From Arthrobacter methylotrophus (GTDB taxonomy: Bacteria; Actinomycetota; Actinomycetes; Actinomycetales; Micrococcaceae): a stretch of 64,000 nucleotides of DNA. This document shows positions 1 to 64,000 of the stretch, piece after piece. The stretch lies in NCBI RefSeq assembly GCF_039539965.1, contig NZ_BAABED010000001.1, positions 3,100,001-3,164,000 of the forward strand. The letters are read 5' to 3'. Position 1 is the stretch's first letter. Every line of letters starts with the position of its first letter. The notes under the pieces are model-generated. The model was not told where the DNA came from. It did no database searches and saw only the letters and a list, made by a program, of their open reading frames with translations. A program made the position numbers and the translations under genes.

Positions 1-1
1 C

Positions 2-358
2 GCTACGTTCGTCGACCTCACGGACCTGTACTCGGCGCGTATCCGCGGCCTGGCACGTGAGGTGGATCCCACGCTCGACGAAGGCGTCTACGCCCAATTC
101 ACCGGCCCGCACTACGAAACTCCGGCCGAGGTCCAGTATGCCAAGCGGATCGGCGCCGATCTGGTGGGCATGTCCACCGCTCTGGAGGCCATAGCCGCAC
201 GGCACGCAGGAATGGAAGTCTTCGGCATCTCCTTGGTCACCAACCTCGCGGCCGGCATCAGCCCGGCGCCCCTGAGCCACCAGGAAGTCATCGAGGCGGG
301 GCAAACTGCGAGTGCACGAATTTCCCGTCTTCTGGCGGACATCATCGCCAAACTCTGA
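2..358 (+). CDS. Purine nucleoside phosphorylase, C-terminal part (partial)
   Basis: Only the last 118 codons are in the window; the frame is open from base 2 and ends at TGA 356-358. The protein phosphorolyses purine (deoxy)nucleosides to free base and (deoxy)ribose-1-phosphate in the cytoplasm. Family features visible are the segment [15 protein letters not shown] followed by [18 protein letters not shown], the purine and phosphate site region of the trimeric PNP/MTAP family, then the closing stretch VTNLAAGI. The methionine at base 62 is internal, since homology starts upstream. The phosphosugar mutase at 2061 and deoC at 10538 are natural metabolic partners in nucleoside salvage. Family call is firm; trimeric PNP versus MTA phosphorylase specificity rests mainly on the TNLAAGI ending. 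Confidence 0.93.
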
Positions 359-462
359 TCCGAAACGGCTAGGAGGCGGAAAGCGCTGCGAAATCTTGCA
401 TCCGGTGGCCGTACAATTTGAGTGATTCTCCGTCTTGGCTCAGCAACCGGAAAGGACTGCCG

Positions 463-1071
463 ATGAAGACATCCGCGCCTTTCCGGTTCTTGCGCACTGG
501 CCTGATCGGTTCAATCATCCTGGGCTTGGCTGCCGGCGGACACTTGGCCGGAGGCGGAAGCCTTCCGGCACCAGTCATTCTGACGGCGCTTTGTGCCCTG
601 ACGATCCTCCCGGTCGCCGTGCTGACGCGCGCCCGCCTTTCGCTGCCCGTCTTCGCAGGGCTGCTGGGGGCCGGGCAACTGTGCCTGCACTGGGCTTTTT
701 GCGCGCTTTCGCCCGGAGCTCCCAGCGCGGCACCTCTGGTGTCCGGGCATGCCGGACATGTTCTTTGGACGCAGGCACCAGAAGCCCTGGGGGCCGTCGC
801 CGCAGCCCACACCGCCGCAGACGACTGGCAAATGTTCGCCACCCATGCGGTGGCCACGTTGGGTACCGCATTGGTGCTCGCCCGCGGCGAACAGGCGCTG
901 TGGGCGCTGGCGGCATGGCTGCGCCCCCTTGTGCAGCTGCCGGTTCCTGGAACTATCGAAGCGACGAGAACCCCCGGACCGTACATGGTCTCTGCGATTA
1001 CTCCCGCGGGCTGGGACTCCAGTCGCTTTCCCTCCCGGCGAGGCCCACCAGCACTGGTGCGCGCCGCCTGA
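463..1071 (+). CDS. Hypothetical multi-span membrane protein upstream of ycnI
   Basis: I do not recognise a family with certainty. The protein is about 202 aa, with hydrophobic segments near residues 12-28, 35-55, 60-82 and a further one around 125-145; the C-terminal tail is hydrophilic. The ATG at 463 is chosen over a TTG at 418 because AAAGGA (451-456) sits 6 bp before it. The gene lies just ahead of the YcnI-family gene on the same strand with about 110 bp between, so a shared role in copper handling or the cell envelope is an inference from position only. The reading frame is convincing because of its length, ribosome binding site and clear membrane pattern. Confidence 0.6.
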   Translation: MKTSAPFRFLRTGLIGSIILGLAAGGHLAGGGSLPAPVILTALCALTILPVAVLTRARLSLPVFAGLLGAGQLCLHWAFCALSPGAPSAAPLVSGHAGHVLWTQAPEALGAVAAAHTAADDWQMFATHAVATLGTALVLARGEQALWALAAWLRPLVQLPVPGTIEATRTPGPYMVSAITPAGWDSSRFPSRRGPPALVRAA

Positions 1072-1182
1072 GACCCACCTTCACAAGGATGAGGACCCGG
1101 CGGCAGATGGCTACTCTCGCCTGCCGGATCATGTCCGCCAGGGGTCCGCACCGATTCTTCCTTTGTGAAAGGCACCATTGCC

Positions 1183-1917
1183 ATGAAGACCACCCACCGC
1201 CGTACGCTCAAAACCGCCTCCGCCGCCATGATGGCCGTCGGAATGCTCGCTTTCGGCGTCTCCGCCGCCTCCGCACATGTCAATGTGGCTCCGGACGACC
1301 CGGCAGCCGGAGGCTACACCCACCTGACCTTCAACGTCCCCAATGAGTCCCCCACGGCCAAAACCAACAAGCTCGAAGTATCACTTCCCACAGACTTCCC
1401 GTTCAATTCGGTGTCAGTGAAACCGGTCGAAGGCTGGAAAGCCGAACTCGTGACGACTACTCTTCCCAAGCCCGTCACTGTCGCAGGAGCCACGGTGACC
1501 AAGGCGGTCACGTCTGTGGTGTGGACGGCAGATGCGGAGCATCAGCTCGGGGAAAATGAGTACCAGGCATTCTCGCTCTCCGTGGGTGTCCTGCCCGACG
1601 CCGGCACCACCATTACGCTGCCGGCCACCCAAACATATACCGACGGCTCCGTCGTGAAGTGGGACCAGAAGACCGTCGATGGTCAGCCCGAGCCGGAACA
1701 CCCGGCTCCCTCGTTCGTGACCACGGCCAGTGATTCGGCGGCATCGGCTGGGCCTACGTCGTCTCCGTCCGTGACACCTGTCCCGGCAACGGCGGCGTCA
1801 ACTTCTTCCAACGATGCAGGATCCACCGCTGGCTGGTTTGGCCTTGCGGCGGGGCTCATCGGCCTGGCTGCGGGCGTCACCGCATTGCTGCGAACCCGCC
1901 CCGCAAAGGCCAGCTAG
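1183..1917 (+). CDS. ycnI: YcnI-family (DUF1775) exported copper-related protein
   Basis: Secreted, membrane-anchored protein of the YcnI family. The N-terminus has a basic stretch and a hydrophobic signal peptide ending ASAHVNVAPDD. Cleavage after ASA would leave a mature N-terminal histidine, the copper-binding position known for this family. The YcnI domain covers roughly residues 30-165 (motifs VPNESPTAKTNKLEV and VEGWKAEL). A Ser/Thr/Pro-rich linker follows, then one C-terminal membrane span with a short basic tail. ATG 1183 is preferred to GTG 1165 because GAAAGG lies about 10 bp before it. YcnI genes usually neighbour copC/copD or a PCu(A)C gene; none is seen here apart from the unknown membrane protein upstream. 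The family is clear, the exact role in copper uptake or delivery is not. Confidence 0.88.
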   Translation: MKTTHRRTLKTASAAMMAVGMLAFGVSAASAHVNVAPDDPAAGGYTHLTFNVPNESPTAKTNKLEVSLPTDFPFNSVSVKPVEGWKAELVTTTLPKPVTVAGATVTKAVTSVVWTADAEHQLGENEYQAFSLSVGVLPDAGTTITLPATQTYTDGSVVKWDQKTVDGQPEPEHPAPSFVTTASDSAASAGPTSSPSVTPVPATAASTSSNDAGSTAGWFGLAAGLIGLAAGVTALLRTRPAKAS

Positions 1918-1920
1918 CCC

Positions 1921-1982
1921 CAACTGACTCGCACTAGTTGTCGTTTTGACGCCTCATAACGACAACAAGTGCGAGTTAGTTG
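1921..1982. repeat. Intergenic palindromic repeat, copy 1
   Basis: Two imperfectly complementary 25-bp arms (1921-1945 and 1958-1982) flank a 12-bp spacer. The inner halves TTGTCGTT and AACGACAA pair perfectly. The same design occurs at 46704-46769 and 63285-63350, always between genes. It lies downstream of ycnI and could also serve as its terminator, although it has no clear T-tract. Confidence 0.8.
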
Positions 1983-2060
1983 CGTGGGGTGGCCGGACTG
2001 TGACGGCTGACACAGCGCTGCGCCTCGGCATCCATCCCCTTTGACGATAGCTTTATCCCT

Positions 2061-3827
2061 ATGACATCAAGCGATGCCGAATTAGAAAAGCTGATATCCG
2101 ACGCCGGCAAGTGGGCCGCCCAGGACCCAGACCCGGTCACTGCGGCAGCATTGTCCGAGCTGGCCGGACTCGCCTCCACTGGCGTCGCCGCAGCCCGCCA
2201 ACAGCTCGAAGACAGCTTCAACGGGACGCTTCAGTTCGGTACCGCAGGACTTCGCGCCGCCCTCGGCCCTGGCCCCAACAGGATGAACCGCGTGGTGGTG
2301 CGGCGGGCGGCCGCAGGTCTCGCGGCATTCCTCAAGGACGCCGTGGCGGCAACCTCCCCTGGGATGCGGCCGCGCGCCGTCGTCGGATATGACGCGAGGC
2401 ACAACTCGGATGTCTTCGCGGCGGAGTCTGCCGCGATCCTTACCGCGGCAGGAATCGACACGTTCCTGATGCCTTCCGCACTTCCTACCCCCCTACTGGC
2501 TTACGCGGTCCGCACCCTTGATTGCGACGGCGGAGTCATGGTCACCGCGAGCCACAACCCGCCGCAGGACAACGGATACAAGGTCTACCTAGGCGGACGG
2601 GCCGTCGCGGAAAACGGCCGCGGGTCCCAGATCGTGGCGCCCTACGACACGCAGATTGCCGCAAGCATCGAAGCTGTTGGCTCCTTGGACTCCATTGCTC
2701 TGGCTGAATCCGGCTGGACTGTGCTGTCCGGCTCGATCACGGACGAGTACGAGGCCGCAATGGCCGGATTGGCCGACTCTGCGGCCTTTCCCGCACGTGA
2801 GCTAAAGATCGTTCTTACCCCCATGCATGGGGTGGGCGGTGAAACGGCGGTATCTGTTCTTAACGCAGCAGGCTTCAGGGACGTCACGCTGGTGGAAGAG
2901 CAAGCGGAGCCGGATCCGGACTTTCCCACGGTCAGTTTCCCCAACCCGGAAGAACCTGGCGCCCTGGATCTGGCCTTGGCGGCGGCGGCACGTCTGGATG
3001 CCGACATTGTTTTGGCCAACGACCCCGACGCCGATCGGGCGGCTGTCGCGGCAAAGGACCCAGACACGGGTGCTTGGCGGATGTTGCGGGGAGACGAAGT
3101 GGGCGCTTTACTTGGCGCCCATGTGGTGGCCCGCCTCGCCGCCGAGGGCCGGCACAGCGACGGGACTCCAGGCCTTGTCGCAAAGAAGGGCGTCTTTGCC
3201 AATTCGATCGTCTCGTCCCGATTGCTCTCCCGCATCGCGGCGGCAGCTGGGTTCGCCCACGAGGAAACACTGACCGGATTCAAGTGGATCTCGCGCGTCC
3301 CGGGACTCGTCTATGGATACGAGGAAGCCCTGGGGTACTGCGTGGCACCCGAGCTGGTGAGGGACAAGGACGGCATTTCCGCGTCCCTGCTTGTCGCCGA
3401 ATTGGCGGCGGCGGCCAAGGCTGAGGGAAAGACAATCTTCGACACCCTGGATGAGATTTACCTGGTGCACGGGCTGCATGCAAGTGACCAGCTCAGTATC
3501 CGGGTGGCGGATCTTGGCCTGTTGGATGCGATGATGAACCGGCTCCGTGCGGATCCGCCGGAATCCTTCGGCGGGTCAACCATCGAGACCTTCGTGGATC
3601 TGGCCGAGGGAAGTGAATACCTGCCGCCCACGGACGGCCTCCTCTACCTGACCAAGGACCTCAGCCGCGTCATCATCCGCCCCAGCGGCACCGAGCCAAA
3701 GCTCAAGTGCTACCTGGAAGTCATCAAGTCGGTCGGTTCAGCGGCGGAACTCGCAGAAACCCGGCAGGCTGCTCGGAGCACTTTGGACCACATACTGGCC
3801 GATGTCCGCGAGGCATTGGGGCTCTAG
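2061..3827 (+). CDS. Phosphosugar mutase (phosphoglucomutase/phosphomannomutase/phosphopentomutase family)
   Basis: A 588-aa alpha-D-phosphohexomutase superfamily enzyme that moves phosphate between C1 and C6 (or C5) of a sugar. The active-site phosphoserine loop is VMVTASHNPPQDNGYK (about residues 155-170), the metal loop is NDPDADRAA (about 320), and the C-terminal phosphate-binding loop is IIRPSGTEPKLK (about 535-546). Its length fits the PGM2-like subgroup that includes phosphopentomutases. A purine nucleoside phosphorylase gene lies two genes upstream and deoC about 7 kb downstream, so a role converting (deoxy)ribose-1-phosphate to the 5-phosphate is plausible but not shown. The stop codon overlaps that of the convergent nirD by 4 bp. 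Confidence 0.9.
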   Translation: MTSSDAELEKLISDAGKWAAQDPDPVTAAALSELAGLASTGVAAARQQLEDSFNGTLQFGTAGLRAALGPGPNRMNRVVVRRAAAGLAAFLKDAVAATSPGMRPRAVVGYDARHNSDVFAAESAAILTAAGIDTFLMPSALPTPLLAYAVRTLDCDGGVMVTASHNPPQDNGYKVYLGGRAVAENGRGSQIVAPYDTQIAASIEAVGSLDSIALAESGWTVLSGSITDEYEAAMAGLADSAAFPARELKIVLTPMHGVGGETAVSVLNAAGFRDVTLVEEQAEPDPDFPTVSFPNPEEPGALDLALAAAARLDADIVLANDPDADRAAVAAKDPDTGAWRMLRGDEVGALLGAHVVARLAAEGRHSDGTPGLVAKKGVFANSIVSSRLLSRIAAAAGFAHEETLTGFKWISRVPGLVYGYEEALGYCVAPELVRDKDGISASLLVAELAAAAKAEGKTIFDTLDEIYLVHGLHASDQLSIRVADLGLLDAMMNRLRADPPESFGGSTIETFVDLAEGSEYLPPTDGLLYLTKDLSRVIIRPSGTEPKLKCYLEVIKSVGSAAELAETRQAARSTLDHILADVREALGL

Positions 3828-4195
3828 ACTTCGACTTCGATGAAGCCATCAACCGTGCGGGTCTTGAAAGCCGGCAGCCAAAGCGCGGGGTTTGAATAGC
3901 ACTCACCGGTCTGGAGGTCGTAGACCTCCTTGTGAAGCGGCGAGGCGATGGTGGGACGGCTGCCCCGGGAACCAGTGATACCGCGGGCCATGACGTTAGC
4001 CAAGGTGGCAGGATCCTGCTGCGCAACTGCGTAAACCTTCTCGGAGTCGACCCGGAAGATCGCCACCTGGACGCCTTCTATCAAGGCTGCCTCGCCCCAC
4101 GCCGGCTCCAGCTCGTCCAACGGGCAGACGCGATGCCAGCCGGACGCCATCGGCGCGTTCGTCAGTTGTTCTTCCCGCTCCAGAATGACGGTCAT
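3824..4195 (-). CDS. nirD: Nitrite reductase small subunit NirD
   Basis: About 123 aa with the Rieske-like fold of the small subunit of NADH-dependent assimilatory nitrite reductase, which works with NirB in the cytoplasm. Visible features are WHRVCPLDELEP near the start and SPLHKEVYDLQTGECYSNP. The Rieske cluster ligands are absent (Ser-Pro-Leu-His instead of Cys-Pro-His), as in many NirD proteins. ATG 4195 (MTVILEREEQ) is chosen over the longer frame to 4366 because the upstream residues show no family resemblance and would run through the divergent regulatory region. Unusually, nirD is divergent from nirB rather than following it. Confidence 0.92.
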   Translation of the reverse strand: MTVILEREEQLTNAPMASGWHRVCPLDELEPAWGEAALIEGVQVAIFRVDSEKVYAVAQQDPATLANVMARGITGSRGSRPTIASPLHKEVYDLQTGECYSNPALWLPAFKTRTVDGFIEVEV

Positions 4196-4383
4196 GTCAG
4201 CCCCTCTCGCTCTTGACTGCGGCGGACGAATGATGTCCTTGCCTCTGTCCTTGCCTTTTAGGCGACTGCCGCCAAGCAGCCATACCTTCACGGTAGGCCC
4301 GTCATGTTTCGCCGGAATGCAATCGATGTGTCCGGTGCGTAAAAGAGACCTCACACGGAACGACATCCAATCGTGATCCAGAA

Positions 4384-4437
4384 GTTAAGACCACGAAACA
4401 AAAGGGAAACTGAAGGGAAACTGCCCGTCCGTAGTCT
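4384..4437 (+). promoter_or_regulatory. GlnR-type operator and -10 region of nirB
   Basis: Four half-sites occur at exact 11-bp steps: GTTAA 4384-4388, GAAAC 4395-4399, GAAAC 4406-4410 and GAAAC 4417-4421. This matches the actinobacterial GlnR pattern of GTnAC-n6-GAAAC pairs, with two half-sites deviating. A -10-like TAGTCT is at 4432-4437, about 50 bp before the nirB start. GlnR control of nirBD is established in Streptomyces and Mycobacterium; here it is inferred from the sequence. The same region could also control the divergent nirD. Confidence 0.72.
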
Positions 4438-4487
4438 GAAGTGACAAGTTGCGGAGTACGTTCTGCGGCGTATGCGAAAGGCCACCA

Positions 4488-7103
4488 GTGACCGGACACA
4501 CTTCCAACCCCGAAAGCCAGCGCCGTGTTGTTGTGGCAGGCGGAGGCCCTGCGGCCCATCGTTTTGCCGATGCCATGCATACGCGCGGTCTTGAGGGCTG
4601 GCACGTCACGGTCCTCACCGAAGAAGCGCATCTTCCCTATGACCGGGTCACGCTGAGCAAGGCCCTCATCGAGGTGGATCACGACCTCACTTTGGGGGAC
4701 ATGTCCATGTGGGAGCACGATGCCCTGGACCTGCGCACGGGCGAGCGGGTGGTGAAGATCAACGCCGCAGCCAAGTCCGTGGAAACCGCGGCGGGCAACA
4801 GCTACGAATACGACGCCCTCGTGGTCGCCACCGGCTCGGATGCGGCGCCGCTTCCCTTCCCCGGCGGCGAGCTCGCGCATGTCTACCGCACGCTCGAAGA
4901 CGTCTGGGCCATTAACGAGGCCATCACCCGGCTCACGAAGAAACTGGGCCGCAAGGTCAAGACCGTCACCATCGGCGGCGGTCTCCTCGGCCTCGAAGCG
5001 GCAGCAGGCACCATGGAGCTCGGCGCGCATGCCACCGTCATCAACGGTTCACCCTGGCTCATGAATGCCCAGCTGGATGAAGGCGCAGGCCAGGCGCTGG
5101 GCCGCCTCGTCAAAGACAAAGGACTTGAAGTCCTCACCGGAACCTACCCGTCCGAAGTATTGACCGACGACGACGGCCAGGTCACCGGCGTCCTCATGGC
5201 CGACGGCCGGATCATCGACGCCGACATCGTGATCGCCGCGATCGGAGTGAGGCCGCGCGATGAACTCTTCCGTGCCGCGGAAGGCGAGGAACAGGTCTTC
5301 ACGCTCGGCCAGCGCGGCGGTGTTGTCATTTCCGATAGTTGCGCCACGACAGTCCCCGGTATCTTCGCCATCGGTGAAGTCGCGAACTTCGGCGGGATGT
5401 GCCTGGGGCTCGTGGCGCCGGCGAACACGATGGCCGAGATCGTCGCCGACCGCCTGCACGGCGGACACGCGACCTTCCCCGGTTTCGACACCGCCACCAA
5501 ACTCAAACTCTCCGGCGTGGACGTCGCCAGCTTCGGCGACGCGTTCGCCACCACCAAACACGCCCTGGAAATCGTCTACGCCGACCCCGCCCGCGGCGTC
5601 TACCAGAAAATCGTCACCACCGACGACGCCAAAACCCTCCTCGGCGGGATCTTCGTCGGCGACGCCACCCCCTACATGAGCCTGCGCCCCCTGCTCGGCC
5701 GGAAACTCCCCGCCGAACCCGGCGCCTACCTCACCGCCGCAGGAAGCACGGACGCCCCCGACACCGAACTACCCGACGACGCAATCCTATGCTCCTGCAA
5801 CAACATCCCCGCCGGGACCATCCGCGAAGCCATCAACGCCTGCGGCGCCTGCGACGGCAACACCCCCGTCCAGGAACTGGGCGAACTCAAAACCTGCACC
5901 CGCGCAGGCACCCAATGCGGCTCCTGCGTGCCCATGCTCAAAAAACTCCTCGAAACCGAACTGAGCAAATCCGGCATCGAAGTCTCCAAAGCCCTCTGCG
6001 AGCACTTCAGCCTCTCCCGCCAAGAACTCTTCGACGCCATCCGCGTCCTGGAACTGGACTCCTTCGAAGACATCCTGGCCACCTACGGCACCGGCGCCGG
6101 CTGCGACATCTGCAAACCCACCATCGCCTCCATCCTCGCCTCCCAGCATTCCGCATACGTCCTCGACGCCGGCCGCGGGACCCTGCAAGACACCAACGAC
6201 CGCGCCCTGGCCAACATGCAAAAAGACGGCACCTACTCCGTGGTCCCCCGCATCCCCGGCGGCGAAATCACCCCCCACGGACTGGGCATCATCGCCGCCG
6301 TCGCCCAGAAATACGGCCTCTACACGAAAATCACCGGCGGCCAACGCATCGACATGTTCGGCGCCCGCCTCGAACAACTCCCCGAAATCTGGAAAGAACT
6401 CGTCGACGCCGGCTTCGAATCCGGCCAGGCCTACGGCAAAAGCCTGCGCACCGTGAAATCCTGCGTCGGCTCCACCTGGTGCCGCTACGGCGTCCAAGAC
6501 TCCGTCGCCATGGCCATCAACCTCGAACTGCGCTACCGCGGACTACGCAGCCCCCACAAACTCAAAATGGGCGTCTCCGGCTGCGCCCGCGAATGCGCCG
6601 AAGCCCGCGGCAAAGACGTCGGCATCATCGCCACCGACAAAGGCTGGAACCTCTACGTCGGCGGCAACGGCGGCGCGAACCCCGCCCACGCACAACTCCT
6701 CGCCCAAGACCTGGACAACGACACCCTCATCAAATACATCGACCGCTACCTCATGTACTACATCCGCACCGCCGACCGCCTCCAACGCACCGCCCACTGG
6801 CAAGAAGAACTCGACGGCGGCCTCCAACACGTACGCCAAGTCATCATCCACGACTCACTCGGCATCGCAGGCGACCTCGAAACCGCCATGGCCCGGCACG
6901 TCGAAAACTACCAGGACGAATGGGCCCAAACCCTCAAAGACCCCGAACGCCTCCGCCGCTTCCGCTCCTTCGTCAACGCCCCCGAACAAAAAGACGAAAC
7001 CATCACCTTCACCCCCGAACGCGGCCAAATCCGCCCCGCCACCAACAAAGAAAAAGGCGGCGTCCTCATCGCCAGCACAATCCCCGTCCGCAGCCAGGGC
7101 TAA
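4488..7103 (+). CDS. nirB: Nitrite reductase large subunit NirB (NADH-dependent, siroheme)
   Basis: An 871-aa cytoplasmic enzyme reducing nitrite to ammonium with NAD(P)H. In order: FAD-binding Rossmann motif VVVAGGGPAA near residue 15, NAD-binding TIGGGLLGLEAA near 160, a BFD-like [2Fe-2S] domain starting CSCNN at residue 435, and the siroheme/[4Fe-4S] half with ligands CX5C at 659/665 and CX3C at 699/703. GTG 4488 is preferred to ATG 4449 because CGAAAGG ends 6 bp before it and the earlier residues lack similarity. From about base 5490 to the end, lysine is almost always AAA and glutamate GAA, unlike the first third; see findings. cobA follows 12 bp downstream, making siroheme supply part of the same unit. 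Confidence 0.96.
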   Translation: MTGHTSNPESQRRVVVAGGGPAAHRFADAMHTRGLEGWHVTVLTEEAHLPYDRVTLSKALIEVDHDLTLGDMSMWEHDALDLRTGERVVKINAAAKSVETAAGNSYEYDALVVATGSDAAPLPFPGGELAHVYRTLEDVWAINEAITRLTKKLGRKVKTVTIGGGLLGLEAAAGTMELGAHATVINGSPWLMNAQLDEGAGQALGRLVKDKGLEVLTGTYPSEVLTDDDGQVTGVLMADGRIIDADIVIAAIGVRPRDELFRAAEGEEQVFTLGQRGGVVISDSCATTVPGIFAIGEVANFGGMCLGLVAPANTMAEIVADRLHGGHATFPGFDTATKLKLSGVDVASFGDAFATTKHALEIVYADPARGVYQKIVTTDDAKTLLGGIFVGDATPYMSLRPLLGRKLPAEPGAYLTAAGSTDAPDTELPDDAILCSCNNIPAGTIREAINACGACDGNTPVQELGELKTCTRAGTQCGSCVPMLKKLLETELSKSGIEVSKALCEHFSLSRQELFDAIRVLELDSFEDILATYGTGAGCDICKPTIASILASQHSAYVLDAGRGTLQDTNDRALANMQKDGTYSVVPRIPGGEITPHGLGIIAAVAQKYGLYTKITGGQRIDMFGARLEQLPEIWKELVDAGFESGQAYGKSLRTVKSCVGSTWCRYGVQDSVAMAINLELRYRGLRSPHKLKMGVSGCARECAEARGKDVGIIATDKGWNLYVGGNGGANPAHAQLLAQDLDNDTLIKYIDRYLMYYIRTADRLQRTAHWQEELDGGLQHVRQVIIHDSLGIAGDLETAMARHVENYQDEWAQTLKDPERLRRFRSFVNAPEQKDETITFTPERGQIRPATNKEKGGVLIASTIPVRSQG

Positions 7104-7115
7104 GGAGCAAAAGCC

Positions 7116-8150
7116 ATGCAGCTCACCATCGACCTCACGGGCCGCGACATTCTGGTCACCGGTTCTACCCATGCCGCGCGGCAAGCCGTCCGGCGCTACC
7201 AAGCCGCGGGCGCCGTCGTGCACCGGCTGAGCACCCCCAACGGCGCCGACACTGACGGAACCCTGCCCGAACGCCCTTTCCTGGTTGCGGCCGTTGACGA
7301 CGGCCAGCCCGGCTGGGGACCGCTGCTCGAGCGGTGTCGCGAAGCCGGGATCCCTGTTGCCAGCGAACCGCCTGCAGGCGAGTCAGGCCAGGTCACCCTG
7401 GTCGGCGGCGGTCCCGGAACCCTCGATCTGCTGACCATAGGCGCGGTCTACGCGCTGCGGGACGCCGACGTCGTCTTCTACGACCGGCTCGCCCCCTACG
7501 CGGAGCTGAAGCAACTCACTTCGGCGGAACTGGTGGATGTCGGCAAGCGCCCAGGGCACCACAAAGTAGCCCAATGCGACATAGAAAAACGCATGGTCGA
7601 CGCCGCCCTGACCGGCAAGAACGTGGTCCGGCTCAAAGGCGGTGACCCCTATGTGTTCGGCCGCGGCGGGGAAGAAGTCGCCGCCTGTGTCCAAGCCGGC
7701 GTGCCCGTCCGGGTCATCTCGGGGGTCACGAGCGCCATCTCCGTCCCCGCCGCCGCAGGGATCCCGGTCACCCACCGCGAGGTCAGCCACCTGTTCACGG
7801 TGGTCTCGGGCCACGCACCGCTGACGGAAAAGGAACACACGCATCTGACCGGGCTCGGTGGCACCATCGTGGTCCTCATGGGCATCGGCACACTCCCCCA
7901 GCTGGCCGCGGGACTCCGCCGCGCCGGGATGGACCCCGCCATGCCCATGGCCGTTATCGAACGCGGATACCGCCCCGGGCAACGCACCACCATCGCCGAG
8001 CTCGGCACCATCGAAACGGCAGCCGCCGGCTGCACCAACCCGGCTGTCCTTGTCATTGGCGAAGTGGTCCGGGTCGCCGAAGCCAACCGTATCCACGCCG
8101 AAGCCACCGCAGATCTGGACCTCCTCGCAGCTTCCCTCCTTGAAGCCTGA
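7116..8150 (+). CDS. cobA: Uroporphyrinogen-III C-methyltransferase
   Basis: A 344-aa enzyme that methylates uroporphyrinogen III twice with SAM to give precorrin-2, the first step to the siroheme used by NirB. The SUMT domain fills residues 93-325: VTLVGGGPGTLDLLT, then DVVFYDRL, VVRLKGGDPYVFGRGGEE and VISGVTSAISVPAAAGIPVTHR. The first 90 residues look like an eroded Rossmann domain of the kind found in precorrin-2 dehydrogenase (CysG N-terminal half). It keeps DILVTGSTHAARQA but has lost the rest, so the oxidation and chelation steps must be done elsewhere. It lies between nirB (12-bp gap) and hemD (10-bp gap). Confidence 0.93.
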   Translation: MQLTIDLTGRDILVTGSTHAARQAVRRYQAAGAVVHRLSTPNGADTDGTLPERPFLVAAVDDGQPGWGPLLERCREAGIPVASEPPAGESGQVTLVGGGPGTLDLLTIGAVYALRDADVVFYDRLAPYAELKQLTSAELVDVGKRPGHHKVAQCDIEKRMVDAALTGKNVVRLKGGDPYVFGRGGEEVAACVQAGVPVRVISGVTSAISVPAAAGIPVTHREVSHLFTVVSGHAPLTEKEHTHLTGLGGTIVVLMGIGTLPQLAAGLRRAGMDPAMPMAVIERGYRPGQRTTIAELGTIETAAAGCTNPAVLVIGEVVRVAEANRIHAEATADLDLLAASLLEA

Positions 8151-8160
8151 AAGTTCGCAC

Positions 8161-9336
8161 ATGACTACTCTGAATGCCCTTGACTCCGTCGATTCAGCCT
8201 CGCCGCTGGCCACGCCTGGACCCAACGACGATGCTCCGTTGGACGGTTTCCGCATCGGAGTGACTTCACACAGGCGTTCGCGTGACCTGATCGAAGCCCT
8301 GGAACGGCGCGGCGCCTCCGTGTTGCACGCTCCTGCGTTGAAGATCGCGCCGGTCCAGGAAGACCTCACCCTTATCGAGGACACGAAGAAGATCATCTCG
8401 GCCAAGCCGGATATCTGCATCGCCACCACCGCCTACGGCATGCGGCGCTGGTGCGAGGCCGCCGACTCCTTCGGCATCGGCGAGCAACTTCTCGACGCCC
8501 TGGCTGCTTGCCGCATGTTCGTGCGCGGGCCAAAAGCCCGCGGCGCCGTCCGCGCGGCCGGCCTTGCCGACGTCGGGATCAGCAGCGACGAAACCACCGC
8601 CACACTGGTGGACATGCTCCTCCAAGAAGGCGTGCGGGGGAAGACGGTTGCCGTGCAATTGCACGGCTACACCGATGTCCGCCAGCTTGAGCGGCTCCGG
8701 ATGTCCGGCGCCACCGTCCTCACGGTCACCCCGTACCGCTGGGTAAAGCCCGACGGCGAAGATAAACTGCCGCGCCTGATCGAAGCCGCCTGCAGTGGAG
8801 ACTTGGACGTGCTCACCTTTACGAGCGCGCCGGCGGTGGATGCCATGTGGAGTACGGCCCACGAAATGGGCCTGTACCGCCCGTTGATCGAGGCCCTCAA
8901 GACTCAGGTGACCGTTGCCGCCGTCGGGCCCGTCACGGCACAGCCGCTGATCGACGCCGGGCTGACCCCCCTCATCCCGGACCGCTACCGCATGGGTGCA
9001 CTCATTCGGCTCGTCACGGAGCACCTGGCGCTGAACCACGTGCGACGGCTCGACACTCCTTCGGGAAACATCGAGCTGCGCGGCCGCTGCCTGAGGATCA
9101 ACGGCTCGGCGGTGGAACTGGCCCCGGCTCCGTTGCTTCTGCTGCGCGCCCTTCTGGGAGCCGGCGGCGCAGTGCTCTCGCGCGAGGCCCTTTCCGAGCT
9201 GCTGGAATTGCGTGGATCCGTCCACGCCTTGGACATGACGGTGAGCCGATTGCGGTCCTCGCTGCCGGACGGAAAGCTCGTGGAAACCGTGGTCAAACGG
9301 GGTTACCGGCTCCGCGTCCAGCCCTTTGACGCGTAG
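8161..9336 (+). CDS. HemD-like uroporphyrinogen-III synthase fused to an OmpR-type winged helix
   Basis: A 391-aa two-domain protein. Residues about 28-275 resemble uroporphyrinogen-III synthase, which closes and inverts ring D of the tetrapyrrole (GFRIGVTSHRRSRDLIEALERRGA at the start, LTFTSAPAVDAMW, VAAVGPVTAQPLIDAGL). Residues about 290-388 form a winged-helix DNA-binding domain of the response-regulator C-terminal type (LSREALSELLELRGSVHALDMTVSRLR and VKRGYRLRV). Such fusions are known next to actinobacterial nitrite and nitrate genes, where the protein may act as a regulator. ATG 8161 starts a few bases after cobA stops; a longer frame from 7858 only overlaps cobA. Whether it is an enzyme, a regulator or both cannot be told from sequence. 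Confidence 0.87.
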   Translation: MTTLNALDSVDSASPLATPGPNDDAPLDGFRIGVTSHRRSRDLIEALERRGASVLHAPALKIAPVQEDLTLIEDTKKIISAKPDICIATTAYGMRRWCEAADSFGIGEQLLDALAACRMFVRGPKARGAVRAAGLADVGISSDETTATLVDMLLQEGVRGKTVAVQLHGYTDVRQLERLRMSGATVLTVTPYRWVKPDGEDKLPRLIEAACSGDLDVLTFTSAPAVDAMWSTAHEMGLYRPLIEALKTQVTVAAVGPVTAQPLIDAGLTPLIPDRYRMGALIRLVTEHLALNHVRRLDTPSGNIELRGRCLRINGSAVELAPAPLLLLRALLGAGGAVLSREALSELLELRGSVHALDMTVSRLRSSLPDGKLVETVVKRGYRLRVQPFDA

Positions 9337-9361
9337 CCACTCCCTGATGTGATGCACCTCA

Positions 9362-9375
9362 TTACCGGCCGGTAA
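9362..9375. promoter_or_regulatory. Perfect 14-bp palindrome with adjoining GlnR-like half-sites
   Basis: TTACCGGCCGGTAA is a perfect palindrome downstream of hemD and upstream of the oxidoreductase gene. Overlapping its right edge are GTAAC (9372-9376) and GGAAC (9383-9387), 11 bp apart, resembling one GlnR site. It could be an operator for the downstream gene or a weak hairpin end for the nirB operon. Confidence 0.35.
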
Positions 9376-9498
9376 CCATCAGGGAACGGGAGGCCGCGAA
9401 ACGGCAACAAGTGGGAAACACCACCGAAAAACCCCACGCCTACGCTGGGCACAGGCACATCCACCACAGCTCAGTTCAGTTCAGCGAAGGGACCCACC

Positions 9499-10401
9499 AT
9501 GTCCACCACCCCGTCCGCCGACACCATCCATCTCGTCATAGCTGGAGCCGGGCCCGCGGCCCAGGCCCTCGTCCGTCGGCTGGCGGGGACCGGCGAAACG
9601 TCACGGCAGCCGGGAGCCGCAGCATTCAACGGGACCATCACCGTCCTGAGCAACCGGGACGAGTGCCCCGAGACGCTCCTGGAGCTGGCTGCCCTCCCCG
9701 AGGTCTCCGTCCGTTTAGGCCAGGCTGCAAGCTTCATCGATGCCCAGGCCCGTACGGTCACCACCAGCGAAGGCTTGGAGTTCCCCTACGACCAGCTGGT
9801 GATTGCCACTGGTTCCGCGCCGATGTCTCCGCCGGTCCAGGGAGCTTCCCGCAGCCTGAGCTACTCCACGATCGACGACGCCGAGCAGATCGGGACCGCG
9901 GTCACGGACATCACCCGCGTCCTGGGCCGTCGACCCCTGGGAATTTTGGTAGGCACAGGCCAGGCAGCTGGCCAGGCCGAAGCCGTACTCCGTGCCCGAG
10001 GCGTCCGCCCCATCCGTACCACCGTTCGTCCCGCCGCTGTCATACCCTCGGCCGCAGGTTCGGCACGGCCAGCTACCGGGATCGTGTTCGAGGATGGCAG
10101 CAGCATGAACGGCGATCTGGTGGTGCTGGCCGAGGAACGCCTCCCCCGCAACGGGCTCGCAGAAACCGCCGGCCTGCAAACAGCTTCCGACGGCGGCATC
10201 CGGGTTGGACGCGACTTCGCCACCTCCGTGGCAGGCATCTGGGCGATCGGCGACGCCGCCTCCCGGGACGGCCTGCGACCGGGCCTCGTCTTGTCCTCCG
10301 ACGCCGCAGCGGCGCACTGCGCCGCCCGCCTTGAGGAAGACGCGAGGCACCGCATCCCTCGGCCGGCACAACCGGCGCAGTCCACCATCGCCGCCGCCTG
10401 A
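9499..10401 (+). CDS. Compact NirB-like FAD-dependent oxidoreductase
   Basis: A 300-aa flavoprotein of the pyridine nucleotide-disulfide oxidoreductase class. The FAD-binding motif IAGAGPAAQALVRRL lies at residues 14-28, ATGSAP closes the first Rossmann half, and IWAIGDAA near residue 248 is the second FAD contact. The NAD-binding glycine motif in the middle is eroded (LVGTGQAAGQAEAVL). The protein is shorter than usual family members of about 400 aa and lacks the region after the first strand that normally touches the flavin. It resembles the N-terminal third of NirB. It follows the nirB-cobA-hemD unit by about 160 bp, so it may have a supporting or degenerate role in nitrite metabolism. The substrate is unknown. 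Confidence 0.78.
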   Translation: MSTTPSADTIHLVIAGAGPAAQALVRRLAGTGETSRQPGAAAFNGTITVLSNRDECPETLLELAALPEVSVRLGQAASFIDAQARTVTTSEGLEFPYDQLVIATGSAPMSPPVQGASRSLSYSTIDDAEQIGTAVTDITRVLGRRPLGILVGTGQAAGQAEAVLRARGVRPIRTTVRPAAVIPSAAGSARPATGIVFEDGSSMNGDLVVLAEERLPRNGLAETAGLQTASDGGIRVGRDFATSVAGIWAIGDAASRDGLRPGLVLSSDAAAAHCAARLEEDARHRIPRPAQPAQSTIAAA

Positions 10402-10537
10402 GCAGGTCCGGCGGCGAGGCCGCCCCACCCTCTTCGGGGGAGCCTCCACGGCGGCGGGCCGGTGTGGCAAAATGGTCATTTGACGAGCCGCGACCCTTGG
10501 GGCGCGAAGCCACCGGGCCCGCCACGGAAGGATCTCC

Positions 10538-11242
10538 ATGAGCAACGAAGCCTCCACCGCACTGGACAACAGCGCAAGCATCGCTTCCTACATCGATCAC
10601 ACTCTTCTCAAGCCAGAGGCCAGCGAGGCCGAAGTGCGCCAGATCTGCGCGGAAGCGGCCGAGTACAAGTTCAAGTCGGTGTGCGTCAATCCGCTGTGGG
10701 TCAAGACCGTCACGAAGGCCCTCAAGGGTTCCGGGGTGCTCACGTGCTCGGTGGTTGGCTTCCCTCTGGGTGCAACACCCAGCGACGTCAAGGCATTTGA
10801 AGCCCGGGGGGCCGTTCTGGACGGTGCGGATGAAATAGACATGGTGATCAACATCGCCGCAGCGCGCGCCGGAGACAAAGGCGCGCTGGTGGATGACATC
10901 ACGACGGTCGCTGAAGCAGTCCACGCCGGCGGAGCGATCCTGAAGGTCATCATCGAGACCTCCCTTCTGAATGACGAACAGAAAATCTTGGCTTGCGCGG
11001 CATCGGTAGAGGCGGGAGCAGACTTCGTCAAGACGTCAACCGGGTTCAATGGTGGGGGCGCCACGGTTGAAGACGTGGCCCTCATGCGCAAGACAGTTGG
11101 CCCTGACCTGGGCGTCAAAGCCTCCGGTGGAGTGCGTTCCTTGGCCGACGCACAGGCTATGATTGCTGCTGGTGCAACACGTATCGGTGCGAGCTCCGGA
11201 ATTGCCATCGTCAAGGGTGAACAAGGTTCATCCGCGTACTGA
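10538..11242 (+). CDS. deoC: Deoxyribose-phosphate aldolase
   Basis: A 234-aa class I aldolase that cleaves 2-deoxyribose-5-phosphate to glyceraldehyde-3-phosphate and acetaldehyde, the last step of deoxynucleoside catabolism. The Schiff-base lysine is K165 in [11 protein letters not shown]101 in EIDMVIN and K136 in ILKVIIE are the other catalytic positions. The family start [11 protein letters not shown] and the phosphate site GVKASGGVR are present. A GGAAGGATC ribosome binding region precedes ATG 10538. It belongs functionally with the nucleoside phosphorylase and phosphosugar mutase at the left end of the window, although the nitrite genes separate them. Confidence 0.96.
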
Positions 11243-11310
11243 ATTTACCCAGTACTGACCGGCCCGGCAGCCGCCATAGTTTTTGAGCCCCCCGGGGCCG
11301 AGGAGGAAAC

Positions 11311-11538
11311 ATGTCCCAGAACGACGTCAGCAAGCCTGTCGAAAGAGAAAATCCCTTGGGCCAAAGCATTTTGATCTTCGTGATCATCATGGTCCTCTTC
11401 CTCGGCGGCATCTATTCGCTGTCCTTCCTGACGCTCGAAAACACGTGGCCGATGGCCATCTGCCTGGGGCTTGTTGGCCTCGCCTTCTGGATCCCGCAGA
11501 CCATCCTCGGCCGCTCCAACTCGATCGGCGAAAGCTAA
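11311..11538 (+). CDS. Small two-span membrane protein, unknown function
   Basis: A 75-aa protein with a polar N-terminus (MSQNDVSKPVERENPLGQ) followed by two hydrophobic segments at about residues 18-38 and 45-64. ATG 11311 follows a strong GAGGAGGAA element. It lies 68 bp after deoC on the same strand and ends just before a strong terminator, so it is the last gene of that unit. I recognise no family. Small proteins of this shape are common in Actinobacteria and often annotated only as membrane proteins. Confidence 0.7.
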   Translation: MSQNDVSKPVERENPLGQSILIFVIIMVLFLGGIYSLSFLTLENTWPMAICLGLVGLAFWIPQTILGRSNSIGES

Positions 11539-11548
11539 GACTTGGCTC

Positions 11549-11592
11549 AACAGCTGTGGCCCCGGACTCTGGTCCGGGGCCACAGCTGTTTA
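11549..11592. terminator. Strong intrinsic terminator between convergent genes
   Basis: Perfect 18-bp arms at 11549-11566 and 11573-11590 with a 6-base loop, followed by TTT on the + strand and preceded by AA. It ends the deoC unit and, read from the other side, can also stop transcription of the convergent mfd/membrane hydrolase genes. Confidence 0.9.
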
Positions 11593-11604
11593 AGGATGGC
11601 TGCC

Positions 11605-12414
11605 CTAACGAGCCTGAATGAGACTACCCACCGCGGAGAAGACCGCCGGCCAGTTGTTCCTGATCAGCGCCCAGGCCGCTAGCCCGAGTCCAACCATGGC
11701 ATAGCCGCCCACCGGTATGAGGACGAGCCATTCCCGCCGCGAGCCGGCCTTACCGAGCAAGGGGATGGAGAATGCGCCATTGGCCCGCCAGATCCCGCTG
11801 ACCAGGGGCAGCTTGCGCCAGAACTTCGGCGGCTTGATGACGATGGGCCACAGCAGCGGCACTCCCCCGGTGGTAATCATGTCACCCACAATGTGGACAG
11901 CGACGCCGGTCAGCATGGCCAAGGGCAGCCAGCTCCATTGATGCGGGGCGAACCACGTCACCAGCCCTGCCATCGCAAGGGCAAAAACCCAATTCACGAT
12001 CCACCCGGTATTCGGGAACAGCTTGAGGGCCTTGGCGGCCAGGTTGATCATGAACATGCACAACAGCCCGGCGCCCACTGACAAACGGCCCACCGGAGTA
12101 TCCAGCTGGAATTGGGCAGCCATGGCCGCGAGTACCACGAAGGCCGAGGCGCCCAACAATGAGTGGGTGCCCTGCCGGTGCCCTCCGCTGGCCTTCTCGA
12201 TCCCGACGGCGATCACGTTGGACAGCGGCGGCAGCGAGTGGGCAATGGTGCTCGAACGGTGGTCCCAATCGCACACCAAAGCAGTTCCCGCCGTCGTCAT
12301 CGCTCCGATGAGGATTCCGGTGGCGTCCAAGGGATACCATCCCAAGGCGTACGGGCCGGTTGATGCAATAGCCACCCACGCCGCTGCCCCGGACGCGGCG
12401 TGGTGTCCTCCCAT
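11605..12414 (-). CDS. Membrane-bound metal-dependent hydrolase (YdjM-like)
   Basis: About 269 aa with the layout of the YdjM/LexA-binding inner membrane hydrolase family. A short N-terminal MGGHHAASGAAAW carries the first histidines, DWDHRSSTIAHS follows near residue 48, then GGHRQGTHSLLG near 75, and HIVGDMITTGGVPLLWP near 185. Conserved His/Asp residues sit beside membrane spans; at least four hydrophobic stretches follow the first histidine cluster. The start is one of two adjacent ATGs (12417 or 12414). It begins 5-8 bp after the mfd stop, so the two genes are very likely co-transcribed. Substrate and role are unknown. Confidence 0.85.
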   Translation of the reverse strand: MGGHHAASGAAAWVAIASTGPYALGWYPLDATGILIGAMTTAGTALVCDWDHRSSTIAHSLPPLSNVIAVGIEKASGGHRQGTHSLLGASAFVVLAAMAAQFQLDTPVGRLSVGAGLLCMFMINLAAKALKLFPNTGWIVNWVFALAMAGLVTWFAPHQWSWLPLAMLTGVAVHIVGDMITTGGVPLLWPIVIKPPKFWRKLPLVSGIWRANGAFSIPLLGKAGSRREWLVLIPVGGYAMVGLGLAAWALIRNNWPAVFSAVGSLIQAR

Positions 12415-12421
12415 CATCGGT

Positions 12422-15400
12422 TCAGCCTGCGGTCTGCGAAGCGGGCGAAACCGGCGAAGTCGGCGAAGTCGGCGAAGCCACAAAAATTGCCTCGATCACG
12501 GTGTTGGCCCACTCCAGGATCTCGGCGTCCTGCAGGTCCCGGCCGCCGATCCTTGCCGTTTTCGGCTTGGGGATCAGCACGGCGTCGAGGGCTGGCTTGA
12601 CCTGCGAGCCGGGGAACATGCGGTTCAGCCGCATGACCTTGGACTCAGGCAGCTGCGCGGGCGAGAAACGGATGAAGTTGCCCTGGAGCGCGACATCGGA
12701 CAGCCCGGCTTCGCGCGCTCCCACCCGGAAGCGGGCGACGGCGATCAGGTTCTTCGCGGGCAGCGGCAGCTCGCCGTAGCGGTCCACAAGCTCGGCCAAC
12801 ACCTCGTCGATGGCCTCGTTGGTGATGGCCGCGGCCAGCTTCCGGTAGGCCTCAAGCCGCAGCCGTTCACCTGGCACGTAGTCGTGTGGCAAGTGAGCAT
12901 TGACGGGCAGCTCGATTTTCATCTCAGCGGCCTTCTCTTCGGCCTCGCCACGGTATTCGGCCACAGCTTCACCCACAAGTCGGATGTACAGATCGAAGCC
13001 GACGCCTTGGATGTGCCCGGACTGTTCCCCGCCCAGCAGGTTGCCGGCACCGCGGATTTCAAGGTCCTTCAGGGCCAACTGCATGCCTGCGCCGAGCTCG
13101 TTATGGGCCGCGACGGCTTTGAGCCGTTCGAGCGCCACTTCGCCCAAGGGCTTCTCGGAGGGATACAGGAAGTAGGCGTAGGCGCGTTCGCGGCCACGGC
13201 CCACGCGGCCACGCAGCTGGTGGAGTTGGGAGAGTCCGTATTTGTCCGCGCCGTCCACAATCAGAGTGTTTGCATTGGAAATATCCAGGCCTGTTTCGAT
13301 GATGGTGGTGCAGACCAGGACGTCAAAGCGCTTCTCCCAGAAGTCCACGATGATCTTTTCCAGGCGACTCTCGGACATTTGCCCATGCGCCACTTCAACG
13401 CGGGCCTCCGGGACGAGTTCCCGGATCTGGGCGGCGATGCGCTCAATCGAGGACACGCGGTTGTGGACGAAGAACACCTGTCCTTCGCGCATGAGTTCAC
13501 GCCGGATCGCGGCGGAGGTCTGCTTGTTGGTGAACGGTCCAACGTACGTCAGCACGGGGTGCCGCTCTTCCGGCGGGGTAGCCAGCGTGGACGTTTCGCG
13601 GATGCCGGTGAGGGACATTTCCAGGGTACGCGGGATGGGCGTCGCGCTCATGGCGAGGACGTCCACGTTGGTGCGCATCTTCTTGAGCGCTTCTTTGTGC
13701 TCCACACCGAAGCGCTGCTCCTCATCGACGATCACCAGCCCAAGATCCTTGAACTCGAAATCCTTGGACAGCAGGCGGTGTGTACCAATGACCACGTCCA
13801 CGGAACCGTTCTTGACTCCCTCCATGGTCTCCTTGGCTTCCTTCGCGCCCTGGAACCGGGACAAAGGCTTGACTCGCAAGGGGAATCCGGAAAAGCGCTC
13901 GGTGAACGTTTCGTAGTGCTGCTGGGCGAGGAGGGTGGTGGGGACCAGCACCGCGACCTGCTTGCCGTCCTGCACCGCCTTGAACGCGGCACGGACGGCA
14001 ATCTCGGTCTTTCCGTAGCCGACGTCGCCCGAAACCAGGCGGTCCATGGGGATCTCGCGTTCCATGTCGGCCTTGACCTCGTTGATGGTGGTGAGCTGGT
14101 CCGGCGTCTCCACATACGGGAAAGCTTCCTCCAGCTCCCGCTGCCACGGCGTGTCCGGTGCGAAAGCATGTCCGCGCGATGCCATGCGTGCCGAGTACAG
14201 CCGAATGAGCTCGCCCGCGATTTCCTTGACGGCCTTGCGGGCCTTGGACTTGGTGCTCGCCCAGTCCGCTCCGCCCATCTTGCTCAACGACGGCGTGTCG
14301 CCGCCAACATACCGCGTCACCTGGTCCAGCTGGTCGGTCGGGACGAAAAGCCGGTCGCCGGGGGCGCCGCGTTTGGACGCCGCGTACTCGAGCACGAGGT
14401 ACTCGCGAAGACCGGCGTCGCCCCCGGAGGGACCCGCAGAAGAGCCAACGACCTTGCGTTGGATCAGCTCCACGAACTTCCCGATCCCGTGTTGTTCGTG
14501 CACCACGAAGTCACCGGCGTGCAGTTGGAGGGGGTCGACGGCGTTGCGCCGCTTGGAGGGCATCCGCCGCATGTCCTTCGTGGACCCGGCCGATGTGCGG
14601 CCCAGGAGGTCCGCTTCCGTGAGCAGCCCCAGCTTGAGGCCGTCCAGGACAAACCCGCGTCCGACGGCGGCCGTCGTCACCTCGATGATCCCGGCCTGCG
14701 GCTTGTGGTCAAGCGATTCGACGCGGGAACAGGGAATCTCAGCATCATGGAACAACTCGGCGAGGCGTTGGGCCGGCCCCGGCCCGTCCGTTGCCACCAC
14801 AATGCGCCATTGGTCCCGTACGTGGGATCCGATGAATTCGAGCATCTCCGCTACGTCGCCCTGGTACCCGCGCGGTTCGCGGGCATGCAGGTTCAAGACG
14901 TCGATGTCGAGGACCAGTTCTTCGTCTGTTGCCAATGACGTGATGGACCACCAGGAAACCCCGTGGGCCAACGCGGCGCTTCGGGTGTCGGTCAAGGATT
15001 GGAAGCTGGCGGCATGCAGGGCCGCTGTGGTTTGGGAGCCCAAAACCGTATCCAAATCCAATGGTGCGGCCCCGCCGTCGGACGCGGTGGACCACGCCGC
15101 CTCCAGGAACTCCTCGTTGGTTGCCGCGAGGTCGTGGGCGCGGGTGCGGACCTTCTCCGGTTCGATGACGACGCCAATCGAACCGGCAGGCAACTGGTCC
15201 ACGAAAGGCACCATGGCGTCCACCAGCACAGGAGCCAGGGACTCCATGCCTTCGACGGCGATGCCTCCCGCGATCTTTTCCAGCATGTCTGCAGCGGCGG
15301 GCAGGTCCGCCTTGAGCTTCGCCGCCCGGGACATGACCGACGGCGTAATGAGGATTTCCCGACACGGCGGGGCGTGCAGCTCGGTGGGATGGTGCACCGA

Positions 15401-16171
15401 CGGACCGGAGAGCGAACGCTGGTCGGCCACCGCGAACCAACGCATCTGGTCTACCTCGTCACCGAAGAATTCCACCCTGATCGGGTGGTCTTCGGTGGGT
15501 GGGAAAACGTCCAGAATACCGCCCCTGACGGCGAATTCACCCCGGTGGGTAACCATGTCCACGCGCGAATAGGCGGCGTCGGCAAGGCGGCGCACCACGT
15601 CGCTGAAGGGCATTTCCTGCCCCACCGTCAACGTCACCGGGACCAATTCCCCCAAGCCCGCCACCACGGGCTGGACCACAGCGCGAACCGGCGCCACGAC
15701 CACCCGGAGGGCACCCGCCGTCGAGCTCTCCGGATGGGCCAAGCGGCGAAGGACCGAGAGCCGGCGGCCCACCGTGTCCGAGCGCGGCGAGAGTCTTTCG
15801 TGCGGCAGTGTTTCCCAACTGGGGAAGGTCGCCACCGAGTCCGCAGACAGATAGGCCGCCAGGGCCGCCGTCAGGTCCTCGGCCTCCCGGCCCGTGGCCG
15901 TGACGGCCAATACCACTGCACCGGTGTCGACTTGCGCGGCAAGCCCGTCGGCCATTTCCGCCAGCAGCGCCGCCCTCAAGCCCGCAGGGGCGCTGATCTG
16001 GTAGTCGCTGCTGCGTTCATCGAACGTGCGCGTTGCCTCGGGCCTGACCCGAGCGAAGGTCCGGTCCTCGCCCAAGGCACGCCGCAATCCGTCAAGGGAC
16101 GCGGCAGTGTCGACGTGGCTGATTCCGGAGTTGACCGCGGACGGCTGGCCTTTGGGGCTCATGGATGGCAC
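12422..16171 (-). CDS. mfd: Transcription-repair coupling factor Mfd
   Basis: A 1249-aa ATP-dependent translocase that removes stalled RNA polymerase at DNA lesions and recruits UvrA. The order is a UvrB-like N-terminal module (ATFPSWETLPHERLSPRSDTVGRRL near residue 115), an RNA-polymerase-interacting domain (DFVVHEQHGIGKFVEL near 550), and the RecG-like motor. The motor has Walker A GDVGYGKTEIAVRAAF near 715, the box DEEQRFGVEHKE near 815 and helicase motifs through TTIIETGLDISNANT and HQLRGRVGRGRERAYAY. The C-terminal TRCF domain is complete. The last residues are a Ser-Pro-Thr repeat (SPTSPTSPVSPAS) from a 9-bp DNA repeat. Length is normal for actinobacterial Mfd. Confidence 0.98.
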   Translation of the reverse strand: MPSMSPKGQPSAVNSGISHVDTAASLDGLRRALGEDRTFARVRPEATRTFDERSSDYQISAPAGLRAALLAEMADGLAAQVDTGAVVLAVTATGREAEDLTAALAAYLSADSVATFPSWETLPHERLSPRSDTVGRRLSVLRRLAHPESSTAGALRVVVAPVRAVVQPVVAGLGELVPVTLTVGQEMPFSDVVRRLADAAYSRVDMVTHRGEFAVRGGILDVFPPTEDHPIRVEFFGDEVDQMRWFAVADQRSLSGPSVHHPTELHAPPCREILITPSVMSRAAKLKADLPAAADMLEKIAGGIAVEGMESLAPVLVDAMVPFVDQLPAGSIGVVIEPEKVRTRAHDLAATNEEFLEAAWSTASDGGAAPLDLDTVLGSQTTAALHAASFQSLTDTRSAALAHGVSWWSITSLATDEELVLDIDVLNLHAREPRGYQGDVAEMLEFIGSHVRDQWRIVVATDGPGPAQRLAELFHDAEIPCSRVESLDHKPQAGIIEVTTAAVGRGFVLDGLKLGLLTEADLLGRTSAGSTKDMRRMPSKRRNAVDPLQLHAGDFVVHEQHGIGKFVELIQRKVVGSSAGPSGGDAGLREYLVLEYAASKRGAPGDRLFVPTDQLDQVTRYVGGDTPSLSKMGGADWASTKSKARKAVKEIAGELIRLYSARMASRGHAFAPDTPWQRELEEAFPYVETPDQLTTINEVKADMEREIPMDRLVSGDVGYGKTEIAVRAAFKAVQDGKQVAVLVPTTLLAQQHYETFTERFSGFPLRVKPLSRFQGAKEAKETMEGVKNGSVDVVIGTHRLLSKDFEFKDLGLVIVDEEQRFGVEHKEALKKMRTNVDVLAMSATPIPRTLEMSLTGIRETSTLATPPEERHPVLTYVGPFTNKQTSAAIRRELMREGQVFFVHNRVSSIERIAAQIRELVPEARVEVAHGQMSESRLEKIIVDFWEKRFDVLVCTTIIETGLDISNANTLIVDGADKYGLSQLHQLRGRVGRGRERAYAYFLYPSEKPLGEVALERLKAVAAHNELGAGMQLALKDLEIRGAGNLLGGEQSGHIQGVGFDLYIRLVGEAVAEYRGEAEEKAAEMKIELPVNAHLPHDYVPGERLRLEAYRKLAAAITNEAIDEVLAELVDRYGELPLPAKNLIAVARFRVGAREAGLSDVALQGNFIRFSPAQLPESKVMRLNRMFPGSQVKPALDAVLIPKPKTARIGGRDLQDAEILEWANTVIEAIFVASPTSPTSPVSPASQTAG
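12436..12480. repeat. 9-bp tandem repeat in the 3' end of mfd
   Basis: Five consecutive 9-bp units of the form GCGAARYCG (the last ending CCA) encode the Ser-Pro-Thr tail of Mfd. They lie beyond the conserved TRCF domain and are likely to vary in number between strains. Confidence 0.75.
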
Positions 16172-16319
16172 TCCTCGGAAGAGGGAAGTCGGATGGGGGA
16201 AGGCAACACGAAAACCCGAAATTCTCTCGAATTCCGGGGCGTTCCTAGCCTACCCCGCCCACACCGTAGGATGTTTGGGAGCCGCAAGAGCTTTCAACCG
16301 AGATATTCACGGAGGACCC

Positions 16320-16817
16320 ATGGCCCTGAACGCATCCACCACCCTGCCCTACGACGTCGACCGCGTAGCGGCTACTTTCATTGACGAAGACTTCCTGCGC
16401 CACACGAGCGAGTATGTCGGCGGCACTTTGGAATCATTCCAGATCGACGGCGATACCTCCGGCGCTTTCAACACCGTCACGGTCCGCACTCTGCCCACTA
16501 CGCGCCTCCCGGAGATCGCCCGCAAGTTCGTGGGCGAGAAGCTCACTGTCACCCAGACCGAGAAGTGGGATGCCCCGACGGCCGATGGCTCCCGGACCAG
16601 CAACATCTCCCTGAAGATCTCCGGCGCCCCGCTTGATGTCACCGCGGTGCAGCGCTTGGTGGCCGACGGCGGCAACACCCGCGTGGAGCTCGACGGTGCC
16701 GTCACGTCGTCGGTTCCGTTCCTCGGCGGCAAAATCGCCGAGGCGGCCGAGCCGATGGTGGGCAAGGCCTTGAACATCCAGTCCCAGCAGGCCCAGGCCT
16801 GGCTCGAAAGCCACTAG
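16320..16817 (+). CDS. DUF2505 family protein
   Basis: A 165-aa protein that looks like DUF2505, an actinobacterial relative of the START/polyketide-cyclase fold. The family start LPYDVDRVAATFIDEDFLRHTSEYVGG is present, as is VPFLGGKIAEAAEPMVGKALNIQSQQAQAWL at the C-terminus. ATG 16320 follows a GGAGG element in TCACGGAGGACCC; the frame open from 16026 only overlaps the mfd promoter. The gene is divergent from mfd and 1 bp ahead of the small membrane protein gene at 16819, with which it probably forms an operon. The function is not known; the fold suggests binding of a hydrophobic ligand. Confidence 0.85.
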   Translation: MALNASTTLPYDVDRVAATFIDEDFLRHTSEYVGGTLESFQIDGDTSGAFNTVTVRTLPTTRLPEIARKFVGEKLTVTQTEKWDAPTADGSRTSNISLKISGAPLDVTAVQRLVADGGNTRVELDGAVTSSVPFLGGKIAEAAEPMVGKALNIQSQQAQAWLESH

Positions 16818-16818
16818 C

Positions 16819-17040
16819 GTGAAGCTGGCAGCGGGCCTATACATTGTGCTGATCGTCGCGGGGGCATGGTCCCTGATCGTGTGGCCGCAGTTCCTGCGCC
16901 GCGTGATGGCAGACTCCCGTGCCCGCGACGCCAACGGAAAGGCCACGAAGTTCCTCACGGTCCACGTCGTGCTGGTCACCATCTCCATGGTGCTCGGACT
17001 CGCGACGGCGGTCATCGGCATCGCGGGGTTGCTCACCTAA
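16819..17040 (+). CDS. SCO4848-like small membrane protein
   Basis: A 73-aa protein with two hydrophobic segments (about residues 3-24 and 48-70) joined by a polar loop DSRARDANGKATKFL. The pattern SLIVWPQFLRRVMADSRA and the size match a small membrane family known from Streptomyces SCO4848 and common next to DUF2505 genes. The start is GTG 16819, one base after the upstream stop, so translation is probably coupled. The function is unknown. Confidence 0.75.
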   Translation: MKLAAGLYIVLIVAGAWSLIVWPQFLRRVMADSRARDANGKATKFLTVHVVLVTISMVLGLATAVIGIAGLLT

Positions 17041-17080
17041 GCTCCCCCCCAGTTGGGGCCCCGGCGGAGTAGGTGCCGTT

Positions 17081-17114
17081 CGGCTAAAATGGAACTTCCG
17101 CTAAAATGAAACAC
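17081..17114 (+). promoter_or_regulatory. Direct repeat with two TAAAAT boxes upstream of nhaA
   Basis: Two 17-bp direct repeats, 17081-17097 and 17098-17114, both contain GCTAAAATG. Each carries a -10-like TAAAAT hexamer, 17 bp apart. They are 65-95 bp before the nhaA start and may be tandem promoters. Confidence 0.45.
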
Positions 17115-17178
17115 AGGTGCGCCGGGAAGACTGGTCGGCAATGGTATTGTCGAACCCCAAAACTCCCCGAGGAATCCC

Positions 17179-18483
17179 ATGGCGAATCGCCCGCACCCCG
17201 CTGCCACCAGGGTTTTCAGCCGCTCCACCTTCCCTGAGTACCAACGGATTCTTGCGATCCTGCGCACCGAAACCGTCGGCGGCGCGCTCTTGCTCGCCGC
17301 CACGGTGGCCGCCCTCGTCTGGGCCAATTCTCCCCTCGCGGAAGGCTACTTCGCGCTGCGCGATGTGAAGATCGGCTACGCTCCGTGGCACCTGGAACTG
17401 TCCTTGGGCCACTGGGCCTCCGACGGACTCCTTGCCTTGTTCTTCTTCATCGCCGGGCTGGAGCTGAAGCGCGAATTCGTGGCCGGCGAGTTGCGAAAAC
17501 CCGCAAAAGCGATCGTCCCGGTGGCGGCAGCAGTGGGCGGAGTGGCCCTTCCCGCGCTCATCTACGTCGTCTTCAACCTCGGATCAGGCGCGGAAACGCT
17601 CAGGGGTTGGGCCATCCCCACGGCGACGGACATAGCCTTCGCCCTGGCCGTCCTGGCTGTCATCAACACGCATCTGCCTGCTGCGTTGCGGACCTTCCTG
17701 CTGACACTGGCCGTGGTCGATGACCTTATTGCCATCGGCATCATCGCCTTCTTCTACTCAAGCGGCCTCGAACCCTTCTTGCTGCTGGCCGCCGCCGCGC
17801 CATTTGCCCTCTTTGCCTTCCTCGTGCAGAAGCGCATCCGCAGCTGGTACTTGTTGCTCCCCTTGGCCGCGGCCACCTGGGCCTTAGTCCATGCTTCGGG
17901 AATCCACGCCACCGTGGCCGGCGTCCTGCTCGGCTTCGCCGTACCCGTCGCGGCGTCAGGCAAGAAGGGCGAGCCCGCGGCGGGACTCGCCGAAAGCTTC
18001 GAACACCGGCTGCGTCCCTTGTCTGCCGGCTTTGCCGTACCCGTCTTCGCTTTCTTCTCCGCCGGGGTGGCCATCGGCGGCACGGAAGGGCTGGGCGCCG
18101 CCTTGGGCGATCCGGTAGCCGTGGGCATCGTGTTTGCACTGGTGGCAGGAAAAACGATGGGAGTCTTCGGCACCACGTTCCTCATCACCAAGACCACCCG
18201 CGCCCGCCTGGACGACGGCCTCGCGTGGATCGACGTCGCAGGGTTGGCCATGCTTGCCGGCGTCGGCTTCACGGTTTCCCTCCTGATCGCCGAGCTGGGC
18301 TTCGGCCCCGCTTCCCCGCATGATGACCACGCGAAACTGGCCATCCTCGCCGGTTCCCTTGCCGCCGCGCTCCTTGCCGCCGTCGTGCTCAAGTCCCGCA
18401 ACCGGCACTACCGCCGCGTCGCGACGGAGGAGCAAAGGGACGACGACGGCGATGGAGTACCTGACGTTTTTACGCGTGCCTGA
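17179..18483 (+). CDS. nhaA: Na+/H+ antiporter NhaA
   Basis: A 434-aa inner-membrane antiporter exporting Na+ in exchange for H+ for pH and salt homeostasis. Recognisable NhaA features are [21 protein letters not shown] near residue 90, [16 protein letters not shown] near 147 (with the transport Asp) and [19 protein letters not shown] near 177, which contains the paired aspartates of the ion site. Twelve or so hydrophobic segments follow the family layout. GAGGAA lies about 5 bp before ATG 17179. The C-terminus is a short hydrophilic tail. The gene stands alone, with its own promoter region upstream. Confidence 0.96.
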
Positions 18484-18594
18484 GGCACTAGTAACTCATA
18501 CGAGTAGCCGACAATTCACATGGAGTAATGGCCACGCGCAATTGGGGTGGTCGGCACGCTGTTTGGGCCGTATCGGCAGGAATACCTTGCTGAT

Positions 18595-18735
18595 ATGGAC
18601 GCGAATAGTATGGAACGGGTGTGGCACGGGAGCCACAGAAAAGCACCGACAAAGAATTGGTCGCTAATCTTTGTCTGGGCGATTCTCGGGCTCATGTCGA
18701 TTTCGGTGCTCATCGCAGCAATACCTATGCGATGA
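18595..18735 (+). CDS. Very small single-span membrane protein
   Basis: A 46-aa frame (starting MDANSMERVWHG) with a basic polar N-terminus and one hydrophobic span, WSLIFVWAILGLMSISVLIA. The start could be ATG 18595, ATG 18610 or an upstream GTG 18547; no strong ribosome binding site decides it. The region is AT-richer than its neighbours. A clear terminator lies 20 bp downstream, which supports real transcription. No family recognised. Confidence 0.5.
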   Translation: MDANSMERVWHGSHRKAPTKNWSLIFVWAILGLMSISVLIAAIPMR

Positions 18736-18754
18736 CTAAGCCAACGGTACAAAG

Positions 18755-18792
18755 AAGCTCGGACCGCTTTCCCGGGTCCGAGCTTTTCTTTG
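18755..18792 (+). terminator. Intrinsic terminator
   Basis: 11-bp perfect arms (18755-18765 and 18775-18785) around a 9-base loop, followed by a T-rich tract. It ends the small membrane protein gene on the + strand. Confidence 0.85.
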
Positions 18793-18833
18793 TCCCAGCC
18801 GTTTTTTAATGGCTCGGTTCCAGCTTCACGCCT

Positions 18834-18971
18834 TCAGCGCATCAGTCCAGCAACAGCGGCAAGAATTGTTACTGCAACAAGGGCAATCAGCATTCCCACA
18901 ATCGCAAATTCCGCCCGGCGCACCCGATGCTGACTCTGGCGCCATTCCCGCCTGCTCTCCAAGGTAATCAT
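18834..18971 (-). CDS. 45-aa single-span membrane protein
   Basis: Short frame read on the minus strand from ATG 18971 to TGA 18834. The protein starts MITLESRREWRQSQHRVRRA, a strongly basic N-terminus, followed by one hydrophobic helix (AIVGMLIALVAVTILAAVAGL) and ends MR. The charge pattern and uninterrupted helix are what a real small membrane protein would show. It is convergent with the similar-sized protein at 18595-18735, with a terminator between. No strong ribosome binding site is seen. No family is recognised. Confidence 0.55.
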   Translation of the reverse strand: MITLESRREWRQSQHRVRRAEFAIVGMLIALVAVTILAAVAGLMR

Positions 18972-19039
18972 GCTTAAGGCTAGATCCGGCGGCGGGGTTT
19001 AAATAGAGTAAACGCTACTCGTCTCAGGGGGCCGCCGAA

Positions 19040-20883
<1,844 letters not shown>

Positions 20884-21006
20884 TTAGGAATACGTGTTGT
20901 TACGACTACGTGGCAATCGCCAGCGGCTGACCGCCAGATGTGGCGGCGTCACCTAGTAATTGTCCCACCAATTAGCTTCGCGGCCGCCATCCGCGGTACT
21001 ACGGCA

Positions 21007-23667
21007 CTACTCCTCCGGCTTCGCCAACTCGTCCCACAGCTCGGAGAGCTTCTGCCTGCGCGACACTCCGAGCTTGCCGTAAACCCGCTGGAGGTGGGCG
21101 TTGACCGTGTTGACGGCGATGCCTAACCTCGCGGCCACTTCCGCGCTGCTCAGCCCGGAAGCGACCAACGCAGTCACTTCGCGTTCGCGCTGGGAGAGCT
21201 TGACAATCCCGGGAAGAACGGAGGAGCCGGTCTCCGGACTTTCCTGGTGGGCTTCGTCATGTTCAAACCCCTCTTCCTGCCCGAACGCCCATTCTTGCTG
21301 AGGCTCACCTGTGCGTGGCTGTCCTGTTCCCATTTCCTGCCCCGTTTCCTGTCCCGATGGCATGCCGGACTCGACGCTCCACACCACCTCCGATACCCCC
21401 GCTCCCGGGCGCCGGTAGCCACGGCTACCGGTACGGGCGGCCAGGCCGAGGTTCAACATTTCGAGCGCCCGATGCCCTTTCTTGGCGGCGGAACCCGCGA
21501 GTTGAAGAAGCTTCCGGTGTGAATGTTCTGCCCCGATCAGCACTGAACGTGCTGCGGATGAATAGCTTTCGGCCAGCTGCGAGGCCAGATAGTTCCCGCC
21601 GCTGCGGCGCGAATCGTAGGCCGCGAGGGCGCGACGCACCTGGCCGACATCGCCCAGCAACCACGCGGCTGCGGCAAGTCCCCCAAGGGCCGGTGGCAGA
21701 AGCCCCTCCGGGTCAGCTTCGTCCAGCCGGGCCCTGGCTTGGCGGAATTGCTCACAAGCCAGTTCCAGGCTGCCCTGCCTGGCAAGCACAAGCGCCCTGT
21801 AGAGGTGGGCCGCCCCGCCGAAATAGCTCGTCCGGTTGCTGTAGCTGGAACTGCCGGCGCAGAACATCTCGGAACCGCCCCATTGACCGCGCCAGATCAA
21901 ATTCGACCCGTGGATGGTCAACACAGTGGAATGGAAGTCCACGGGGCACCGGGGCAACCGCCCCAGGGCTTCCAGTGCCAGAGTGGAAAGGGCGACGGCG
22001 TCGGCGAACCGCCCGCTGACAGCCAGCCCTTGGGAGACGAGCGCCATCAGGAGCACGCCGGCCTGGGTGGGAGGTGGTGGATGGCGCTCCGAACGCAGTC
22101 CCGGGTCGATCAATTGGCTGTGGCAAAGCCTTTGGAAAAGCTCGCCGCCGGATGACGGCCAGCTACCGTTCTGGGCATCGAGATACAGCTGGAGAACGTC
22201 CAGCTCGTCCCGGACAACCGATAGGTCAAGAAACGCCGGATCGCCCGGCTGGATCCCGACGGCGGCAGTCTCCACCCGCCGTCGTGCGTCCTGAAGCGCA
22301 GCCTGCAGCACATTCGATCCGGGAGATGTTGGCAGAAGTGCGTGCAGCAGCATCCATACGGCGTGGGCGAAGTCCACCGTCAGGACGTCCTGGGTGTTTG
22401 CCACCAAACCTTTCAGGACTGTCACAGCCCCGGAAAAATCTCTCGTTTGATAAAGGGCCCGCGCCAGCTCCACGCCTGCAAGCAGTGCTAATTCCGGCGC
22501 CCGCACCGCTTCCGCAGACCGGCGGGCCCTTCGATTGTCGTGAATGTCGTTCGCGGCGATGGCCACGGCCAGAAGATCCGCGTCGGACACGGGCAAACCG
22601 CTTGCCTGTTCGAGGTCCACGCGGCGGAACAACGCCCACACGGAGTCATCGGCAACCGGTTCGGACGCCTGGTATATGTTCCTCCGAAGTTCAAGGATCC
22701 TGGCAGGTCCCAGCTGCTGCCGGGCCAGCCTGCCCTCGATTGCGTGGCTGAGCGATGCTACCTCCTGGTTGTTGAGCTGGACACGGATCGTTCCGTCGCC
22801 CCGAAGCGCATCGACGGAACGCTTCTGGACCAGCTGTTCAAGGACGGCCAGTGGTATCGGCTCCCCCACGGCCAGCAGGTCGACAACCTGCCGCTGCGGC
22901 ACGGAATATCCCTCAAGGCGGTGCCGCGTCAGCTCGAACGCCTGGGAACCGTCCAAGCGGATCGGTCCGGACAGCATCCAGGAATCAGCCTGCTCCACGA
23001 TCTCTCCACGCGCGGCGGCTTCATCCAGAAGCAACTTCGCGGTCTGCAGGTTTCCTCCCGTCAGGGCATGGATGTCACGGACCATACTGAGCGCCACGCG
23101 TCCGCTGAGACGGTCTTCAAGGAATTCACGAAGCTGCTCTTGCGTGAGATCGTCCAATGTCACGACCGACAGCTGCCGCGAAACCACGGACTCCATCAGC
23201 TCCATCCGCAAGGGCCGGTCTGAGCGGTGGGTGGCAATCATGCGGATGTCCGGTTCAATAAGCAGCTGGTTCAGAAGCCACAACGACATGTCGTCCAGGA
23301 AGTCGATGTTGTCCAGAACCAGCAACGCCGAGGTCCCCGGAGTCGCGGCGCCCCGCACTGCCTTGCGGCAAGCCGCCACGATGGAACCCGGCCACACCTT
23401 GGACCTGGCTGGGAGGTCCGGAACCAGTGCCATGGCGATTCCACAAGGAATGTCCGCGAAAGACTCGGAGACGTTGTGGGCGATCACGCTGAAGGACCCG
23501 CGCAGAACCGAAGCGGCGGCGTCCAAGAGGGTGGTCATGCCCGAGCCGCCCGGACCTGAAATGACTATCCCGGCTGGTTCCGGCCCTGACAAAGCAATAA
23601 CAATCTCTTGAAGCTCGGCTGCCCGAATGATCGGGGGCGAGGTGTGGGTCCCTTCAGTATCGTCCAT
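21007..23667 (-). CDS. LuxR-family ATPase-type regulator (LAL-A)
   Basis: An 886-aa large LuxR-family regulator: N-terminal ATPase, long alpha-helical middle, C-terminal LuxR helix-turn-helix. The P-loop is degenerate: at residues 38-45 it reads GPGGSGMT, with Met in place of the Walker A lysine. Walker B is LLVLDNIDFLDD near 125. The middle holds TPR-like helical repeats, then a Gln/Glu/Gly-rich linker of about 50 residues. The last 60 residues form the HTH (LSQREREVTALVASGLSSAEV). Its recognition helix NTVNAHLQ differs from the RTVEGHLY of the other four LAL proteins here. Its promoter carries the 17-bp dyad described at 23740-23784. The ligand and targets are unknown. Confidence 0.9.
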   Translation of the reverse strand: MDDTEGTHTSPPIIRAAELQEIVIALSGPEPAGIVISGPGGSGMTTLLDAAASVLRGSFSVIAHNVSESFADIPCGIAMALVPDLPARSKVWPGSIVAACRKAVRGAATPGTSALLVLDNIDFLDDMSLWLLNQLLIEPDIRMIATHRSDRPLRMELMESVVSRQLSVVTLDDLTQEQLREFLEDRLSGRVALSMVRDIHALTGGNLQTAKLLLDEAAARGEIVEQADSWMLSGPIRLDGSQAFELTRHRLEGYSVPQRQVVDLLAVGEPIPLAVLEQLVQKRSVDALRGDGTIRVQLNNQEVASLSHAIEGRLARQQLGPARILELRRNIYQASEPVADDSVWALFRRVDLEQASGLPVSDADLLAVAIAANDIHDNRRARRSAEAVRAPELALLAGVELARALYQTRDFSGAVTVLKGLVANTQDVLTVDFAHAVWMLLHALLPTSPGSNVLQAALQDARRRVETAAVGIQPGDPAFLDLSVVRDELDVLQLYLDAQNGSWPSSGGELFQRLCHSQLIDPGLRSERHPPPPTQAGVLLMALVSQGLAVSGRFADAVALSTLALEALGRLPRCPVDFHSTVLTIHGSNLIWRGQWGGSEMFCAGSSSYSNRTSYFGGAAHLYRALVLARQGSLELACEQFRQARARLDEADPEGLLPPALGGLAAAAWLLGDVGQVRRALAAYDSRRSGGNYLASQLAESYSSAARSVLIGAEHSHRKLLQLAGSAAKKGHRALEMLNLGLAARTGSRGYRRPGAGVSEVVWSVESGMPSGQETGQEMGTGQPRTGEPQQEWAFGQEEGFEHDEAHQESPETGSSVLPGIVKLSQREREVTALVASGLSSAEVAARLGIAVNTVNAHLQRVYGKLGVSRRQKLSELWDELAKPEE

Positions 23668-23739
23668 GGTCCTGTCTCATCTTTGGGCCGCCGGACACGT
23701 GTTCCTGACGGCCGCGGCATGGACCGGTGTCTTTTCCAA

Positions 23740-23784
23740 ACGTTACCTGCGGGTTTCTATCCTGGATTGAGTGGTAACTACTTG
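23740..23784 (-). promoter_or_regulatory. Candidate LAL-A promoter with 17-bp dyad (P4)
   Basis: Read on the minus strand, the dyad CAAGTAGTTACCACTCA (23784 to 23768) is followed after exactly 22 bp by a -10-like TAACGT (23745 to 23740). The layout matches P1, P2 and P3. A second CAAGTAG half-site lies 18 bp further upstream (23802 to 23796). No good -35 is visible, as expected for an activated promoter. Confidence 0.55.
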
Positions 23785-23879
23785 GTTTTCCGGGGCTACT
23801 TGCACCAGGCATCCGCGCTCCACGGAGCGCCTGGGAGAGGCCCGGCGGCGACGGCACGGCCCCGGATTTATAGCCGCTG

Positions 23880-24098
23880 TTACCGTCCTGTGATCTCACT
23901 GTGTATGCTGGTCCCGCAAGAGTAAGTTCCGGCTGGCTACTTCTGGGGAGTTGAAGCGCAGCCGATTTCCGTAACGACTCTGTCGTACACACGACCATTT
24001 GGCCGTGTACGACGCTGCGGCATTTTTGCCTGCAGATAGCGCTTTTCATTGCCTAGGTCTCGTATGTCTATGTCCCCAACAGATATGTCACCCAAAAT
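23880..24098 (+). promoter_or_regulatory. Promoter and structured leader of the secreted protein gene at 24099
   Basis: TTACCG (23880-23885) and TATGCT (23904-23909) are 18 bp apart and would start a leader of about 180 nt. It contains an outer pairing CGGCTG (23930-23935) with CAGCCG (23959-23964), and a second hairpin with perfect 9-bp arms GTCGTACAC (23982-23990) and GTGTACGAC (24005-24013). Long leaders before secreted cell-wall proteins are often riboswitches in Actinobacteria, but I do not recognise a known consensus here. Confidence 0.45.
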
Positions 24099-25175
24099 AT
24101 GAAACACCTGTTCACCGCACTCATAGCCGTGGCGCTTCTGGCCTTCGGCGGGCTAGCTACCATCTCCGCCGTCCAGTCGTCACACAAGTCCTCCTACCAG
24201 GCAGGCGACCGGACGTCAGCGCGCCCCAGTCCCTCGGCTTCCCCCTCCTCCACGCGCACTTCGACGCCGACGCCGACTTCGAGCAAGGTTCCGGTTGCGA
24301 CGCCCTCAAGCCCGCCCGCCGCGGCCACGCCGGCACCGGCACCGGCACCGGCACCCGCCACCGCAGCCCCCACTACGCCCGTCGCGGCACCCGCTCCCGC
24401 GCCGGCCACGGGAACCTACCCGCTGCACACCAACATCGTGAGCACCACTTTCTGGGTCGGCGAAATCTTCAATGCAAACCTCTCGGATGGTTCGCAAGTC
24501 TGCTCCACTTTCAACGGCCAGTGGGCCCTCCAGCACACCGGAGTCAACCTCGGAACCACCCCTGCCGGGGCGAGTGGCTGCCCGGGTAGCCCCTACGGTG
24601 GTTGCGATGGCGTGAGTTCCGGAACCGGCACGAGTTTCAAGTGCGCCACCGAACAGCGGGTCGCCAGCAACGGGTACTTCCCGTTGCACCAGCCCAAGCC
24701 GTTGCAAAACCCGTTCTACCTGGATCTGCCCTACGACGATGTCAATGACAGCGTCGCTTTTGCAGAGCGTTGCAAAGTGATCCCGTGGGCCGCCGCAGAC
24801 AACGCCAAGACAGGCGTCAACCATTGCGCGGACTCGAACTACAGCTACATGAAGAACGCTTGGGTCCAGATCACGGGCCCCAACGGCGGCGTCTGCTACG
24901 GACAGGTTGAAGACGCGGGTCCCTCCAGCGGTTCCCTCTACCACGACTCCGCCTACGTCTTCGGGGCGAACAACGCCCGTCCCGTCAGCAAGCAATTCTC
25001 CGGCGACCCGAGCCAAGGCGCCGGCATGGATGTCTCCCCGGCACTGAACGGCTGCCTCGGTTTCGCCGAGTTGAATGGCGACAACGACCACGTGTCGTGG
25101 CGTTTCGTTGACCGTGCCAGCGTGCCGGCCGGTCCGTGGCTCACTGTTGTCACCACTTCGGGAGTGACCAACTAG
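24099..25175 (+). CDS. Secreted protein with Pro/Ala-rich linker and double-psi-barrel-like domain
   Basis: A 358-aa exported protein. There is a signal peptide or anchor at residues 1-25 and a Ser/Thr/Pro/Ala-rich linker at about 40-105 with repeated Ala-Pro. A cysteine-containing domain covers about 107-356, starting TYPLHTNIVSTTFWVGEIF. The C-terminal segment GMDVSPALNGCLGFAEL followed by WRFVDRASVPAGPW resembles the second half of double-psi beta-barrel (expansin/RlpA-like) domains; this is an inference from pattern only. The same domain, clearly related, is in the lipoprotein at 29965-30756. Both flank the glycosyltransferase/deacetylase/GH18 group, suggesting a role at the cell wall or in the exopolysaccharide matrix. 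Confidence 0.75.
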   Translation: MKHLFTALIAVALLAFGGLATISAVQSSHKSSYQAGDRTSARPSPSASPSSTRTSTPTPTSSKVPVATPSSPPAAATPAPAPAPAPATAAPTTPVAAPAPAPATGTYPLHTNIVSTTFWVGEIFNANLSDGSQVCSTFNGQWALQHTGVNLGTTPAGASGCPGSPYGGCDGVSSGTGTSFKCATEQRVASNGYFPLHQPKPLQNPFYLDLPYDDVNDSVAFAERCKVIPWAAADNAKTGVNHCADSNYSYMKNAWVQITGPNGGVCYGQVEDAGPSSGSLYHDSAYVFGANNARPVSKQFSGDPSQGAGMDVSPALNGCLGFAELNGDNDHVSWRFVDRASVPAGPWLTVVTTSGVTN

Positions 25176-25219
25176 AACCACGCGCGTTCCTTTGACCTAA
25201 GGGTCATTTCCCGGGAGCT

Positions 25220-25302
25220 ACACGGACGCCCATGTCCCGGCCATCACAGGCTGCGGGCATGGGCGTCCGTGTGTCCGGGGCCGGTTGTCCGGACACACGG
25301 AC
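25220..25302. terminator. Overlapping long hairpins between convergent genes
   Basis: One hairpin has 15-bp perfect arms (25220-25234 and 25258-25272). A second has 14-bp perfect arms (25265-25278 and 25289-25302). They share the segment GTCCGTGT at 25265-25272, so only one can form at a time. There is no long T-tract on either side. The position between two converging stop codons suggests a bidirectional transcription end. Confidence 0.6.
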
Positions 25303-25304
25303 CC

Positions 25305-26678
25305 CTAGCCGGTCCTCACGACGGACCGTTCGGGTACGTTGATCCCCTGAGGGGTGCGTTGAACCCTCCGAACCGGGCTGACCCAAACCCCCGACGAGCG
25401 CGACGAATATGCCTTAGGCAGTACTTGGAGGCAGATGACGGCATCCAGGATCCGCATGAACGGAAACAAGGGAGCCAGCAACAAGAAGCGCGGGCTGCGC
25501 ATGGAAACAGCGGCAAGCACTGTCAAGACAAGGTCCGGCAGGAAGACTCCGATCAGGACGTCCTGCGGCCGCAGGACGCCGGAGAGGAAGACAAAGACGT
25601 CCGATCGATTCCCAAAGATCCAGACCTCGACGGCGGCGACGGACGACAGGAGGAACGCGGGCACCAACAGCACAAAGAAGATGCAGCTTGCAACGAGCTC
25701 AACGATGTAAAGGCCCAGGACAAACCAGAACTTGCTGAATTGCAGGCCGTGCCGTCTGACGGTCTGCCAGAAGCCAAGGATCCAACGGCGCACCTGCTTG
25801 ATGTAGTCCTTCAGATTGTCCGGATCCTGCGTATAGGCGACAGCTGCCCCTGGATGGAACGCAATTCGCCCCAGCTTCTTCGCGTGGATTTCGAATGTCA
25901 TGTTGAAGTCTTCGATCACCAAGCCGGGCGCCAAGACCTCGATCTTTGCGAGCGCGCTGGTTCTGTACATACTGGCGAATCCGGGAACGATGGAGACAAC
26001 ATTCGCCCCGCGGGATGCCTGGCCGTATTTGAGCAGCAATTGAACCACGATGTACAAACGCTCCCGGTAAGCCACCAGGAAGCGGCCCATGGCCGTTGGG
26101 GGTGGGGGGCTCATGATCGACTTGGCACGTCCCGCGACGGCGACCACCGTGGGATCGGAAAACAGCGGCAAGCCGGTTTCGAGGTAGTCCGGAGTCGGGC
26201 GGGTGTCGGCGTCCAAGAGCATGACCACCTTGAACCGCTTGCACAGATCAAAATGGGCGATGCCTGCCGCGAGCGCACCGGCCTTGCCGCGATTCGGTTC
26301 GAGCTCAAGGACCTTTACCCCGGCTGCCCGCGCAATAGCGGCGGTGTCGTCGGTGGACATGTCCGATATGACGTGGATGTTGCGTCGGGGAACCAAAGCT
26401 GACGCGGCAAGGATTGTTTCCTTGATGACGAGGGCCTCATTGTGGGCGGCCACGAGGACTGCGACGTTCGAAGGATAGATCCGCACTCCTTTTGAGCGGT
26501 GGCGTGCCCGTCGTGGGATCGGTGCCTTGCCGCCAAACTGCAGATGGATCCAGCCGCTGGCCCGCCTGGACAATTCCCGGACGCGCCACCACCGCTCCCC
26601 CACCAAGCGCACGAGCCCGGCCAGAGACCAGAAAATCGTGCTGATCCCCAGAACCAAAACGATGGAAAGAAGTATCAC
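25305..26678 (-). CDS. Membrane glycosyltransferase family 2 (polysaccharide synthase type)
   Basis: A 457-aa membrane glycosyltransferase with one N-terminal span, a cytosolic GT2 domain and about four C-terminal spans. Catalytic motifs are HNEALVIKETI near 79, SDMSTDD near 105, DAD at 156-158, ED at 256-257 and QVRRW at 295-299. Together they define processive GT2 synthases such as PgaC/IcaA, cellulose and hyaluronan synthases. The start is GTG 26678, overlapping the deacetylase stop by 4 bp, so the two are made together. Pairing with a deacetylase-like gene recalls the pga/ica systems. The actual polymer is unknown, and the nucleotide-sugar dehydrogenase nearby would also allow a uronic-acid-containing product. 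Confidence 0.9.
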   Translation of the reverse strand: MILLSIVLVLGISTIFWSLAGLVRLVGERWWRVRELSRRASGWIHLQFGGKAPIPRRARHRSKGVRIYPSNVAVLVAAHNEALVIKETILAASALVPRRNIHVISDMSTDDTAAIARAAGVKVLELEPNRGKAGALAAGIAHFDLCKRFKVVMLLDADTRPTPDYLETGLPLFSDPTVVAVAGRAKSIMSPPPPTAMGRFLVAYRERLYIVVQLLLKYGQASRGANVVSIVPGFASMYRTSALAKIEVLAPGLVIEDFNMTFEIHAKKLGRIAFHPGAAVAYTQDPDNLKDYIKQVRRWILGFWQTVRRHGLQFSKFWFVLGLYIVELVASCIFFVLLVPAFLLSSVAAVEVWIFGNRSDVFVFLSGVLRPQDVLIGVFLPDLVLTVLAAVSMRSPRFLLLAPLFPFMRILDAVICLQVLPKAYSSRSSGVWVSPVRRVQRTPQGINVPERSVVRTG

Positions 26679-28084
26679 GGCGACGGAGCTCCAATTGTGT
26701 CGTACATCTCGTAGTCATCGGTAGCAAGCTGGCCATCGCTGAAGAGGTTCAAGCCAAAGCTGACTGCCTCAGCGCCGGTAGGAACCGGCGGGGTCTGCCA
26801 GATCGCTTGTTCGTAGCTGGTGTTTGCTGCAAACCAAGGACTGGCCGTCCAGTAGGTCCACGTACCGAGCTTGTTCCGGTAATACACTTCAAATTGGGTC
26901 TTCGCGGTGGACTGATACCACGCACGAAGTGAATAGCTATGGCCGGCACTCACGCTCGGGGCACATGCTCCAAGATCGAGGACGGGAAGCAATTTCGCGT
27001 CACCGGACGCATATTCCGTCATGTCCAGGCGTCGGGCAACCTCACCGCTGTGCCCCGGCGTCAAGGTGCTGAGCACGGCGGCATTCTTGCCGTAAGACGA
27101 AACCTGCCAGCATTGGGGCAAGCCATACTTACCGATGGTTTCCAGTCCCGGATTCCGAATGGCGTTTTTGCCCGGTGCCGCCGGTGCAGGCACCGGGCCG
27201 TTCACCACAGGTTGCGCCACGCCACCGATCACATCATGTACCGTGCGCACGGCCATTGTCCCTGTTCCGGTCGTCGCTGCCAGCCAGGTGGCGAACTGTT
27301 CGAACAAGGCCGGGCTGACGGAGCGGGGACTGCCGCTGTTGTCAATGTCGTAGAAGGTCAGCTGCAACCAGCCTCCGGCCTTTTCCGCTTGCTCTACCGT
27401 CGCCTCAAGGTTTGCCAAGGTCCAAGCGCTGCCGACCTCTGATGCTGCCCGTGTTCGGAAAAGGTCGGCGGGCCGGACGCTTTCTGCGGCAGCGCAGCCC
27501 GCACAGTCAAGGGGTGTGTGGATTTCGCCGAGACCCCGGGCGCTGTTGTAGCCGCATCCAGCGACGATTCCTTCCGCGGGAGCCGATGAGGCCGCGAACG
27601 GGTAGGCGAAGGACGTGACCTTAAAGCCCCAATCCGTCAGGTTCACCCGATCGTCGCAGATCTGCCGTGACGCTTCGTCAGGCTCTACCGAGGTCACATC
27701 GGCAAGCGTGACGGTATGACCACCGATCTCATTCTGGTCCGCCGCCAGGCTGTGTAGGTTGTCCATGGTCATATAGCCAGGAGCACCAACAAAGCCCGAG
27801 TCGATGAAAAAGGTGCCGCGGAGGCCGTGGTCCTTCAAGATCCGGGCTGCTTCCATCTGGCTTGCCCTGCCGGCATCGAACGTCAGGCTGACAGACGACA
27901 GCGGCGCGGAAGGCGTGGGGCTACCGTTCCCGGCCCCATCTACGGGAGCACGGCTTCCATTGAGAAGCGGGGCAGTACCCGTTAACAGGAGCAGCACCGA
28001 CACCCATGAGACCGCCCAGAGGCCCACCCGTTTCCGGGAAGTGCGGACCGGGCCGGATAGGCGGTCCTTCCCTTCGGAACTCAT
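26675..28084 (-). CDS. NodB-type polysaccharide deacetylase-like protein with altered metal site
   Basis: A 469-aa membrane-anchored extracellular protein. There is an N-terminal span at about residues 20-40, a NodB homology domain at about 66-265, and a C-terminal beta-rich region at about 290-469 resembling a carbohydrate-binding module (SYSLRAWYQSTAKTQFEVYY). Motif 1 reads LTFDAG (D70, A71) where the family has TFDDG. Motif 2 reads GGHTVTL (H123, L127) where HxxxH is usual. Two of the three metal ligands are therefore missing, so catalysis is doubtful. Motif 3 is SFAYPFA. ATG 28084 follows GAGGG by 6 bp. It is the first gene of an operon with the glycosyltransferase and has a 300-nt leader. 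Confidence 0.87.
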   Translation of the reverse strand: MSSEGKDRLSGPVRTSRKRVGLWAVSWVSVLLLLTGTAPLLNGSRAPVDGAGNGSPTPSAPLSSVSLTFDAGRASQMEAARILKDHGLRGTFFIDSGFVGAPGYMTMDNLHSLAADQNEIGGHTVTLADVTSVEPDEASRQICDDRVNLTDWGFKVTSFAYPFAASSAPAEGIVAGCGYNSARGLGEIHTPLDCAGCAAAESVRPADLFRTRAASEVGSAWTLANLEATVEQAEKAGGWLQLTFYDIDNSGSPRSVSPALFEQFATWLAATTGTGTMAVRTVHDVIGGVAQPVVNGPVPAPAAPGKNAIRNPGLETIGKYGLPQCWQVSSYGKNAAVLSTLTPGHSGEVARRLDMTEYASGDAKLLPVLDLGACAPSVSAGHSYSLRAWYQSTAKTQFEVYYRNKLGTWTYWTASPWFAANTSYEQAIWQTPPVPTGAEAVSFGLNLFSDGQLATDDYEMYDTIGAPSP

Positions 28085-28398
28085 CGCAGACCCTCGTTCG
28101 GCAGATTCCTGAAGGGGCCGGTGGCGACTGGGGGAAGCCTCGGTCTCAAAGGCTTATTCACCACCGGCCCCCGTTCAGGGGCCCTCTCTGCGAGGGCGTG
28201 CTGCCATGGGGCAACACTGTCAATTGGCGATGGAATTTGGCGAGGAACAGCACGGAGTGCCCCCAGGACGGACTCGAACTCAAGCCAGGCGCCTCCCAGG
28301 ATCAATCCGCTTCGTCCAGATGCCGCTCGGACCAGAGCGTCCGTTTCCATTGTGAGACCTGTCTTTCCCCCGTTGCCCTCAACCAACTGACATCATCA
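28085..28398 (-). promoter_or_regulatory. Long structured leader of the deacetylase/glycosyltransferase operon (leader A)
   Basis: About 310 nt between the P1 -10 box and the start codon. An outer stem has perfect 11-bp arms (28161-28171 with 28114-28124). It encloses a hairpin with 6-bp arms (28150-28155 with 28135-28140) whose 9-base loop reads UUGAGACCG. Near the 5' end, GGTCTC (28359 to 28354) is complementary to GAGACC in that loop. Leader B at 33308-33569 has the same parts. There is no T-tract after this stem. An open frame 28386 to 28081 spans most of the leader and overlaps the deacetylase start by 4 bp. Confidence 0.55.
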
Positions 28399-28485
28399 GC
28401 GTATGAAGTCAAGCCTCGGCGGACACGAGTAGGCTCTACCCGTCTTTCACTCAGCATTGGCCCCCAGGACCGCGCCACTACTCGT
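28399..28485 (-). promoter_or_regulatory. Candidate promoter with 17-bp dyad (P1)
   Basis: On the minus strand the dyad CGGGTAGAGCCTACTCG (28443 to 28427) lies 22 bp before a -10-like TACGCT (28404 to 28399). A further half-site CGAGTAG (28485 to 28479) is 42 bp upstream, about four helix turns. A 31-bp stretch including the dyad is nearly identical to the one at P2 (three differences). Confidence 0.6.
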
Positions 28486-28600
28486 GCGCTACGTACCAAG
28501 GCAAGCGGAATACGGCCCGGGGCGCAGTCAGCGCGAATCAAGTCTGTTCGTGGTGAAATGGTGCATCAGGACATTCGGAGTCTAGGGATGGCGGAGGAGC

Positions 28601-29776
28601 GTGTCCAAGAAACAGGGAAGTGACGCCTCGGTTGCGGCTGAAGGAGGCAACGCACGGGGCGTCCGTGGCCCGTTCGCCGAAGCCAATGGTCATCGCTCCG
28701 ACAGACGCCGCCCGCTGTCAACCCGCGCCAGGGCGTGGATCGCCGTCGCCCTGGTGGTGGCAGGGATCGGAGGTCTTCTCGTGTGGCGGGTGACGACGGA
28801 TGCAAACGGCTCGCTCCAACCAGCCTGGTTTTCCGGATACGTTGATGTCACCGTGGTGCCGCAGTACCCTTTTGAGACGCCAACGGGAGACGGCACGAGG
28901 AATGTCACGTTGGCGTTTGTCGTGGCATTGGCTGGACAGCCCTGCACGCCCAGTTGGGGCAGCACTTACAGCCTTGATGCTGCGAAGACTTCGCTCAACC
29001 TCGAGGAACGGATCGCCAAGCTTCGGTCAAACGGCGGGGCGTTCGCAGTGTCCTTCGGGGGCTCGGTGAACAGTGAGCTTGCCAACTCCTGCCAGAGTGC
29101 GGCGGATCTGGAAACCGCCTACGGGGCCGTCCTGCGGCGTTACAACCCCGGAACCATCGACTTTGATATTGAAGGCGACAATCTCCTGGACAGCGCCGCG
29201 TGGCAGCGCCGTGCAGCAGCTGTCGGGGCCCTCCAGAAGGAACGAAGCAAGGAAGGACAAGCCCTCTCTGTGTGGTTGACTCTCCCTGTTACCCCTCAAG
29301 GATTGACCGACGCCGGAACCTCCGCCGTCGACCAGATGCTCGCCGCTGGTGTCCAGTTGTCCGGCGTCAACATCATGACGATGAACTACGGTTCGAGCCG
29401 GAGGGACTCCCAGACCATGCTCGATGCCGGAACCTCAGCAGCGCAGGCCACCCACGAACAACTCAGCATCATCTATCAACGAGCGGGCATGGACCTCAGC
29501 AGCGAGCAGATCTGGCGGAAGATGGGCTTGACCCCCATGATCGGCTTGAACGACCTCCCCGGCGAAGTGTTCGACCTGGATGCAGCACGCGGGTTGAACT
29601 CGTTCGCCGTCAGCAACGGCGTGGAACGAGTGTCCATGTGGTCCTTGAATCGGGACATGCAGTGCCCGCAGAACGCTCCAGAAGGTCCGGCCAGCCACGT
29701 CTGCAGCGGCATCGACCAAGGGACGCAGCGCTTCTCGGACCTGTTGGGTGCGGGATTCCAGGGCAAGCTGCCCTGA
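28601..29776 (+). CDS. GH18-like (chitinase-type) membrane-anchored protein
   Basis: A 391-aa protein with a cytoplasmic basic N-terminus, one membrane span at residues 44-63 and an extracellular domain. The domain matches glycoside hydrolase 18: AFAVSFGGSVNSELANSC near 147 and the catalytic strand GTIDFDIEG with D187, D189 and E191. NIMTMNYGSS and MGLTPMIGLND follow further on. Actinobacterial proteins of this type are often annotated as chitinases; the true substrate may be an N-acetylhexosamine polymer made by the neighbouring synthase. GTG 28601 is the start used, although GGAGGAG lies only 1 bp before it, so the start is uncertain. It is divergent from the deacetylase operon. Confidence 0.82.
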   Translation: MSKKQGSDASVAAEGGNARGVRGPFAEANGHRSDRRRPLSTRARAWIAVALVVAGIGGLLVWRVTTDANGSLQPAWFSGYVDVTVVPQYPFETPTGDGTRNVTLAFVVALAGQPCTPSWGSTYSLDAAKTSLNLEERIAKLRSNGGAFAVSFGGSVNSELANSCQSAADLETAYGAVLRRYNPGTIDFDIEGDNLLDSAAWQRRAAAVGALQKERSKEGQALSVWLTLPVTPQGLTDAGTSAVDQMLAAGVQLSGVNIMTMNYGSSRRDSQTMLDAGTSAAQATHEQLSIIYQRAGMDLSSEQIWRKMGLTPMIGLNDLPGEVFDLDAARGLNSFAVSNGVERVSMWSLNRDMQCPQNAPEGPASHVCSGIDQGTQRFSDLLGAGFQGKLP

Positions 29777-29964
29777 GCCCGCCACCCAGGACGGGATCAT
29801 GCCAGGCCCGCACGATCCGTTCTGTCCCGGTTCTTGGCTTCGGCCGGACGGGCAAGGTGCCGGCCCCTGCCGTGCCTAAACAACTTCTTGAACCACAGCA
29901 TGGATACCTCCAGTTTTCGAGGGATTGCTTGTACCTGATATCGGCTGGCCAGGCACTGGGGGGC

Positions 29965-30756
29965 CTACTGCACTTGGCTGACCGTGACGATGCTCAACCA
30001 CGGCCCGGCAGGAACCTGGTCGCGTGCCACGAACTGCCAGTCGACCTTGTCCGACTCTCCATCAAGCTCGGAAAAACCGAGACATCCGTTGAGGGCGGGC
30101 GAGACATCCATGCCAGCGCCGTTGAAATTCTTATTTACTGGGCGGGCATCGTTGGAGCCGAAGACGTAGTCCTTGTCGTGGTACTGGCCGGGGCCGGCGT
30201 CTTCGATCTGTCCGTAGCATTCACGGCCGTCCTTGCGGATTCTGACCCACTGGTTCTTCATGTAGCTGAATGAACGGTTTTGGGCGTTGCCCGCGAATCC
30301 GGGGTCGTTGGCCCAGGGGATGACGCTGGCCCGTTCGGCGAACGCAGTGGCATCGTTGACGTCGTCAAAGGGAAGATCCAGATAGAACGGGTTCTCCTTG
30401 GGGGTCATGGCGGTCGGCGCATATCCCTTGGCTTGCGTTCGCGCCTCGGTTTGGCAGCCATTCGTGTTAACGCCGTCGCAGCCTCCATAACTCCGCATCC
30501 ACTGGGAATCGTAAGTGGACATGACCTGGCTGCCGTCTGCTGCGTTGGGATCAAAGATCTCGCCGACCCAAAAGGTCGTGGACACGATCCCGGTGTGCCA
30601 TGGGTATTGCCTTGCGGCCGTGGTTCCTTGGCTCGGAGTCGGTCCAGGCCCCGGCCCGGGCCCCGTACACGCTGCCGTGAGCAGGGCGAGACAAAATGCG
30701 ACACCAACAGATACGCGTTTCCGACGCTTGGCGGTGGACGTCGCTGTATTCACCAT
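29965..30756 (-). CDS. Secreted lipoprotein related to the protein at 24099
   Basis: A 263-aa predicted lipoprotein. A basic N-terminus and hydrophobic core end in lipobox LTAAC (C30), followed by a Gly/Pro linker. Residues about 50-262 are plainly homologous to the domain at 24099-25175: the shared run HTGIVSTTFWVGEIFDPN, ENPFYLDLPFDDVNDATAFAER, YGQIEDAGP and GMDVSPALNGCLGFSELDG. The last part resembles a double-psi beta-barrel (inference). The epimerase gene ends 134 bp upstream on the same strand, so it may belong to that operon. AAGGGAG precedes ATG 30756 by 3 bp and the next codon GTG by 6 bp. Confidence 0.78.
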   Translation of the reverse strand: MVNTATSTAKRRKRVSVGVAFCLALLTAACTGPGPGPGPTPSQGTTAARQYPWHTGIVSTTFWVGEIFDPNAADGSQVMSTYDSQWMRSYGGCDGVNTNGCQTEARTQAKGYAPTAMTPKENPFYLDLPFDDVNDATAFAERASVIPWANDPGFAGNAQNRSFSYMKNQWVRIRKDGRECYGQIEDAGPGQYHDKDYVFGSNDARPVNKNFNGAGMDVSPALNGCLGFSELDGESDKVDWQFVARDQVPAGPWLSIVTVSQVQ

Positions 30757-30890
30757 TCACTCCCTTGAGACTTAACGAGGTGCTTGTTCGCAGTGTACGT
30801 GGCCGTGGGCGGTCGATCCCCGCACATCGCCGGAGACCGGCCACCCACTGTTTCCCTCTGGACCAGCTACCGCCGTCAGCCCTGGGGGAA

Positions 30891-31895
30891 TCAAGAAGCC
30901 ATGGTGATTTTCCAACCCGCGGGATCCAGGACTTTTACCGGTTTGTAGTCTGCCGCGACGTTGAGGATGATTTCATCCAGGGTGGTCTTCGGGTCGAAGC
31001 CGACAAGGCCGAACGACTTGCTGTTGTCCGGAACGCGCCGCCGCATGTCCTCGTACCCTTCCGAGTAGGCCTGCTCATAGGGAACCAGCGAAATGGGGCT
31101 GTCACTTCCGAGGAGTTCAACGATCCGTTCGGCCAGTGTCAGGATGGATATCTCGTAGCTGCCACCGAGGTTGTACGCATTCCCGTAGGCGAGTGGTTCC
31201 TCGGAAATGCGAGTGATGGCCGGAACGATGTCACCGACGTAGGAGAAGCATCTGGTCTGCTTGCCGTCGCCGTACACCGTCAGAGGCTCACCGAGGAGCG
31301 CTTGGCGCACGAGTCGCGGAACAACCATTCCGTAGCGGCCTGTCTGCCGCGGCCCCACCGTGTTGAAGAGCCGCACAATGGCAACCGGGAGTCCGAACTG
31401 GCGCCAGTACGCATGAGCAAATGCTTCATCGATGCCCTTGGCCGCCGCATATGTCCACCTGGACTTGAGCGCGGATCCCAAGATGCGGTCTGCTTCCTCC
31501 GAGAGGCTGTCCGAGGCGTTTTTGCCATAGATCTCGCTGGTGGATGCCAACAACAGCGAGGCTCCTGACTCCAGCACCGAGTCCAGAACCACTTCGGTGC
31601 CATGGATATTCGTGCGTAGGCTCTCCAGCGGGTGGTCAACAATCAGGTTCACGCCTACGGCGGCAGCCAAATGGAAGACCCTATCGGCACCCGCCACCAC
31701 CTTGTCCACGGCGTCCCGGTCGAGGATGGTGCCCTCGACGAAGTGGAACTCCCGGTGGCCGATGACGCCTTTGAGATTCTCAAGGCGTCCCGTCGACAAA
31801 TTGTCCAGGACGGCGACTTCGTCTCCGGCCGCCAGCAGATGCTCAACAAGATGGCTTCCTATGAATCCGGCACCGCCGGTAATTGCTGTTTTCAT
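30891..31895 (-). CDS. NAD-dependent nucleotide-sugar epimerase/dehydratase
   Basis: A 334-aa extended short-chain dehydrogenase acting on a nucleotide sugar. NAD-binding motif GGAGFIGSH is at residues 7-15, the catalytic Ser/Thr in LASTSEIYG near 118-120, and the Tyr-Lys pair is Y149/K153 in WTYAAAKG. FNTVGPRQTGRYGMVVPRLVRQAL is typical of UDP-glucuronate decarboxylase/UDP-glucose 4-epimerase relatives. It lies 29 bp after the sugar dehydrogenase gene, so the two probably act in sequence, for example dehydrogenase then decarboxylase or epimerase on the UDP-uronic acid. The specific reaction cannot be fixed from sequence. Confidence 0.88.
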   Translation of the reverse strand: MKTAITGGAGFIGSHLVEHLLAAGDEVAVLDNLSTGRLENLKGVIGHREFHFVEGTILDRDAVDKVVAGADRVFHLAAAVGVNLIVDHPLESLRTNIHGTEVVLDSVLESGASLLLASTSEIYGKNASDSLSEEADRILGSALKSRWTYAAAKGIDEAFAHAYWRQFGLPVAIVRLFNTVGPRQTGRYGMVVPRLVRQALLGEPLTVYGDGKQTRCFSYVGDIVPAITRISEEPLAYGNAYNLGGSYEISILTLAERIVELLGSDSPISLVPYEQAYSEGYEDMRRRVPDNSKSFGLVGFDPKTTLDEIILNVAADYKPVKVLDPAGWKITMAS

Positions 31896-31924
31896 TACTC
31901 CTGCTTCCTCGAAACCTGATGGAT

Positions 31925-33307
31925 CTAGAGCCGGGTTACGTTGTCGGCTTTGGTCAAGCGGTACGTCGTATCAAGGACTGCTGCTGCTTCGGCCAGCCAG
32001 TCAAGGTCCATTTGGCTGTGCCTCGTGTGCAGGATCACCAGATCTGCACCCCACTCAGCCGGCGACGCCTCCGAGTGGAGAACCCCTCCGTGCCCGTCGG
32101 GCGCCGTCTGGCACCAAGGATCGGAGTATGCCACTTCGGCCCCATCGGCGATCAAGGCTGCGATGATCTCCAACGCCGGGGATTCCCGAAGGTCTTCGAC
32201 GTCGGGCTTGTATGCGACCCCAAGAACCATGACCCGGGCGCCGGAAACACCGTGGTTGCGGTCCGACAGGATCCGCCGGGCCTTTTCCACCACTTGGTGG
32301 GGCCTGCCGGCAATCCCGGCCATCGCTTGCTCGATCACCGGCGCAGTGAGGCGGGCCTTCCGCAATTGCCACAACAAGTAATGGGGGTCGCAGGGGATGC
32401 AGTGTCCGCCGACTCCGGGCCCAGGGGTAAACGGCATGAATCCGTAGGGTTTGGTGGAAGCCGCATCGATGACGTCCATGACCTCCATGTTGAGTTCGTG
32501 GCAGATATCAGCGAACTCGTTCGCCAAGGCGATATTGACGGCCCGGAAGGTGTTCTCCACGAGCTTGGTCATTTCAGCGACGTCGGCCGACGGGACGACG
32601 TGTACCAGCTTTGTGCTCGCGCTCAGAAGGCGTTCGGCCGCTTCCCCGCAAGCCGGGGTTACGCCGCCGACGACCCGGGGCACATCTTCGTGCGAGAACG
32701 AGTCAACGCCAGGGTTGATGCGCTCCGGCGAAAATGCGACGAAAACGTCGCGGCCCGGGATGAGCCCCTTGGCAGCCAGGGGCAAGGCCAGAAGGTCCCG
32801 GGTGGATCCCACATACGTCGTAGAGGTAAGCATCAGAAGTTGGCCCGCGGTGGCAAAATCGACCACGGAGGCGCAGGCCGCTCGAAGAATACCGAGGTCC
32901 GGGACCAAATACTCGTCGACCGGGGTGGGAACGCAAACAACCACTGCCGCCGCACGGGCAAGCAACGACAAATCGCTGCTCAGCATGAACGTAGGGTCCA
33001 GCAGTGCGTTGCTGAGGCGCTCTTTGTCGGAGTCCAGAAGGTCTGCCCGCTGCTCGCGGATCACCGCGAGCCGGCCGTCGGACACATCCAGGCCCAGCAC
33101 CCGCCGGCCCGAGGCGTTGATTGCCAGGGCGGTTGGCAGGCCCACATAGCCCATGCCCACGATTGCCACGTCGAAGCTGAATGCCTGGTCTTGCGTGGTG
33201 GTCCTTGCTGTCGTGCCCTCCGGCCATGCCGGTGCAGGCGCGTGCAAGGACTGTGAGCTTCCGTTGAGCTCTGTCTTGAGGGTCTTTACCTTCGTGTTCG
33301 GTGCCAT
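31925..33307 (-). CDS. UDP-sugar 6-dehydrogenase (UDP-glucose/UDP-HexNAc dehydrogenase family)
   Basis: A 460-aa enzyme that oxidises the C6 alcohol of a UDP-sugar to the uronic acid in two NAD-dependent steps. There is a 40-residue N-terminal extension, then VAIVGMGYVGLP at 47-58, the catalytic region EMTKLVENTFRAVNIALANEF near 245-265 and the catalytic cysteine C303 in GVGGHCIPCDPHYLL. The GGHCIPxDPxYL form is typical of the WecC/TviB (UDP-N-acetylhexosamine) branch. GGGAGGT lies 9 bp before ATG 33307. It heads an operon with the epimerase, and its expression is probably controlled by the terminator-bearing leader just upstream. Confidence 0.9.
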   Translation of the reverse strand: MAPNTKVKTLKTELNGSSQSLHAPAPAWPEGTTARTTTQDQAFSFDVAIVGMGYVGLPTALAINASGRRVLGLDVSDGRLAVIREQRADLLDSDKERLSNALLDPTFMLSSDLSLLARAAAVVVCVPTPVDEYLVPDLGILRAACASVVDFATAGQLLMLTSTTYVGSTRDLLALPLAAKGLIPGRDVFVAFSPERINPGVDSFSHEDVPRVVGGVTPACGEAAERLLSASTKLVHVVPSADVAEMTKLVENTFRAVNIALANEFADICHELNMEVMDVIDAASTKPYGFMPFTPGPGVGGHCIPCDPHYLLWQLRKARLTAPVIEQAMAGIAGRPHQVVEKARRILSDRNHGVSGARVMVLGVAYKPDVEDLRESPALEIIAALIADGAEVAYSDPWCQTAPDGHGGVLHSEASPAEWGADLVILHTRHSQMDLDWLAEAAAVLDTTYRLTKADNVTRL

Positions 33308-33569
33308 GGTCAGTCGACCTCCCGGTGCCTGTTGTCTCCAGTGTGAAAAAAAGCCGGCGACGAAACGGGTTGTGCCCTGGTCTCAGAGGGCGCGTGTCCG
33401 CGCGTCGCCGGCTCGCTTGTGGGGGTACCCGCAGAATGCGGGAGACCGGTCGCATTGGAGCTGATTTCTCGCCGGATTACCGGTTGGTTTTCCTGTAGCA
33501 AAGAATTCTTCCTGCGTTTCATCTCGAGACCCACTTATCCCCAATTGAGTGGCGGTTGCCATCAAGAAG
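33308..33569 (-). promoter_or_regulatory. Structured leader with intrinsic terminator before the sugar dehydrogenase (leader B)
   Basis: Reading the minus strand, perfect 11-bp arms (33413-33403 and 33362-33352) enclose 40 bases and run directly into seven Ts (33352-33346). This is a canonical intrinsic terminator 38 bp before the gene start. Inside is a hairpin with stem GCCCU/AGGGC (33391-33387 and 33378-33374) and loop CUGAGACC. GGTCTC near the 5' end (33531 to 33526) is complementary to the loop. A 70-codon frame starting ATGAAACGC at 33522 runs through the terminator and stops 2 bp before the gene start. The arrangement points to attenuation. Confidence 0.65.
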
Positions 33570-33690
33570 AGCGTATTAACCAACCCCTACGGCGGGCGCG
33601 AGTGGGCTCTACCCGTCTTTGGATGCGTTGTCCCGCAAGCCACCGTTGACTACCCGTTCAAGCACTTTTAACCACTCGATTCAGTACTCG
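33570..33690 (-). promoter_or_regulatory. Candidate promoter with 17-bp dyad and upstream half-sites (P2)
   Basis: The minus-strand dyad CGGGTAGAGCCCACTCG (33615 to 33599) is 23 bp before a -10-like TACGCT (33575 to 33570). Upstream half-sites are CGGGTAG (33656-33650), CGAGTGG (33678-33672) and CGAGTAC (33690-33684). The first is 41 bp from the dyad half-site, nearly the same spacing as in P1. The remainder of the gap up to the LAL-B stop (33691-33797) shows nothing else I can name. Confidence 0.6.
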
Positions 33691-33797
33691 TTTTTGGCTC
33701 TCGCGCCCTTTGCGTGCCTTTTGCAGCGCACGACGGCGGAAGCCGGCTTCCGGGAATCGGTCACCTCATGGGAGTGGGAAGTCAGTTGCGCGTGCGG

Positions 33798-36479
33798 TTA
33801 GCCCTGGCCCTGCGTGCCTTGGACTCCGTTTATGAGGTCCTCACGGTGGCTGATGCCAAGCTTGGCAAACATCCGGTAGAGATGGCCTTCAACGGTGCGC
33901 AGGGATAGGCCCAAGCCAAGCGCAATGTCCTTGTTGCTGGATCCCGATTGCACGAGCGTTGCGATTTCCTGCTCTCGCCTGGTCAGCTTATGAAGGTCAG
34001 GTGAACTCCCGTCAACAACCGGGTTCGCCTTGTCGAGGGCGGCGGTGCGCCGCTTGAGAAGCCGTTGTCCCTCAAGCTGGCGCGCCTTGTCCCCTCTGCT
34101 TTCCAAGATCCGGAGGGCGTGGCTGGCACAATCAGCCGCAGCAAGCTCTAAGCCATCCCTCGCGGCCGAATCACTGAGCTCGATCAGGCGATCCGCGTCC
34201 TTGTGCACCAAGGCCAGTCCGACGCTCAGGGCGAACTCGGCGGTGCGGCCTTCGCTGCCTTCGGCTACCGCTATCAGCCGGCGCGCCACACTCGCATCTC
34301 CCAGTCTCAGCACCAACATGAGGATGTCGATCTCCGCACCGATCGCACCGTTCGCCGCCGCCGAATCCGAAAGCGACATGAGTCTCGCGATGGCTGTCTG
34401 CGATCCGCTCTGATCTGCCCTGGCAACTGCCGCATGGCCTTGGGCCAGAAGGGACGGATGCACACCTTCCCGGATCAATGCGTCGTATTCGTTTGAGTAC
34501 GTCATGGCAGTGTCCCGGCGTTTCAGGATCGACGCAGCGTACGCGGCGGCAGCTACGGCGTCGGGAAGCTCGTTTCCCATATCCGAGACACGCAGCATGC
34601 TGACCGCCTGGCGAAGCCGTGGAAGCGCCACGCCCAGATCGCCTCTGCGCAAGTCCACCATCCCTGCCGCCAGATGGAGCATCCCGCCCGAATAGATGAG
34701 AGAGTTCGGCGCCTGTGAGACATGATTCCTCAGGAACGTCTCAAGAACGGCAAACTCGCCTGCTTGTTGCAGGGCAAGGATGTAAGTGCGCATCACAAAG
34801 CCCGCGTATTGGAGGCTCCAATCGCCGCTCGAAGCGACCATCTCCTGGATCCCCATCAGAATCTGGAGGGCAGAAACCGGCCGGCCAGTGACCGCCATCG
34901 CCTCGGAAAGCAAGGTGGCCGCCACGACTCGGGACTCGTCGTCGTCCGTTTCTTTCCAAATCTGGCGGAGTTCACGTTCCGTTTCGACGTAGTGGCCTTC
35001 GGTTTGCAGGCCTTGGAGCGAAAGGAGCCTGCTTCCCAGCTTTCCGCGTTCCAGCTCGGCGGGGTCGATCCCCGGGGAAGACTCGGCAAGCCTGGCGAGG
35101 GCCGCTTCCCATTCGTAGGCGGCTTGTTTGACGGCGTTCGGCCCAAGGCCTTGGCGCCCGGCGAGTTGGGCCGCCAACATCGAAGCCTGCCGGATAGTCC
35201 GAGGATCACGCGTCCGATCCACCACTCCCGCAAGCGATGACACCGATCCCCTGATATCGCCCCGGTACCACTTGGCCCGCGCTACCTCCACTTGGGCGGC
35301 AAGTCTGAGGGCAGGATCCTTGATCGCGCCGACCACCCTCTCCACATAGCTCGGGATGAACAGCCGGTTGGCCAGCTGGGCTGCTTCAAGGATGTCGGAG
35401 TCCGGGACCTCAGTGCCCGATTCCAGTCCCCAGGAGACGAACCTCAGGAGGCCGTCCATGGTCTGTGGCTTGGCCTCCATGAGCTCTACGATGCGCCGTC
35501 GGATCGTCATGCTGTGGGCAGTGGGGACCAATTGACGGATCACTTCCCCCACCAGCGGCTGAGCGAGCCGGACATGCCGGGCAGGGTCGGACGCGATGTC
35601 AATGAAGTGCAGCTCCTGCAGCTCGTCGACGGCGTTGGAGTTGCTGGCCTGCTGCACTACGCTCAGCGGGACGGGCTCGGCCAAGGCCACGGTCTCCAAG
35701 GTCTCCCGCTGTTCGGCTCCGAGCATGAGGATCTGGTTCCTCACAAGGTCCATTAACCGGACGCTGGTTCCCCGAAGTTCTCCCGAAAGCATCCATGAAT
35801 CGTTGCGGCAGACCAACTGGCCGAGCGACTTGGCATGCCCGATGAGTTCCAGGAGGAACATGGGGTTTCCCCCGGAATACTTGCAGAGGACAGCGCTGGA
35901 GCTTTGTACGACAGGTGCGTCCAGGGTCTGGGCGCACAATTGGTTGACTTCCTGTTCGTTGAGTGGCTGCAGGTCGAATCGATCCACGAGCCCCTCGGAC
36001 CACATCGAGAAAACTTCTGCTGGCGGCGCAGGGTACGGGCGGCACAAGAACACGACTTTGGCGGCTTCCGCAGCCGCCAACTGTGCCAGGACAGCCACAC
36101 TGCTGTCATCGAGGTGGTGTGCGTCTTCCACGATCAGGACGGCGGGCGCCGGATGCGGCTGGCCCGCCGGATTCAAGGCCGCTACGACCGTCCTGAGGAC
36201 TGACAATGGTTCACTGATCTGGCCCGGCGTCAATCCGGTCAGGAGCGGTGCCAAAGCCGCAAAGGGAACCGAGGCCAGAGTGGGTCCGGCAAAGACCCTG
36301 AAGGGGCGCACGCGTTGCCCGAGTTCGCGGACCACTTCGTTAATCAATGCTGTCTTTCCGATTCCGGCGTCGCCGAAAAGCAGGACCCCGGGGCCGTTGA
36401 CATCGAGGAGGCAGTCCACGACCGCGGCCATGACGCCGAACCGTCCGACCAGCGGCTCGGTCGAAACCACCTCGGTCAT
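33798..36479 (-). CDS. LuxR-family ATPase-type regulator (LAL-B)
   Basis: An 893-aa LAL regulator and the only one besides LAL-C with an intact P-loop. Walker A is GDAGIGKTALINEV near residue 38, Walker B is VLIVEDAHHLDD near 120, and AVLCKYSGGNPMFLLELI near 215 is the sensor region. A long TPR-like helical region follows. The LuxR HTH is at the C-terminus (LTRREQEIATLVQSGSSNKDI, recognition helix RTVEGHLY). ATG 36479 overlaps the LAL-C stop by 4 bp, so LAL-C and LAL-B are translated as a pair. Its last gene position is next to the sugar dehydrogenase promoter. The domain build matches MalT-like signal-sensing activators; the inducer is unknown. Confidence 0.93.
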   Translation of the reverse strand: MTEVVSTEPLVGRFGVMAAVVDCLLDVNGPGVLLFGDAGIGKTALINEVVRELGQRVRPFRVFAGPTLASVPFAALAPLLTGLTPGQISEPLSVLRTVVAALNPAGQPHPAPAVLIVEDAHHLDDSSVAVLAQLAAAEAAKVVFLCRPYPAPPAEVFSMWSEGLVDRFDLQPLNEQEVNQLCAQTLDAPVVQSSSAVLCKYSGGNPMFLLELIGHAKSLGQLVCRNDSWMLSGELRGTSVRLMDLVRNQILMLGAEQRETLETVALAEPVPLSVVQQASNSNAVDELQELHFIDIASDPARHVRLAQPLVGEVIRQLVPTAHSMTIRRRIVELMEAKPQTMDGLLRFVSWGLESGTEVPDSDILEAAQLANRLFIPSYVERVVGAIKDPALRLAAQVEVARAKWYRGDIRGSVSSLAGVVDRTRDPRTIRQASMLAAQLAGRQGLGPNAVKQAAYEWEAALARLAESSPGIDPAELERGKLGSRLLSLQGLQTEGHYVETERELRQIWKETDDDESRVVAATLLSEAMAVTGRPVSALQILMGIQEMVASSGDWSLQYAGFVMRTYILALQQAGEFAVLETFLRNHVSQAPNSLIYSGGMLHLAAGMVDLRRGDLGVALPRLRQAVSMLRVSDMGNELPDAVAAAAYAASILKRRDTAMTYSNEYDALIREGVHPSLLAQGHAAVARADQSGSQTAIARLMSLSDSAAANGAIGAEIDILMLVLRLGDASVARRLIAVAEGSEGRTAEFALSVGLALVHKDADRLIELSDSAARDGLELAAADCASHALRILESRGDKARQLEGQRLLKRRTAALDKANPVVDGSSPDLHKLTRREQEIATLVQSGSSNKDIALGLGLSLRTVEGHLYRMFAKLGISHREDLINGVQGTQGQG

Positions 36480-39259
36480 TGCGCACCGCCTTCGACGCTG
36501 CCAAGCGCGAAGCTCAGTTCGGAGCGTTCCACGATCTTCAGCTTGCCGAAAATCTGGTAGAGGTGCCCTTCCACCGTGCGTACCGAGACGTGGAGCTTCT
36601 CGGCGATGCCCTTGTTGCTTTCCCGCTTCGCCGCCAACCTGGCAATCTCCAGCTCACGCGCGGTCAGCTTGAGCCCCTCGTGGTTGCCGCTTTGAGGTGT
36701 GCGCAAACGCTGTCGGCACGTTTCTGCGAGGTGCCGGGCCCTCCTGAGTGCCGTCTTGTCCAACTGGAACTGATCCACGTGCAACACGGTCTCGGCGATA
36801 TCGAAAGCGAACCTGTCGTTCTGCATGTCTTCTGCCAATTGTGCTGCTTCAAGAAGACGCTCTGCGCTGCCCGCTATCGTCGCCCGAGCGTACGCGGCAC
36901 ACAATTCGGCGAATCGGCCCTGGCAATGGAGTGCCGAGTCGAGCAGCCGCGGAGCAGCCGCCACCGCCCCGAGCCGGACCGCCGAACTGAGGCAGAATAT
37001 CTCGTGGCCGGGGGCACCTTCGTCCCTGTCGACGTCGGCCAGTCTGAGGAGTGCCTCGACGGCGGCCTCCGGACCCTCGAGTCGCTCCCGGGCCAGCGCG
37101 ACGAAGTACTTCTTCGTCCGCTCTTTCCGCCACGTTGGCCGACGCAGCTGGGTGGACGCTTCCTTCAGGTACCTCAAGGCCTGATCTTGCTCTCCTTGCA
37201 GGGCCGAGGCGTAGGCCGCTGCTGTACAGGCGACATCCAGCATGCCTTCGTTGTCCTGTACTCGCAGCTGGCTTATCACCGGAAGGAGCGCTTCCATGCC
37301 ATCTTGGCCCCGTCCCTGGAGGCAACGGAAGATTGCTTTAGGAAGATCGATCGCAGTCGGGAGTGCCTCGGCCGGGGAACCCAGGAGGTCTTCGCCGGGC
37401 TGGACCATTTCCGCGGCATGGTCCCACCGCCCGGCAAGCACGAAGGCGAATCTCAGGCGCGATGAAGCGCGTCGGGCCGCGGCGATCGAAACAGCTGAAT
37501 CATGGCAAGCGGCAATCAGCTGTTCCGCCATGTCCGCTGCCTCGGATTCCCGTCCGGTCAGGGCCCATGCCTCGCACAGCCAGCTTCCGGCAAGAAGCCG
37601 GAATTCCACCCCGTGCGACTCAAAATCCTGAAGTACCTCTTCCAGCTTTGCTGCCATATCGGCATAGGAACCGGAATAGCTGGCCGCCTGCGATTCGGCC
37701 AGGACGAGGTCCTCCCATAGCTCGGGGACGTCCCGTCCTTCACCGGCCGACGCGGTTTCGTGTTCCAGCCGCCCGCGGATTCGTGCCAGCGTCTCGCGAG
37801 CCTGAGCCGTGGTTTCGGCTCGGGCCAAAAGGACTGAGCACTCGGCCAACTTGAGCCGGACCCATTCCGAAAGGGTGGCTTCATCACCGGATTCATCCGC
37901 GGAAAACGTCAAGACTTCTTGGGCTCCGGCCAGGTCGCCCAGCGTCATCAAACCACGGGCTTCCTCGGCTACCGCCCCGGGCATCGTGGAATGGCTGGGG
38001 ATGGACCGGACAAGGCGCAGGGCCAGGCGCGCATCAAGTTGCCGGTTGGCCATCGCGGCAGCTTCAATCACTTCGTCCGTGCCCAGCTTGGCTCCGCAGT
38101 CCAACGCCCACGCGGCCATGGAGAGCACCATCGAGGGTTGGCCAAGGGACGGATCCATCGCCTCAAGGAGCTCGCCCCGAAGTTCATTGCTTCGGCCAGG
38201 GGGAACGTTCGCCCGGACCACGTCGCCCACAAGCTGGCTTTGCAACCGGGCAATCCTCGGCAGCGAATCGTCGACGACGAGGATGCCCCTCTTCTCAAGG
38301 GAGTCCACATCATCCGCTGATGCGAGCGCCAGCAGGGATTCCAAGGGGGCGGCCTTGGCAAGGGAGAGGACCTCCAAGACCTTGCGCTCACCGCTGCCCA
38401 TCCGGCCAAGCCGTGTAGTGATGAGATCGGTGATTGCCCGGCCGTGCACCTCGCTTCGTGACGTCAGGACCCAGACCCCGTCGCTTTTCAGGAGCGCCCC
38501 GGATTCAGCGAGTTCCGCGGCGAGCATCTTGAGGTAGTGCGGGTTACCCCCGCTGGCCGTCCACAGGGCATGGGCGCCGGACGGCGAGACTTTTGCGCCC
38601 AACCCGGACTCGAGCCAAGCGTGGGACTCTTGAAAAGTCAGTTGCTTGAGGTCTATGCGGTGCAGGAATCCGTCGCCACAGAGCCGGGTGATCTCGCCAC
38701 AGAGCCGCTGCGGGTCCGTGCAGGTCAGGACAAGCTGGGCAGTGCCGTTCCTCGCGAGTTGTGCCACCGTCATGGCCCCCAGTTCGTCAAGCTCGGTGGC
38801 ATTTTCTATGACCAGGTACACCGGCTTTCCCTCGGCTCGCTCACGGAGCAGATTGGTCAGCGCCGACAGCACCAGGACCGGATGGGCCAAGTACCCGGCG
38901 TCTAGGTCGCTCAAGAGAATATTCAGGGCGCCATACGGTGATTTCGCCAGCGCTGCGCTGCCGCGGATCACGACGACGAACGAGCGGCTGCGTAGTTCGT
39001 TCACCGCGCGTGTGGTCAGGTAGCTCTTGCCACTCCCCGACGGTCCCGTCACCAGCACGCCTCCCCTGGCGGTTGCTAGCGCGAGCGAGATGTCTTCAAC
39101 TGCGGCCCTGTGTCCAATCGGCGGCCACGCCGTCGAAATTATCGACTTTCCTTCGGCTCCCTCAGGCGAAGAGGCCGGGGCCGCGTGGAATGCCTGGTAC
39201 CGGGGCGCTCCCCCGGACCGAATGGCATGGACCGTAGATGCACTGCCTGTTGTCAACAT
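36476..39259 (-). CDS. LuxR-family ATPase-type regulator (LAL-C)
   Basis: A 927-aa LAL regulator from ATG 39259; a TTG at 39298 would lie inside the predicted promoter and is rejected. Walker A is intact (GPSGSGKSYLTTRAV near residue 70). Walker B is weaker (YLVIENATELDE). A helical repeat region follows, and the C-terminus is a LuxR HTH (LTARELEIARLAAKRESNKGI, recognition helix RTVEGHLY). The start codon is preceded by GGGGG about 8 bp away. It is first in a two-gene operon with LAL-B. Its promoter (P3) carries the shared dyad and a row of extra half-sites, which suggests self- or cross-regulation among the LAL proteins. Confidence 0.93.
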   Translation of the reverse strand: MLTTGSASTVHAIRSGGAPRYQAFHAAPASSPEGAEGKSIISTAWPPIGHRAAVEDISLALATARGGVLVTGPSGSGKSYLTTRAVNELRSRSFVVVIRGSAALAKSPYGALNILLSDLDAGYLAHPVLVLSALTNLLRERAEGKPVYLVIENATELDELGAMTVAQLARNGTAQLVLTCTDPQRLCGEITRLCGDGFLHRIDLKQLTFQESHAWLESGLGAKVSPSGAHALWTASGGNPHYLKMLAAELAESGALLKSDGVWVLTSRSEVHGRAITDLITTRLGRMGSGERKVLEVLSLAKAAPLESLLALASADDVDSLEKRGILVVDDSLPRIARLQSQLVGDVVRANVPPGRSNELRGELLEAMDPSLGQPSMVLSMAAWALDCGAKLGTDEVIEAAAMANRQLDARLALRLVRSIPSHSTMPGAVAEEARGLMTLGDLAGAQEVLTFSADESGDEATLSEWVRLKLAECSVLLARAETTAQARETLARIRGRLEHETASAGEGRDVPELWEDLVLAESQAASYSGSYADMAAKLEEVLQDFESHGVEFRLLAGSWLCEAWALTGRESEAADMAEQLIAACHDSAVSIAAARRASSRLRFAFVLAGRWDHAAEMVQPGEDLLGSPAEALPTAIDLPKAIFRCLQGRGQDGMEALLPVISQLRVQDNEGMLDVACTAAAYASALQGEQDQALRYLKEASTQLRRPTWRKERTKKYFVALARERLEGPEAAVEALLRLADVDRDEGAPGHEIFCLSSAVRLGAVAAAPRLLDSALHCQGRFAELCAAYARATIAGSAERLLEAAQLAEDMQNDRFAFDIAETVLHVDQFQLDKTALRRARHLAETCRQRLRTPQSGNHEGLKLTARELEIARLAAKRESNKGIAEKLHVSVRTVEGHLYQIFGKLKIVERSELSFALGSVEGGAQ

Positions 39260-39296
39260 GAGCGAGACCCCCAGTGATCGAGTGGTGACACCCCCC

Positions 39297-39406
39297 AATT
39301 AACCAGCTCGCCGTCAGCCCTACACCAGTAGTGAGTACTCGACTTTCATCCTGCCCGATACTCGTATGCGGGTGTAAGTACCCCTGCTGCGTGGGACGGG
39401 TACTCG
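39297..39406 (-). promoter_or_regulatory. Candidate LAL-C/LAL-B promoter with dyad and phased half-site array (P3)
   Basis: The minus-strand dyad CGAGTACTCACTACTGG (39341 to 39325) is exactly 22 bp before a -10-like TTAATT (39302 to 39297). Further upstream are CGAGTAT (39364-39358), GGGGTAC (39384-39378) and CGAGTAC (39406-39400). Half-site starts are 23, 20 and 22 bp apart, close to two helix turns each, so all face the same side of the DNA. Confidence 0.6.
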
Positions 39407-39460
39407 ACGTCGACAGTAGCGCTCGTCGAATCGAGAGTTCACTACTAGTTATTTTGTGGC

Positions 39461-42220
39461 CTAGCCGGGCTCCGATGGGCCCCGCGCAGCGGCCGCGGCA
39501 CCGGCAAGTGCGTCCCTGCCGGTGATTCCCAGTTTCGAGTAGCACCTGTACAGATGCCCCTCCACAGTGCGGACCGAGATGAGCAGCGTGTCCGCAATCT
39601 GCCGGTCGCTGAGGCCCCTGACCGCCAGATTGACAATGTCCCATTCCCGCTTGGTCAGCTTAGGGAGCACAGATTCGTGCTGCGATTCCTCGCCTCCGTG
39701 GCCCAGCTCTTCGTTGCAGCGCGCCAGGCCCGCGCGCGCAGCCGCCGTGAGCTCTTTGGTGCGGCTGCGATCCGAGGCTCCCAGCGCAAAGCCGTAGGCC
39801 TTCGCGGCCAGATGGTAGACAGAAGCAGCGTGAAGCTTCTCCCCGGCGGAGAAGTAGCGGTCAGCACCCCCGAATTTGAGTGCGAGCCCATATTCTGCGA
39901 GGGCTTGCGCCCAGTTTCCCTCGGTTGCAGCCGCAGTCTCACAGAACCGGTCCAGCCTGCTGGTGTCTCCCAGGCCAAGCGCAAGCTCCAGCGCATGAAG
40001 TTCAAGGAAGGTGGCATCTTCCTTGGCTGCTTCGTCAGCGTTGAGGTGCAATGCTTCGACGCCGGAGCCGTCGCCTTTGAGGAGTTCAAGTGCGGCTTCG
40101 AAGAAGTTGCTGGCCTGGGCCTCGAGGAGATGCATGCCATGCTGCCCCCGGGCCTTGAAGTCCGCCCTGAAACGATCAGCTTCCGGTAACCCGGTACCGG
40201 CTGCGGCATAGAAGGCCATGGCCGCACACAGCCCGAAGAGGTTTTGCGGATCGCTGTCTCTCAAGGCTTCGAGGCCAGCAGTCAGCAGCGGCAAGGCGTC
40301 TCCGGTTTTTCCCTGCCTGATGGCAACGTACCCGAGCAGTAGGTAAGCAGCCCCACCGAAGGAGGCCATGGCTACACCCGAGGATTCGTAGTAGCGATCG
40401 AGGAACTCTTGGGCTTCGCCCCAGTCGCCGGCAGCAAGAGCGCACATGACATGGCGCGCTGCGATGAATTCGGGGAGGAAGAAGACGTCGTTCTCTGGAG
40501 GCTGGGCCAAAGCGGCAGCTTCAATAGCCAGCAGCCTTCCCTGGATCGCGGCGCCCAGGGCGCACAACCTCTCTGACTCCAGGGACAGCGCCAAGGCCTT
40601 GGAGAGCACCGACGAAGGTCCTTCCACGGAGCCGATCTGAAGGAGGACGCGCTCCAGTCCGGCCCCCATCCGCTCGTAGTCTCCTTCCAAGGAACCAGCA
40701 ACCAGCTCCATCAGGGTCACGGCGATGGGCACCGCAGCTTTCGCCGCCGGTGTCTGCTGGCCGTGGAGGCCCGGCAGCTGCTCGCCCCATTCGCGGAGGA
40801 CCCCGGCATCCGCAAGGATGAGGGCGGCGGATTGTCCGACGGCGGCACGGGTGACCGCGTGAAGCAGGCTGCCCGATACGATCTGGGAAGGTCCGGTGTC
40901 TCCGCCCAATGTTGCCTGGGCCAGGACCGCCGCTGCTTCGTCGCGGCGGCCAAGATTGAAATAGGACCGGGCCATGACCGCTTGGGCAATCGCTTGCCAC
41001 TGCGTCTCCTGCACTGCGGCAGCCATGCGCAATGCCGTCTCGCTCTGCTGTAGTTTGGCGGCGAGGACCGCCGCCCGGATCAAGAGACGGTCCGGCACGT
41101 CCGAACCGCAGTCAAGTGACCAGGTGACCATCCGCAGAAGGGAATCGGGATTGTCCTCCAAGACATCCATCCGGGAAATCAGTTGCCTGTGCAGCTGGAG
41201 ACTCTGCGCGGCGGGGACGATGCTTCGAAGCACCTCTCCGTACACCGGATTGACGAGCCGGAGGGTTGTCATTCCTTGTCCAGCGGGCTGAATCAAATGC
41301 TGTTCCAACAATTCCTGGACGGCGGTTTCTCCGACGACGGCGTTGATCAACGATTCATCGACCGGCTCAGCCAAGGCAATCAAGTTCAAGGCGTCCCGGC
41401 CTGCGGCCGAAATGCGCATCAGCTGGAGTTTGACCACGGCTTCCAGCTTCACGGTGTGGACCGGCGTCGCGGCTGTCTTGAGCCACACGCCATGTCTCTG
41501 GACAAGGGTCCCGGAACTCTCGGCTTCGCGCACCAGGGTCTTCAGGAGCAGGGTGTTGCCGCCAGCCTCTATCCAGAATCCATGGCTTGTGCCGTTCAGG
41601 ACGATGCCGCCCAGCAATGCCTCGCACAATTCGTGGGCTTGCTCAGCTGTCAGGGGCTCCAAATCAAACCACTCGGCAGTTCCCTCGTGCCACAATCGCA
41701 AGAGGGGCTCGGGAACTCCTGGTCGCGGGACGCATGCGGCGACGATTTTCGCCCATTCTGCCTGGACAAGCTCGGTAAGCATCGCACAGGTGGCATCGTC
41801 CAGGTAATGCGCATCGTCGACCAGCAGCAATGCTGGACCGGTACCGATACGGATTCCTTCAAGGTAATCCCAGAGGGCCCGCAGCACGGCGACGCGCGAG
41901 GAAATGTCGGAAACCGAAAGGTGGGCAAGGTAGGGGGCCAGAACTCCATAGGGGACCGAGGTCAGGGATGGACTTCCATGAATCGGAACAATCGCAAGGT
42001 CCTCGCGAAAGACGCTGCCGAGCTGGGCCAGTAGGGATGACGCGCCAAGTCCGGAATCCCCCACGATGAAGACTGCAGAACAGTCGTCCGCGCGGATTGC
42101 AGCCGTGATTCCAGGGAGCAAATGCCCATAGTCCAGCCATGGTTCAGGCGGTCTTGTAATGCTTCCTCCGACAGGACCATGCACCGCCGCAGCGTTGTCA
42201 TGCCTGCGCGGTTCCTTCAA
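39461..42220 (-). CDS. LuxR-family ATPase-type regulator (LAL-D)
   Basis: A 919-aa LAL regulator from TTG 42220. This start is chosen because GAGGAG lies 5 bp before it, whereas the longer frame from 42277 has no support and GTG 42184 has no ribosome binding site. The start lies 23 bp inside the end of LAL-E. Walker A is altered (FIVGDSGLGASSL, Ala in place of Lys), while Walker B LLLVDDAHYLDD is intact. The helical middle and C-terminal LuxR HTH (LTKREWDIVNLAVRGLSDRQI, RTVEGHLY) are complete. Nucleotide binding may be weak or absent, so it could be a partner of the intact LAL proteins. Confidence 0.9.
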   Translation of the reverse strand: MKEPRRHDNAAAVHGPVGGSITRPPEPWLDYGHLLPGITAAIRADDCSAVFIVGDSGLGASSLLAQLGSVFREDLAIVPIHGSPSLTSVPYGVLAPYLAHLSVSDISSRVAVLRALWDYLEGIRIGTGPALLLVDDAHYLDDATCAMLTELVQAEWAKIVAACVPRPGVPEPLLRLWHEGTAEWFDLEPLTAEQAHELCEALLGGIVLNGTSHGFWIEAGGNTLLLKTLVREAESSGTLVQRHGVWLKTAATPVHTVKLEAVVKLQLMRISAAGRDALNLIALAEPVDESLINAVVGETAVQELLEQHLIQPAGQGMTTLRLVNPVYGEVLRSIVPAAQSLQLHRQLISRMDVLEDNPDSLLRMVTWSLDCGSDVPDRLLIRAAVLAAKLQQSETALRMAAAVQETQWQAIAQAVMARSYFNLGRRDEAAAVLAQATLGGDTGPSQIVSGSLLHAVTRAAVGQSAALILADAGVLREWGEQLPGLHGQQTPAAKAAVPIAVTLMELVAGSLEGDYERMGAGLERVLLQIGSVEGPSSVLSKALALSLESERLCALGAAIQGRLLAIEAAALAQPPENDVFFLPEFIAARHVMCALAAGDWGEAQEFLDRYYESSGVAMASFGGAAYLLLGYVAIRQGKTGDALPLLTAGLEALRDSDPQNLFGLCAAMAFYAAAGTGLPEADRFRADFKARGQHGMHLLEAQASNFFEAALELLKGDGSGVEALHLNADEAAKEDATFLELHALELALGLGDTSRLDRFCETAAATEGNWAQALAEYGLALKFGGADRYFSAGEKLHAASVYHLAAKAYGFALGASDRSRTKELTAAARAGLARCNEELGHGGEESQHESVLPKLTKREWDIVNLAVRGLSDRQIADTLLISVRTVEGHLYRCYSKLGITGRDALAGAAAAARGPSEPG

Positions 42221-44894
42221 GCTCGCTCCTCGATGAGATTCCCATTTTCGTGAAGATCTGGTACAGGTGGCCTTCAACCGTGCGGACCGAAACCTGCAAC
42301 TGGTTAGCTACCTCTTTGTTACTCAACCCCTGACTAGCCATCTTTGCAACCTGCCGCTCCCTTTCGGTCAATTCTGGTCCAAAAGTGTGCGGTGTCAGGG
42401 GCAGTACAGGTACGGTACCGACCAAGCGGTCCAGCCGTTGCTGGGCCAACCTGGCGGAAGCCGAGTCGCCGGCTTCCCGTGCTGTGTCCAAGGCCAGGAC
42501 CGCACAGCGCGACTCCACCGCATCCAATTTCAGTTCCTGGGCCACCGAGGCGGCAAGCAGCAGGGTCTTCGGGTCCTTCTTGCGAGTGCCTTCCGCTACC
42601 ATCCGGTTTACAGCCGCCATCTTCCCTTGGCGACGCGACGAAACCTCCTCCAAGAGCAATAATTCATCCTCGGTACCGTGGACGGTGGCTCCGAAGAGGC
42701 TGATGGATGCCGTTGTTGTCCGGCCCTTGGCCAAGTCCCGGTTTGCCGACTCGATGAGGCTCTGCTTCGCCCCGGGATCCTTCAACCAGCGGCGTGCCAT
42801 CTTGACGCAGAACTCAGCCATCCACGCAGGGAACCACGCTGTCTCGCCCTGCGCTTTTTCGGCCAAATCCAGGAATGTCCGCGCTTCCTTCACATCCCCG
42901 GCCTGCGCATAAGCGAAGGCCAGCGCGGAGTAGGCCAGGGAAGGCCCGTAGTAATTCCGCCTGATCTCCAGTTGCGCCTGGGCTCCCAAGAGCGTGTCAA
43001 TCGCTACGGAGGCCCGGCCCGCATATGTGTAAGCAACGCCAAGCGCAAGCTCGGCAGCACCGCCCAGGTAGTGGATATTCTTCGGCTGCTGATCGAGGGT
43101 CGCCGTAAGCATCCGGGCTAGTTCTTCCCACTGTCCACTGCACAGCAGGGCCGCAAATAGGCCTTCGGACAACCAATTGTGCAACCGCGGCTGAGCTTTT
43201 GCGCGCTGCATTTTGTGCCTCAGCTCGCGCGCCAGCTCGATTGCCTCCATTTCCCTGCCAAGTACTGCCCAAGCCATGGTCAAGAGGCTCCCGCAACTCA
43301 GCTTTTGTTGGAGGTCGCTGCCGTCCCGGTACTCTTTCTCCAAGGCCTCTGCAACCTCGGAATACTCGCCCTGATGAACGTGAAGCTCGAAGCTGGCTAG
43401 CCTGAGCATTCCGCCGGCCCGGGTAAGTTCGGCAGCATCGGAACCAGCCTCTTGTGACCGACGGGCAAGCTCCTCGTGGCCCTTGGCGACGAGGCCAGGT
43501 ATCCGAACGTGGCCGCCGGGGACCCACAACAACGCGCTGCAGAGTTCCTGGACATAGTCCGCGTACTCATACGCGGTCAGCCGTCGAAGTTGCTCGGGCG
43601 TCACATCCTCCAAAGCTGCGACGGCAGCCTCGTGCTCGGCAAGAATGACGTGGGACACGCAGCGCTGTTGTGCAGCCGCGACCCATTCCTTGTCCGTCCG
43701 TCCGATCTGCCGGGCGCATTCCAACGCGAACCACGGATCGAATTGCCGGTTCGCGGCCGCCGCCGCGGCCAAGGCGACTCCGGGTTCAAGCGTTTCGCGG
43801 ACATTCAACGTCGACGAGGCAAAACCCAAGAGGGCCTCGGCGTCGAGGTCACGGGAAATGCTGCCAATCACGCCGGCCGCAAGCTGGCGTAGTTCGTTCC
43901 TTCGCGGGAGGTCCATCCAGCCCCGGATGACCTCGCCCATGTATTCGTCCCGCAGCGCCACCCGCCGGGCGTCCGTCGCTTCGATGCGCAAGTAACCGGC
44001 CCACTCCATCTCCGCGACCACTTCGGGATCGAGGACGTCCAGGAGCACCGCGAGCGGGGCCGTTCGAATCAGCGCAAGCAGTTCCAGCGCTTCCTGGACT
44101 GCAGGGCTCTCCCGCGCGAGGCGTGAACGGACAAGGTCAGTCAGAACGTCCGCGGATGAAAGGCGGATCTCGCCTTTCATGGCCCAAACCTGCCCGGCCA
44201 GATGCAAGTTGCCTGAGCGAAGCTGCTCCGTGACGATGGCTTGGAGCACCAACGGATTTCCACCGCTGGATGCATGCAAGGCGCTTGCAGCCGTCGCGGT
44301 CACTCGCCTTCCCAAGACCGCGGTGAGCAGTTTGGCCACTTCGGCCCGGGAAAAGGCCTGAAGCAGGACCTCGTCCAACAAACCGTCTTTCAGCAGTCTG
44401 ACCAAGTCTTCCGGCATGTCCGTCGCTTGGCGGACAGTCACGAGGACTTTAGCTGTGCCACTAATTAACAAATGCACGAGCAGTGCGGTGCTCATGCTGT
44501 CCAAAGCAGGAAGTTCCGAGAGTACTAACAGCACGTTGCGTCCTGCGGCGTCCGAACTTATCAATTGGGATATGCCGTGGATGATCGTGGCCGGGGAATC
44601 TGCGGCGTCTACGGGCAGTCTGGCGAGCAGATGTGCCAGCGCCCCGAAAGGAGTGTTGATGTCCGTGGAGCCGTGGAGATGGAGTACATGCGTCGTGGGA
44701 GCGAGACGGGCCTCTACCGAACGGGCAAACGTCGCCTTCCCAACGCCCGGCGCGCCAACCACCACGACTCCGTACAAAGATGGCTCACCGAGGGCGCCAA
44801 CAACCGCATTCTGAAGATCCTGCCTCACCAGCGACGACCATTTTCGTCGCTCCGCGGCACCGAGTGCTTGCCGCTCCGATGCGGGTCGACCCAT
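42198..44894 (-). CDS. LuxR-family ATPase-type regulator (LAL-E)
   Basis: An 898-aa LAL regulator from ATG 44894; TTG 44918 is the alternative and neither has a strong ribosome binding site. Walker A keeps the lysine but loses the following hydroxyl residue (GAPGVGKATFARS). Walker B is unusual (LLVLSELPALDS, no Asp at the end of the strand). The C-terminal LuxR HTH is intact (LTERERQVAKMASQGLSNKEV, RTVEGHLY). It is the first gene of a two-gene unit with LAL-D, which starts inside its 3' end. Its own upstream region carries only loose matches to the shared dyad (CAAGTAG at 45072-45066). Confidence 0.9.
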   Translation of the reverse strand: MGRPASERQALGAAERRKWSSLVRQDLQNAVVGALGEPSLYGVVVVGAPGVGKATFARSVEARLAPTTHVLHLHGSTDINTPFGALAHLLARLPVDAADSPATIIHGISQLISSDAAGRNVLLVLSELPALDSMSTALLVHLLISGTAKVLVTVRQATDMPEDLVRLLKDGLLDEVLLQAFSRAEVAKLLTAVLGRRVTATAASALHASSGGNPLVLQAIVTEQLRSGNLHLAGQVWAMKGEIRLSSADVLTDLVRSRLARESPAVQEALELLALIRTAPLAVLLDVLDPEVVAEMEWAGYLRIEATDARRVALRDEYMGEVIRGWMDLPRRNELRQLAAGVIGSISRDLDAEALLGFASSTLNVRETLEPGVALAAAAAANRQFDPWFALECARQIGRTDKEWVAAAQQRCVSHVILAEHEAAVAALEDVTPEQLRRLTAYEYADYVQELCSALLWVPGGHVRIPGLVAKGHEELARRSQEAGSDAAELTRAGGMLRLASFELHVHQGEYSEVAEALEKEYRDGSDLQQKLSCGSLLTMAWAVLGREMEAIELARELRHKMQRAKAQPRLHNWLSEGLFAALLCSGQWEELARMLTATLDQQPKNIHYLGGAAELALGVAYTYAGRASVAIDTLLGAQAQLEIRRNYYGPSLAYSALAFAYAQAGDVKEARTFLDLAEKAQGETAWFPAWMAEFCVKMARRWLKDPGAKQSLIESANRDLAKGRTTTASISLFGATVHGTEDELLLLEEVSSRRQGKMAAVNRMVAEGTRKKDPKTLLLAASVAQELKLDAVESRCAVLALDTAREAGDSASARLAQQRLDRLVGTVPVLPLTPHTFGPELTERERQVAKMASQGLSNKEVANQLQVSVRTVEGHLYQIFTKMGISSRSELEGTAQA

Positions 44895-45167
44895 TTCAGA
44901 TTCCGGTGTTGCTCGCAATATTAGATCACGCTACCTTCGTAGCTCTGGCGGACGTGACGTTCAGCGGGTCGTTTGTTGGGTAATTTCCTCTTCAGCCCCG
45001 GCAGTGATTTGCAAAGTATCATAGGGATCTCCCCGAATCAATTAGTCAGCCAGCCCATCATCAGGCTACTTGTTAATGACTCGAATGAGTACGTGCGAAC
45101 CACCGGTTCAGAGCATGAATCCCGGCGCGGTAGCTCAGCCAGGACCGCATCTTTCTCATCCGCGGGG
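44895..45167. other. Upstream region of LAL-E, no gene
   Basis: About 270 bp between pth and LAL-E. On the minus strand it holds a -10-like TATGAT at 45024-45019, a CAAGTAG half-site (45072-45066) and a GTACTCATTCGAGT-like inverted pair near 45079-45092. A short tRNA-like string GGTAGCTCAGC occurs at 45129-45139 but does not fold into a tRNA. No coding frame is convincing. Confidence 0.4.
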
Positions 45168-45752
45168 CTAGGCCTTGACCGGGTGGAACTTCTGCTGGGC
45201 AGCAAGCAAACCCTCAGTCACCAATAGTTCAACGGCATCCGCCGCCTCATCCAAGAGAAAGGGCAGCTCTTTCTTTTCGGCGGGTCCAAAATCCCTGAGG
45301 ACGTAATCCGCGGTGTCCATTCTCCCCGGTGGCCTGCCGACGCCCACGCGGACGCGCAAGTAGTCCTTGGTCGCCAAAGCCTTGGAGATATCCCGCAGGC
45401 CGTTGTGCCCGCCTTCCCCTCCGCCGATCTTCAACCTAATGGTGTTGAATGGGATGTCAATTTCGTCATGGACGGCAATCACGTGATCCGGGGAGATATC
45501 AAAGAACTTGGCCAAGCCGGAAACGGGGCCCCCGGAAACATTCATGTAGCTCATCGGCTTCGCGAGAACCACACGCGGGCCGCCGATCCCGAGCCTTCCC
45601 TCGACAACCTGGGCCCGGGCTTTGTGGGCTTTGAAGCTTCCACCCACGCGCGAGGCAAGTTCGTCCAGCGCCATTTGGCCGACGTTGTGGCGATTGTGGC
45701 TGTATTCAGCGCCGGGATTGCCAAGGCCTACGATCAGCCAGGTGTCAGTCAT
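45168..45752 (-). CDS. pth: Peptidyl-tRNA hydrolase
   Basis: A 194-aa cytoplasmic esterase that frees tRNA from prematurely released peptidyl-tRNA. The family start [21 protein letters not shown] contains the catalytic histidine; [20 protein letters not shown] and the metal-independent active-site segment [29 protein letters not shown] are present. It follows rplY on the same strand, the usual order rplY-pth. ATG 45752 is clear. A strong terminator lies between the two genes, so pth may also have its own promoter. Confidence 0.97.
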
Positions 45753-45778
45753 GGAGTCATCCTAGGGAATCAAGGGGG

Positions 45779-45862
45779 TGGAAGGAAAAAGAAGTGGCCG
45801 GGACCCCTCAGGGACCCGGCCACTTGCAGGCTGATGCCGCTAGTAGTCGGAATGACTACTAG
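45779..45862 (-). terminator. Terminator region after rplY
   Basis: On the minus strand, a first stem CTAGTAGTC/GACTACTAG (45862-45854 and 45848-45840) is followed by a strong GC-rich hairpin with 11-bp arms (45825-45815 and 45802-45792) and a CTTCTTTTTCC tract. It ends rplY transcription before pth. Confidence 0.9.
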
Positions 45863-45870
45863 ACAGAAGA

Positions 45871-46440
45871 CTACTCAGCAGGAGCTGCCTCTGCCTCGGC
45901 TTCCGAGGTGGCCTCCGAGATATGGATGATGAGCGTCTCGGGATCGGTCAGCAGCTCGGAGCCGCTCGGCAGGACGATGTCCGAGGCGTGGACGTGCTCG
46001 CCGGCCTTGCGGCCTTCGATGCTGATTTCGACGAAGGTCGGCAGGTGCGTGGCCTCGGCTTCGAGGGAAACCGTGGTGGCTTCCTGGTTGGCGACCGCGC
46101 CAATGGCAGCTTCGCCGATCACGTGGACGGCCACGTCAACGGTAACCTTCTCGCCTGTGCGGACGGTCAGGAGGTCGATGTGCTCGATGATCTGCTTGAT
46201 CGGGTCGCGCTGGATGTCCTTCACCAGGGCCAGGTGTTCTTCGCCGTTGATGTCAAGGGACAACAGGGCGTTGGAAACACGGACGGCCAGGGTGGTGGCG
46301 CGGCCCGGGAGGTTGATGTGGATCGGCTCTGCACCGTGACCGTAGATGACGGCCGGGATCTGGCCGGCTGCACGGGCCCGGCGGGCGAAACCCTTGCCGA
46401 ATTCGGTGCGCAGTTCCGCTACGAGCTTCTGCTCAGACAT
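45871..46440 (-). CDS. rplY: 50S ribosomal protein L25/general stress protein Ctc
   Basis: A 189-aa protein of the long L25 (TL5/Ctc) type that binds 5S rRNA in the large ribosomal subunit. The N-terminal L25 domain starts KLVAELRTEFGKGFARRARAAGQIPAVIYGHG; the C-terminal beta domain covers about 95-175 (VDVAVHVIGEA, THLPTFVEISIEG), with an acidic Ala/Glu-rich tail. ATG 46440 has AAGGAG 5 bp upstream; the longer frame to 46521 is rejected. The 46441-46794 gap upstream holds its promoter region and the palindromic repeat at 46704-46769, with no gene seen. Confidence 0.95.
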   Translation of the reverse strand: MSEQKLVAELRTEFGKGFARRARAAGQIPAVIYGHGAEPIHINLPGRATTLAVRVSNALLSLDINGEEHLALVKDIQRDPIKQIIEHIDLLTVRTGEKVTVDVAVHVIGEAAIGAVANQEATTVSLEAEATHLPTFVEISIEGRKAGEHVHASDIVLPSGSELLTDPETLIIHISEATSEAEAEAAPAE

Positions 46441-46703
46441 GTGTACTCCTTGATTACTGTGGCGCCGGCACGATGCAGGCAAGTCGATCAGCAAGGGCGG
46501 AGGTCTGTGGTGACCTTCCACGCCCGACGGAGCGCCGCCCGCTAGAGCAGCCGGTCCAGTCCGCCTTCGTTGAAGGAGATTCAGACCCAGTCGATAACGG
46601 AGACCCGCAATCCGGTATTAGCCCGGATGTGCTCTCCCTCGCCAAGGTATCCCCAAGAGTTTAGCAGCCACGTCCCGTCAAAGGGAAAACGGTCCCGCTC
46701 CGG

Positions 46704-46769
46704 CCCAAGTAGCTCGCAATTGTTGTCGTTATGGGGCGTCATAACGACAACAACTGCCAGTCAGTTGGG
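46704..46769. repeat. Intergenic palindromic repeat, copy 2
   Basis: 27-bp arms (46704-46730 and 46743-46769) with five mismatches and a 12-bp spacer. The inner halves GTTGTCGTT and AACGACAAC pair perfectly. It lies just past the prs stop codon (46795), on its downstream side. Confidence 0.8.
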
Positions 46770-46794
46770 TTGGGACCCGGCGGCTGTGTGGAGA

Positions 46795-47775
46795 CTAGGC
46801 GTTGCCGTCGAAGAGGCTCGTGACGGAACCGTCGTCGAACACTTCGCGGATGGCGCGCGCAATCAACGGTGCGATCGACAGCACAGTGAGCTGCGGGAAG
46901 CGCTTGTCGGCCGGAATCGGCAGCGTATTGGTGACAACAACCTCGCGGGCACCCGAATCGGCCAAGCGCTGCGCCGCCGGTTCGGAGAACACCGCATGGG
47001 TGCACGCGATGATGACGTCCTTGGCACCGGCATTCTTGAGGACCTGGACGGCGCCGGAGATCGTTCCGCCGGTGTCGATCATGTCGTCGATCAGGACGCA
47101 CGTGCGGCCTTCGATCTGCCCGACGACGGTCTTCGAGACAGCCTGGTTCGGCACCGTGAGGTCGCGGCTCTTGTGGACGAAGGCCAAAGGCGCGCCGCCC
47201 AGGCGCTCGGCCCACTGCTCCGCCACGCGGACGCGGCCGGTATCCGGCGAAACAACGGTGATATTGTCGGCTTCAACCCTGGTCCGAATGTAATCGGCAA
47301 GCAGCGGAATGGCCATGAGGTGGTCCACCGGTCCGTCGAAGAACCCCTGGATCTGGGATGTATGCAGGTCCACAGACATGATGCGGTCAGCGCCGGCTGT
47401 CTTGTAGAGGTCCGCCACCAATCGGGCCGAGATCGGCTCGCGGCCGCGGCCCTTCTTGTCCTGACGGGAGTAGGGGTAAAACGGCGAAACAACCGTGATC
47501 CGCTTTGCCGAGGCCCGCTTCAGGGAGTCGATCATGATCAATTGCTCCATGAGCCAGTTATTCAACGGGGCCGGGTGCGCCTGGATAACGAACGCGTCGG
47601 TGCCCCGGACGCTCTCCGCCGAGCGAACGTAAATTTCCCCGTTGGCGAAGTCGTAGGCGTCAATAGGCAGGAGTTCTGTTTCCAGTTCCTTGGCGATTTC
47701 CTGCGCCAGCTCGGGGTGCGCCCGTCCGGCGGCGAGAACTAGTTTCTTCTCGCCGTGTGCGGTGATTTCGCTCAT
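46795..47775 (-). CDS. prs: Ribose-phosphate pyrophosphokinase (PRPP synthetase)
   Basis: A 326-aa enzyme making PRPP from ribose-5-phosphate and ATP for nucleotide, His and Trp synthesis. Present are KLVLAAGRAHPELAQEIA at the start, the flexible catalytic region FYPYSRQDKKGRGREPISARL near 105, the metal-binding DLHTSQIQGFFD near 138 and the PRPP loop VLIDDMIDTGGTI near 228. ATG 47775 overlaps the glmU stop by 4 bp, the common actinobacterial order glmU-prs. Confidence 0.98.
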   Translation of the reverse strand: MSEITAHGEKKLVLAAGRAHPELAQEIAKELETELLPIDAYDFANGEIYVRSAESVRGTDAFVIQAHPAPLNNWLMEQLIMIDSLKRASAKRITVVSPFYPYSRQDKKGRGREPISARLVADLYKTAGADRIMSVDLHTSQIQGFFDGPVDHLMAIPLLADYIRTRVEADNITVVSPDTGRVRVAEQWAERLGGAPLAFVHKSRDLTVPNQAVSKTVVGQIEGRTCVLIDDMIDTGGTISGAVQVLKNAGAKDVIIACTHAVFSEPAAQRLADSGAREVVVTNTLPIPADKRFPQLTVLSIAPLIARAIREVFDDGSVTSLFDGNA

Positions 47776-49277
47776 GCCTGTGTGCCCTGTTCTGTGGTTG
47801 CCGGAATACTTGGGGAATCGGGGGTGGCAGAGCGTTGCGCGGCTTGCGCAGCCTGCGCCAGCTGGGCAGAGTTGCTGCCCTGGCGGTTGGCAACGACCCA
47901 GCCTTCGGAATTGCGCTGGGGGGCGATACTCAGGGTGAGGGCTCCGGCGGGAACGTCCTTGCGGATGATGGCGCCGGCACCGCTGTACGCGCCGTCGCCC
48001 ACCGTCACGGGGGCAACAAAGACGGTGTTGGAACCGGTCCGCACCCCGGAGCCGATCACCGTGCGGTGCTTCTTCTCGCCGTCGTAGTTGGCCGTGATGT
48101 TGCCGCAGCCGATGTTGGTGTCCTCGCCGATCTCGGCGTCGCCGGCGTAGCCGAGGTGGGACAACTTGGAGCCACGGCCGATCGTCACGTTCTTGGTTTC
48201 GTAGAAGGCCCCGATCTTGCCGGTATCCCCCAGGACCGTACCCGGGCGCAGGTAGGTGAACGGACCCACGCTGGCCCTGGCCCCGATGGTGGACCCTGAG
48301 CCGTGCGTCCGGGTCACTTTCGCGCCTTCGCCCACCGATACATCGGTGAGGGTCGTGTCAGGGCCGACGACGGCGTCCCGGGCCACGGTAGTGGCGCCGT
48401 GAAGCTGCGTGTTGGGCAGGAGGCGGACGTCTTCGTCCAGGGTGACTGTGGAATCGATCCAGGTGGTGGCCGGGTCGACGACCGTGACGCCGGCACGCAT
48501 CCAGGCTTCGACGATGCGGCGATTGTGCTCGGCGCCGAGCGCGGCGAGCTGGATCCGGTCGTTAGCGCCTTCCACTTGCCAGCGGTCCTCGGTAACGACG
48601 GCGGAAACCCGGCCTCCGGCGTCGCGCGCCAAGGCGAGGACGTCGGTCAGGTACTTTTCGCGCTGGATGTTCTCGGTAGTCACTTTGCGCAGCTGGGAAC
48701 GGAGTACTCCCGCCTCAAAAGCGTAGATACCTGAGTTAACCTCGCGGATGGAACGCTCGGCGTCGCTCGCGTCTTTGTGTTCGCGGATGCCCAGCACGGT
48801 GCCGTCTTCGGCACGAAGGATGCGGCCGTAGCCATTGGCATCATCGAGGATCGCGGTCAAGACCGTCACGGCATTGCCTTCGGATTCGTGCGTGGCGACG
48901 AGTTCGGACAGCAGGGAGCCGGTAAGCAAGGGCACATCGCCGTACGTGACAACCACTGTGCCACTGAGCTCGGCCTTGGCGTCCAAGGCGTCAAGGGCGA
49001 CCTCCACGGCGCGCCCGGTTCCGGGAACATCGTCCTGGTCCACGATGACGGCCTCGGGATCGATCAGTTCGATGTGCGCGGCGACGAGGTCCCGCTCGTG
49101 GCGAACCACCAAGGCAAGCTGCTGGGGATCGATGGAACGCGCAGCGAGGAGGGCATGCGCCACCATCGAGCGTCCTCCGATTTCGTGGAGAATTTTGGGA
49201 GTCCGCGACTTCATGCGCGTACCGGCTCCGGCGGCTAGGACGATCACTGCGGCGGGGCCAGTAGTATCGGGGCTCAC
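47772..49277 (-). CDS. glmU: Bifunctional GlmU: glucosamine-1-P acetyltransferase/UDP-GlcNAc pyrophosphorylase
   Basis: A 501-aa enzyme making UDP-GlcNAc, the precursor of peptidoglycan and of N-acetylhexosamine polymers. The uridyltransferase half starts IVLAAGAGTRMKSRTPKILHEIGG, with YGDVPLLTG near 110 and VNSGIYAF near 190. The left-handed beta-helix acetyltransferase half has hexapeptide repeats from about 270 and the active-site region VGPFTYLRPGT, ANYDGEKKHRTVIG. A Gln/Ala-rich C-terminal tail is extra. The start is GTG 49277. It is the first gene of the glmU-prs operon; its product could also feed the polymer made by the glycosyltransferase at 25305. Confidence 0.97.
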   Translation of the reverse strand: MSPDTTGPAAVIVLAAGAGTRMKSRTPKILHEIGGRSMVAHALLAARSIDPQQLALVVRHERDLVAAHIELIDPEAVIVDQDDVPGTGRAVEVALDALDAKAELSGTVVVTYGDVPLLTGSLLSELVATHESEGNAVTVLTAILDDANGYGRILRAEDGTVLGIREHKDASDAERSIREVNSGIYAFEAGVLRSQLRKVTTENIQREKYLTDVLALARDAGGRVSAVVTEDRWQVEGANDRIQLAALGAEHNRRIVEAWMRAGVTVVDPATTWIDSTVTLDEDVRLLPNTQLHGATTVARDAVVGPDTTLTDVSVGEGAKVTRTHGSGSTIGARASVGPFTYLRPGTVLGDTGKIGAFYETKNVTIGRGSKLSHLGYAGDAEIGEDTNIGCGNITANYDGEKKHRTVIGSGVRTGSNTVFVAPVTVGDGAYSGAGAIIRKDVPAGALTLSIAPQRNSEGWVVANRQGSNSAQLAQAAQAAQRSATPDSPSIPATTEQGTQA

Positions 49278-49433
49278 GAAGTCGCTCTCCTTGCTCGGTA
49301 ACGTCCGGGCTAACCCGGCTGCGGCATCTGCTCTATCCTACTCTGGCCGATTCATGGTCTTCCCCAGCAGCCGGTGGACAGCTTCGGGAGAGACAGTGCC
49401 GTCAGAGGCAGTGCCGGCAGATCACCGACAAGT

Positions 49434-49504
49434 TCCGCCCATAGGATTCGAACCTATACTCCACGGCTCCAAAGGCCGGGGTGCTGCCATTACACCAGAG
49501 CGGA
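49434..49504 (-). tRNA. tRNA-Gln (anticodon TTG)
   Basis: A 71-nt sequence on the minus strand with a 7-bp acceptor stem (TCCGCTC with GGGCGGA, one T-G pair), a D arm, anticodon loop CTTTGGA giving anticodon TTG (Gln), and a T arm with ATAGG/CCTAT around TTCGAAT. CCA is not encoded. It lies upstream of glmU. The anticodon-stem end pair is a mismatch in my fold. Confidence 0.9.
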
Positions 49505-49714
49505 CCGTGTGGACGAGGCCCAAGCGGACCCTGGCCCGCGGGGCTCCCGAGTGACCGGGTCGCACACACAAGAAACTAGTTTGCCATGACCGCCGCGGTG
49601 TTCGCGACTTGGCGGACCGCCGAGTCGTTTCAGCCGCACTTTTTGCCGCACCTATTGCCGTACTGACAAGTCCTCCGAAGCCGTTTCAGGCTTGAGGTAA
49701 GGCATGATAGATGC

Positions 49715-50401
49715 GTGAGCAACAGCACAGGACTTCCCCGGCGTTCGATGGGTTCCCGGGTGATTAACCACCCACCCGCAGGCCAGGTTGTCCGTGCCCG
49801 GATGACAGGCTCCCAGCGCCGCTCCCAACTTATCGAGATAGGCCGGGGCCTCTTCGCCGCCCGAGGCCTGGACGCCACCACTATTGACGAAATCGCGGCC
49901 GCCGCCGGAGTGTCCAAGCCGGTAATTTACGAACACTTCGGATCGAAGGAAGGCCTCTACACCCAGGTCGTGGAGCTCGAATTCCGGATCCTGCTGGAGG
50001 CCATCAACGCGTCCCTGGCCGCTGAAGCCAAACCTCGCGTCCTCGTTGAACAGGCGGCCCTTGCGTTGCTCGGTTACATCGAAGAGCGGAGCGACGGTTT
50101 CCGTATCCTCATGCGGGACGCCCCGCCTTCCCGACCCGAAGGCGCCTTCTCCACCTTGCTCTCCCACGTGGCGGACCGGGTGGAAGGCCTGCTTGCCGAC
50201 GAATTCTCCCGGCGCGGCTTCAGCGCTGCGGACGGAGCCATGTATGCCCAAATGCTGGTAGGCATGGTGGCCATGACCGGCCAATGGTGGCTGGACCACC
50301 GTGAACCCGACAAACGCGTGGTGGCCGCCCACCTGGTCAACCTAGCGTGGAACGGCCTGACGGGCCTGCAGAAGGATCCGGAGCTCCGGAGCGAGGGCTA
50401 A
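49715..50401 (+). CDS. TetR/AcrR-family transcriptional regulator
   Basis: A 228-aa repressor-type protein. The helix-turn-helix is at about residues 36-80 (RRSQLIEIGRGLFAARGLDATTIDEIAAAAGVSKPVIYEHFGSKEGLY, the classical TetR pattern), followed by a helical ligand-binding domain with a TetR_C-like end (MVAMTGQWWLDHREPDKRVVAAHLV). The start is GTG 49715; ATG 49748 and ATG 49802 are alternatives. It is divergent from glmU/tRNA-Gln and convergent with the ABC-F gene. The ligand and targets are unknown. Confidence 0.9.
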   Translation: MSNSTGLPRRSMGSRVINHPPAGQVVRARMTGSQRRSQLIEIGRGLFAARGLDATTIDEIAAAAGVSKPVIYEHFGSKEGLYTQVVELEFRILLEAINASLAAEAKPRVLVEQAALALLGYIEERSDGFRILMRDAPPSRPEGAFSTLLSHVADRVEGLLADEFSRRGFSAADGAMYAQMLVGMVAMTGQWWLDHREPDKRVVAAHLVNLAWNGLTGLQKDPELRSEG

Positions 50402-50486
50402 GATCCCGTCGACACGGAAAATCCCTGTCGACACCGGAATCCGCGCATCGATTTCCTCGATCTGTGTCGCCGGAACATTTGCGCGC

Positions 50487-52322
50487 CTACTCCCCCAGAG
50501 TCTCTGCCGCTTCGAGCCATTCGAGTTCAAGGCCTTCTTTTTCCTCAAGGAGTTCCTGCAGCTTGGTGTTCAGTTCGCCGAGGGCGTCGAAATCACCCGA
50601 TTGCGACTTGGCCGCCATCTGGACGTGGAGTTTCTCTTCTTGCTGCGCGATCTTGCCCAGCTGGCGGTCTATCCTGTTCAGGTCCTTGCGGGCTTCGCGT
50701 TTCTCTGCCTCACTCGGCCCGGAGATGACGGCGCCGGAGCCGCTTGCCGCCGTCGGGCTGCTGCTCCCGCTCGACGTCCCGCCGAACACTGCACCGCTCG
50801 CAAGCGCCGCTTCCCGCAATTCCAGGTACTGGTCAACGCCACCCGGGAGCCCTCGCAGCTTGCCGTCGCCCAGAAGCGCCATCTGGGAATCCGTCACGCG
50901 TTCCAGGAGGTAGCGGTCGTGGCTGACCACAATCAGGGTGCCTGGCCAGCCGTCCAGGACGTCTTCGACGGCGGCAAGAGTGTCGGTATCGAGGTCGTTG
51001 GTAGGTTCGTCGAGCATCAGGACGTTGGGTTCGCCCACCAACAGGCGCAGCAGTTGCAAGCGGCGCCGCTCCCCACCGGAAAGGTCGGTGACCGGCGTCC
51101 ACTGCTTTTCCTTCGTGAACCCGAGCTGCTCCACGAGCTGGCCGGCCGTGAATTCCTTGCCGCCCACGCTGAACGAACGCTTCTCGCGCTCGATGACCTC
51201 GATTACGCGAAGGTCCGAGACGTCGTCGAGCTCTTTGACGTCCTGGCTGAGCACGGCGGTGACAACAGTCTTGCCGCGCTTGACCTTGCCGGAACTCGGC
51301 GCGATCTCGCCGTTAAGGAGCCGCAGCAGCGTGGACTTTCCGGCGCCGTTGACACCCACGAGTCCGAGCCGCTGCCCCGGCGCCAGGCGCAGGGTGATGT
51401 CGTCGAAGAGCTTCCTGCCGGCACCGTCGCCCAGGAAATCCAGGGAGACGCCTTCAAGGTCCAGCACATCCTTGCCGAGCCGGGCCGTGGCCATCTTACT
51501 CAGGGCCACCGAGTCGCGCGGATCGGGAACATCGGCGATCAGCTCGTTGGCGGCTTCGATGCGGAACTTGGGCTTGGATGTGCGCGCCGGGGCGCCCCGG
51601 CGGAGCCACGCCAGCTCTTTCTTGACCAGCTGTTGCCGCTTGCTTTCGACGACGGATGCGCTTCGGTCACGCTCGGCGCGGGCCAATACGTAGGCCGCGT
51701 AGCCGCCGTCGAACGGGTCCACCATCGCATCATGCACTTCCCAGGTCCGGTTGCAGACTTCGTCCAGGAACCATCGATCGTGGGTCACCACAAGGAACGC
51801 CCCTTGGTTTGGCCGCCAGCGCGTCTTCAAGTGCCGGGAGAGCCAGGCGACGCCTTCCACGTCGAGGTGGTTGGTGGGCTCGTCAAGCATGATGACGTCA
51901 TGGTCTTCGATGAGCAGCTTGGCCAGGGCCACCCGACGCTTCTGCCCGCCCGAGAGCGCATGCACGTTGGCGTGCCAGTCGACGTCGGCAACGAGCCCTC
52001 CCATGATTTCGCGGATCTTGGGGTTCGCGGCCCATTCGTGGTCGGCCTGGTCGCCGACAATCGCGGCACCCACTGTGAGGTCGCCGTCGAGCACGTCGGA
52101 CTGGTCGAGGTAGCCGACGTTCACGTCGCCGCGTTTGGTCACACGGCCGGAATCCGGCGTCGAACGCAAAGCCAGCAAGCGCATCAGCGTGGACTTGCCG
52201 TCACCGTTGCGCCCGACCATGCCGATCCTGTCGCCGTCCTCCAAACCAAGGGTGACGCCGTCGAGGATGGTGCGGGTTGCGAACGAAACGGTGAGGTTTT
52301 CACCGCCGAGCAGGTGGGCCAC
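50487..52322 (-). CDS. ABC-F family ATP-binding protein (ribosome-associated)
   Basis: A 611-aa soluble protein with two ABC ATPase domains and no membrane spans. Walker A motifs are GRNGDGKSTL near 37 and GVNGAGKSTLL near 330. Signatures are LSGGQKRRVALAKLL and LSGGERRRLQLLRLL, and Walker B/D-loops are MLDEPTNHLD and MLDEPTNDLD. The C-terminus is a charged coiled coil (about 540-611) as in Uup. ABC-F proteins act on the ribosome or, in the Uup branch, in DNA/ribosome processes. Start GTG 52322. It follows rsmA-ispE on the same strand, 66 bp after ispE. Confidence 0.95.
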   Translation of the reverse strand: MAHLLGGENLTVSFATRTILDGVTLGLEDGDRIGMVGRNGDGKSTLMRLLALRSTPDSGRVTKRGDVNVGYLDQSDVLDGDLTVGAAIVGDQADHEWAANPKIREIMGGLVADVDWHANVHALSGGQKRRVALAKLLIEDHDVIMLDEPTNHLDVEGVAWLSRHLKTRWRPNQGAFLVVTHDRWFLDEVCNRTWEVHDAMVDPFDGGYAAYVLARAERDRSASVVESKRQQLVKKELAWLRRGAPARTSKPKFRIEAANELIADVPDPRDSVALSKMATARLGKDVLDLEGVSLDFLGDGAGRKLFDDITLRLAPGQRLGLVGVNGAGKSTLLRLLNGEIAPSSGKVKRGKTVVTAVLSQDVKELDDVSDLRVIEVIEREKRSFSVGGKEFTAGQLVEQLGFTKEKQWTPVTDLSGGERRRLQLLRLLVGEPNVLMLDEPTNDLDTDTLAAVEDVLDGWPGTLIVVSHDRYLLERVTDSQMALLGDGKLRGLPGGVDQYLELREAALASGAVFGGTSSGSSSPTAASGSGAVISGPSEAEKREARKDLNRIDRQLGKIAQQEEKLHVQMAAKSQSGDFDALGELNTKLQELLEEKEGLELEWLEAAETLGE

Positions 52323-52388
52323 TAGGTACTACTTTCTGGTGTGAATCGTTGGGAAGATCGCTACTGGTTGAATCGCTACTGCGAGCTG

Positions 52389-53366
52389 TCATAGGAGGGT
52401 ATCTGAGATGATCCGGGCACCGGGAACAGGGCCGTGCACAGCAAGGGCGTTGTGCCCCAGATGGCGAAGCTCCTCGGCCAGCTCCTCCGCCGCGCGAGGG
52501 TTGGGCGCGAGCAAAGCCACGGTGGGGCCGGAACCGGAAACGATCCCGGCGAGGGCACCGCTGGACTCCCCGAGTCCGATAGTGTCACGCAATTCCGGGG
52601 CCAGCTCGATCGAGGCTCGCTGGAGGTCGTTGATGAGGACTTTACTCAGGGCATCTGGATCGCCTTTGCGCAGCGACTGAAGGATCTTGGCATCGACCTC
52701 CAGCGGCTCGGGGATGACGAGTCCCTCGGCGTCACGGAGCCTGTCCAGCGCGTGGAAGACCTCGGGCGTGGAGAGTCCGTAGTCGGCGCAGACCAGGACC
52801 CAGTCCATCTGCGCTTTCGCGAGAGCCGGTGACAGTTCGTCGCCGATGCCAAGCCCGACGGCGGTCCCTCCCAACAGCGAGAACGGCACGTCCGCGCCCA
52901 ACTCGGCTGCAAGGTGGGCCAGTTCTTCGCGTGACAAGCCGCTGTTCCAGAGGGCATCGCAGGCCAGGAGGGTCGCCGCGGCGTCGGCGGACCCGCCGCC
53001 CATGCCCCCGGCGACCGGGACGCGCTTGGTGATTTCCAAATGCACGCCCGTGGAGTCCTCCGAGACATCCCTCATGATGGCGGCGGCCTTGTAGGCCAGG
53101 TTCCGCTCGTCCAGGGGGATGTCCACCCCGTCGAGGTCCAACGTGCTTGCGGGACCGATGCTGACCGTGATCCCGGGCTCCTCGGTGCTCGTGGCGGCTA
53201 CTTCCTCGTACAAGGACACCGCCAGGTAGACGCTGGCGACGGAGTGGTAGCCGTCGGGCCGCAAGGGTCCGACGTTGAGGGACACGTTTACCTTGCCGGG
53301 TGCCCGGACACGCACCGTCCTTGCGACGAAGCGGCCGCGATTCGCGCCGCTGATTGCCGGATTCAT
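52389..53366 (-). CDS. ispE: 4-diphosphocytidyl-2-C-methyl-D-erythritol kinase
   Basis: A 325-aa GHMP kinase of the MEP isoprenoid pathway that phosphorylates CDP-methylerythritol. The start [25 protein letters not shown] is diagnostic. The ATP loop is [20 protein letters not shown] near 115, and the third GHMP motif is [11 protein letters not shown] near the end. ATG 53366 overlaps the rsmA stop by 4 bp. The rsmA-ispE pair is conserved in Actinobacteria. Confidence 0.97.
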
Positions 53367-54244
53367 GCGTCCAGGGGGTGGCGTGCCTCGGCGATGCGGA
53401 CGAACGCGTTGATATCGAGAACCTCTCCACGCGCGGTCGGGTCAACGCCTGCGGCCACGATGTATCGTTCGGCCTCTGCCGCGCTCCCTGCCCACGATGC
53501 CAAGGCCGCGCGAAGCGTCTTGCGGCGCTGTGCAAACGCGGCATCGATGACCGCGAAGACCTGTTCACGGGTGGCGTGCGTCGCGGGCGGTGTGCCGCGG
53601 GTGAAGGAGACGAGCCCGGAATGGATCTTTGGCGCTGGCCAGAAGACATTCATGCCGATGACTCCGGCCTTGCGCATGTGGCCATACCACGCGGCCTTGA
53701 CCGAGGGGACGCCGTAGATCTTGGAACCGGGACCTGCGGCCAGCCGGTCGGCCACCTCGTCCTGGACCATGACGAGCCCGTGTTGCAGGCTCGGGAAATG
53801 TTGGAGCAGGTGCAGGACCACGGGAACAGCCACGTTGTACGGCAGGTTGGCCACGAGGGCGGTCGGCGGCACGGGAAGTTCGGTGACCTTCATGGCGTCG
53901 GAAACGACGAGGTGGAAATCATCCGCCGCCTCCGGGCGCCACGTGCGCACTGTTTCGGGCAATTTGCCGGCCAATACAGGATCGATTTCCACGGCGACCA
54001 CTGTTTTGGCGGCGTCAAGCAGGCCGAGCGTCAACGAACCCAGCCCTGGCCCGACCTCCAGCACGGTTTCCTCAGGATCAATACCGGCGGCCGCAACGAT
54101 CCTGCGGATCGTGTTGCCGTCAATGACGAAGTTCTGGCCCAGGGTCTTGGTGGGGCGGACACCGATTTCCTCGGCGAGCCGTCGGATGTCGGCAGCTCCC
54201 AGGAGGGGCGCGACGGCGGCGTGTTCGGAATTCGGTTCAGTCAC
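53363..54244 (-). CDS. rsmA: 16S rRNA adenine-N6 dimethyltransferase RsmA (KsgA)
   Basis: A 293-aa SAM-dependent enzyme dimethylating two adenines in 16S rRNA helix 45. The order is [21 protein letters not shown] (RNA/SAM contact), the SAM loop [19 protein letters not shown] near 60, and the catalytic [15 protein letters not shown] near 134. The start is GTG 54244. It is first of rsmA-ispE-(ABC-F). Normally rpfB lies directly upstream; here the IS element intervenes, 79 bp before the start codon, so rsmA transcription may now come partly from the IS or from rpfB read-through. Confidence 0.97.
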
Positions 54245-54322
54245 CTAGGTATCGTATCGTCTGCCCGACCGGCGGGAGCGCCCGCCTGTCAGCTGCGTGA
54301 CGCGAAAAGGCCGGGCCCGAAC

Positions 54323-54348
54323 TGAACTGGTCCCCGAAAGTTGGACTG
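54323..54348. repeat. IS3-family terminal inverted repeat, rsmA side
   Basis: 26-bp end of the element, identical to the inverse of the other end except at one position (G versus C at the eighth base). The flanking AAC is the target duplication. Confidence 0.93.
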
Positions 54349-54361
54349 GCTAAGTAAGATC

Positions 54362-55168
54362 CTAAGCCGCGAGGGCCTGGGAACGGTATTGCGCCGGGCT
54401 CAGGCCCTCGAGCTTTGTCGAGATCCGTTCGGTGTTGTACCAGCGGATGTACTCGTGCAGTGCCGCTGTCAGTGCGTCGGTGCTGATGAACCGGACACGA
54501 TGGAAGAGTTCTTCTTTGAGATGACCGAAGAAGTTTTCCATCACGGCATTGTCGTAGCAGTTGGCCTTGCGTGACATTGATTGGACCGCTCCGGCAACGC
54601 TGAGGAGAGTCCGCCAGGAGTGATGCTGGTACTGGAATCCCTGGTCGGAATGCACCAGCGGTTTCTCACCGTCCTTGAGGGTCGTCAGCGCCTTACTCAG
54701 CGATGTGTTGGTGAGCTCCAGGTTCGGCGAGATGCCGAGGGTGTACGAGATGATCTGCCGGTCGAAGAGGTCCATGACCGGTGAGAGGTAGAGCTTGCGA
54801 TCGCCGACGCTGAATTCGGTCACGTCCGTCACCCACTTCTGGTTCGGGGCGGTCGCTTCGAAATCCCGGTTGAGCACGTTCGGAGCGACGGCGCCTTGTT
54901 CGCCGCGGTAGGAGTTGTAGCGCTTCTTCCGCCGGACCTTGCAGACCAGCCCGAGTGTCCGCATCAGCTTCAGCACGGTCTTCTTCGCGGTCCTCCAGCC
55001 TTGCCTGGCCAGCTCGATGTGGACGCGTCGGTGCCCGTACCTGCCATGGTTCTTCTTAAAGATCTCCGTGACCGCGCTCTTGAGAGCCTCTTGCGGATCG
55101 GGGGCCTGGAGCCGGGCCTGGTGATAGAAGAACGTCGAGCGGGCAATGCCAGCGATGTCCAGGAGCAA
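54362..55168 (-). CDS. IS3-family transposase OrfB (DDE integrase domain)
   Basis: 268 aa from the TTG used here. The same frame is open further upstream (it reads VRAVIALKAQHRLE before this point), so the protein is most likely made as an OrfAB fusion by -1 frameshift. It has an HTH_21-like region (HGRYGHRRVHIELARQGW) and the rve catalytic core: first Asp in WVTDVTEF, second in LVHSDQGFQYQ, and Glu in NFFGHLKEELFH. The ending YNTERISTKLEGLSPAQYR is typical of IS150-type elements. No stop or frameshift damages it. Confidence 0.93.
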   Translation of the reverse strand: MLLDIAGIARSTFFYHQARLQAPDPQEALKSAVTEIFKKNHGRYGHRRVHIELARQGWRTAKKTVLKLMRTLGLVCKVRRKKRYNSYRGEQGAVAPNVLNRDFEATAPNQKWVTDVTEFSVGDRKLYLSPVMDLFDRQIISYTLGISPNLELTNTSLSKALTTLKDGEKPLVHSDQGFQYQHHSWRTLLSVAGAVQSMSRKANCYDNAVMENFFGHLKEELFHRVRFISTDALTAALHEYIRWYNTERISTKLEGLSPAQYRSQALAA

Positions 55169-55212
55169 TTCCAGGCGGTGTTGGGCCTTGAGAGCGATGA
55201 CGGCGCGGACCT

Positions 55213-55701
55213 TTACCGCGGATCCTCGTCCCTCAAGGCCTGCACTTTTCCCAGGAACGCCACCTCTGCCCGCAAGCGCTCGTTCTCACGGCGCAACCTT
55301 TGCAGTTCTGACTCAGGCTGCGACGGCGCCTCGAAAGGCGACTTCGGGCGGCCCCTGGGCTTCGGACGCAGTCCGTCTTCGCCTTCATTCCGATACAGGC
55401 TTGCCCACTTCTTGATCAGAAGCGGGGACGACAGCTGGAACTCCTGCGCCAAGGCCACCTGGGTCTCTCCAGCCAGAAACCGCTGCACAACAGCGAGTTT
55501 GAACTCAAACGAAAACTGCCGCTTGGTTGGCTTGGCCACTAGCGTTGTACCTCCGCGAACTCTCCACCGGTCATATAACCGGCCTATGGCCCGCTTGCTC
55601 ACCCCGAGCTTTGTGGCAACGGACTTCGCGCCCCAACCGGTCTCAAACAACGCTACCGCGGCCGCGCGCTGCTCCTCGGACAACGAACTGCTTTTTAACA
55701 T
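55213..55701 (-). CDS. IS3-family OrfA (DNA-binding protein)
   Basis: 162 aa with two helix-turn-helix units (about residues 8-45 and 58-100) and a C-terminal leucine-zipper-like coil, ELQRLRRENERLRAEVAFLGK. This is the standard long OrfA of the IS150 group. A GAAAAG run at 55250-55245 near the 3' end is a candidate -1 slippage site joining it to OrfB; the OrfB frame is -1 relative to OrfA. ATG 55701 is 34 bp inside the terminal repeat. Confidence 0.9.
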   Translation of the reverse strand: MLKSSSLSEEQRAAAVALFETGWGAKSVATKLGVSKRAIGRLYDRWRVRGGTTLVAKPTKRQFSFEFKLAVVQRFLAGETQVALAQEFQLSSPLLIKKWASLYRNEGEDGLRPKPRGRPKSPFEAPSQPESELQRLRRENERLRAEVAFLGKVQALRDEDPR

Positions 55702-55734
55702 GAAACTGCTCCCCGTAAGTCAGAACTGAATTCT

Positions 55735-55760
55735 CAGTCCAACTTTCGGGGAGCAGTTCA
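55735..55760. repeat. IS3-family terminal inverted repeat, rpfB side
   Basis: 26-bp end of the element next to rpfB, followed by the AAC duplication at 55761-55763. It also forms the upstream border of orfA and may contain part of the IS promoter. Confidence 0.93.
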
Positions 55761-55793
55761 AACATTCCGGACCCGGCCAATTTCATCGATGCT

Positions 55794-56987
55794 TTAGCTG
55801 GACGCTGCCCAGCCGCAGCCCCACGGCGAGAGGCCGCGCTGCGCGTAGACGCGGTTCGCGATGTCGATCTGCTGGGCCTTGCTGGCGGCCGCGGCGTTCG
55901 GAGCGTAGGCGCCACCGCCGGAACCGATCCAGGTCTGGACGTCGAACTGCAGGCCACCGTAGTAACCGTTACCGGTGTTGATAGCCCAGTTCCCACCGGA
56001 CTCACACTGGGCAACCTTGTCCCACATTGCTTCGTTCGGCGCGCCAGTAGGACCGGAAGCGCCGGAAGCGCCGGATGCAACAGTCGCGGCAGGGGTCGGC
56101 TTGGGGCGTTCCTTGGTTCCGACAGTCACTTTCGCGAGGACCGGCTTGACGGTGACATCGGAGGAGACTAGAGTCCGGGTCGCTTCGCGACCATCCACCA
56201 GGACGAGCTTGAACGTCTTGCTGAGCAGCCCGAGGACACCCTCCTGGGTCACGGTCTTCTGGTCACTGAACTGGGTGGAGTCTTCCGTGGTGACGGTGTC
56301 GAAAGGAACGTTTTCCGTTTCCGTGGCGGTCTTGCTCGTGTCCACCCGGGAAACCTTGATCACCATGTTCGGGACCACGGGAGCCGAGTTCGGCTGGGAA
56401 ACGCGATCGTTCGGGCCGAGCGCGACTCCGGCATCGCTGAGGACGGTGCCGACGTCGGCCGCCGTCGTCGTCTTGGAGGAGCTCTGACCGTCCACGATCA
56501 GGCTAATCGTCTTGGGGGTCATGATCGAGACGAAGGATCCGGAAACGGCGAGCTGGGTGTCTTTGGGCTGGGAAACAGCCGATGCGCTCGCGACGCCGAG
56601 CTCGGAGACGAGTCCCTCGACGTTGGGCGCCGTGGTGTTGACCGTCCGCTGGGCACCGTCAAGGCTGACGGTAACGGCTTTGGCCAGGTTGACGTTGATG
56701 ATGGAACCGTTCTGCACCGAGGCGTCCAAGGCCGGGGAAACCCGGTCTTCAGCCTTCAGATCAACCTTGGCTGCCTTGACCACTTGGTCAACGGTACTGC
56801 CGAAGGTCTGGACGGAACTCACTTTGCCGTCGACGTTGAGGGTGACTGACTTGTTGTTGCCCGTAAAAGCAACCACTCCCAGTACCAGTGCCGAGAGCAC
56901 CAGCAACTGCGCACCTACCTTGACGAAGCTGAACTTACCGCCCGTGGTGAAGAACTTAACCATGTTTGCCCGTAACTTTTGGACCAT
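55794..56987 (-). CDS. rpfB: Resuscitation-promoting factor RpfB
   Basis: A 397-aa cell-wall muralytic protein that promotes regrowth from dormancy. There is an N-terminal signal/anchor at about 20-42 and three DUF348 repeats (about 48-90, 105-145, 160-205; [45 protein letters not shown]). A G5 domain covers about 210-290, and a Thr/Pro/Gly linker with a GASGASG repeat follows. The C-terminal Rpf lysozyme-like domain starts [29 protein letters not shown], with its catalytic Glu in CESGGNW and paired cysteines. ATG 56987; ATG 56963 is also possible. It is normally followed by rsmA; here the IS intervenes. Confidence 0.96.
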
Positions 56988-57156
56988 CCGGGCACGGGGA
57001 AAAGCGCACAGGGCTCTCCGGCCGCGGTCCTGGGATGCAGGCCGAAGCCATGCAAAAGGACTGCAGCGGAGTTGTGCGCCGCCACACTCAATTCAACTGA
57101 AACACCAATTGCGAACGGAGTAAGTTATCCGAAGGCCTTCCCCGACCCCGGCTACT

Positions 57157-57217
57157 GGTTACCCACTGTAACCGAAGCGTTATATAGTGACCAAGATTTT
57201 TACATACCGGGTATGTA
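57157..57217 (-). promoter_or_regulatory. Candidate rpfB promoter with operator-like palindromes
   Basis: On the minus strand a -10-like TATAAC lies at 57184-57179. The 17-bp palindrome TACATACCGGGTATGTA (57201-57217) sits where the -35 would be. A second inverted repeat, GGTTAC/GTAACC (57157-57162 and 57168-57173), is at the expected transcript start. The leader to rpfB would be about 185 nt. Confidence 0.45.
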
Positions 57218-57230
57218 TCGGGACGTCCGT

Positions 57231-58133
57231 TCAATCCCACGAACCGTATGTTGCCACGGTGTTTGCGGCCAGTTGCGAGCACAGCGTGGAAAGCTCGGTT
57301 CCAGTCACTTCAGCCATGGAACGAACGGTGTAGGGCACCATATAGCTCGCGTTGGGACGACCCCTATAGGGGTGCGGCGTCAGGAAAGGCGAATCGGTTT
57401 CGACGAGCACCAGTTCGGGATCTGCGATGGTCAGGGCATCCCTCAGATTTGCCGCGTTCTTGAAGGTCATGGTGCCCGCAAAGGACATGTACCAGCCGTT
57501 CGTGTTGCAGATCCTTGCCAGTTCTTCATCGCCCGAGAAGCAGTGGAACACCACCCGCTCCGGGGCGCCTTCCTCGCGGAGAACCTGGACCACGGCGTCA
57601 TGCGCGTCACGGTCGTGGATCTGGAGGGTCAGGTCGAGCCTCTTCGCGATATCGATGTGGCGACGGAACGAATGCCGCTGGTGCACCAGGCCGTCGCCGT
57701 GGGTGCGGAAGAAATCCAGCCCGGTTTCCCCGATTGCGCGGACCCTCGGATGGGCCGCGAGGTTCTCGATCTCCGCGAGCGCCGATTCCAGCTCTCCGCG
57801 GCCTGCGTAGACGGGAGCATCGTTGGGGTGGATGGCGACGGCCCCGAGGAGCCGCCTGTCCGCCTCGAGGGCCTGGACCGTGAACCTCGAGGACTCAAGG
57901 TCGCACCCCACTTGCACCGCACCTTGGACACCTACCGCTTCGGCCTCGTCCAAAGCATCGGAGACCGCGACTTCCAGCAGGCCGTGCCGGAAATCGAGAT
58001 GGGTGTGGTTGTCCATCACTGGGACCGGTAGCGGCTCGGGAGCAGGCGGGTATTCCTTGCGTGAATCGCCGTTCGCGGGCGCACGATGGGAAACTGCCGC
58101 CCGGTATGAGGCCGGCGGGAGGGAAGTGCACAT
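57231..58133 (-). CDS. TatD-family metal-dependent DNase
   Basis: A 300-aa TIM-barrel hydrolase of the TatD family, acting as a DNase and possibly in RNA or DNA repair. Metal ligands are in VMDNHTHLDF (H43, H45), AIGETGLDFF near 135 (Glu), LQIHDRDAHD and VFHCFSG. The closing VETDSPFLTPHPYRGRPN is diagnostic. The N-terminal 39 residues before the first motif are non-conserved; the start ATG 58133 may be too early. It lies upstream of rpfB on the same strand, as in many Actinobacteria (metG-tatD-rpfB-rsmA-ispE). Confidence 0.94.
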   Translation of the reverse strand: MCTSLPPASYRAAVSHRAPANGDSRKEYPPAPEPLPVPVMDNHTHLDFRHGLLEVAVSDALDEAEAVGVQGAVQVGCDLESSRFTVQALEADRRLLGAVAIHPNDAPVYAGRGELESALAEIENLAAHPRVRAIGETGLDFFRTHGDGLVHQRHSFRRHIDIAKRLDLTLQIHDRDAHDAVVQVLREEGAPERVVFHCFSGDEELARICNTNGWYMSFAGTMTFKNAANLRDALTIADPELVLVETDSPFLTPHPYRGRPNASYMVPYTVRSMAEVTGTELSTLCSQLAANTVATYGSWD

Positions 58134-58153
58134 GTTTCCACCCTATCTTTTCC

Positions 58154-58222
58154 GCCCGTGCGCTTCCTGATCCATTGCCCGTGCGCTTCCTGATCCATTG
58201 CCCGTGCGCTTCCTGATCCATC
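58154..58222. repeat. 23-bp tandem repeat between tatD and the MoxR operon
   Basis: Three copies of a 23-bp unit beginning GCCCGTGCGCTTCCTGATCC start at 58154, 58177 and 58200. The third differs only at its last base. Degenerate copies containing CCTGATCCGTT continue to about 58255. The repeats are in the divergent promoter region and are not CRISPR repeats, as there are no spacers. Confidence 0.88.
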
Positions 58223-58359
58223 CCTGAGCCCTTCCTGATCCGTTACTGATCCGTTCCTCCGGAACGTACCTCTGTCTGCAGTAGGCCCGGTCTGGGTAGT
58301 CTGGTACAAAAGGCGGTAAATCCCGGCCAGGGCACCGCGGCCCCGGCTGCGGAGCTGTC

Positions 58360-59454
58360 ATGGCTGAGGGGTTGTCCATGGATTCAAAGCGACACGGTGC
58401 CGTTGATGAGCCATTGTTGCGGGACGAGGCCGTTGTTGCCTTGCCAACCGAACGAGAATCCTTCAACGGCCACAAGCTGGCGGTCATGGATACCGGGCAA
58501 TTCCACACCGCCAGTGAGAAGATCCTGGTGGCCATCAACAAAGTCATCGATGGCAAAGCCGAAGCCGCCACGCTTGCCCTCACAGTGCTCCTCGCCCAAG
58601 GCCACCTGCTCGTCGAGGACGTCCCCGGGGTCGGTAAGACGCTGCTCGCCAAAGCCCTCGCCCGCACCATCGATTGCAAGGTCAGCCGCATCCAGTTCAC
58701 ACCGGACCTCCTGCCTTCGGATGTCACGGGCGTCTCCATCTACAACCAGTCGTCTCGGCAATTCGAGTTCCGGAGGGGCGCGGTCTTCGCCAACATCGTG
58801 ATCGGCGACGAAATCAACCGCGCCTCGGCGAAGACCCAGTCCGCCCTGCTCGAATGCATGGAAGAGCACCAAGTGACGGTGGATGGCCATTCGTACCAGC
58901 TGGCGGAGCCGTTCATGGTGGTTGCGACGCAGAACCCCATCGAGATGGAAGGCACCTATCCGCTGCCGGAGGCCCAGCGGGACCGTTTCATGGCCCGAAT
59001 CTCCATGGGCTACCCGGACAAACTTTCCGAGATCGAAATGCTCGAGACGCATCAAGCGTTTTCGCCCCTCGCCAAAGCCGCCCCCGTGGTCACGTCCGCG
59101 GATGTCGCCGCGATGATCGCCACGGTGCAGCAGGTCTTCGTCTCCCAAGCCGTGAAGGAATACACGGTTGCCCTGGGCCGGGCCACCCGGGACAGCGCGC
59201 GCCTACGACTCGGAGCCAGCCCCCGCTCGCTGCTGCAGCTGCTGCGCGCGGCCAAAGCGACGGCGGCTCTTGACGGCAGGGATTTCGTCCTTCCCGACGA
59301 CGTCATTTCCGTCGCCGAATCGGTCTTGGCGCACCGCATTATCCTTGACCGCAAGGCCGCCAGTTCCGGTGACACTCCACAGAGCATCATCCGAGCCATC
59401 CTGGCCTCTCTCCCGGTGAACCAAGACGCCGGCGCGGAACGCCGCGGCAGCTAA
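58360..59454 (+). CDS. MoxR-family AAA+ ATPase
   Basis: A 364-aa chaperone-like ATPase of the MoxR family. Walker A is EDVPGVGKTLLAKAL at 86-100, Walker B is VIGDEINRASAKTQSALLE near 150, and the sensor/arginine-finger region is ATQNPIEMEGTYPLPEAQRDRFM near 190. ATG 58360 has GGAG 5 bp upstream; ATG 58378, with GAGGGG, is an alternative. It heads the trio MoxR-DUF58-TgpA, thought to assemble or regulate a membrane-associated complex at the cell surface. Confidence 0.95.
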   Translation: MAEGLSMDSKRHGAVDEPLLRDEAVVALPTERESFNGHKLAVMDTGQFHTASEKILVAINKVIDGKAEAATLALTVLLAQGHLLVEDVPGVGKTLLAKALARTIDCKVSRIQFTPDLLPSDVTGVSIYNQSSRQFEFRRGAVFANIVIGDEINRASAKTQSALLECMEEHQVTVDGHSYQLAEPFMVVATQNPIEMEGTYPLPEAQRDRFMARISMGYPDKLSEIEMLETHQAFSPLAKAAPVVTSADVAAMIATVQQVFVSQAVKEYTVALGRATRDSARLRLGASPRSLLQLLRAAKATAALDGRDFVLPDDVISVAESVLAHRIILDRKAASSGDTPQSIIRAILASLPVNQDAGAERRGS

Positions 59455-59476
59455 CGGAACGAATTCGGGGGCACGC

Positions 59477-60895
59477 ATGGCACTGATGGATCTACTTCCG
59501 AAACACGTGTTCACCACGCGCGGTTGGGGCTTGCTGGCCAGCGGAGTCGGCTCCCTGTTGCTCGCCCAGGTCATGGGGAGACGTGATCTGCTGGCACTTG
59601 GGATCCTGCTGTTGGTCCTGCCGCTGGTATCCCTTGCAGGGATTCGTATCCTCAAGCCGCGCTTTCAAGTGTTCAGGGAATTCCACCCGGCTTCGGTGGA
59701 GGCGGCTTCCACCGCAACGGTGCGGCTTGCGGTTGCGAGGACCGGCGCATCCACCGGCCCGGTGATCATGGAAGAACAGTTGCCGCCGCGTTTCGGCGAG
59801 CCTCCGGCCTTTCGTTTTCCCGCACTCGCCGCTTCGGGCGGCACCAGCCGGTATGAATACCATTTGCGCTCAGGCAAGCGCGGCCAATTCAGGATCGGTC
59901 CGGTCACGGCCGAGTTCTGCGATCCCTTCGGCTTGTCGTTGCACCGGCACGCGATCGACGACGGCGACCTCCTCACCGTGACGCCCGCCGCCGTCGAACT
60001 CCCCGCCACGGGCCTCGCCGGCGCACGCGGAAACGACGGCGTGACCGCCACCCGGATCCGCGCCAATCCCAGCGACGACGACGTGATGACCCGCGAATAC
60101 CGGCACGGCGATCCCATGCGGCGCGTCCATTGGGCCGCGACAGCGCGGCATGGGGAGCTCATGGTGCGGCAGGAGGAATCCGTCACCACACCGGAGGCGA
60201 CCATCATCATGGACCAGCGCTATTCCGCTTTCGTGTCGGGCTCTGGAACCGTGTTCGGTGCGGCCCACGAGGACTCCTTTGAGCTGGTCAGCAGCGAGAA
60301 CTTCGAGTGGGTCGTGACGGCGGCCATGTCGATCAGCGCCCACCTTGCCGATCGCAACTATTCGCTGCGTTTCCTCGACGCCGCGGGGTATCCCGCGTTT
60401 CGCGGATCCCGTTCCGCGCCCTCTCCGGAAGCGGAGGAATACAGTGGCCTGGGCGGGATGCAATCCATTGCCGAAAGCCTCGCCGCCATTCAGCTCAGCG
60501 GCCCGCGGCATGTCCATGGCGAGCGTGGCCGCAAAGAAGCCGCCGTCGTCGATGGTGCCGAGGCGCCCTTCGACGACCACCTGATGGACAAGCTGGCGGC
60601 ACATCGTCTCCGCGGGCCCGTCCTCGCACTGTTGGGCAACATGACACCCTCCGAGGCCCGTGCGCTGGCGCCTGCAGCCGGCTATGGCGCGAACGCTTTC
60701 GCCCTGATGGTCACCGACCACCCCCGCCATGTCCAGCCGATCATCGAAGCCTTGAAGCTAGGCGGTTGGCGCGCCGTCGCCGTAAGTTCCAGAACGGACC
60801 TTCCCGCCGCGTGGTCCGGTTTCGATCAAGGGGAGATCCTCGCAGCGGCTGCAGCCGCGATGGATGTCCGGCGTGGCGCGGCGGTGCCGCGATGA
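59477..60895 (+). CDS. DUF58 family membrane protein
   Basis: A 472-aa protein with two N-terminal membrane spans (about residues 12-32 and 36-55) and a cytoplasmic vWA-like DUF58 region. The family motif TREYRHGDPMRRVHWAATARHGELMVRQEE is at about 208-237. It follows MoxR by 22 bp and overlaps TgpA by 4 bp, so the three are one operon. It is the usual MoxR partner; its precise function is not known. Confidence 0.93.
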   Translation: MALMDLLPKHVFTTRGWGLLASGVGSLLLAQVMGRRDLLALGILLLVLPLVSLAGIRILKPRFQVFREFHPASVEAASTATVRLAVARTGASTGPVIMEEQLPPRFGEPPAFRFPALAASGGTSRYEYHLRSGKRGQFRIGPVTAEFCDPFGLSLHRHAIDDGDLLTVTPAAVELPATGLAGARGNDGVTATRIRANPSDDDVMTREYRHGDPMRRVHWAATARHGELMVRQEESVTTPEATIIMDQRYSAFVSGSGTVFGAAHEDSFELVSSENFEWVVTAAMSISAHLADRNYSLRFLDAAGYPAFRGSRSAPSPEAEEYSGLGGMQSIAESLAAIQLSGPRHVHGERGRKEAAVVDGAEAPFDDHLMDKLAAHRLRGPVLALLGNMTPSEARALAPAAGYGANAFALMVTDHPRHVQPIIEALKLGGWRAVAVSSRTDLPAAWSGFDQGEILAAAAAAMDVRRGAAVPR

Positions 60896-63282
60896 CAACT
60901 ACCTCCAGGCACGGCCCTCCGGGACGAAGCCCGCACCCGGAGCCGGCAAACTCTGGCGATGTTTCGTCCGGTGGCCCAGGACGGACGCCCCGAACGCGGA
61001 GCCTAAAGCCAGGGGCTTACCCGTGGGCGATGGCGGCGGCCATCGCCATCGCCGTGCTCGGAGCATCGCTTGCGCTCAATGGAGTCTTCAGGGGCTGGGT
61101 GTGGTTGGTTCCTGCGATCACCACGGTGTGTATCGTCGCGTTGGTCTTGGCCGTCCTGCGCACCTTGCGGGCGCCGTCGCTGCTCACGGCTTTGGGCGGC
61201 CTCGTCGCTTTGGTGTTCATCCTCGATTTCACCTTCTTCCGGCAGCAGAGCCTGGCGGGATTCATACCGTCCGGAGCAACCTTTGACACGCTGGGACAAT
61301 TCCTCCGACGTGCCGGTGACACCGTCGTTTCGGAAACCGCCCCGGTCGCGCCGAACGCCGGAATCGTGTTTGTCGCTTGCGCGAGCCTAGGCCTCGTGGT
61401 TGTCCTCATGGATGCCTTGGCGGTTCCGCTGGGCATGCCTGCGACGAGTGGTGTGGGCCTGCTGGCCATCCTCGTTTTCCCGGCGACCATCAAGCCACAG
61501 GGCGCGGGGCTGCTTGGATTCCTTGCCGCGGCGCTCGGTTTCATCGTGATTCTTGGTTGCAGCCAGTGGTTCGCGCCGGATTCCCGGTTGCAGTCCGACA
61601 ACGCCCGCGGCACAGGGCAGCTTAAACGATCCGTGGTGATCGGTGCGGCGGCTCTTGCTCTCGGGTTGCTGTTGCCGTTGGCGATTCCGGGATTCGAGCG
61701 CGGAACGTTTCCAGTGGGCTCGCGGCTGAACCCTTGGGGGGTGTCCAACGGTTTGAACCCCATGATCACGCTGGGCAACAGCCTGCGGAATCCCACCGGC
61801 GACGGCCGCTTCACCTATGCCACGAGCTCCACCGCTCCTGTGTACCTGCGTTCAGTCACCATCGACAAGTTCGACGGCGATACCTGGGCACCGGACGATC
61901 GCGAAGCCTCCCGGCGGATCGGACCGGGCCGCATGGCGCCGGACTACCCGCTCCCCTCCGAGCTGGTGCGCCAATTGACGGTGGTCGACACCGGACAGTT
62001 CACCAGTCCGTACCTGCCGGTCCCCTATGCTCCAACAGCCGTCAACGGGCTGAGCGGACGTTGGTCCTGGGATCCCGCAACACTGAGCATCCGCGGCGAA
62101 GACAGCACCACGAGGAACCAGCAATACACGGTATATTCGGCCCTGCCGGCTCTGACATCAGCGGCGTTGGCCCAGGCCAACGCCCGGCCCACGTCCATTT
62201 CGCAGGATTTCATCCAGTTGCCAAGCAATGTTCCGGACATTGTAAAGAACACGGCGAACACGGTCACGGCCGGCGCCAATGGCAACTATGCCAAGGCGAT
62301 GGCGATACAGGACTATTTGCGCTCGTCCCAGTTCAGCTACTCGCTGCAGGCTCCGGTCCAAGGCGGTTATGACGGCAATGGCATGTCTGTCCTGGCTGAT
62401 TTCCTGCAGCAGAAGAGCGGCTATTGCGTCCACTTCGCCTCTGCCATGGCCGTTATGGCCAGGCTGAAGGGAATCCCGAGCCGCATCGCCGTGGGCTACG
62501 CGCCGGGCCACGCCACCGGGGCGACCGTCGCCGTGGCCGGGCAGGAACCGCTTCCGGAGTTCGCAGTGGATGCACGGGACGCCCATGCCTGGCCCGAGCT
62601 GTATTTCGAGGGTGTCGGCTGGGTTGCCTTTGAACCGACCCCTTCACGCGGAGTGGTCCCGAGCTACGCTTCGGATCCTGTTGCTCCGGGCGGCCCGAGC
62701 ACCAAGCTGCATGAGGAGAACCTGACCCCTGGTGCCGCGACTCCCGCCCCGAGCGTTCCTGCCGTACCGCAGCTTGCCGGGCCGGGCGCTGGATCGGGCT
62801 CGGGCGCCGGCTCCTGGACCGTGCTGTACGTCGTCGCCGGTGCCTTGCTTCTCGCGGCGTTGGCGGCTTCACCGAGGATGTTCCGCTCGGGTATCCGGGG
62901 GCGGCGCCTCAGGCCGGCACCGTCCCGCGATAGTGCGGCCTTGGCATGGGCCGAGCTCCAGGACCTCGCCACCGATTACGGTGTACCACCCGACCCTAGC
63001 GAAACTCCGAGGCGTTTTGCCGAACGATTGCGCAACTCAGTTGCGCTCGGAGCCTCCGACGACGTCGGGCAACACGCGGTAGCATCACTCGCCGGCGATT
63101 TCGAACGGCAGCGTTACGGTCCCCCGGACGGTCCCGCAAGGAAGAGCGCAGAGCAAGGGGACCGGACCGCGGCTGTCCGGATCGCTGCTGTCCGCACCAC
63201 GTTTCGTCGCAATGCTTCTTGGTTCGCGGCTTTCCGCGCGGAGTGGCTCCCGCCATCCCTGATGTCCAGGCGGCGGCGTTGA
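60892..63282 (+). CDS. TgpA-like membrane transglutaminase-domain protein
   Basis: A 796-aa membrane protein. About six N-terminal spans (residues 45-270) are followed by an extracellular transglutaminase-like domain with catalytic C512 (KSGYCVHFASAMAVMARLKGIPSR) and H565 (DAHAWPELYFEGVGWVAFEPTP). A Pro/Ala/Gly-rich linker, another span (about 640-660) and a cytoplasmic DUF4129-like tail complete it. ATG 60892 overlaps the DUF58 stop by 4 bp; the longer open frame from 60307 lies inside DUF58 and is rejected. The substrate is unknown; the trio is linked to cell-envelope processes. Confidence 0.94.
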   Translation: MTTTSRHGPPGRSPHPEPANSGDVSSGGPGRTPRTRSLKPGAYPWAMAAAIAIAVLGASLALNGVFRGWVWLVPAITTVCIVALVLAVLRTLRAPSLLTALGGLVALVFILDFTFFRQQSLAGFIPSGATFDTLGQFLRRAGDTVVSETAPVAPNAGIVFVACASLGLVVVLMDALAVPLGMPATSGVGLLAILVFPATIKPQGAGLLGFLAAALGFIVILGCSQWFAPDSRLQSDNARGTGQLKRSVVIGAAALALGLLLPLAIPGFERGTFPVGSRLNPWGVSNGLNPMITLGNSLRNPTGDGRFTYATSSTAPVYLRSVTIDKFDGDTWAPDDREASRRIGPGRMAPDYPLPSELVRQLTVVDTGQFTSPYLPVPYAPTAVNGLSGRWSWDPATLSIRGEDSTTRNQQYTVYSALPALTSAALAQANARPTSISQDFIQLPSNVPDIVKNTANTVTAGANGNYAKAMAIQDYLRSSQFSYSLQAPVQGGYDGNGMSVLADFLQQKSGYCVHFASAMAVMARLKGIPSRIAVGYAPGHATGATVAVAGQEPLPEFAVDARDAHAWPELYFEGVGWVAFEPTPSRGVVPSYASDPVAPGGPSTKLHEENLTPGAATPAPSVPAVPQLAGPGAGSGSGAGSWTVLYVVAGALLLAALAASPRMFRSGIRGRRLRPAPSRDSAALAWAELQDLATDYGVPPDPSETPRRFAERLRNSVALGASDDVGQHAVASLAGDFERQRYGPPDGPARKSAEQGDRTAAVRIAAVRTTFRRNASWFAAFRAEWLPPSLMSRRRR

Positions 63283-63284
63283 CC

Positions 63285-63350
63285 CCCAACTGACTGACAG
63301 TTGATGTCGTTTTGAGCGCTTATTACGACAACTACTGCCAGTCCGTTGGG
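63285..63350. repeat. Intergenic palindromic repeat, copy 3
   Basis: 27-bp arms (63285-63311 and 63324-63350) with a 12-bp spacer and several mismatches; its ends CCCAAC and TTGGG match copy 2. It lies between the convergent tgpA and gabD genes, filling almost the whole gap. Confidence 0.8.
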
Positions 63351-63351
63351 A

Positions 63352-64000
63352 TTAGTCTGCGTACGGATCGGCGATGCCGACGTACTGGGTGGTGAGGTAT
63401 TCCTCGATGCCTTCGAAGCCGCCTTCACGGCCCAGGCCGGACTGCTTGACGCCGCCGAAAGGTGCCGCCGCGTTGGAAATGACTCCGGCATTGAGGCCCA
63501 ACATGCCCGTTTCGATCCTTTCGCTGACCCGCAGTCCGCGGTTCAGGTCCTTGGTGTAGACATAGGCGACCAACCCATACTCGGTGTTGTTGGCAAGGTT
63601 AATGGCCTCATCTTCGCTCTTGAAGGTGATGATCGGGGCCACCGGGCCAAAGATTTCTTCCTTCAGGATCCGGGCGTCCGCGGACACGTTCTTGAGGACC
63701 GTGGGCTGGTAGAAGTAGCCCGGGCCATCCACCGGGGCACCGCCGGTGACGGCAACTGCGCCGTTGGCAACGGCGTCGGCCACGAGGGCGTGCACGCCGT
63801 TGCGTGCCTTGCCATCGATCAAGGGGCCCACGGTGGAGTCCGGCTCGGTGCCCCGCGCGGGGTTGAGCGCGGAGATCTTGGCGGCGAACTTCTCGGCGAA
63901 GGTATCGGCGATGGAGTCATGCACAATGAAGCGGTTCGCAGCTGTGCAGGCCTCGCCCATGTTGCGCATCTTGGCTGCGACGGCGCCTTCGACGGCCTTG
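63352..64000 (-). CDS. gabD: NAD(P)-dependent succinate-semialdehyde dehydrogenase, C-terminal part (partial)
   Basis: The last 215 or so residues of an aldehyde dehydrogenase; the gene continues beyond the right edge. The catalytic cysteine is in MGEACTAANRF near the left of the visible part, followed by DSTVGPLIDGKARNGV, the catalytic loop EEIFGPVAPIITF and the C-terminal PFGGVKQSGLGREGGFEGIEEYL. This set is typical of succinate-semialdehyde dehydrogenase (GabD), which converts the semialdehyde to succinate; related semialdehyde dehydrogenases cannot be excluded. The frame stays open through 64000. Confidence 0.9.
   Translation of the reverse strand, partial: KAVEGAVAAKMRNMGEACTAANRFIVHDSIADTFAEKFAAKISALNPARGTEPDSTVGPLIDGKARNGVHALVADAVANGAVAVTGGAPVDGPGYFYQPTVLKNVSADARILKEEIFGPVAPIITFKSEDEAINLANNTEYGLVAYVYTKDLNRGLRVSERIETGMLGLNAGVISNAAAPFGGVKQSGLGREGGFEGIEEYLTTQYVGIADPYAD

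Follow-up and report, generated by a model that had tools for sequence, protein, structure and literature searches.

The locus described here raises the question of whether a palindrome lying upstream of both LAL genes and polymer genes is an operator common to them and, if so, which protein would bind it. A first-pass annotation of the 64,000-nucleotide stretch of DNA analysed (the window) had noted the dyad CRRGTAS-N3-CYACTSR at four promoters, each time at nearly the same distance from a -10-like hexamer. All four dyads were confirmed as exact matches on the minus strand, where every feature given below also lies, and the 64 kb contain no other exact match. The dyad of the LAL-A promoter, CAAGTAGTTACCACTCA (23768..23784), is followed after 22 bp by TAACGT (23740..23745); CGGGTAGAGCCTACTCG (28426..28442), at the promoter of the deacetylase unit, is followed after 22 bp by TACGCT (28398..28403); CGGGTAGAGCCCACTCG (33599..33615), at that of the UDP-glucose dehydrogenase unit, after 23 bp by TACGCT (33570..33575); and CGAGTACTCACTACTGG (39325..39341), at the LAL-C/B promoter, after 22 bp by TTAATT (39297..39302). 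The spacings and hexamers proposed earlier were thus borne out. The LAL-A 17-mer is unchanged in all 11 other Arthrobacter loci compared, and the core of the deacetylase dyad is kept in 11 of 11 loci, with its middle bases varying. By eye, the deacetylase and dehydrogenase dyads have flanking sequence in common; they look like one duplicated module, and these two sites are therefore not independent.

When up to two mismatches were allowed, 24 dyad matches were found in the window compared with 10.7 expected. A fifth unit, outside the original pattern, has the mismatched dyad CGAGTAGCGTTTACTCT (19005..19021) and, 22 bp past it, the -10-like TAGCCT (18977..18982). Its 45-aa ORF (18834..18971; pS 0.40 and pN 0.09 over 45 pairs) encodes what looks, by our reading, like a small membrane protein. 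The start of this ORF lies about where transcription is expected to begin, and the transcript is thus perhaps leaderless.

Outside the window, the dyad pattern was found in each of 15 same-genus relatives and nine times in the A. methylotrophus genome as a whole. The first-pass annotation had asked whether the motif is equally common at random places, and the answer is divided. Numbers of matches do not exceed those of a reversed control, either in the own genome (9 versus 11) or in the 15 relatives (75 versus 108), and in eight genomes of other families there were 2 versus 53. Placement, on the other hand, is not random, as all nine matches of the own genome lie between predicted genes. In 14 other genomes of the genus, 52 of 64 sites are intergenic, although 83% of the fetched DNA was called coding, and 12 fall within genes; at 8 of the 52 the next gene is on the opposite strand, as it is at the own-genome site C1:1043828. 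Genes here are the calls of our own simple gene caller, made without annotation. A TAnnnT hexamer stands 22 or 23 bp past the dyad at 31 of these 52 intergenic sites, compared with a frequency of 0.05 at each of the other offsets; of the nine own-genome sites five have it, with three of the five outside the window lacking it. Only 13 of the 120 family genomes have the strict form of the dyad, and two of these (G125 and G132) have no LAL match at 1e-30. The relatives share kinship, which neither the shuffles nor the Fisher tests reported below take into account.

A logo of 61 sites, which include those of the own genome and of G012 as well as some palindromes counted in both readings, added AAA upstream and a G at +18. 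The fuller element, AAA-N2-CGAGTAS-N3-CTACTCG-TG, ends in a degenerate -35. The earlier statement that no good -35 is present was right in that the -35 is weak. It is not absent, since a degenerate xTGxC (G at 54 and T at 34 of 61 sites, the only conspicuous positions) lies 17 bp before the -10 and overlaps the end of the dyad. A fixed distance to the -10, a dyad center near -42 and a weak -35 overlapped by the site are among the features of LuxR-type class II operators. The proposed activator position, centered near -43, thus holds beyond the window in relatives of the genus, and the dyads are supported as a shared, predicted operator of the class II type.

The window encodes five LAL proteins: LAL-A (21007..23667), LAL-B (33798..36479), LAL-C (36476..39259) and the core pair LAL-D (39461..42277) and LAL-E (42198..44918), the exact starts of the last two being uncertain. 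The listed ORF of LAL-C begins at 39298, within the -10, and we propose the ATG at 39259 as its start. They have the LAL architecture of a large protein with an N-terminal AAA/ATP-binding domain and a C-terminal GerE helix-turn-helix. GerE scored above the Pfam cut-off in all five, whereas AAA_16/AAA_22 was above it in LAL-B and LAL-C and below it in LAL-A (AAA_16) and LAL-D; LAL-E gave no AAA_16/AAA_22 match at E 0.001 and can be aligned with the LAL family. The recognition helix RTVEGHLY is found in 51 of 61 LAL C-termini examined, but LAL-A has NTVNAHLQR. Because of this different helix, and because its site is the weakest of the four by weight matrix (15.7 versus 24.3-35.2), LAL-A is likelier a target than the regulator of the dyad.

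The matrix was trained on 46 sites, including 7 of the 15 core LAL-cluster sites, and its scores for sites that fit the original pattern are therefore partly a matter of construction; the other 8 core sites (seven that miss the pattern, and that of G012, which was left out) are independent of it. A match scoring 13.7 to 37.4 was found 3' of a gene of the pth-adjacent LAL cluster in all 15 same-genus relatives. By this comparison the "LAL-C/B promoter" is the ancestral site found 3' of the core LAL pair; in this clade LAL-C/B, the polymer genes and LAL-A sit between it and sufS.

Many of the genes behind the dyads are surface-polymer genes. In the window, the deacetylase unit includes a polysaccharide deacetylase (26675..28084) and a family 2 glycosyltransferase (25305..26678), and the dehydrogenase unit a member of the UDP-glucose/GDP-mannose dehydrogenase family (31925..33307) and an NAD-dependent epimerase (30891..31895), all by Pfam. 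Ten downstream proteins, nine from relatives and one own, were run against Pfam; seven were GH16 (one of two just below the cut-off), GT2, LGFP-repeat, acyltransferase or deacetylase proteins, and the rest were an esterase, an Hpt protein and one without a match. The proposal of a regulon joining LAL genes and polymer genes thus extends beyond the window to the relatives and their LAL clusters. This predicted LAL-linked regulon is well supported by sequence comparison and appears to span the whole genus.

The deacetylase and UDP-glucose dehydrogenase transcripts also have a common leader, absent from the first-pass annotation, which consists of a GGTCTCR box, an upstream ORF and a hairpin. In the deacetylase leader the box (28354..28359, next base A) lies just 5' to the start of an 89-aa upstream ORF (28081..28350), which spans the hairpin (28110..28171; 68.7 bits with RNA model R1, of which it is one of 13 rows) and whose stop TGA overlaps the deacetylase ATG. 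In the dehydrogenase leader the box (33526..33531, next base G) precedes a 70-aa ORF (33310..33522), equal in length in all seven sequences found, the window included, and its stop starts 5 nt ahead of the dehydrogenase ATG; here the hairpin (33346..33415), not a model row, scored 34.1 bits and is followed by T7. A third box (39264..39269, next base G) is 5' to the proposed LAL-C start. The hairpin loop, UGAGACC, is complementary to GGTCTCR. R1 is a single stem of 22 pairs, 21 of which have two-sided changes (151 such cells compared with 41 in shuffled alignments). It matched no Rfam family in the regions scanned: window positions 16000-46000 gave one chance-level match (E 4.8), and four relatives gave only tRNAs at gathering level. 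The frame of the upstream ORF is kept in both leaders, and a pN/pS of 0.64 in the dehydrogenase leader (21 pairs among 7 sequences) and of 0.93 in the deacetylase leader (45 pairs among 10 sequences, 63 to 89 aa long) speak against a conserved peptide. It therefore seems that the open frame is kept rather than the peptide, the share of the RNA in this constraint not being separated.

Across 120 family genomes, the own included, hairpin and LAL occur together in 55, LAL alone in 12, neither in 51 and the hairpin alone in 2, both of these weak matches (Fisher 1e-19, uncorrected for relatedness). We examined 30 copies in 28 loci (L197-L224), the best-scoring of at least 97 matches; in 22 of these 28 the next gene upstream on the same strand is a LAL gene. 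Elsewhere in the family, outside this genus, the hairpin mostly lies behind LAL genes; where the downstream protein was tested (Pfam, 8 of 24 loci), it precedes the gene for the priming sugar transferase in polymer operons. Ten of these 24 loci have no dyad match at a matrix score of at least 13, and nine of the ten have a LAL gene just upstream. Among the contexts listed, one set of hairpin copies precedes genes of which the one tested encodes a GAF-ANTAR protein.

The reading that we consider probable is that a LuxR/GerE-type activator, most likely a LAL, has the dyad as its operator, with the hairpin and upstream ORF as a second layer of control. What the sequence evidence covers is the motif, its fixed distance to the -10, intergenic placement, conservation and linkage to LAL genes. 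The activator would be placed near -43, next to RNA polymerase, at promoters whose -35 is weak; it would most likely be one or more of the LALs with the helix RTVEGHLYR, namely the conserved pair LAL-D/E and perhaps LAL-B and LAL-C. In response to a signal, it would switch on surface-polymer and apparently secreted-protein genes throughout the genus, and also the LAL genes themselves in a feed-forward manner. In the two polymer transcripts the UGAGACC loop could pair with the box at the start of the upstream ORF; translation of that ORF would melt the hairpin, and the stop/start overlap would pass ribosomes on to the first polymer gene. A wider form of this proposal, which we hold tentatively and at somewhat less than an even chance, is that Micrococcaceae polymer operons in general have a two-layer switch, a LAL operator followed by a leader RNA whose loop masks the GGTCTCR start region of a hairpin-spanning ORF, itself coupled, through overlap of stop and start codons, to the first gene, whether the priming sugar transferase or another. 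Copies without a box, a group that takes in most copies of the core LAL locus, might work in trans as small RNAs, possibly also on LAL-C, which has a box at its start and no hairpin, thereby closing a loop between regulator and RNA.

That the four window sites have no function and arose by chance or duplication is hardly credible. The common flanks of two of them and the counts against the reversed control point that way, but placement, the fixed -10 distance and conservation contradict it, and a chance origin was rejected from shuffling (4 exact matches compared with a mean of 0.04 in 100 shuffles, largest 1) together with intergenic placement. It is a less remote, though unlikely, alternative that another LuxR/NarL-type regulator of the genus, such as a response regulator, binds the dyad and that the LALs are mere targets. 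LAL genes themselves lie behind the dyad in this clade, GTA-N5-TAC halves are expected of GerE dimers in general, and the genomes searched encode further GerE proteins (many GerE-only matches), so that linkage to LAL genes is no proof. Against this, all 15 relatives have the site 3' of the LAL cluster, and the hairpin leader adjoins LAL genes in 22 of the 28 best-scoring family loci. Moreover, in L201, L204 and L205 LALs with the helix GHVY go with a left half GTG rather than GTA at the same place, which is suggestive, although these cases are few and related and L202 and L214, also with GHVY LALs, lack the change.

For the leader, it is possible but rather doubtful that the hairpin is an intrinsic terminator or attenuator whose complementarity to the box is incidental. 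The T7 of the dehydrogenase leader would suit a terminator; however, a run of at least five T ends the hairpin in only 3 of 49 copies checked, and neither the loop nor a C-rich bulge varies among the 13 model rows, although both are unpaired. GGTCTC is also the commonest of its 90 permutations in 24 leaders (19 versus a mean of 2.6) and, followed by A or G, stands before an ATG in 13 of the 24 but never when followed by C or T. Pairing of loop and box as a general rule is opposed by the core copies of the genus, of which only 2 of 14 carry the box ahead of an ATG and 9 of 14 lack any GGTCTC within 300 nt. The position of the hairpin before polymer genes would also fit processive antitermination by a NusG paralogue of the LoaP/RfaH type; this is very unlikely and was rejected, as each of 24 genomes (16 of this genus, the own included) has exactly one NusG match and no paralogue.

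Like the dyad, LuxR/lux box sites are dyads some 17-20 bp in length that have GTA...TAC halves, are centered at about -42/-43 and overlap a weak -35. The sequence of the dyad differs from them, as does its genus-wide surface regulon, and in Pfam the LAL proteins linked to it have no autoinducer domain, unlike lux-box regulators. MalT shares with the window LALs an ATP-binding type of N-terminus and a C-terminal GerE helix-turn-helix, but MalT boxes are not known to form such a palindrome. EAR, JUMPstart/ops-RfaH and LoaP leaders are likewise cis-acting RNAs between promoter and polymer genes; the hairpin described here differs in having no Rfam match, no NusG paralogue in the 24 genomes and a place within a coupled upstream ORF. 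The actinobacterial LAL SCO6993 also has the domain arrangement of the window LALs, according to the portion of its description available (PMC9628970), and the literature passages on LALs covered here contained no binding site resembling the dyad. In the available part of their description, ANTAR-target RNAs have two stems whose hexaloops carry A1 and G4 (PMC8164766). A single long stem whose loop is built around UGAGACC does not fit this, and the hairpin was rejected as a member of that class; the GAF-ANTAR context mentioned above is a likeness. Nothing on the dyad, the hairpin RNA or LAL control of Arthrobacter polymers was found in the literature passages covered, which include few subscription papers and so make this a weak absence; within them, a LAL operator combined with a leader RNA may be without an earlier description.

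The palindrome marks a promoter class present in every relative of the genus examined. A proposed LAL regulon of surface polymers thereby gains a defined candidate operator, its members can be predicted throughout this genus of soil bacteria, and a covarying RNA family is added at the head of the polymer operons. Together, dyad and leader form a concrete candidate control circuit for surface polymers.

The first-pass annotation had described a 17-bp palindrome, here the dyad, upstream of four units: LAL-A, the deacetylase, the sugar dehydrogenase and LAL-C/B. The search string CRRGTASNNNCYACTSR matched the window exactly four times, at 23768, 28426, 33599 and 39325, all on the minus strand, against a chance expectation of 0.04 (mean of 100 dinucleotide shuffles), and the spacings of 22, 22, 23 and 22 bp to the hexamers TAACGT, TACGCT, TACGCT and TTAATT were exactly as described. 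By number the dyad is not enriched in the 5.08-Mb genome (9 matches, 11 for the reversed control), so match number alone is uninformative and placement is what counts. By our own gene calls, all nine matches lie between genes, and TAnnnT follows at 22 or 23 bp in five. Outside the window, two of five sites have TAnnnT at exactly 22 bp (TACTGT at C1:1043828 and TAGCTT at C1:4683593, on contig C1) and the other three have none at 22 or 23 bp; four of the five face a same-strand gene, the exception by these calls being C1:1043828, with a short ORF 295 bp on. The dyad at C1:4683593 (locus L014) is upstream of a second polysaccharide deacetylase.

At loci L011 and L012, dyads lie 295 and 84 bp upstream of related small proteins that begin DGQQ-IW and read as membrane-like. 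The dyad at L013:9066-9082 falls between genes that read as mraZ-like and rsmH-like; its hexamer is TACCGA at 23 bp, and the site is therefore uncertain. Some 15-45 bp upstream of the dyads at 28442 and 23784 lie additional half-sites, CGAGTAG and CAAGTAG among them, which by eye are kept in most relatives and are possibly second binding sites. The sequence GGTCTCATG at 28005-28020, within the start region of the deacetylase coding sequence, may be there by chance.

The dyad was sought in 24 genomes: our own, 15 same-genus relatives and eight of other families. It was present in 18, including all 15 relatives and two of the eight other-family genomes, with one match each; totals were 75 versus 108 for the reversed control in the relatives and 2 versus 53 in the other families. 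Flanks were fetched for all 71 same-genus positions, and placement was counted over 14 genus genomes, leaving aside G012, which holds the same cluster. There, 52 of 64 dyads are intergenic and 12 lie inside genes; the next gene after an intergenic dyad runs in the same direction in 40 cases and the opposite in eight, the other four being palindromes matched on both strands. TAnnnT starts 22 or 23 bp past the 17-mer in 31 of the 52, against an average of 0.05 at any other offset. Built from 61 sites, the logo extends the motif by an AAA (two bases upstream), by T and G at +17/+18 and by the -10 itself. A degenerate -35, xTGxC (G in 54/61, T in 34/61), overlaps the end of the dyad with a 17-bp spacer. 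From its position, the dyad centre near -43 or -44 would correspond to class II activator geometry.

Searching with LAL-A returned 11 Arthrobacter loci, 2 Pseudarthrobacter loci and a weak Streptomyces match. The LAL-A promoter 17-mer is identical in all 11 Arthrobacter loci, and at the deacetylase dyad the arms are conserved in 11/11, with changes confined to the middle; flanks vary. A fifth dyad unit, at 19005-19021, retains its -10 and has a 45-aa ORF starting at the expected transcription start in the 9 loci, out of 13, that our start pattern picked up (pS 0.40, pN 0.09).

Gene order ties the dyad to the LAL regulators. The stretch fetched from each relative has glmU-prs-rplY-pth followed by at least two LAL genes in 14 of 15 cases, the exception being G005, whose contig ends before glmU-prs; sufS-iscU follows the cluster in 13 of 15, and was not seen in G005 or the G012 stretch. 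A weight-matrix match (46 training sites, 7 of these 15 among them) follows a LAL-cluster gene in 15/15 relatives, most weakly in G005 (13.7); hence the window's 39325 site, behind the core LAL-E/D pair, is ancestral. In this clade that site is separated from sufS by LAL-C/B, the polymer genes and LAL-A. The recognition stretch S-x-R-T-V-E-G-H-L-Y is invariant in an alignment of ten LALs other than LAL-A, and RTVEGHLY occurs in 51 of 61 LAL C-termini, LAL-A having NTVNAHLQ instead; because of this difference we think that LAL-D/E bind the dyad, B and C perhaps too, and that LAL-A would be a target. Two minus-strand ORFs at 54362-55539 read as an IS3-type transposase pair.

A leader RNA hairpin with a UGAGACC loop lies behind the core dyad site in 14 of 15 relatives (G012 carries it in polymer leaders instead) and, within the window, in the leaders of the deacetylase and the dehydrogenase. 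Its covariance model (13 rows, 22 pairs) gave, at an E cut-off of 1 and counting antisense hits, 2-10 matches per relative and four in our own genome, and nothing better than E 0.08 in the eight other-family genomes. At E up to 0.01 the model matches 57 of 120 family genomes (19 of 32 genera); across the order, 12 of 248 genomes match at E 0.001, and each of them belongs to this family. Rfam returned no relevant match. In an alignment of 53 copies, pairing holds in 96.6% of cells and two-sided changes occur at 21 of 22 pairs, in 151 cells versus 41 in shuffled and 7-27 in slid controls; these figures are favoured by the fitting of the alignment to the model.

Two further own-genome matches away from the cluster, L242:4001-4067 (45.7 bits) and G000:C1:1408757-1408828 (35.7 bits), are possibly free small RNAs. 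Nine genus genomes (L187-L193, L195, L196) have orthologous hairpin copies; in four of them a dyad match with a matrix score of at least 16 lies 158-173 nt upstream, and the others show similar sequence by eye. The gene downstream in L187 is GAF-ANTAR (Pfam). In L226, L228, L230, L231 and the second L235 copy the hairpin is near small 85-aa proteins with a DELYGLY-SWCL stretch, for which Pfam gave no match in L228, the one tested.

Across 24 leaders from other genera, the 300 nt preceding the hairpin hold 19 copies of GGTCTC, spread over 14 leaders, whereas the remaining 89 permutations average 2.6. GGTCTC-R stands shortly before an ATG in 13 of the 24 and GGTCTC-Y in none. This GGTCTCR box is complementary to the hairpin loop; where the loop is CGAGACC instead, in two leaders of one kind, both have GGTCTCG. 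Nineteen leaders, chosen for having the box and including several orthologues, were read for an upstream ORF (uORF): that from the ATG nearest the hairpin extends past it in 19/19, and its stop overlaps the long-ORF start by ATGA/GTGA in 15 and is no more than 5 nt away from it in 18. L211 has a second box further upstream, which starts only a 22-aa ORF. The gene coupled to the uORF is the deacetylase or dehydrogenase in the window; in other genera a Bac_transf priming sugar transferase lies behind the hairpin in 8/8 loci tested, five with the box before ATG. LAL-C appears to start directly at a GGTCTCR box.

Beyond the observed anatomy, conservation and covariation of this module, we propose that a LAL activator would recruit polymerase and that, in polymer transcripts, the hairpin loop can mask the box; uORF translation would open the hairpin and pass ribosomes to the first gene. 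The genus core hairpins have the box before ATG in only 2 of 14 copies; since most core copies are without it, the hairpin must also serve some purpose independent of the box. Box-less copies could act in trans. The dyad finding is real and more extensive than the first-pass annotation claimed, and it opens on to a second, more novel finding.
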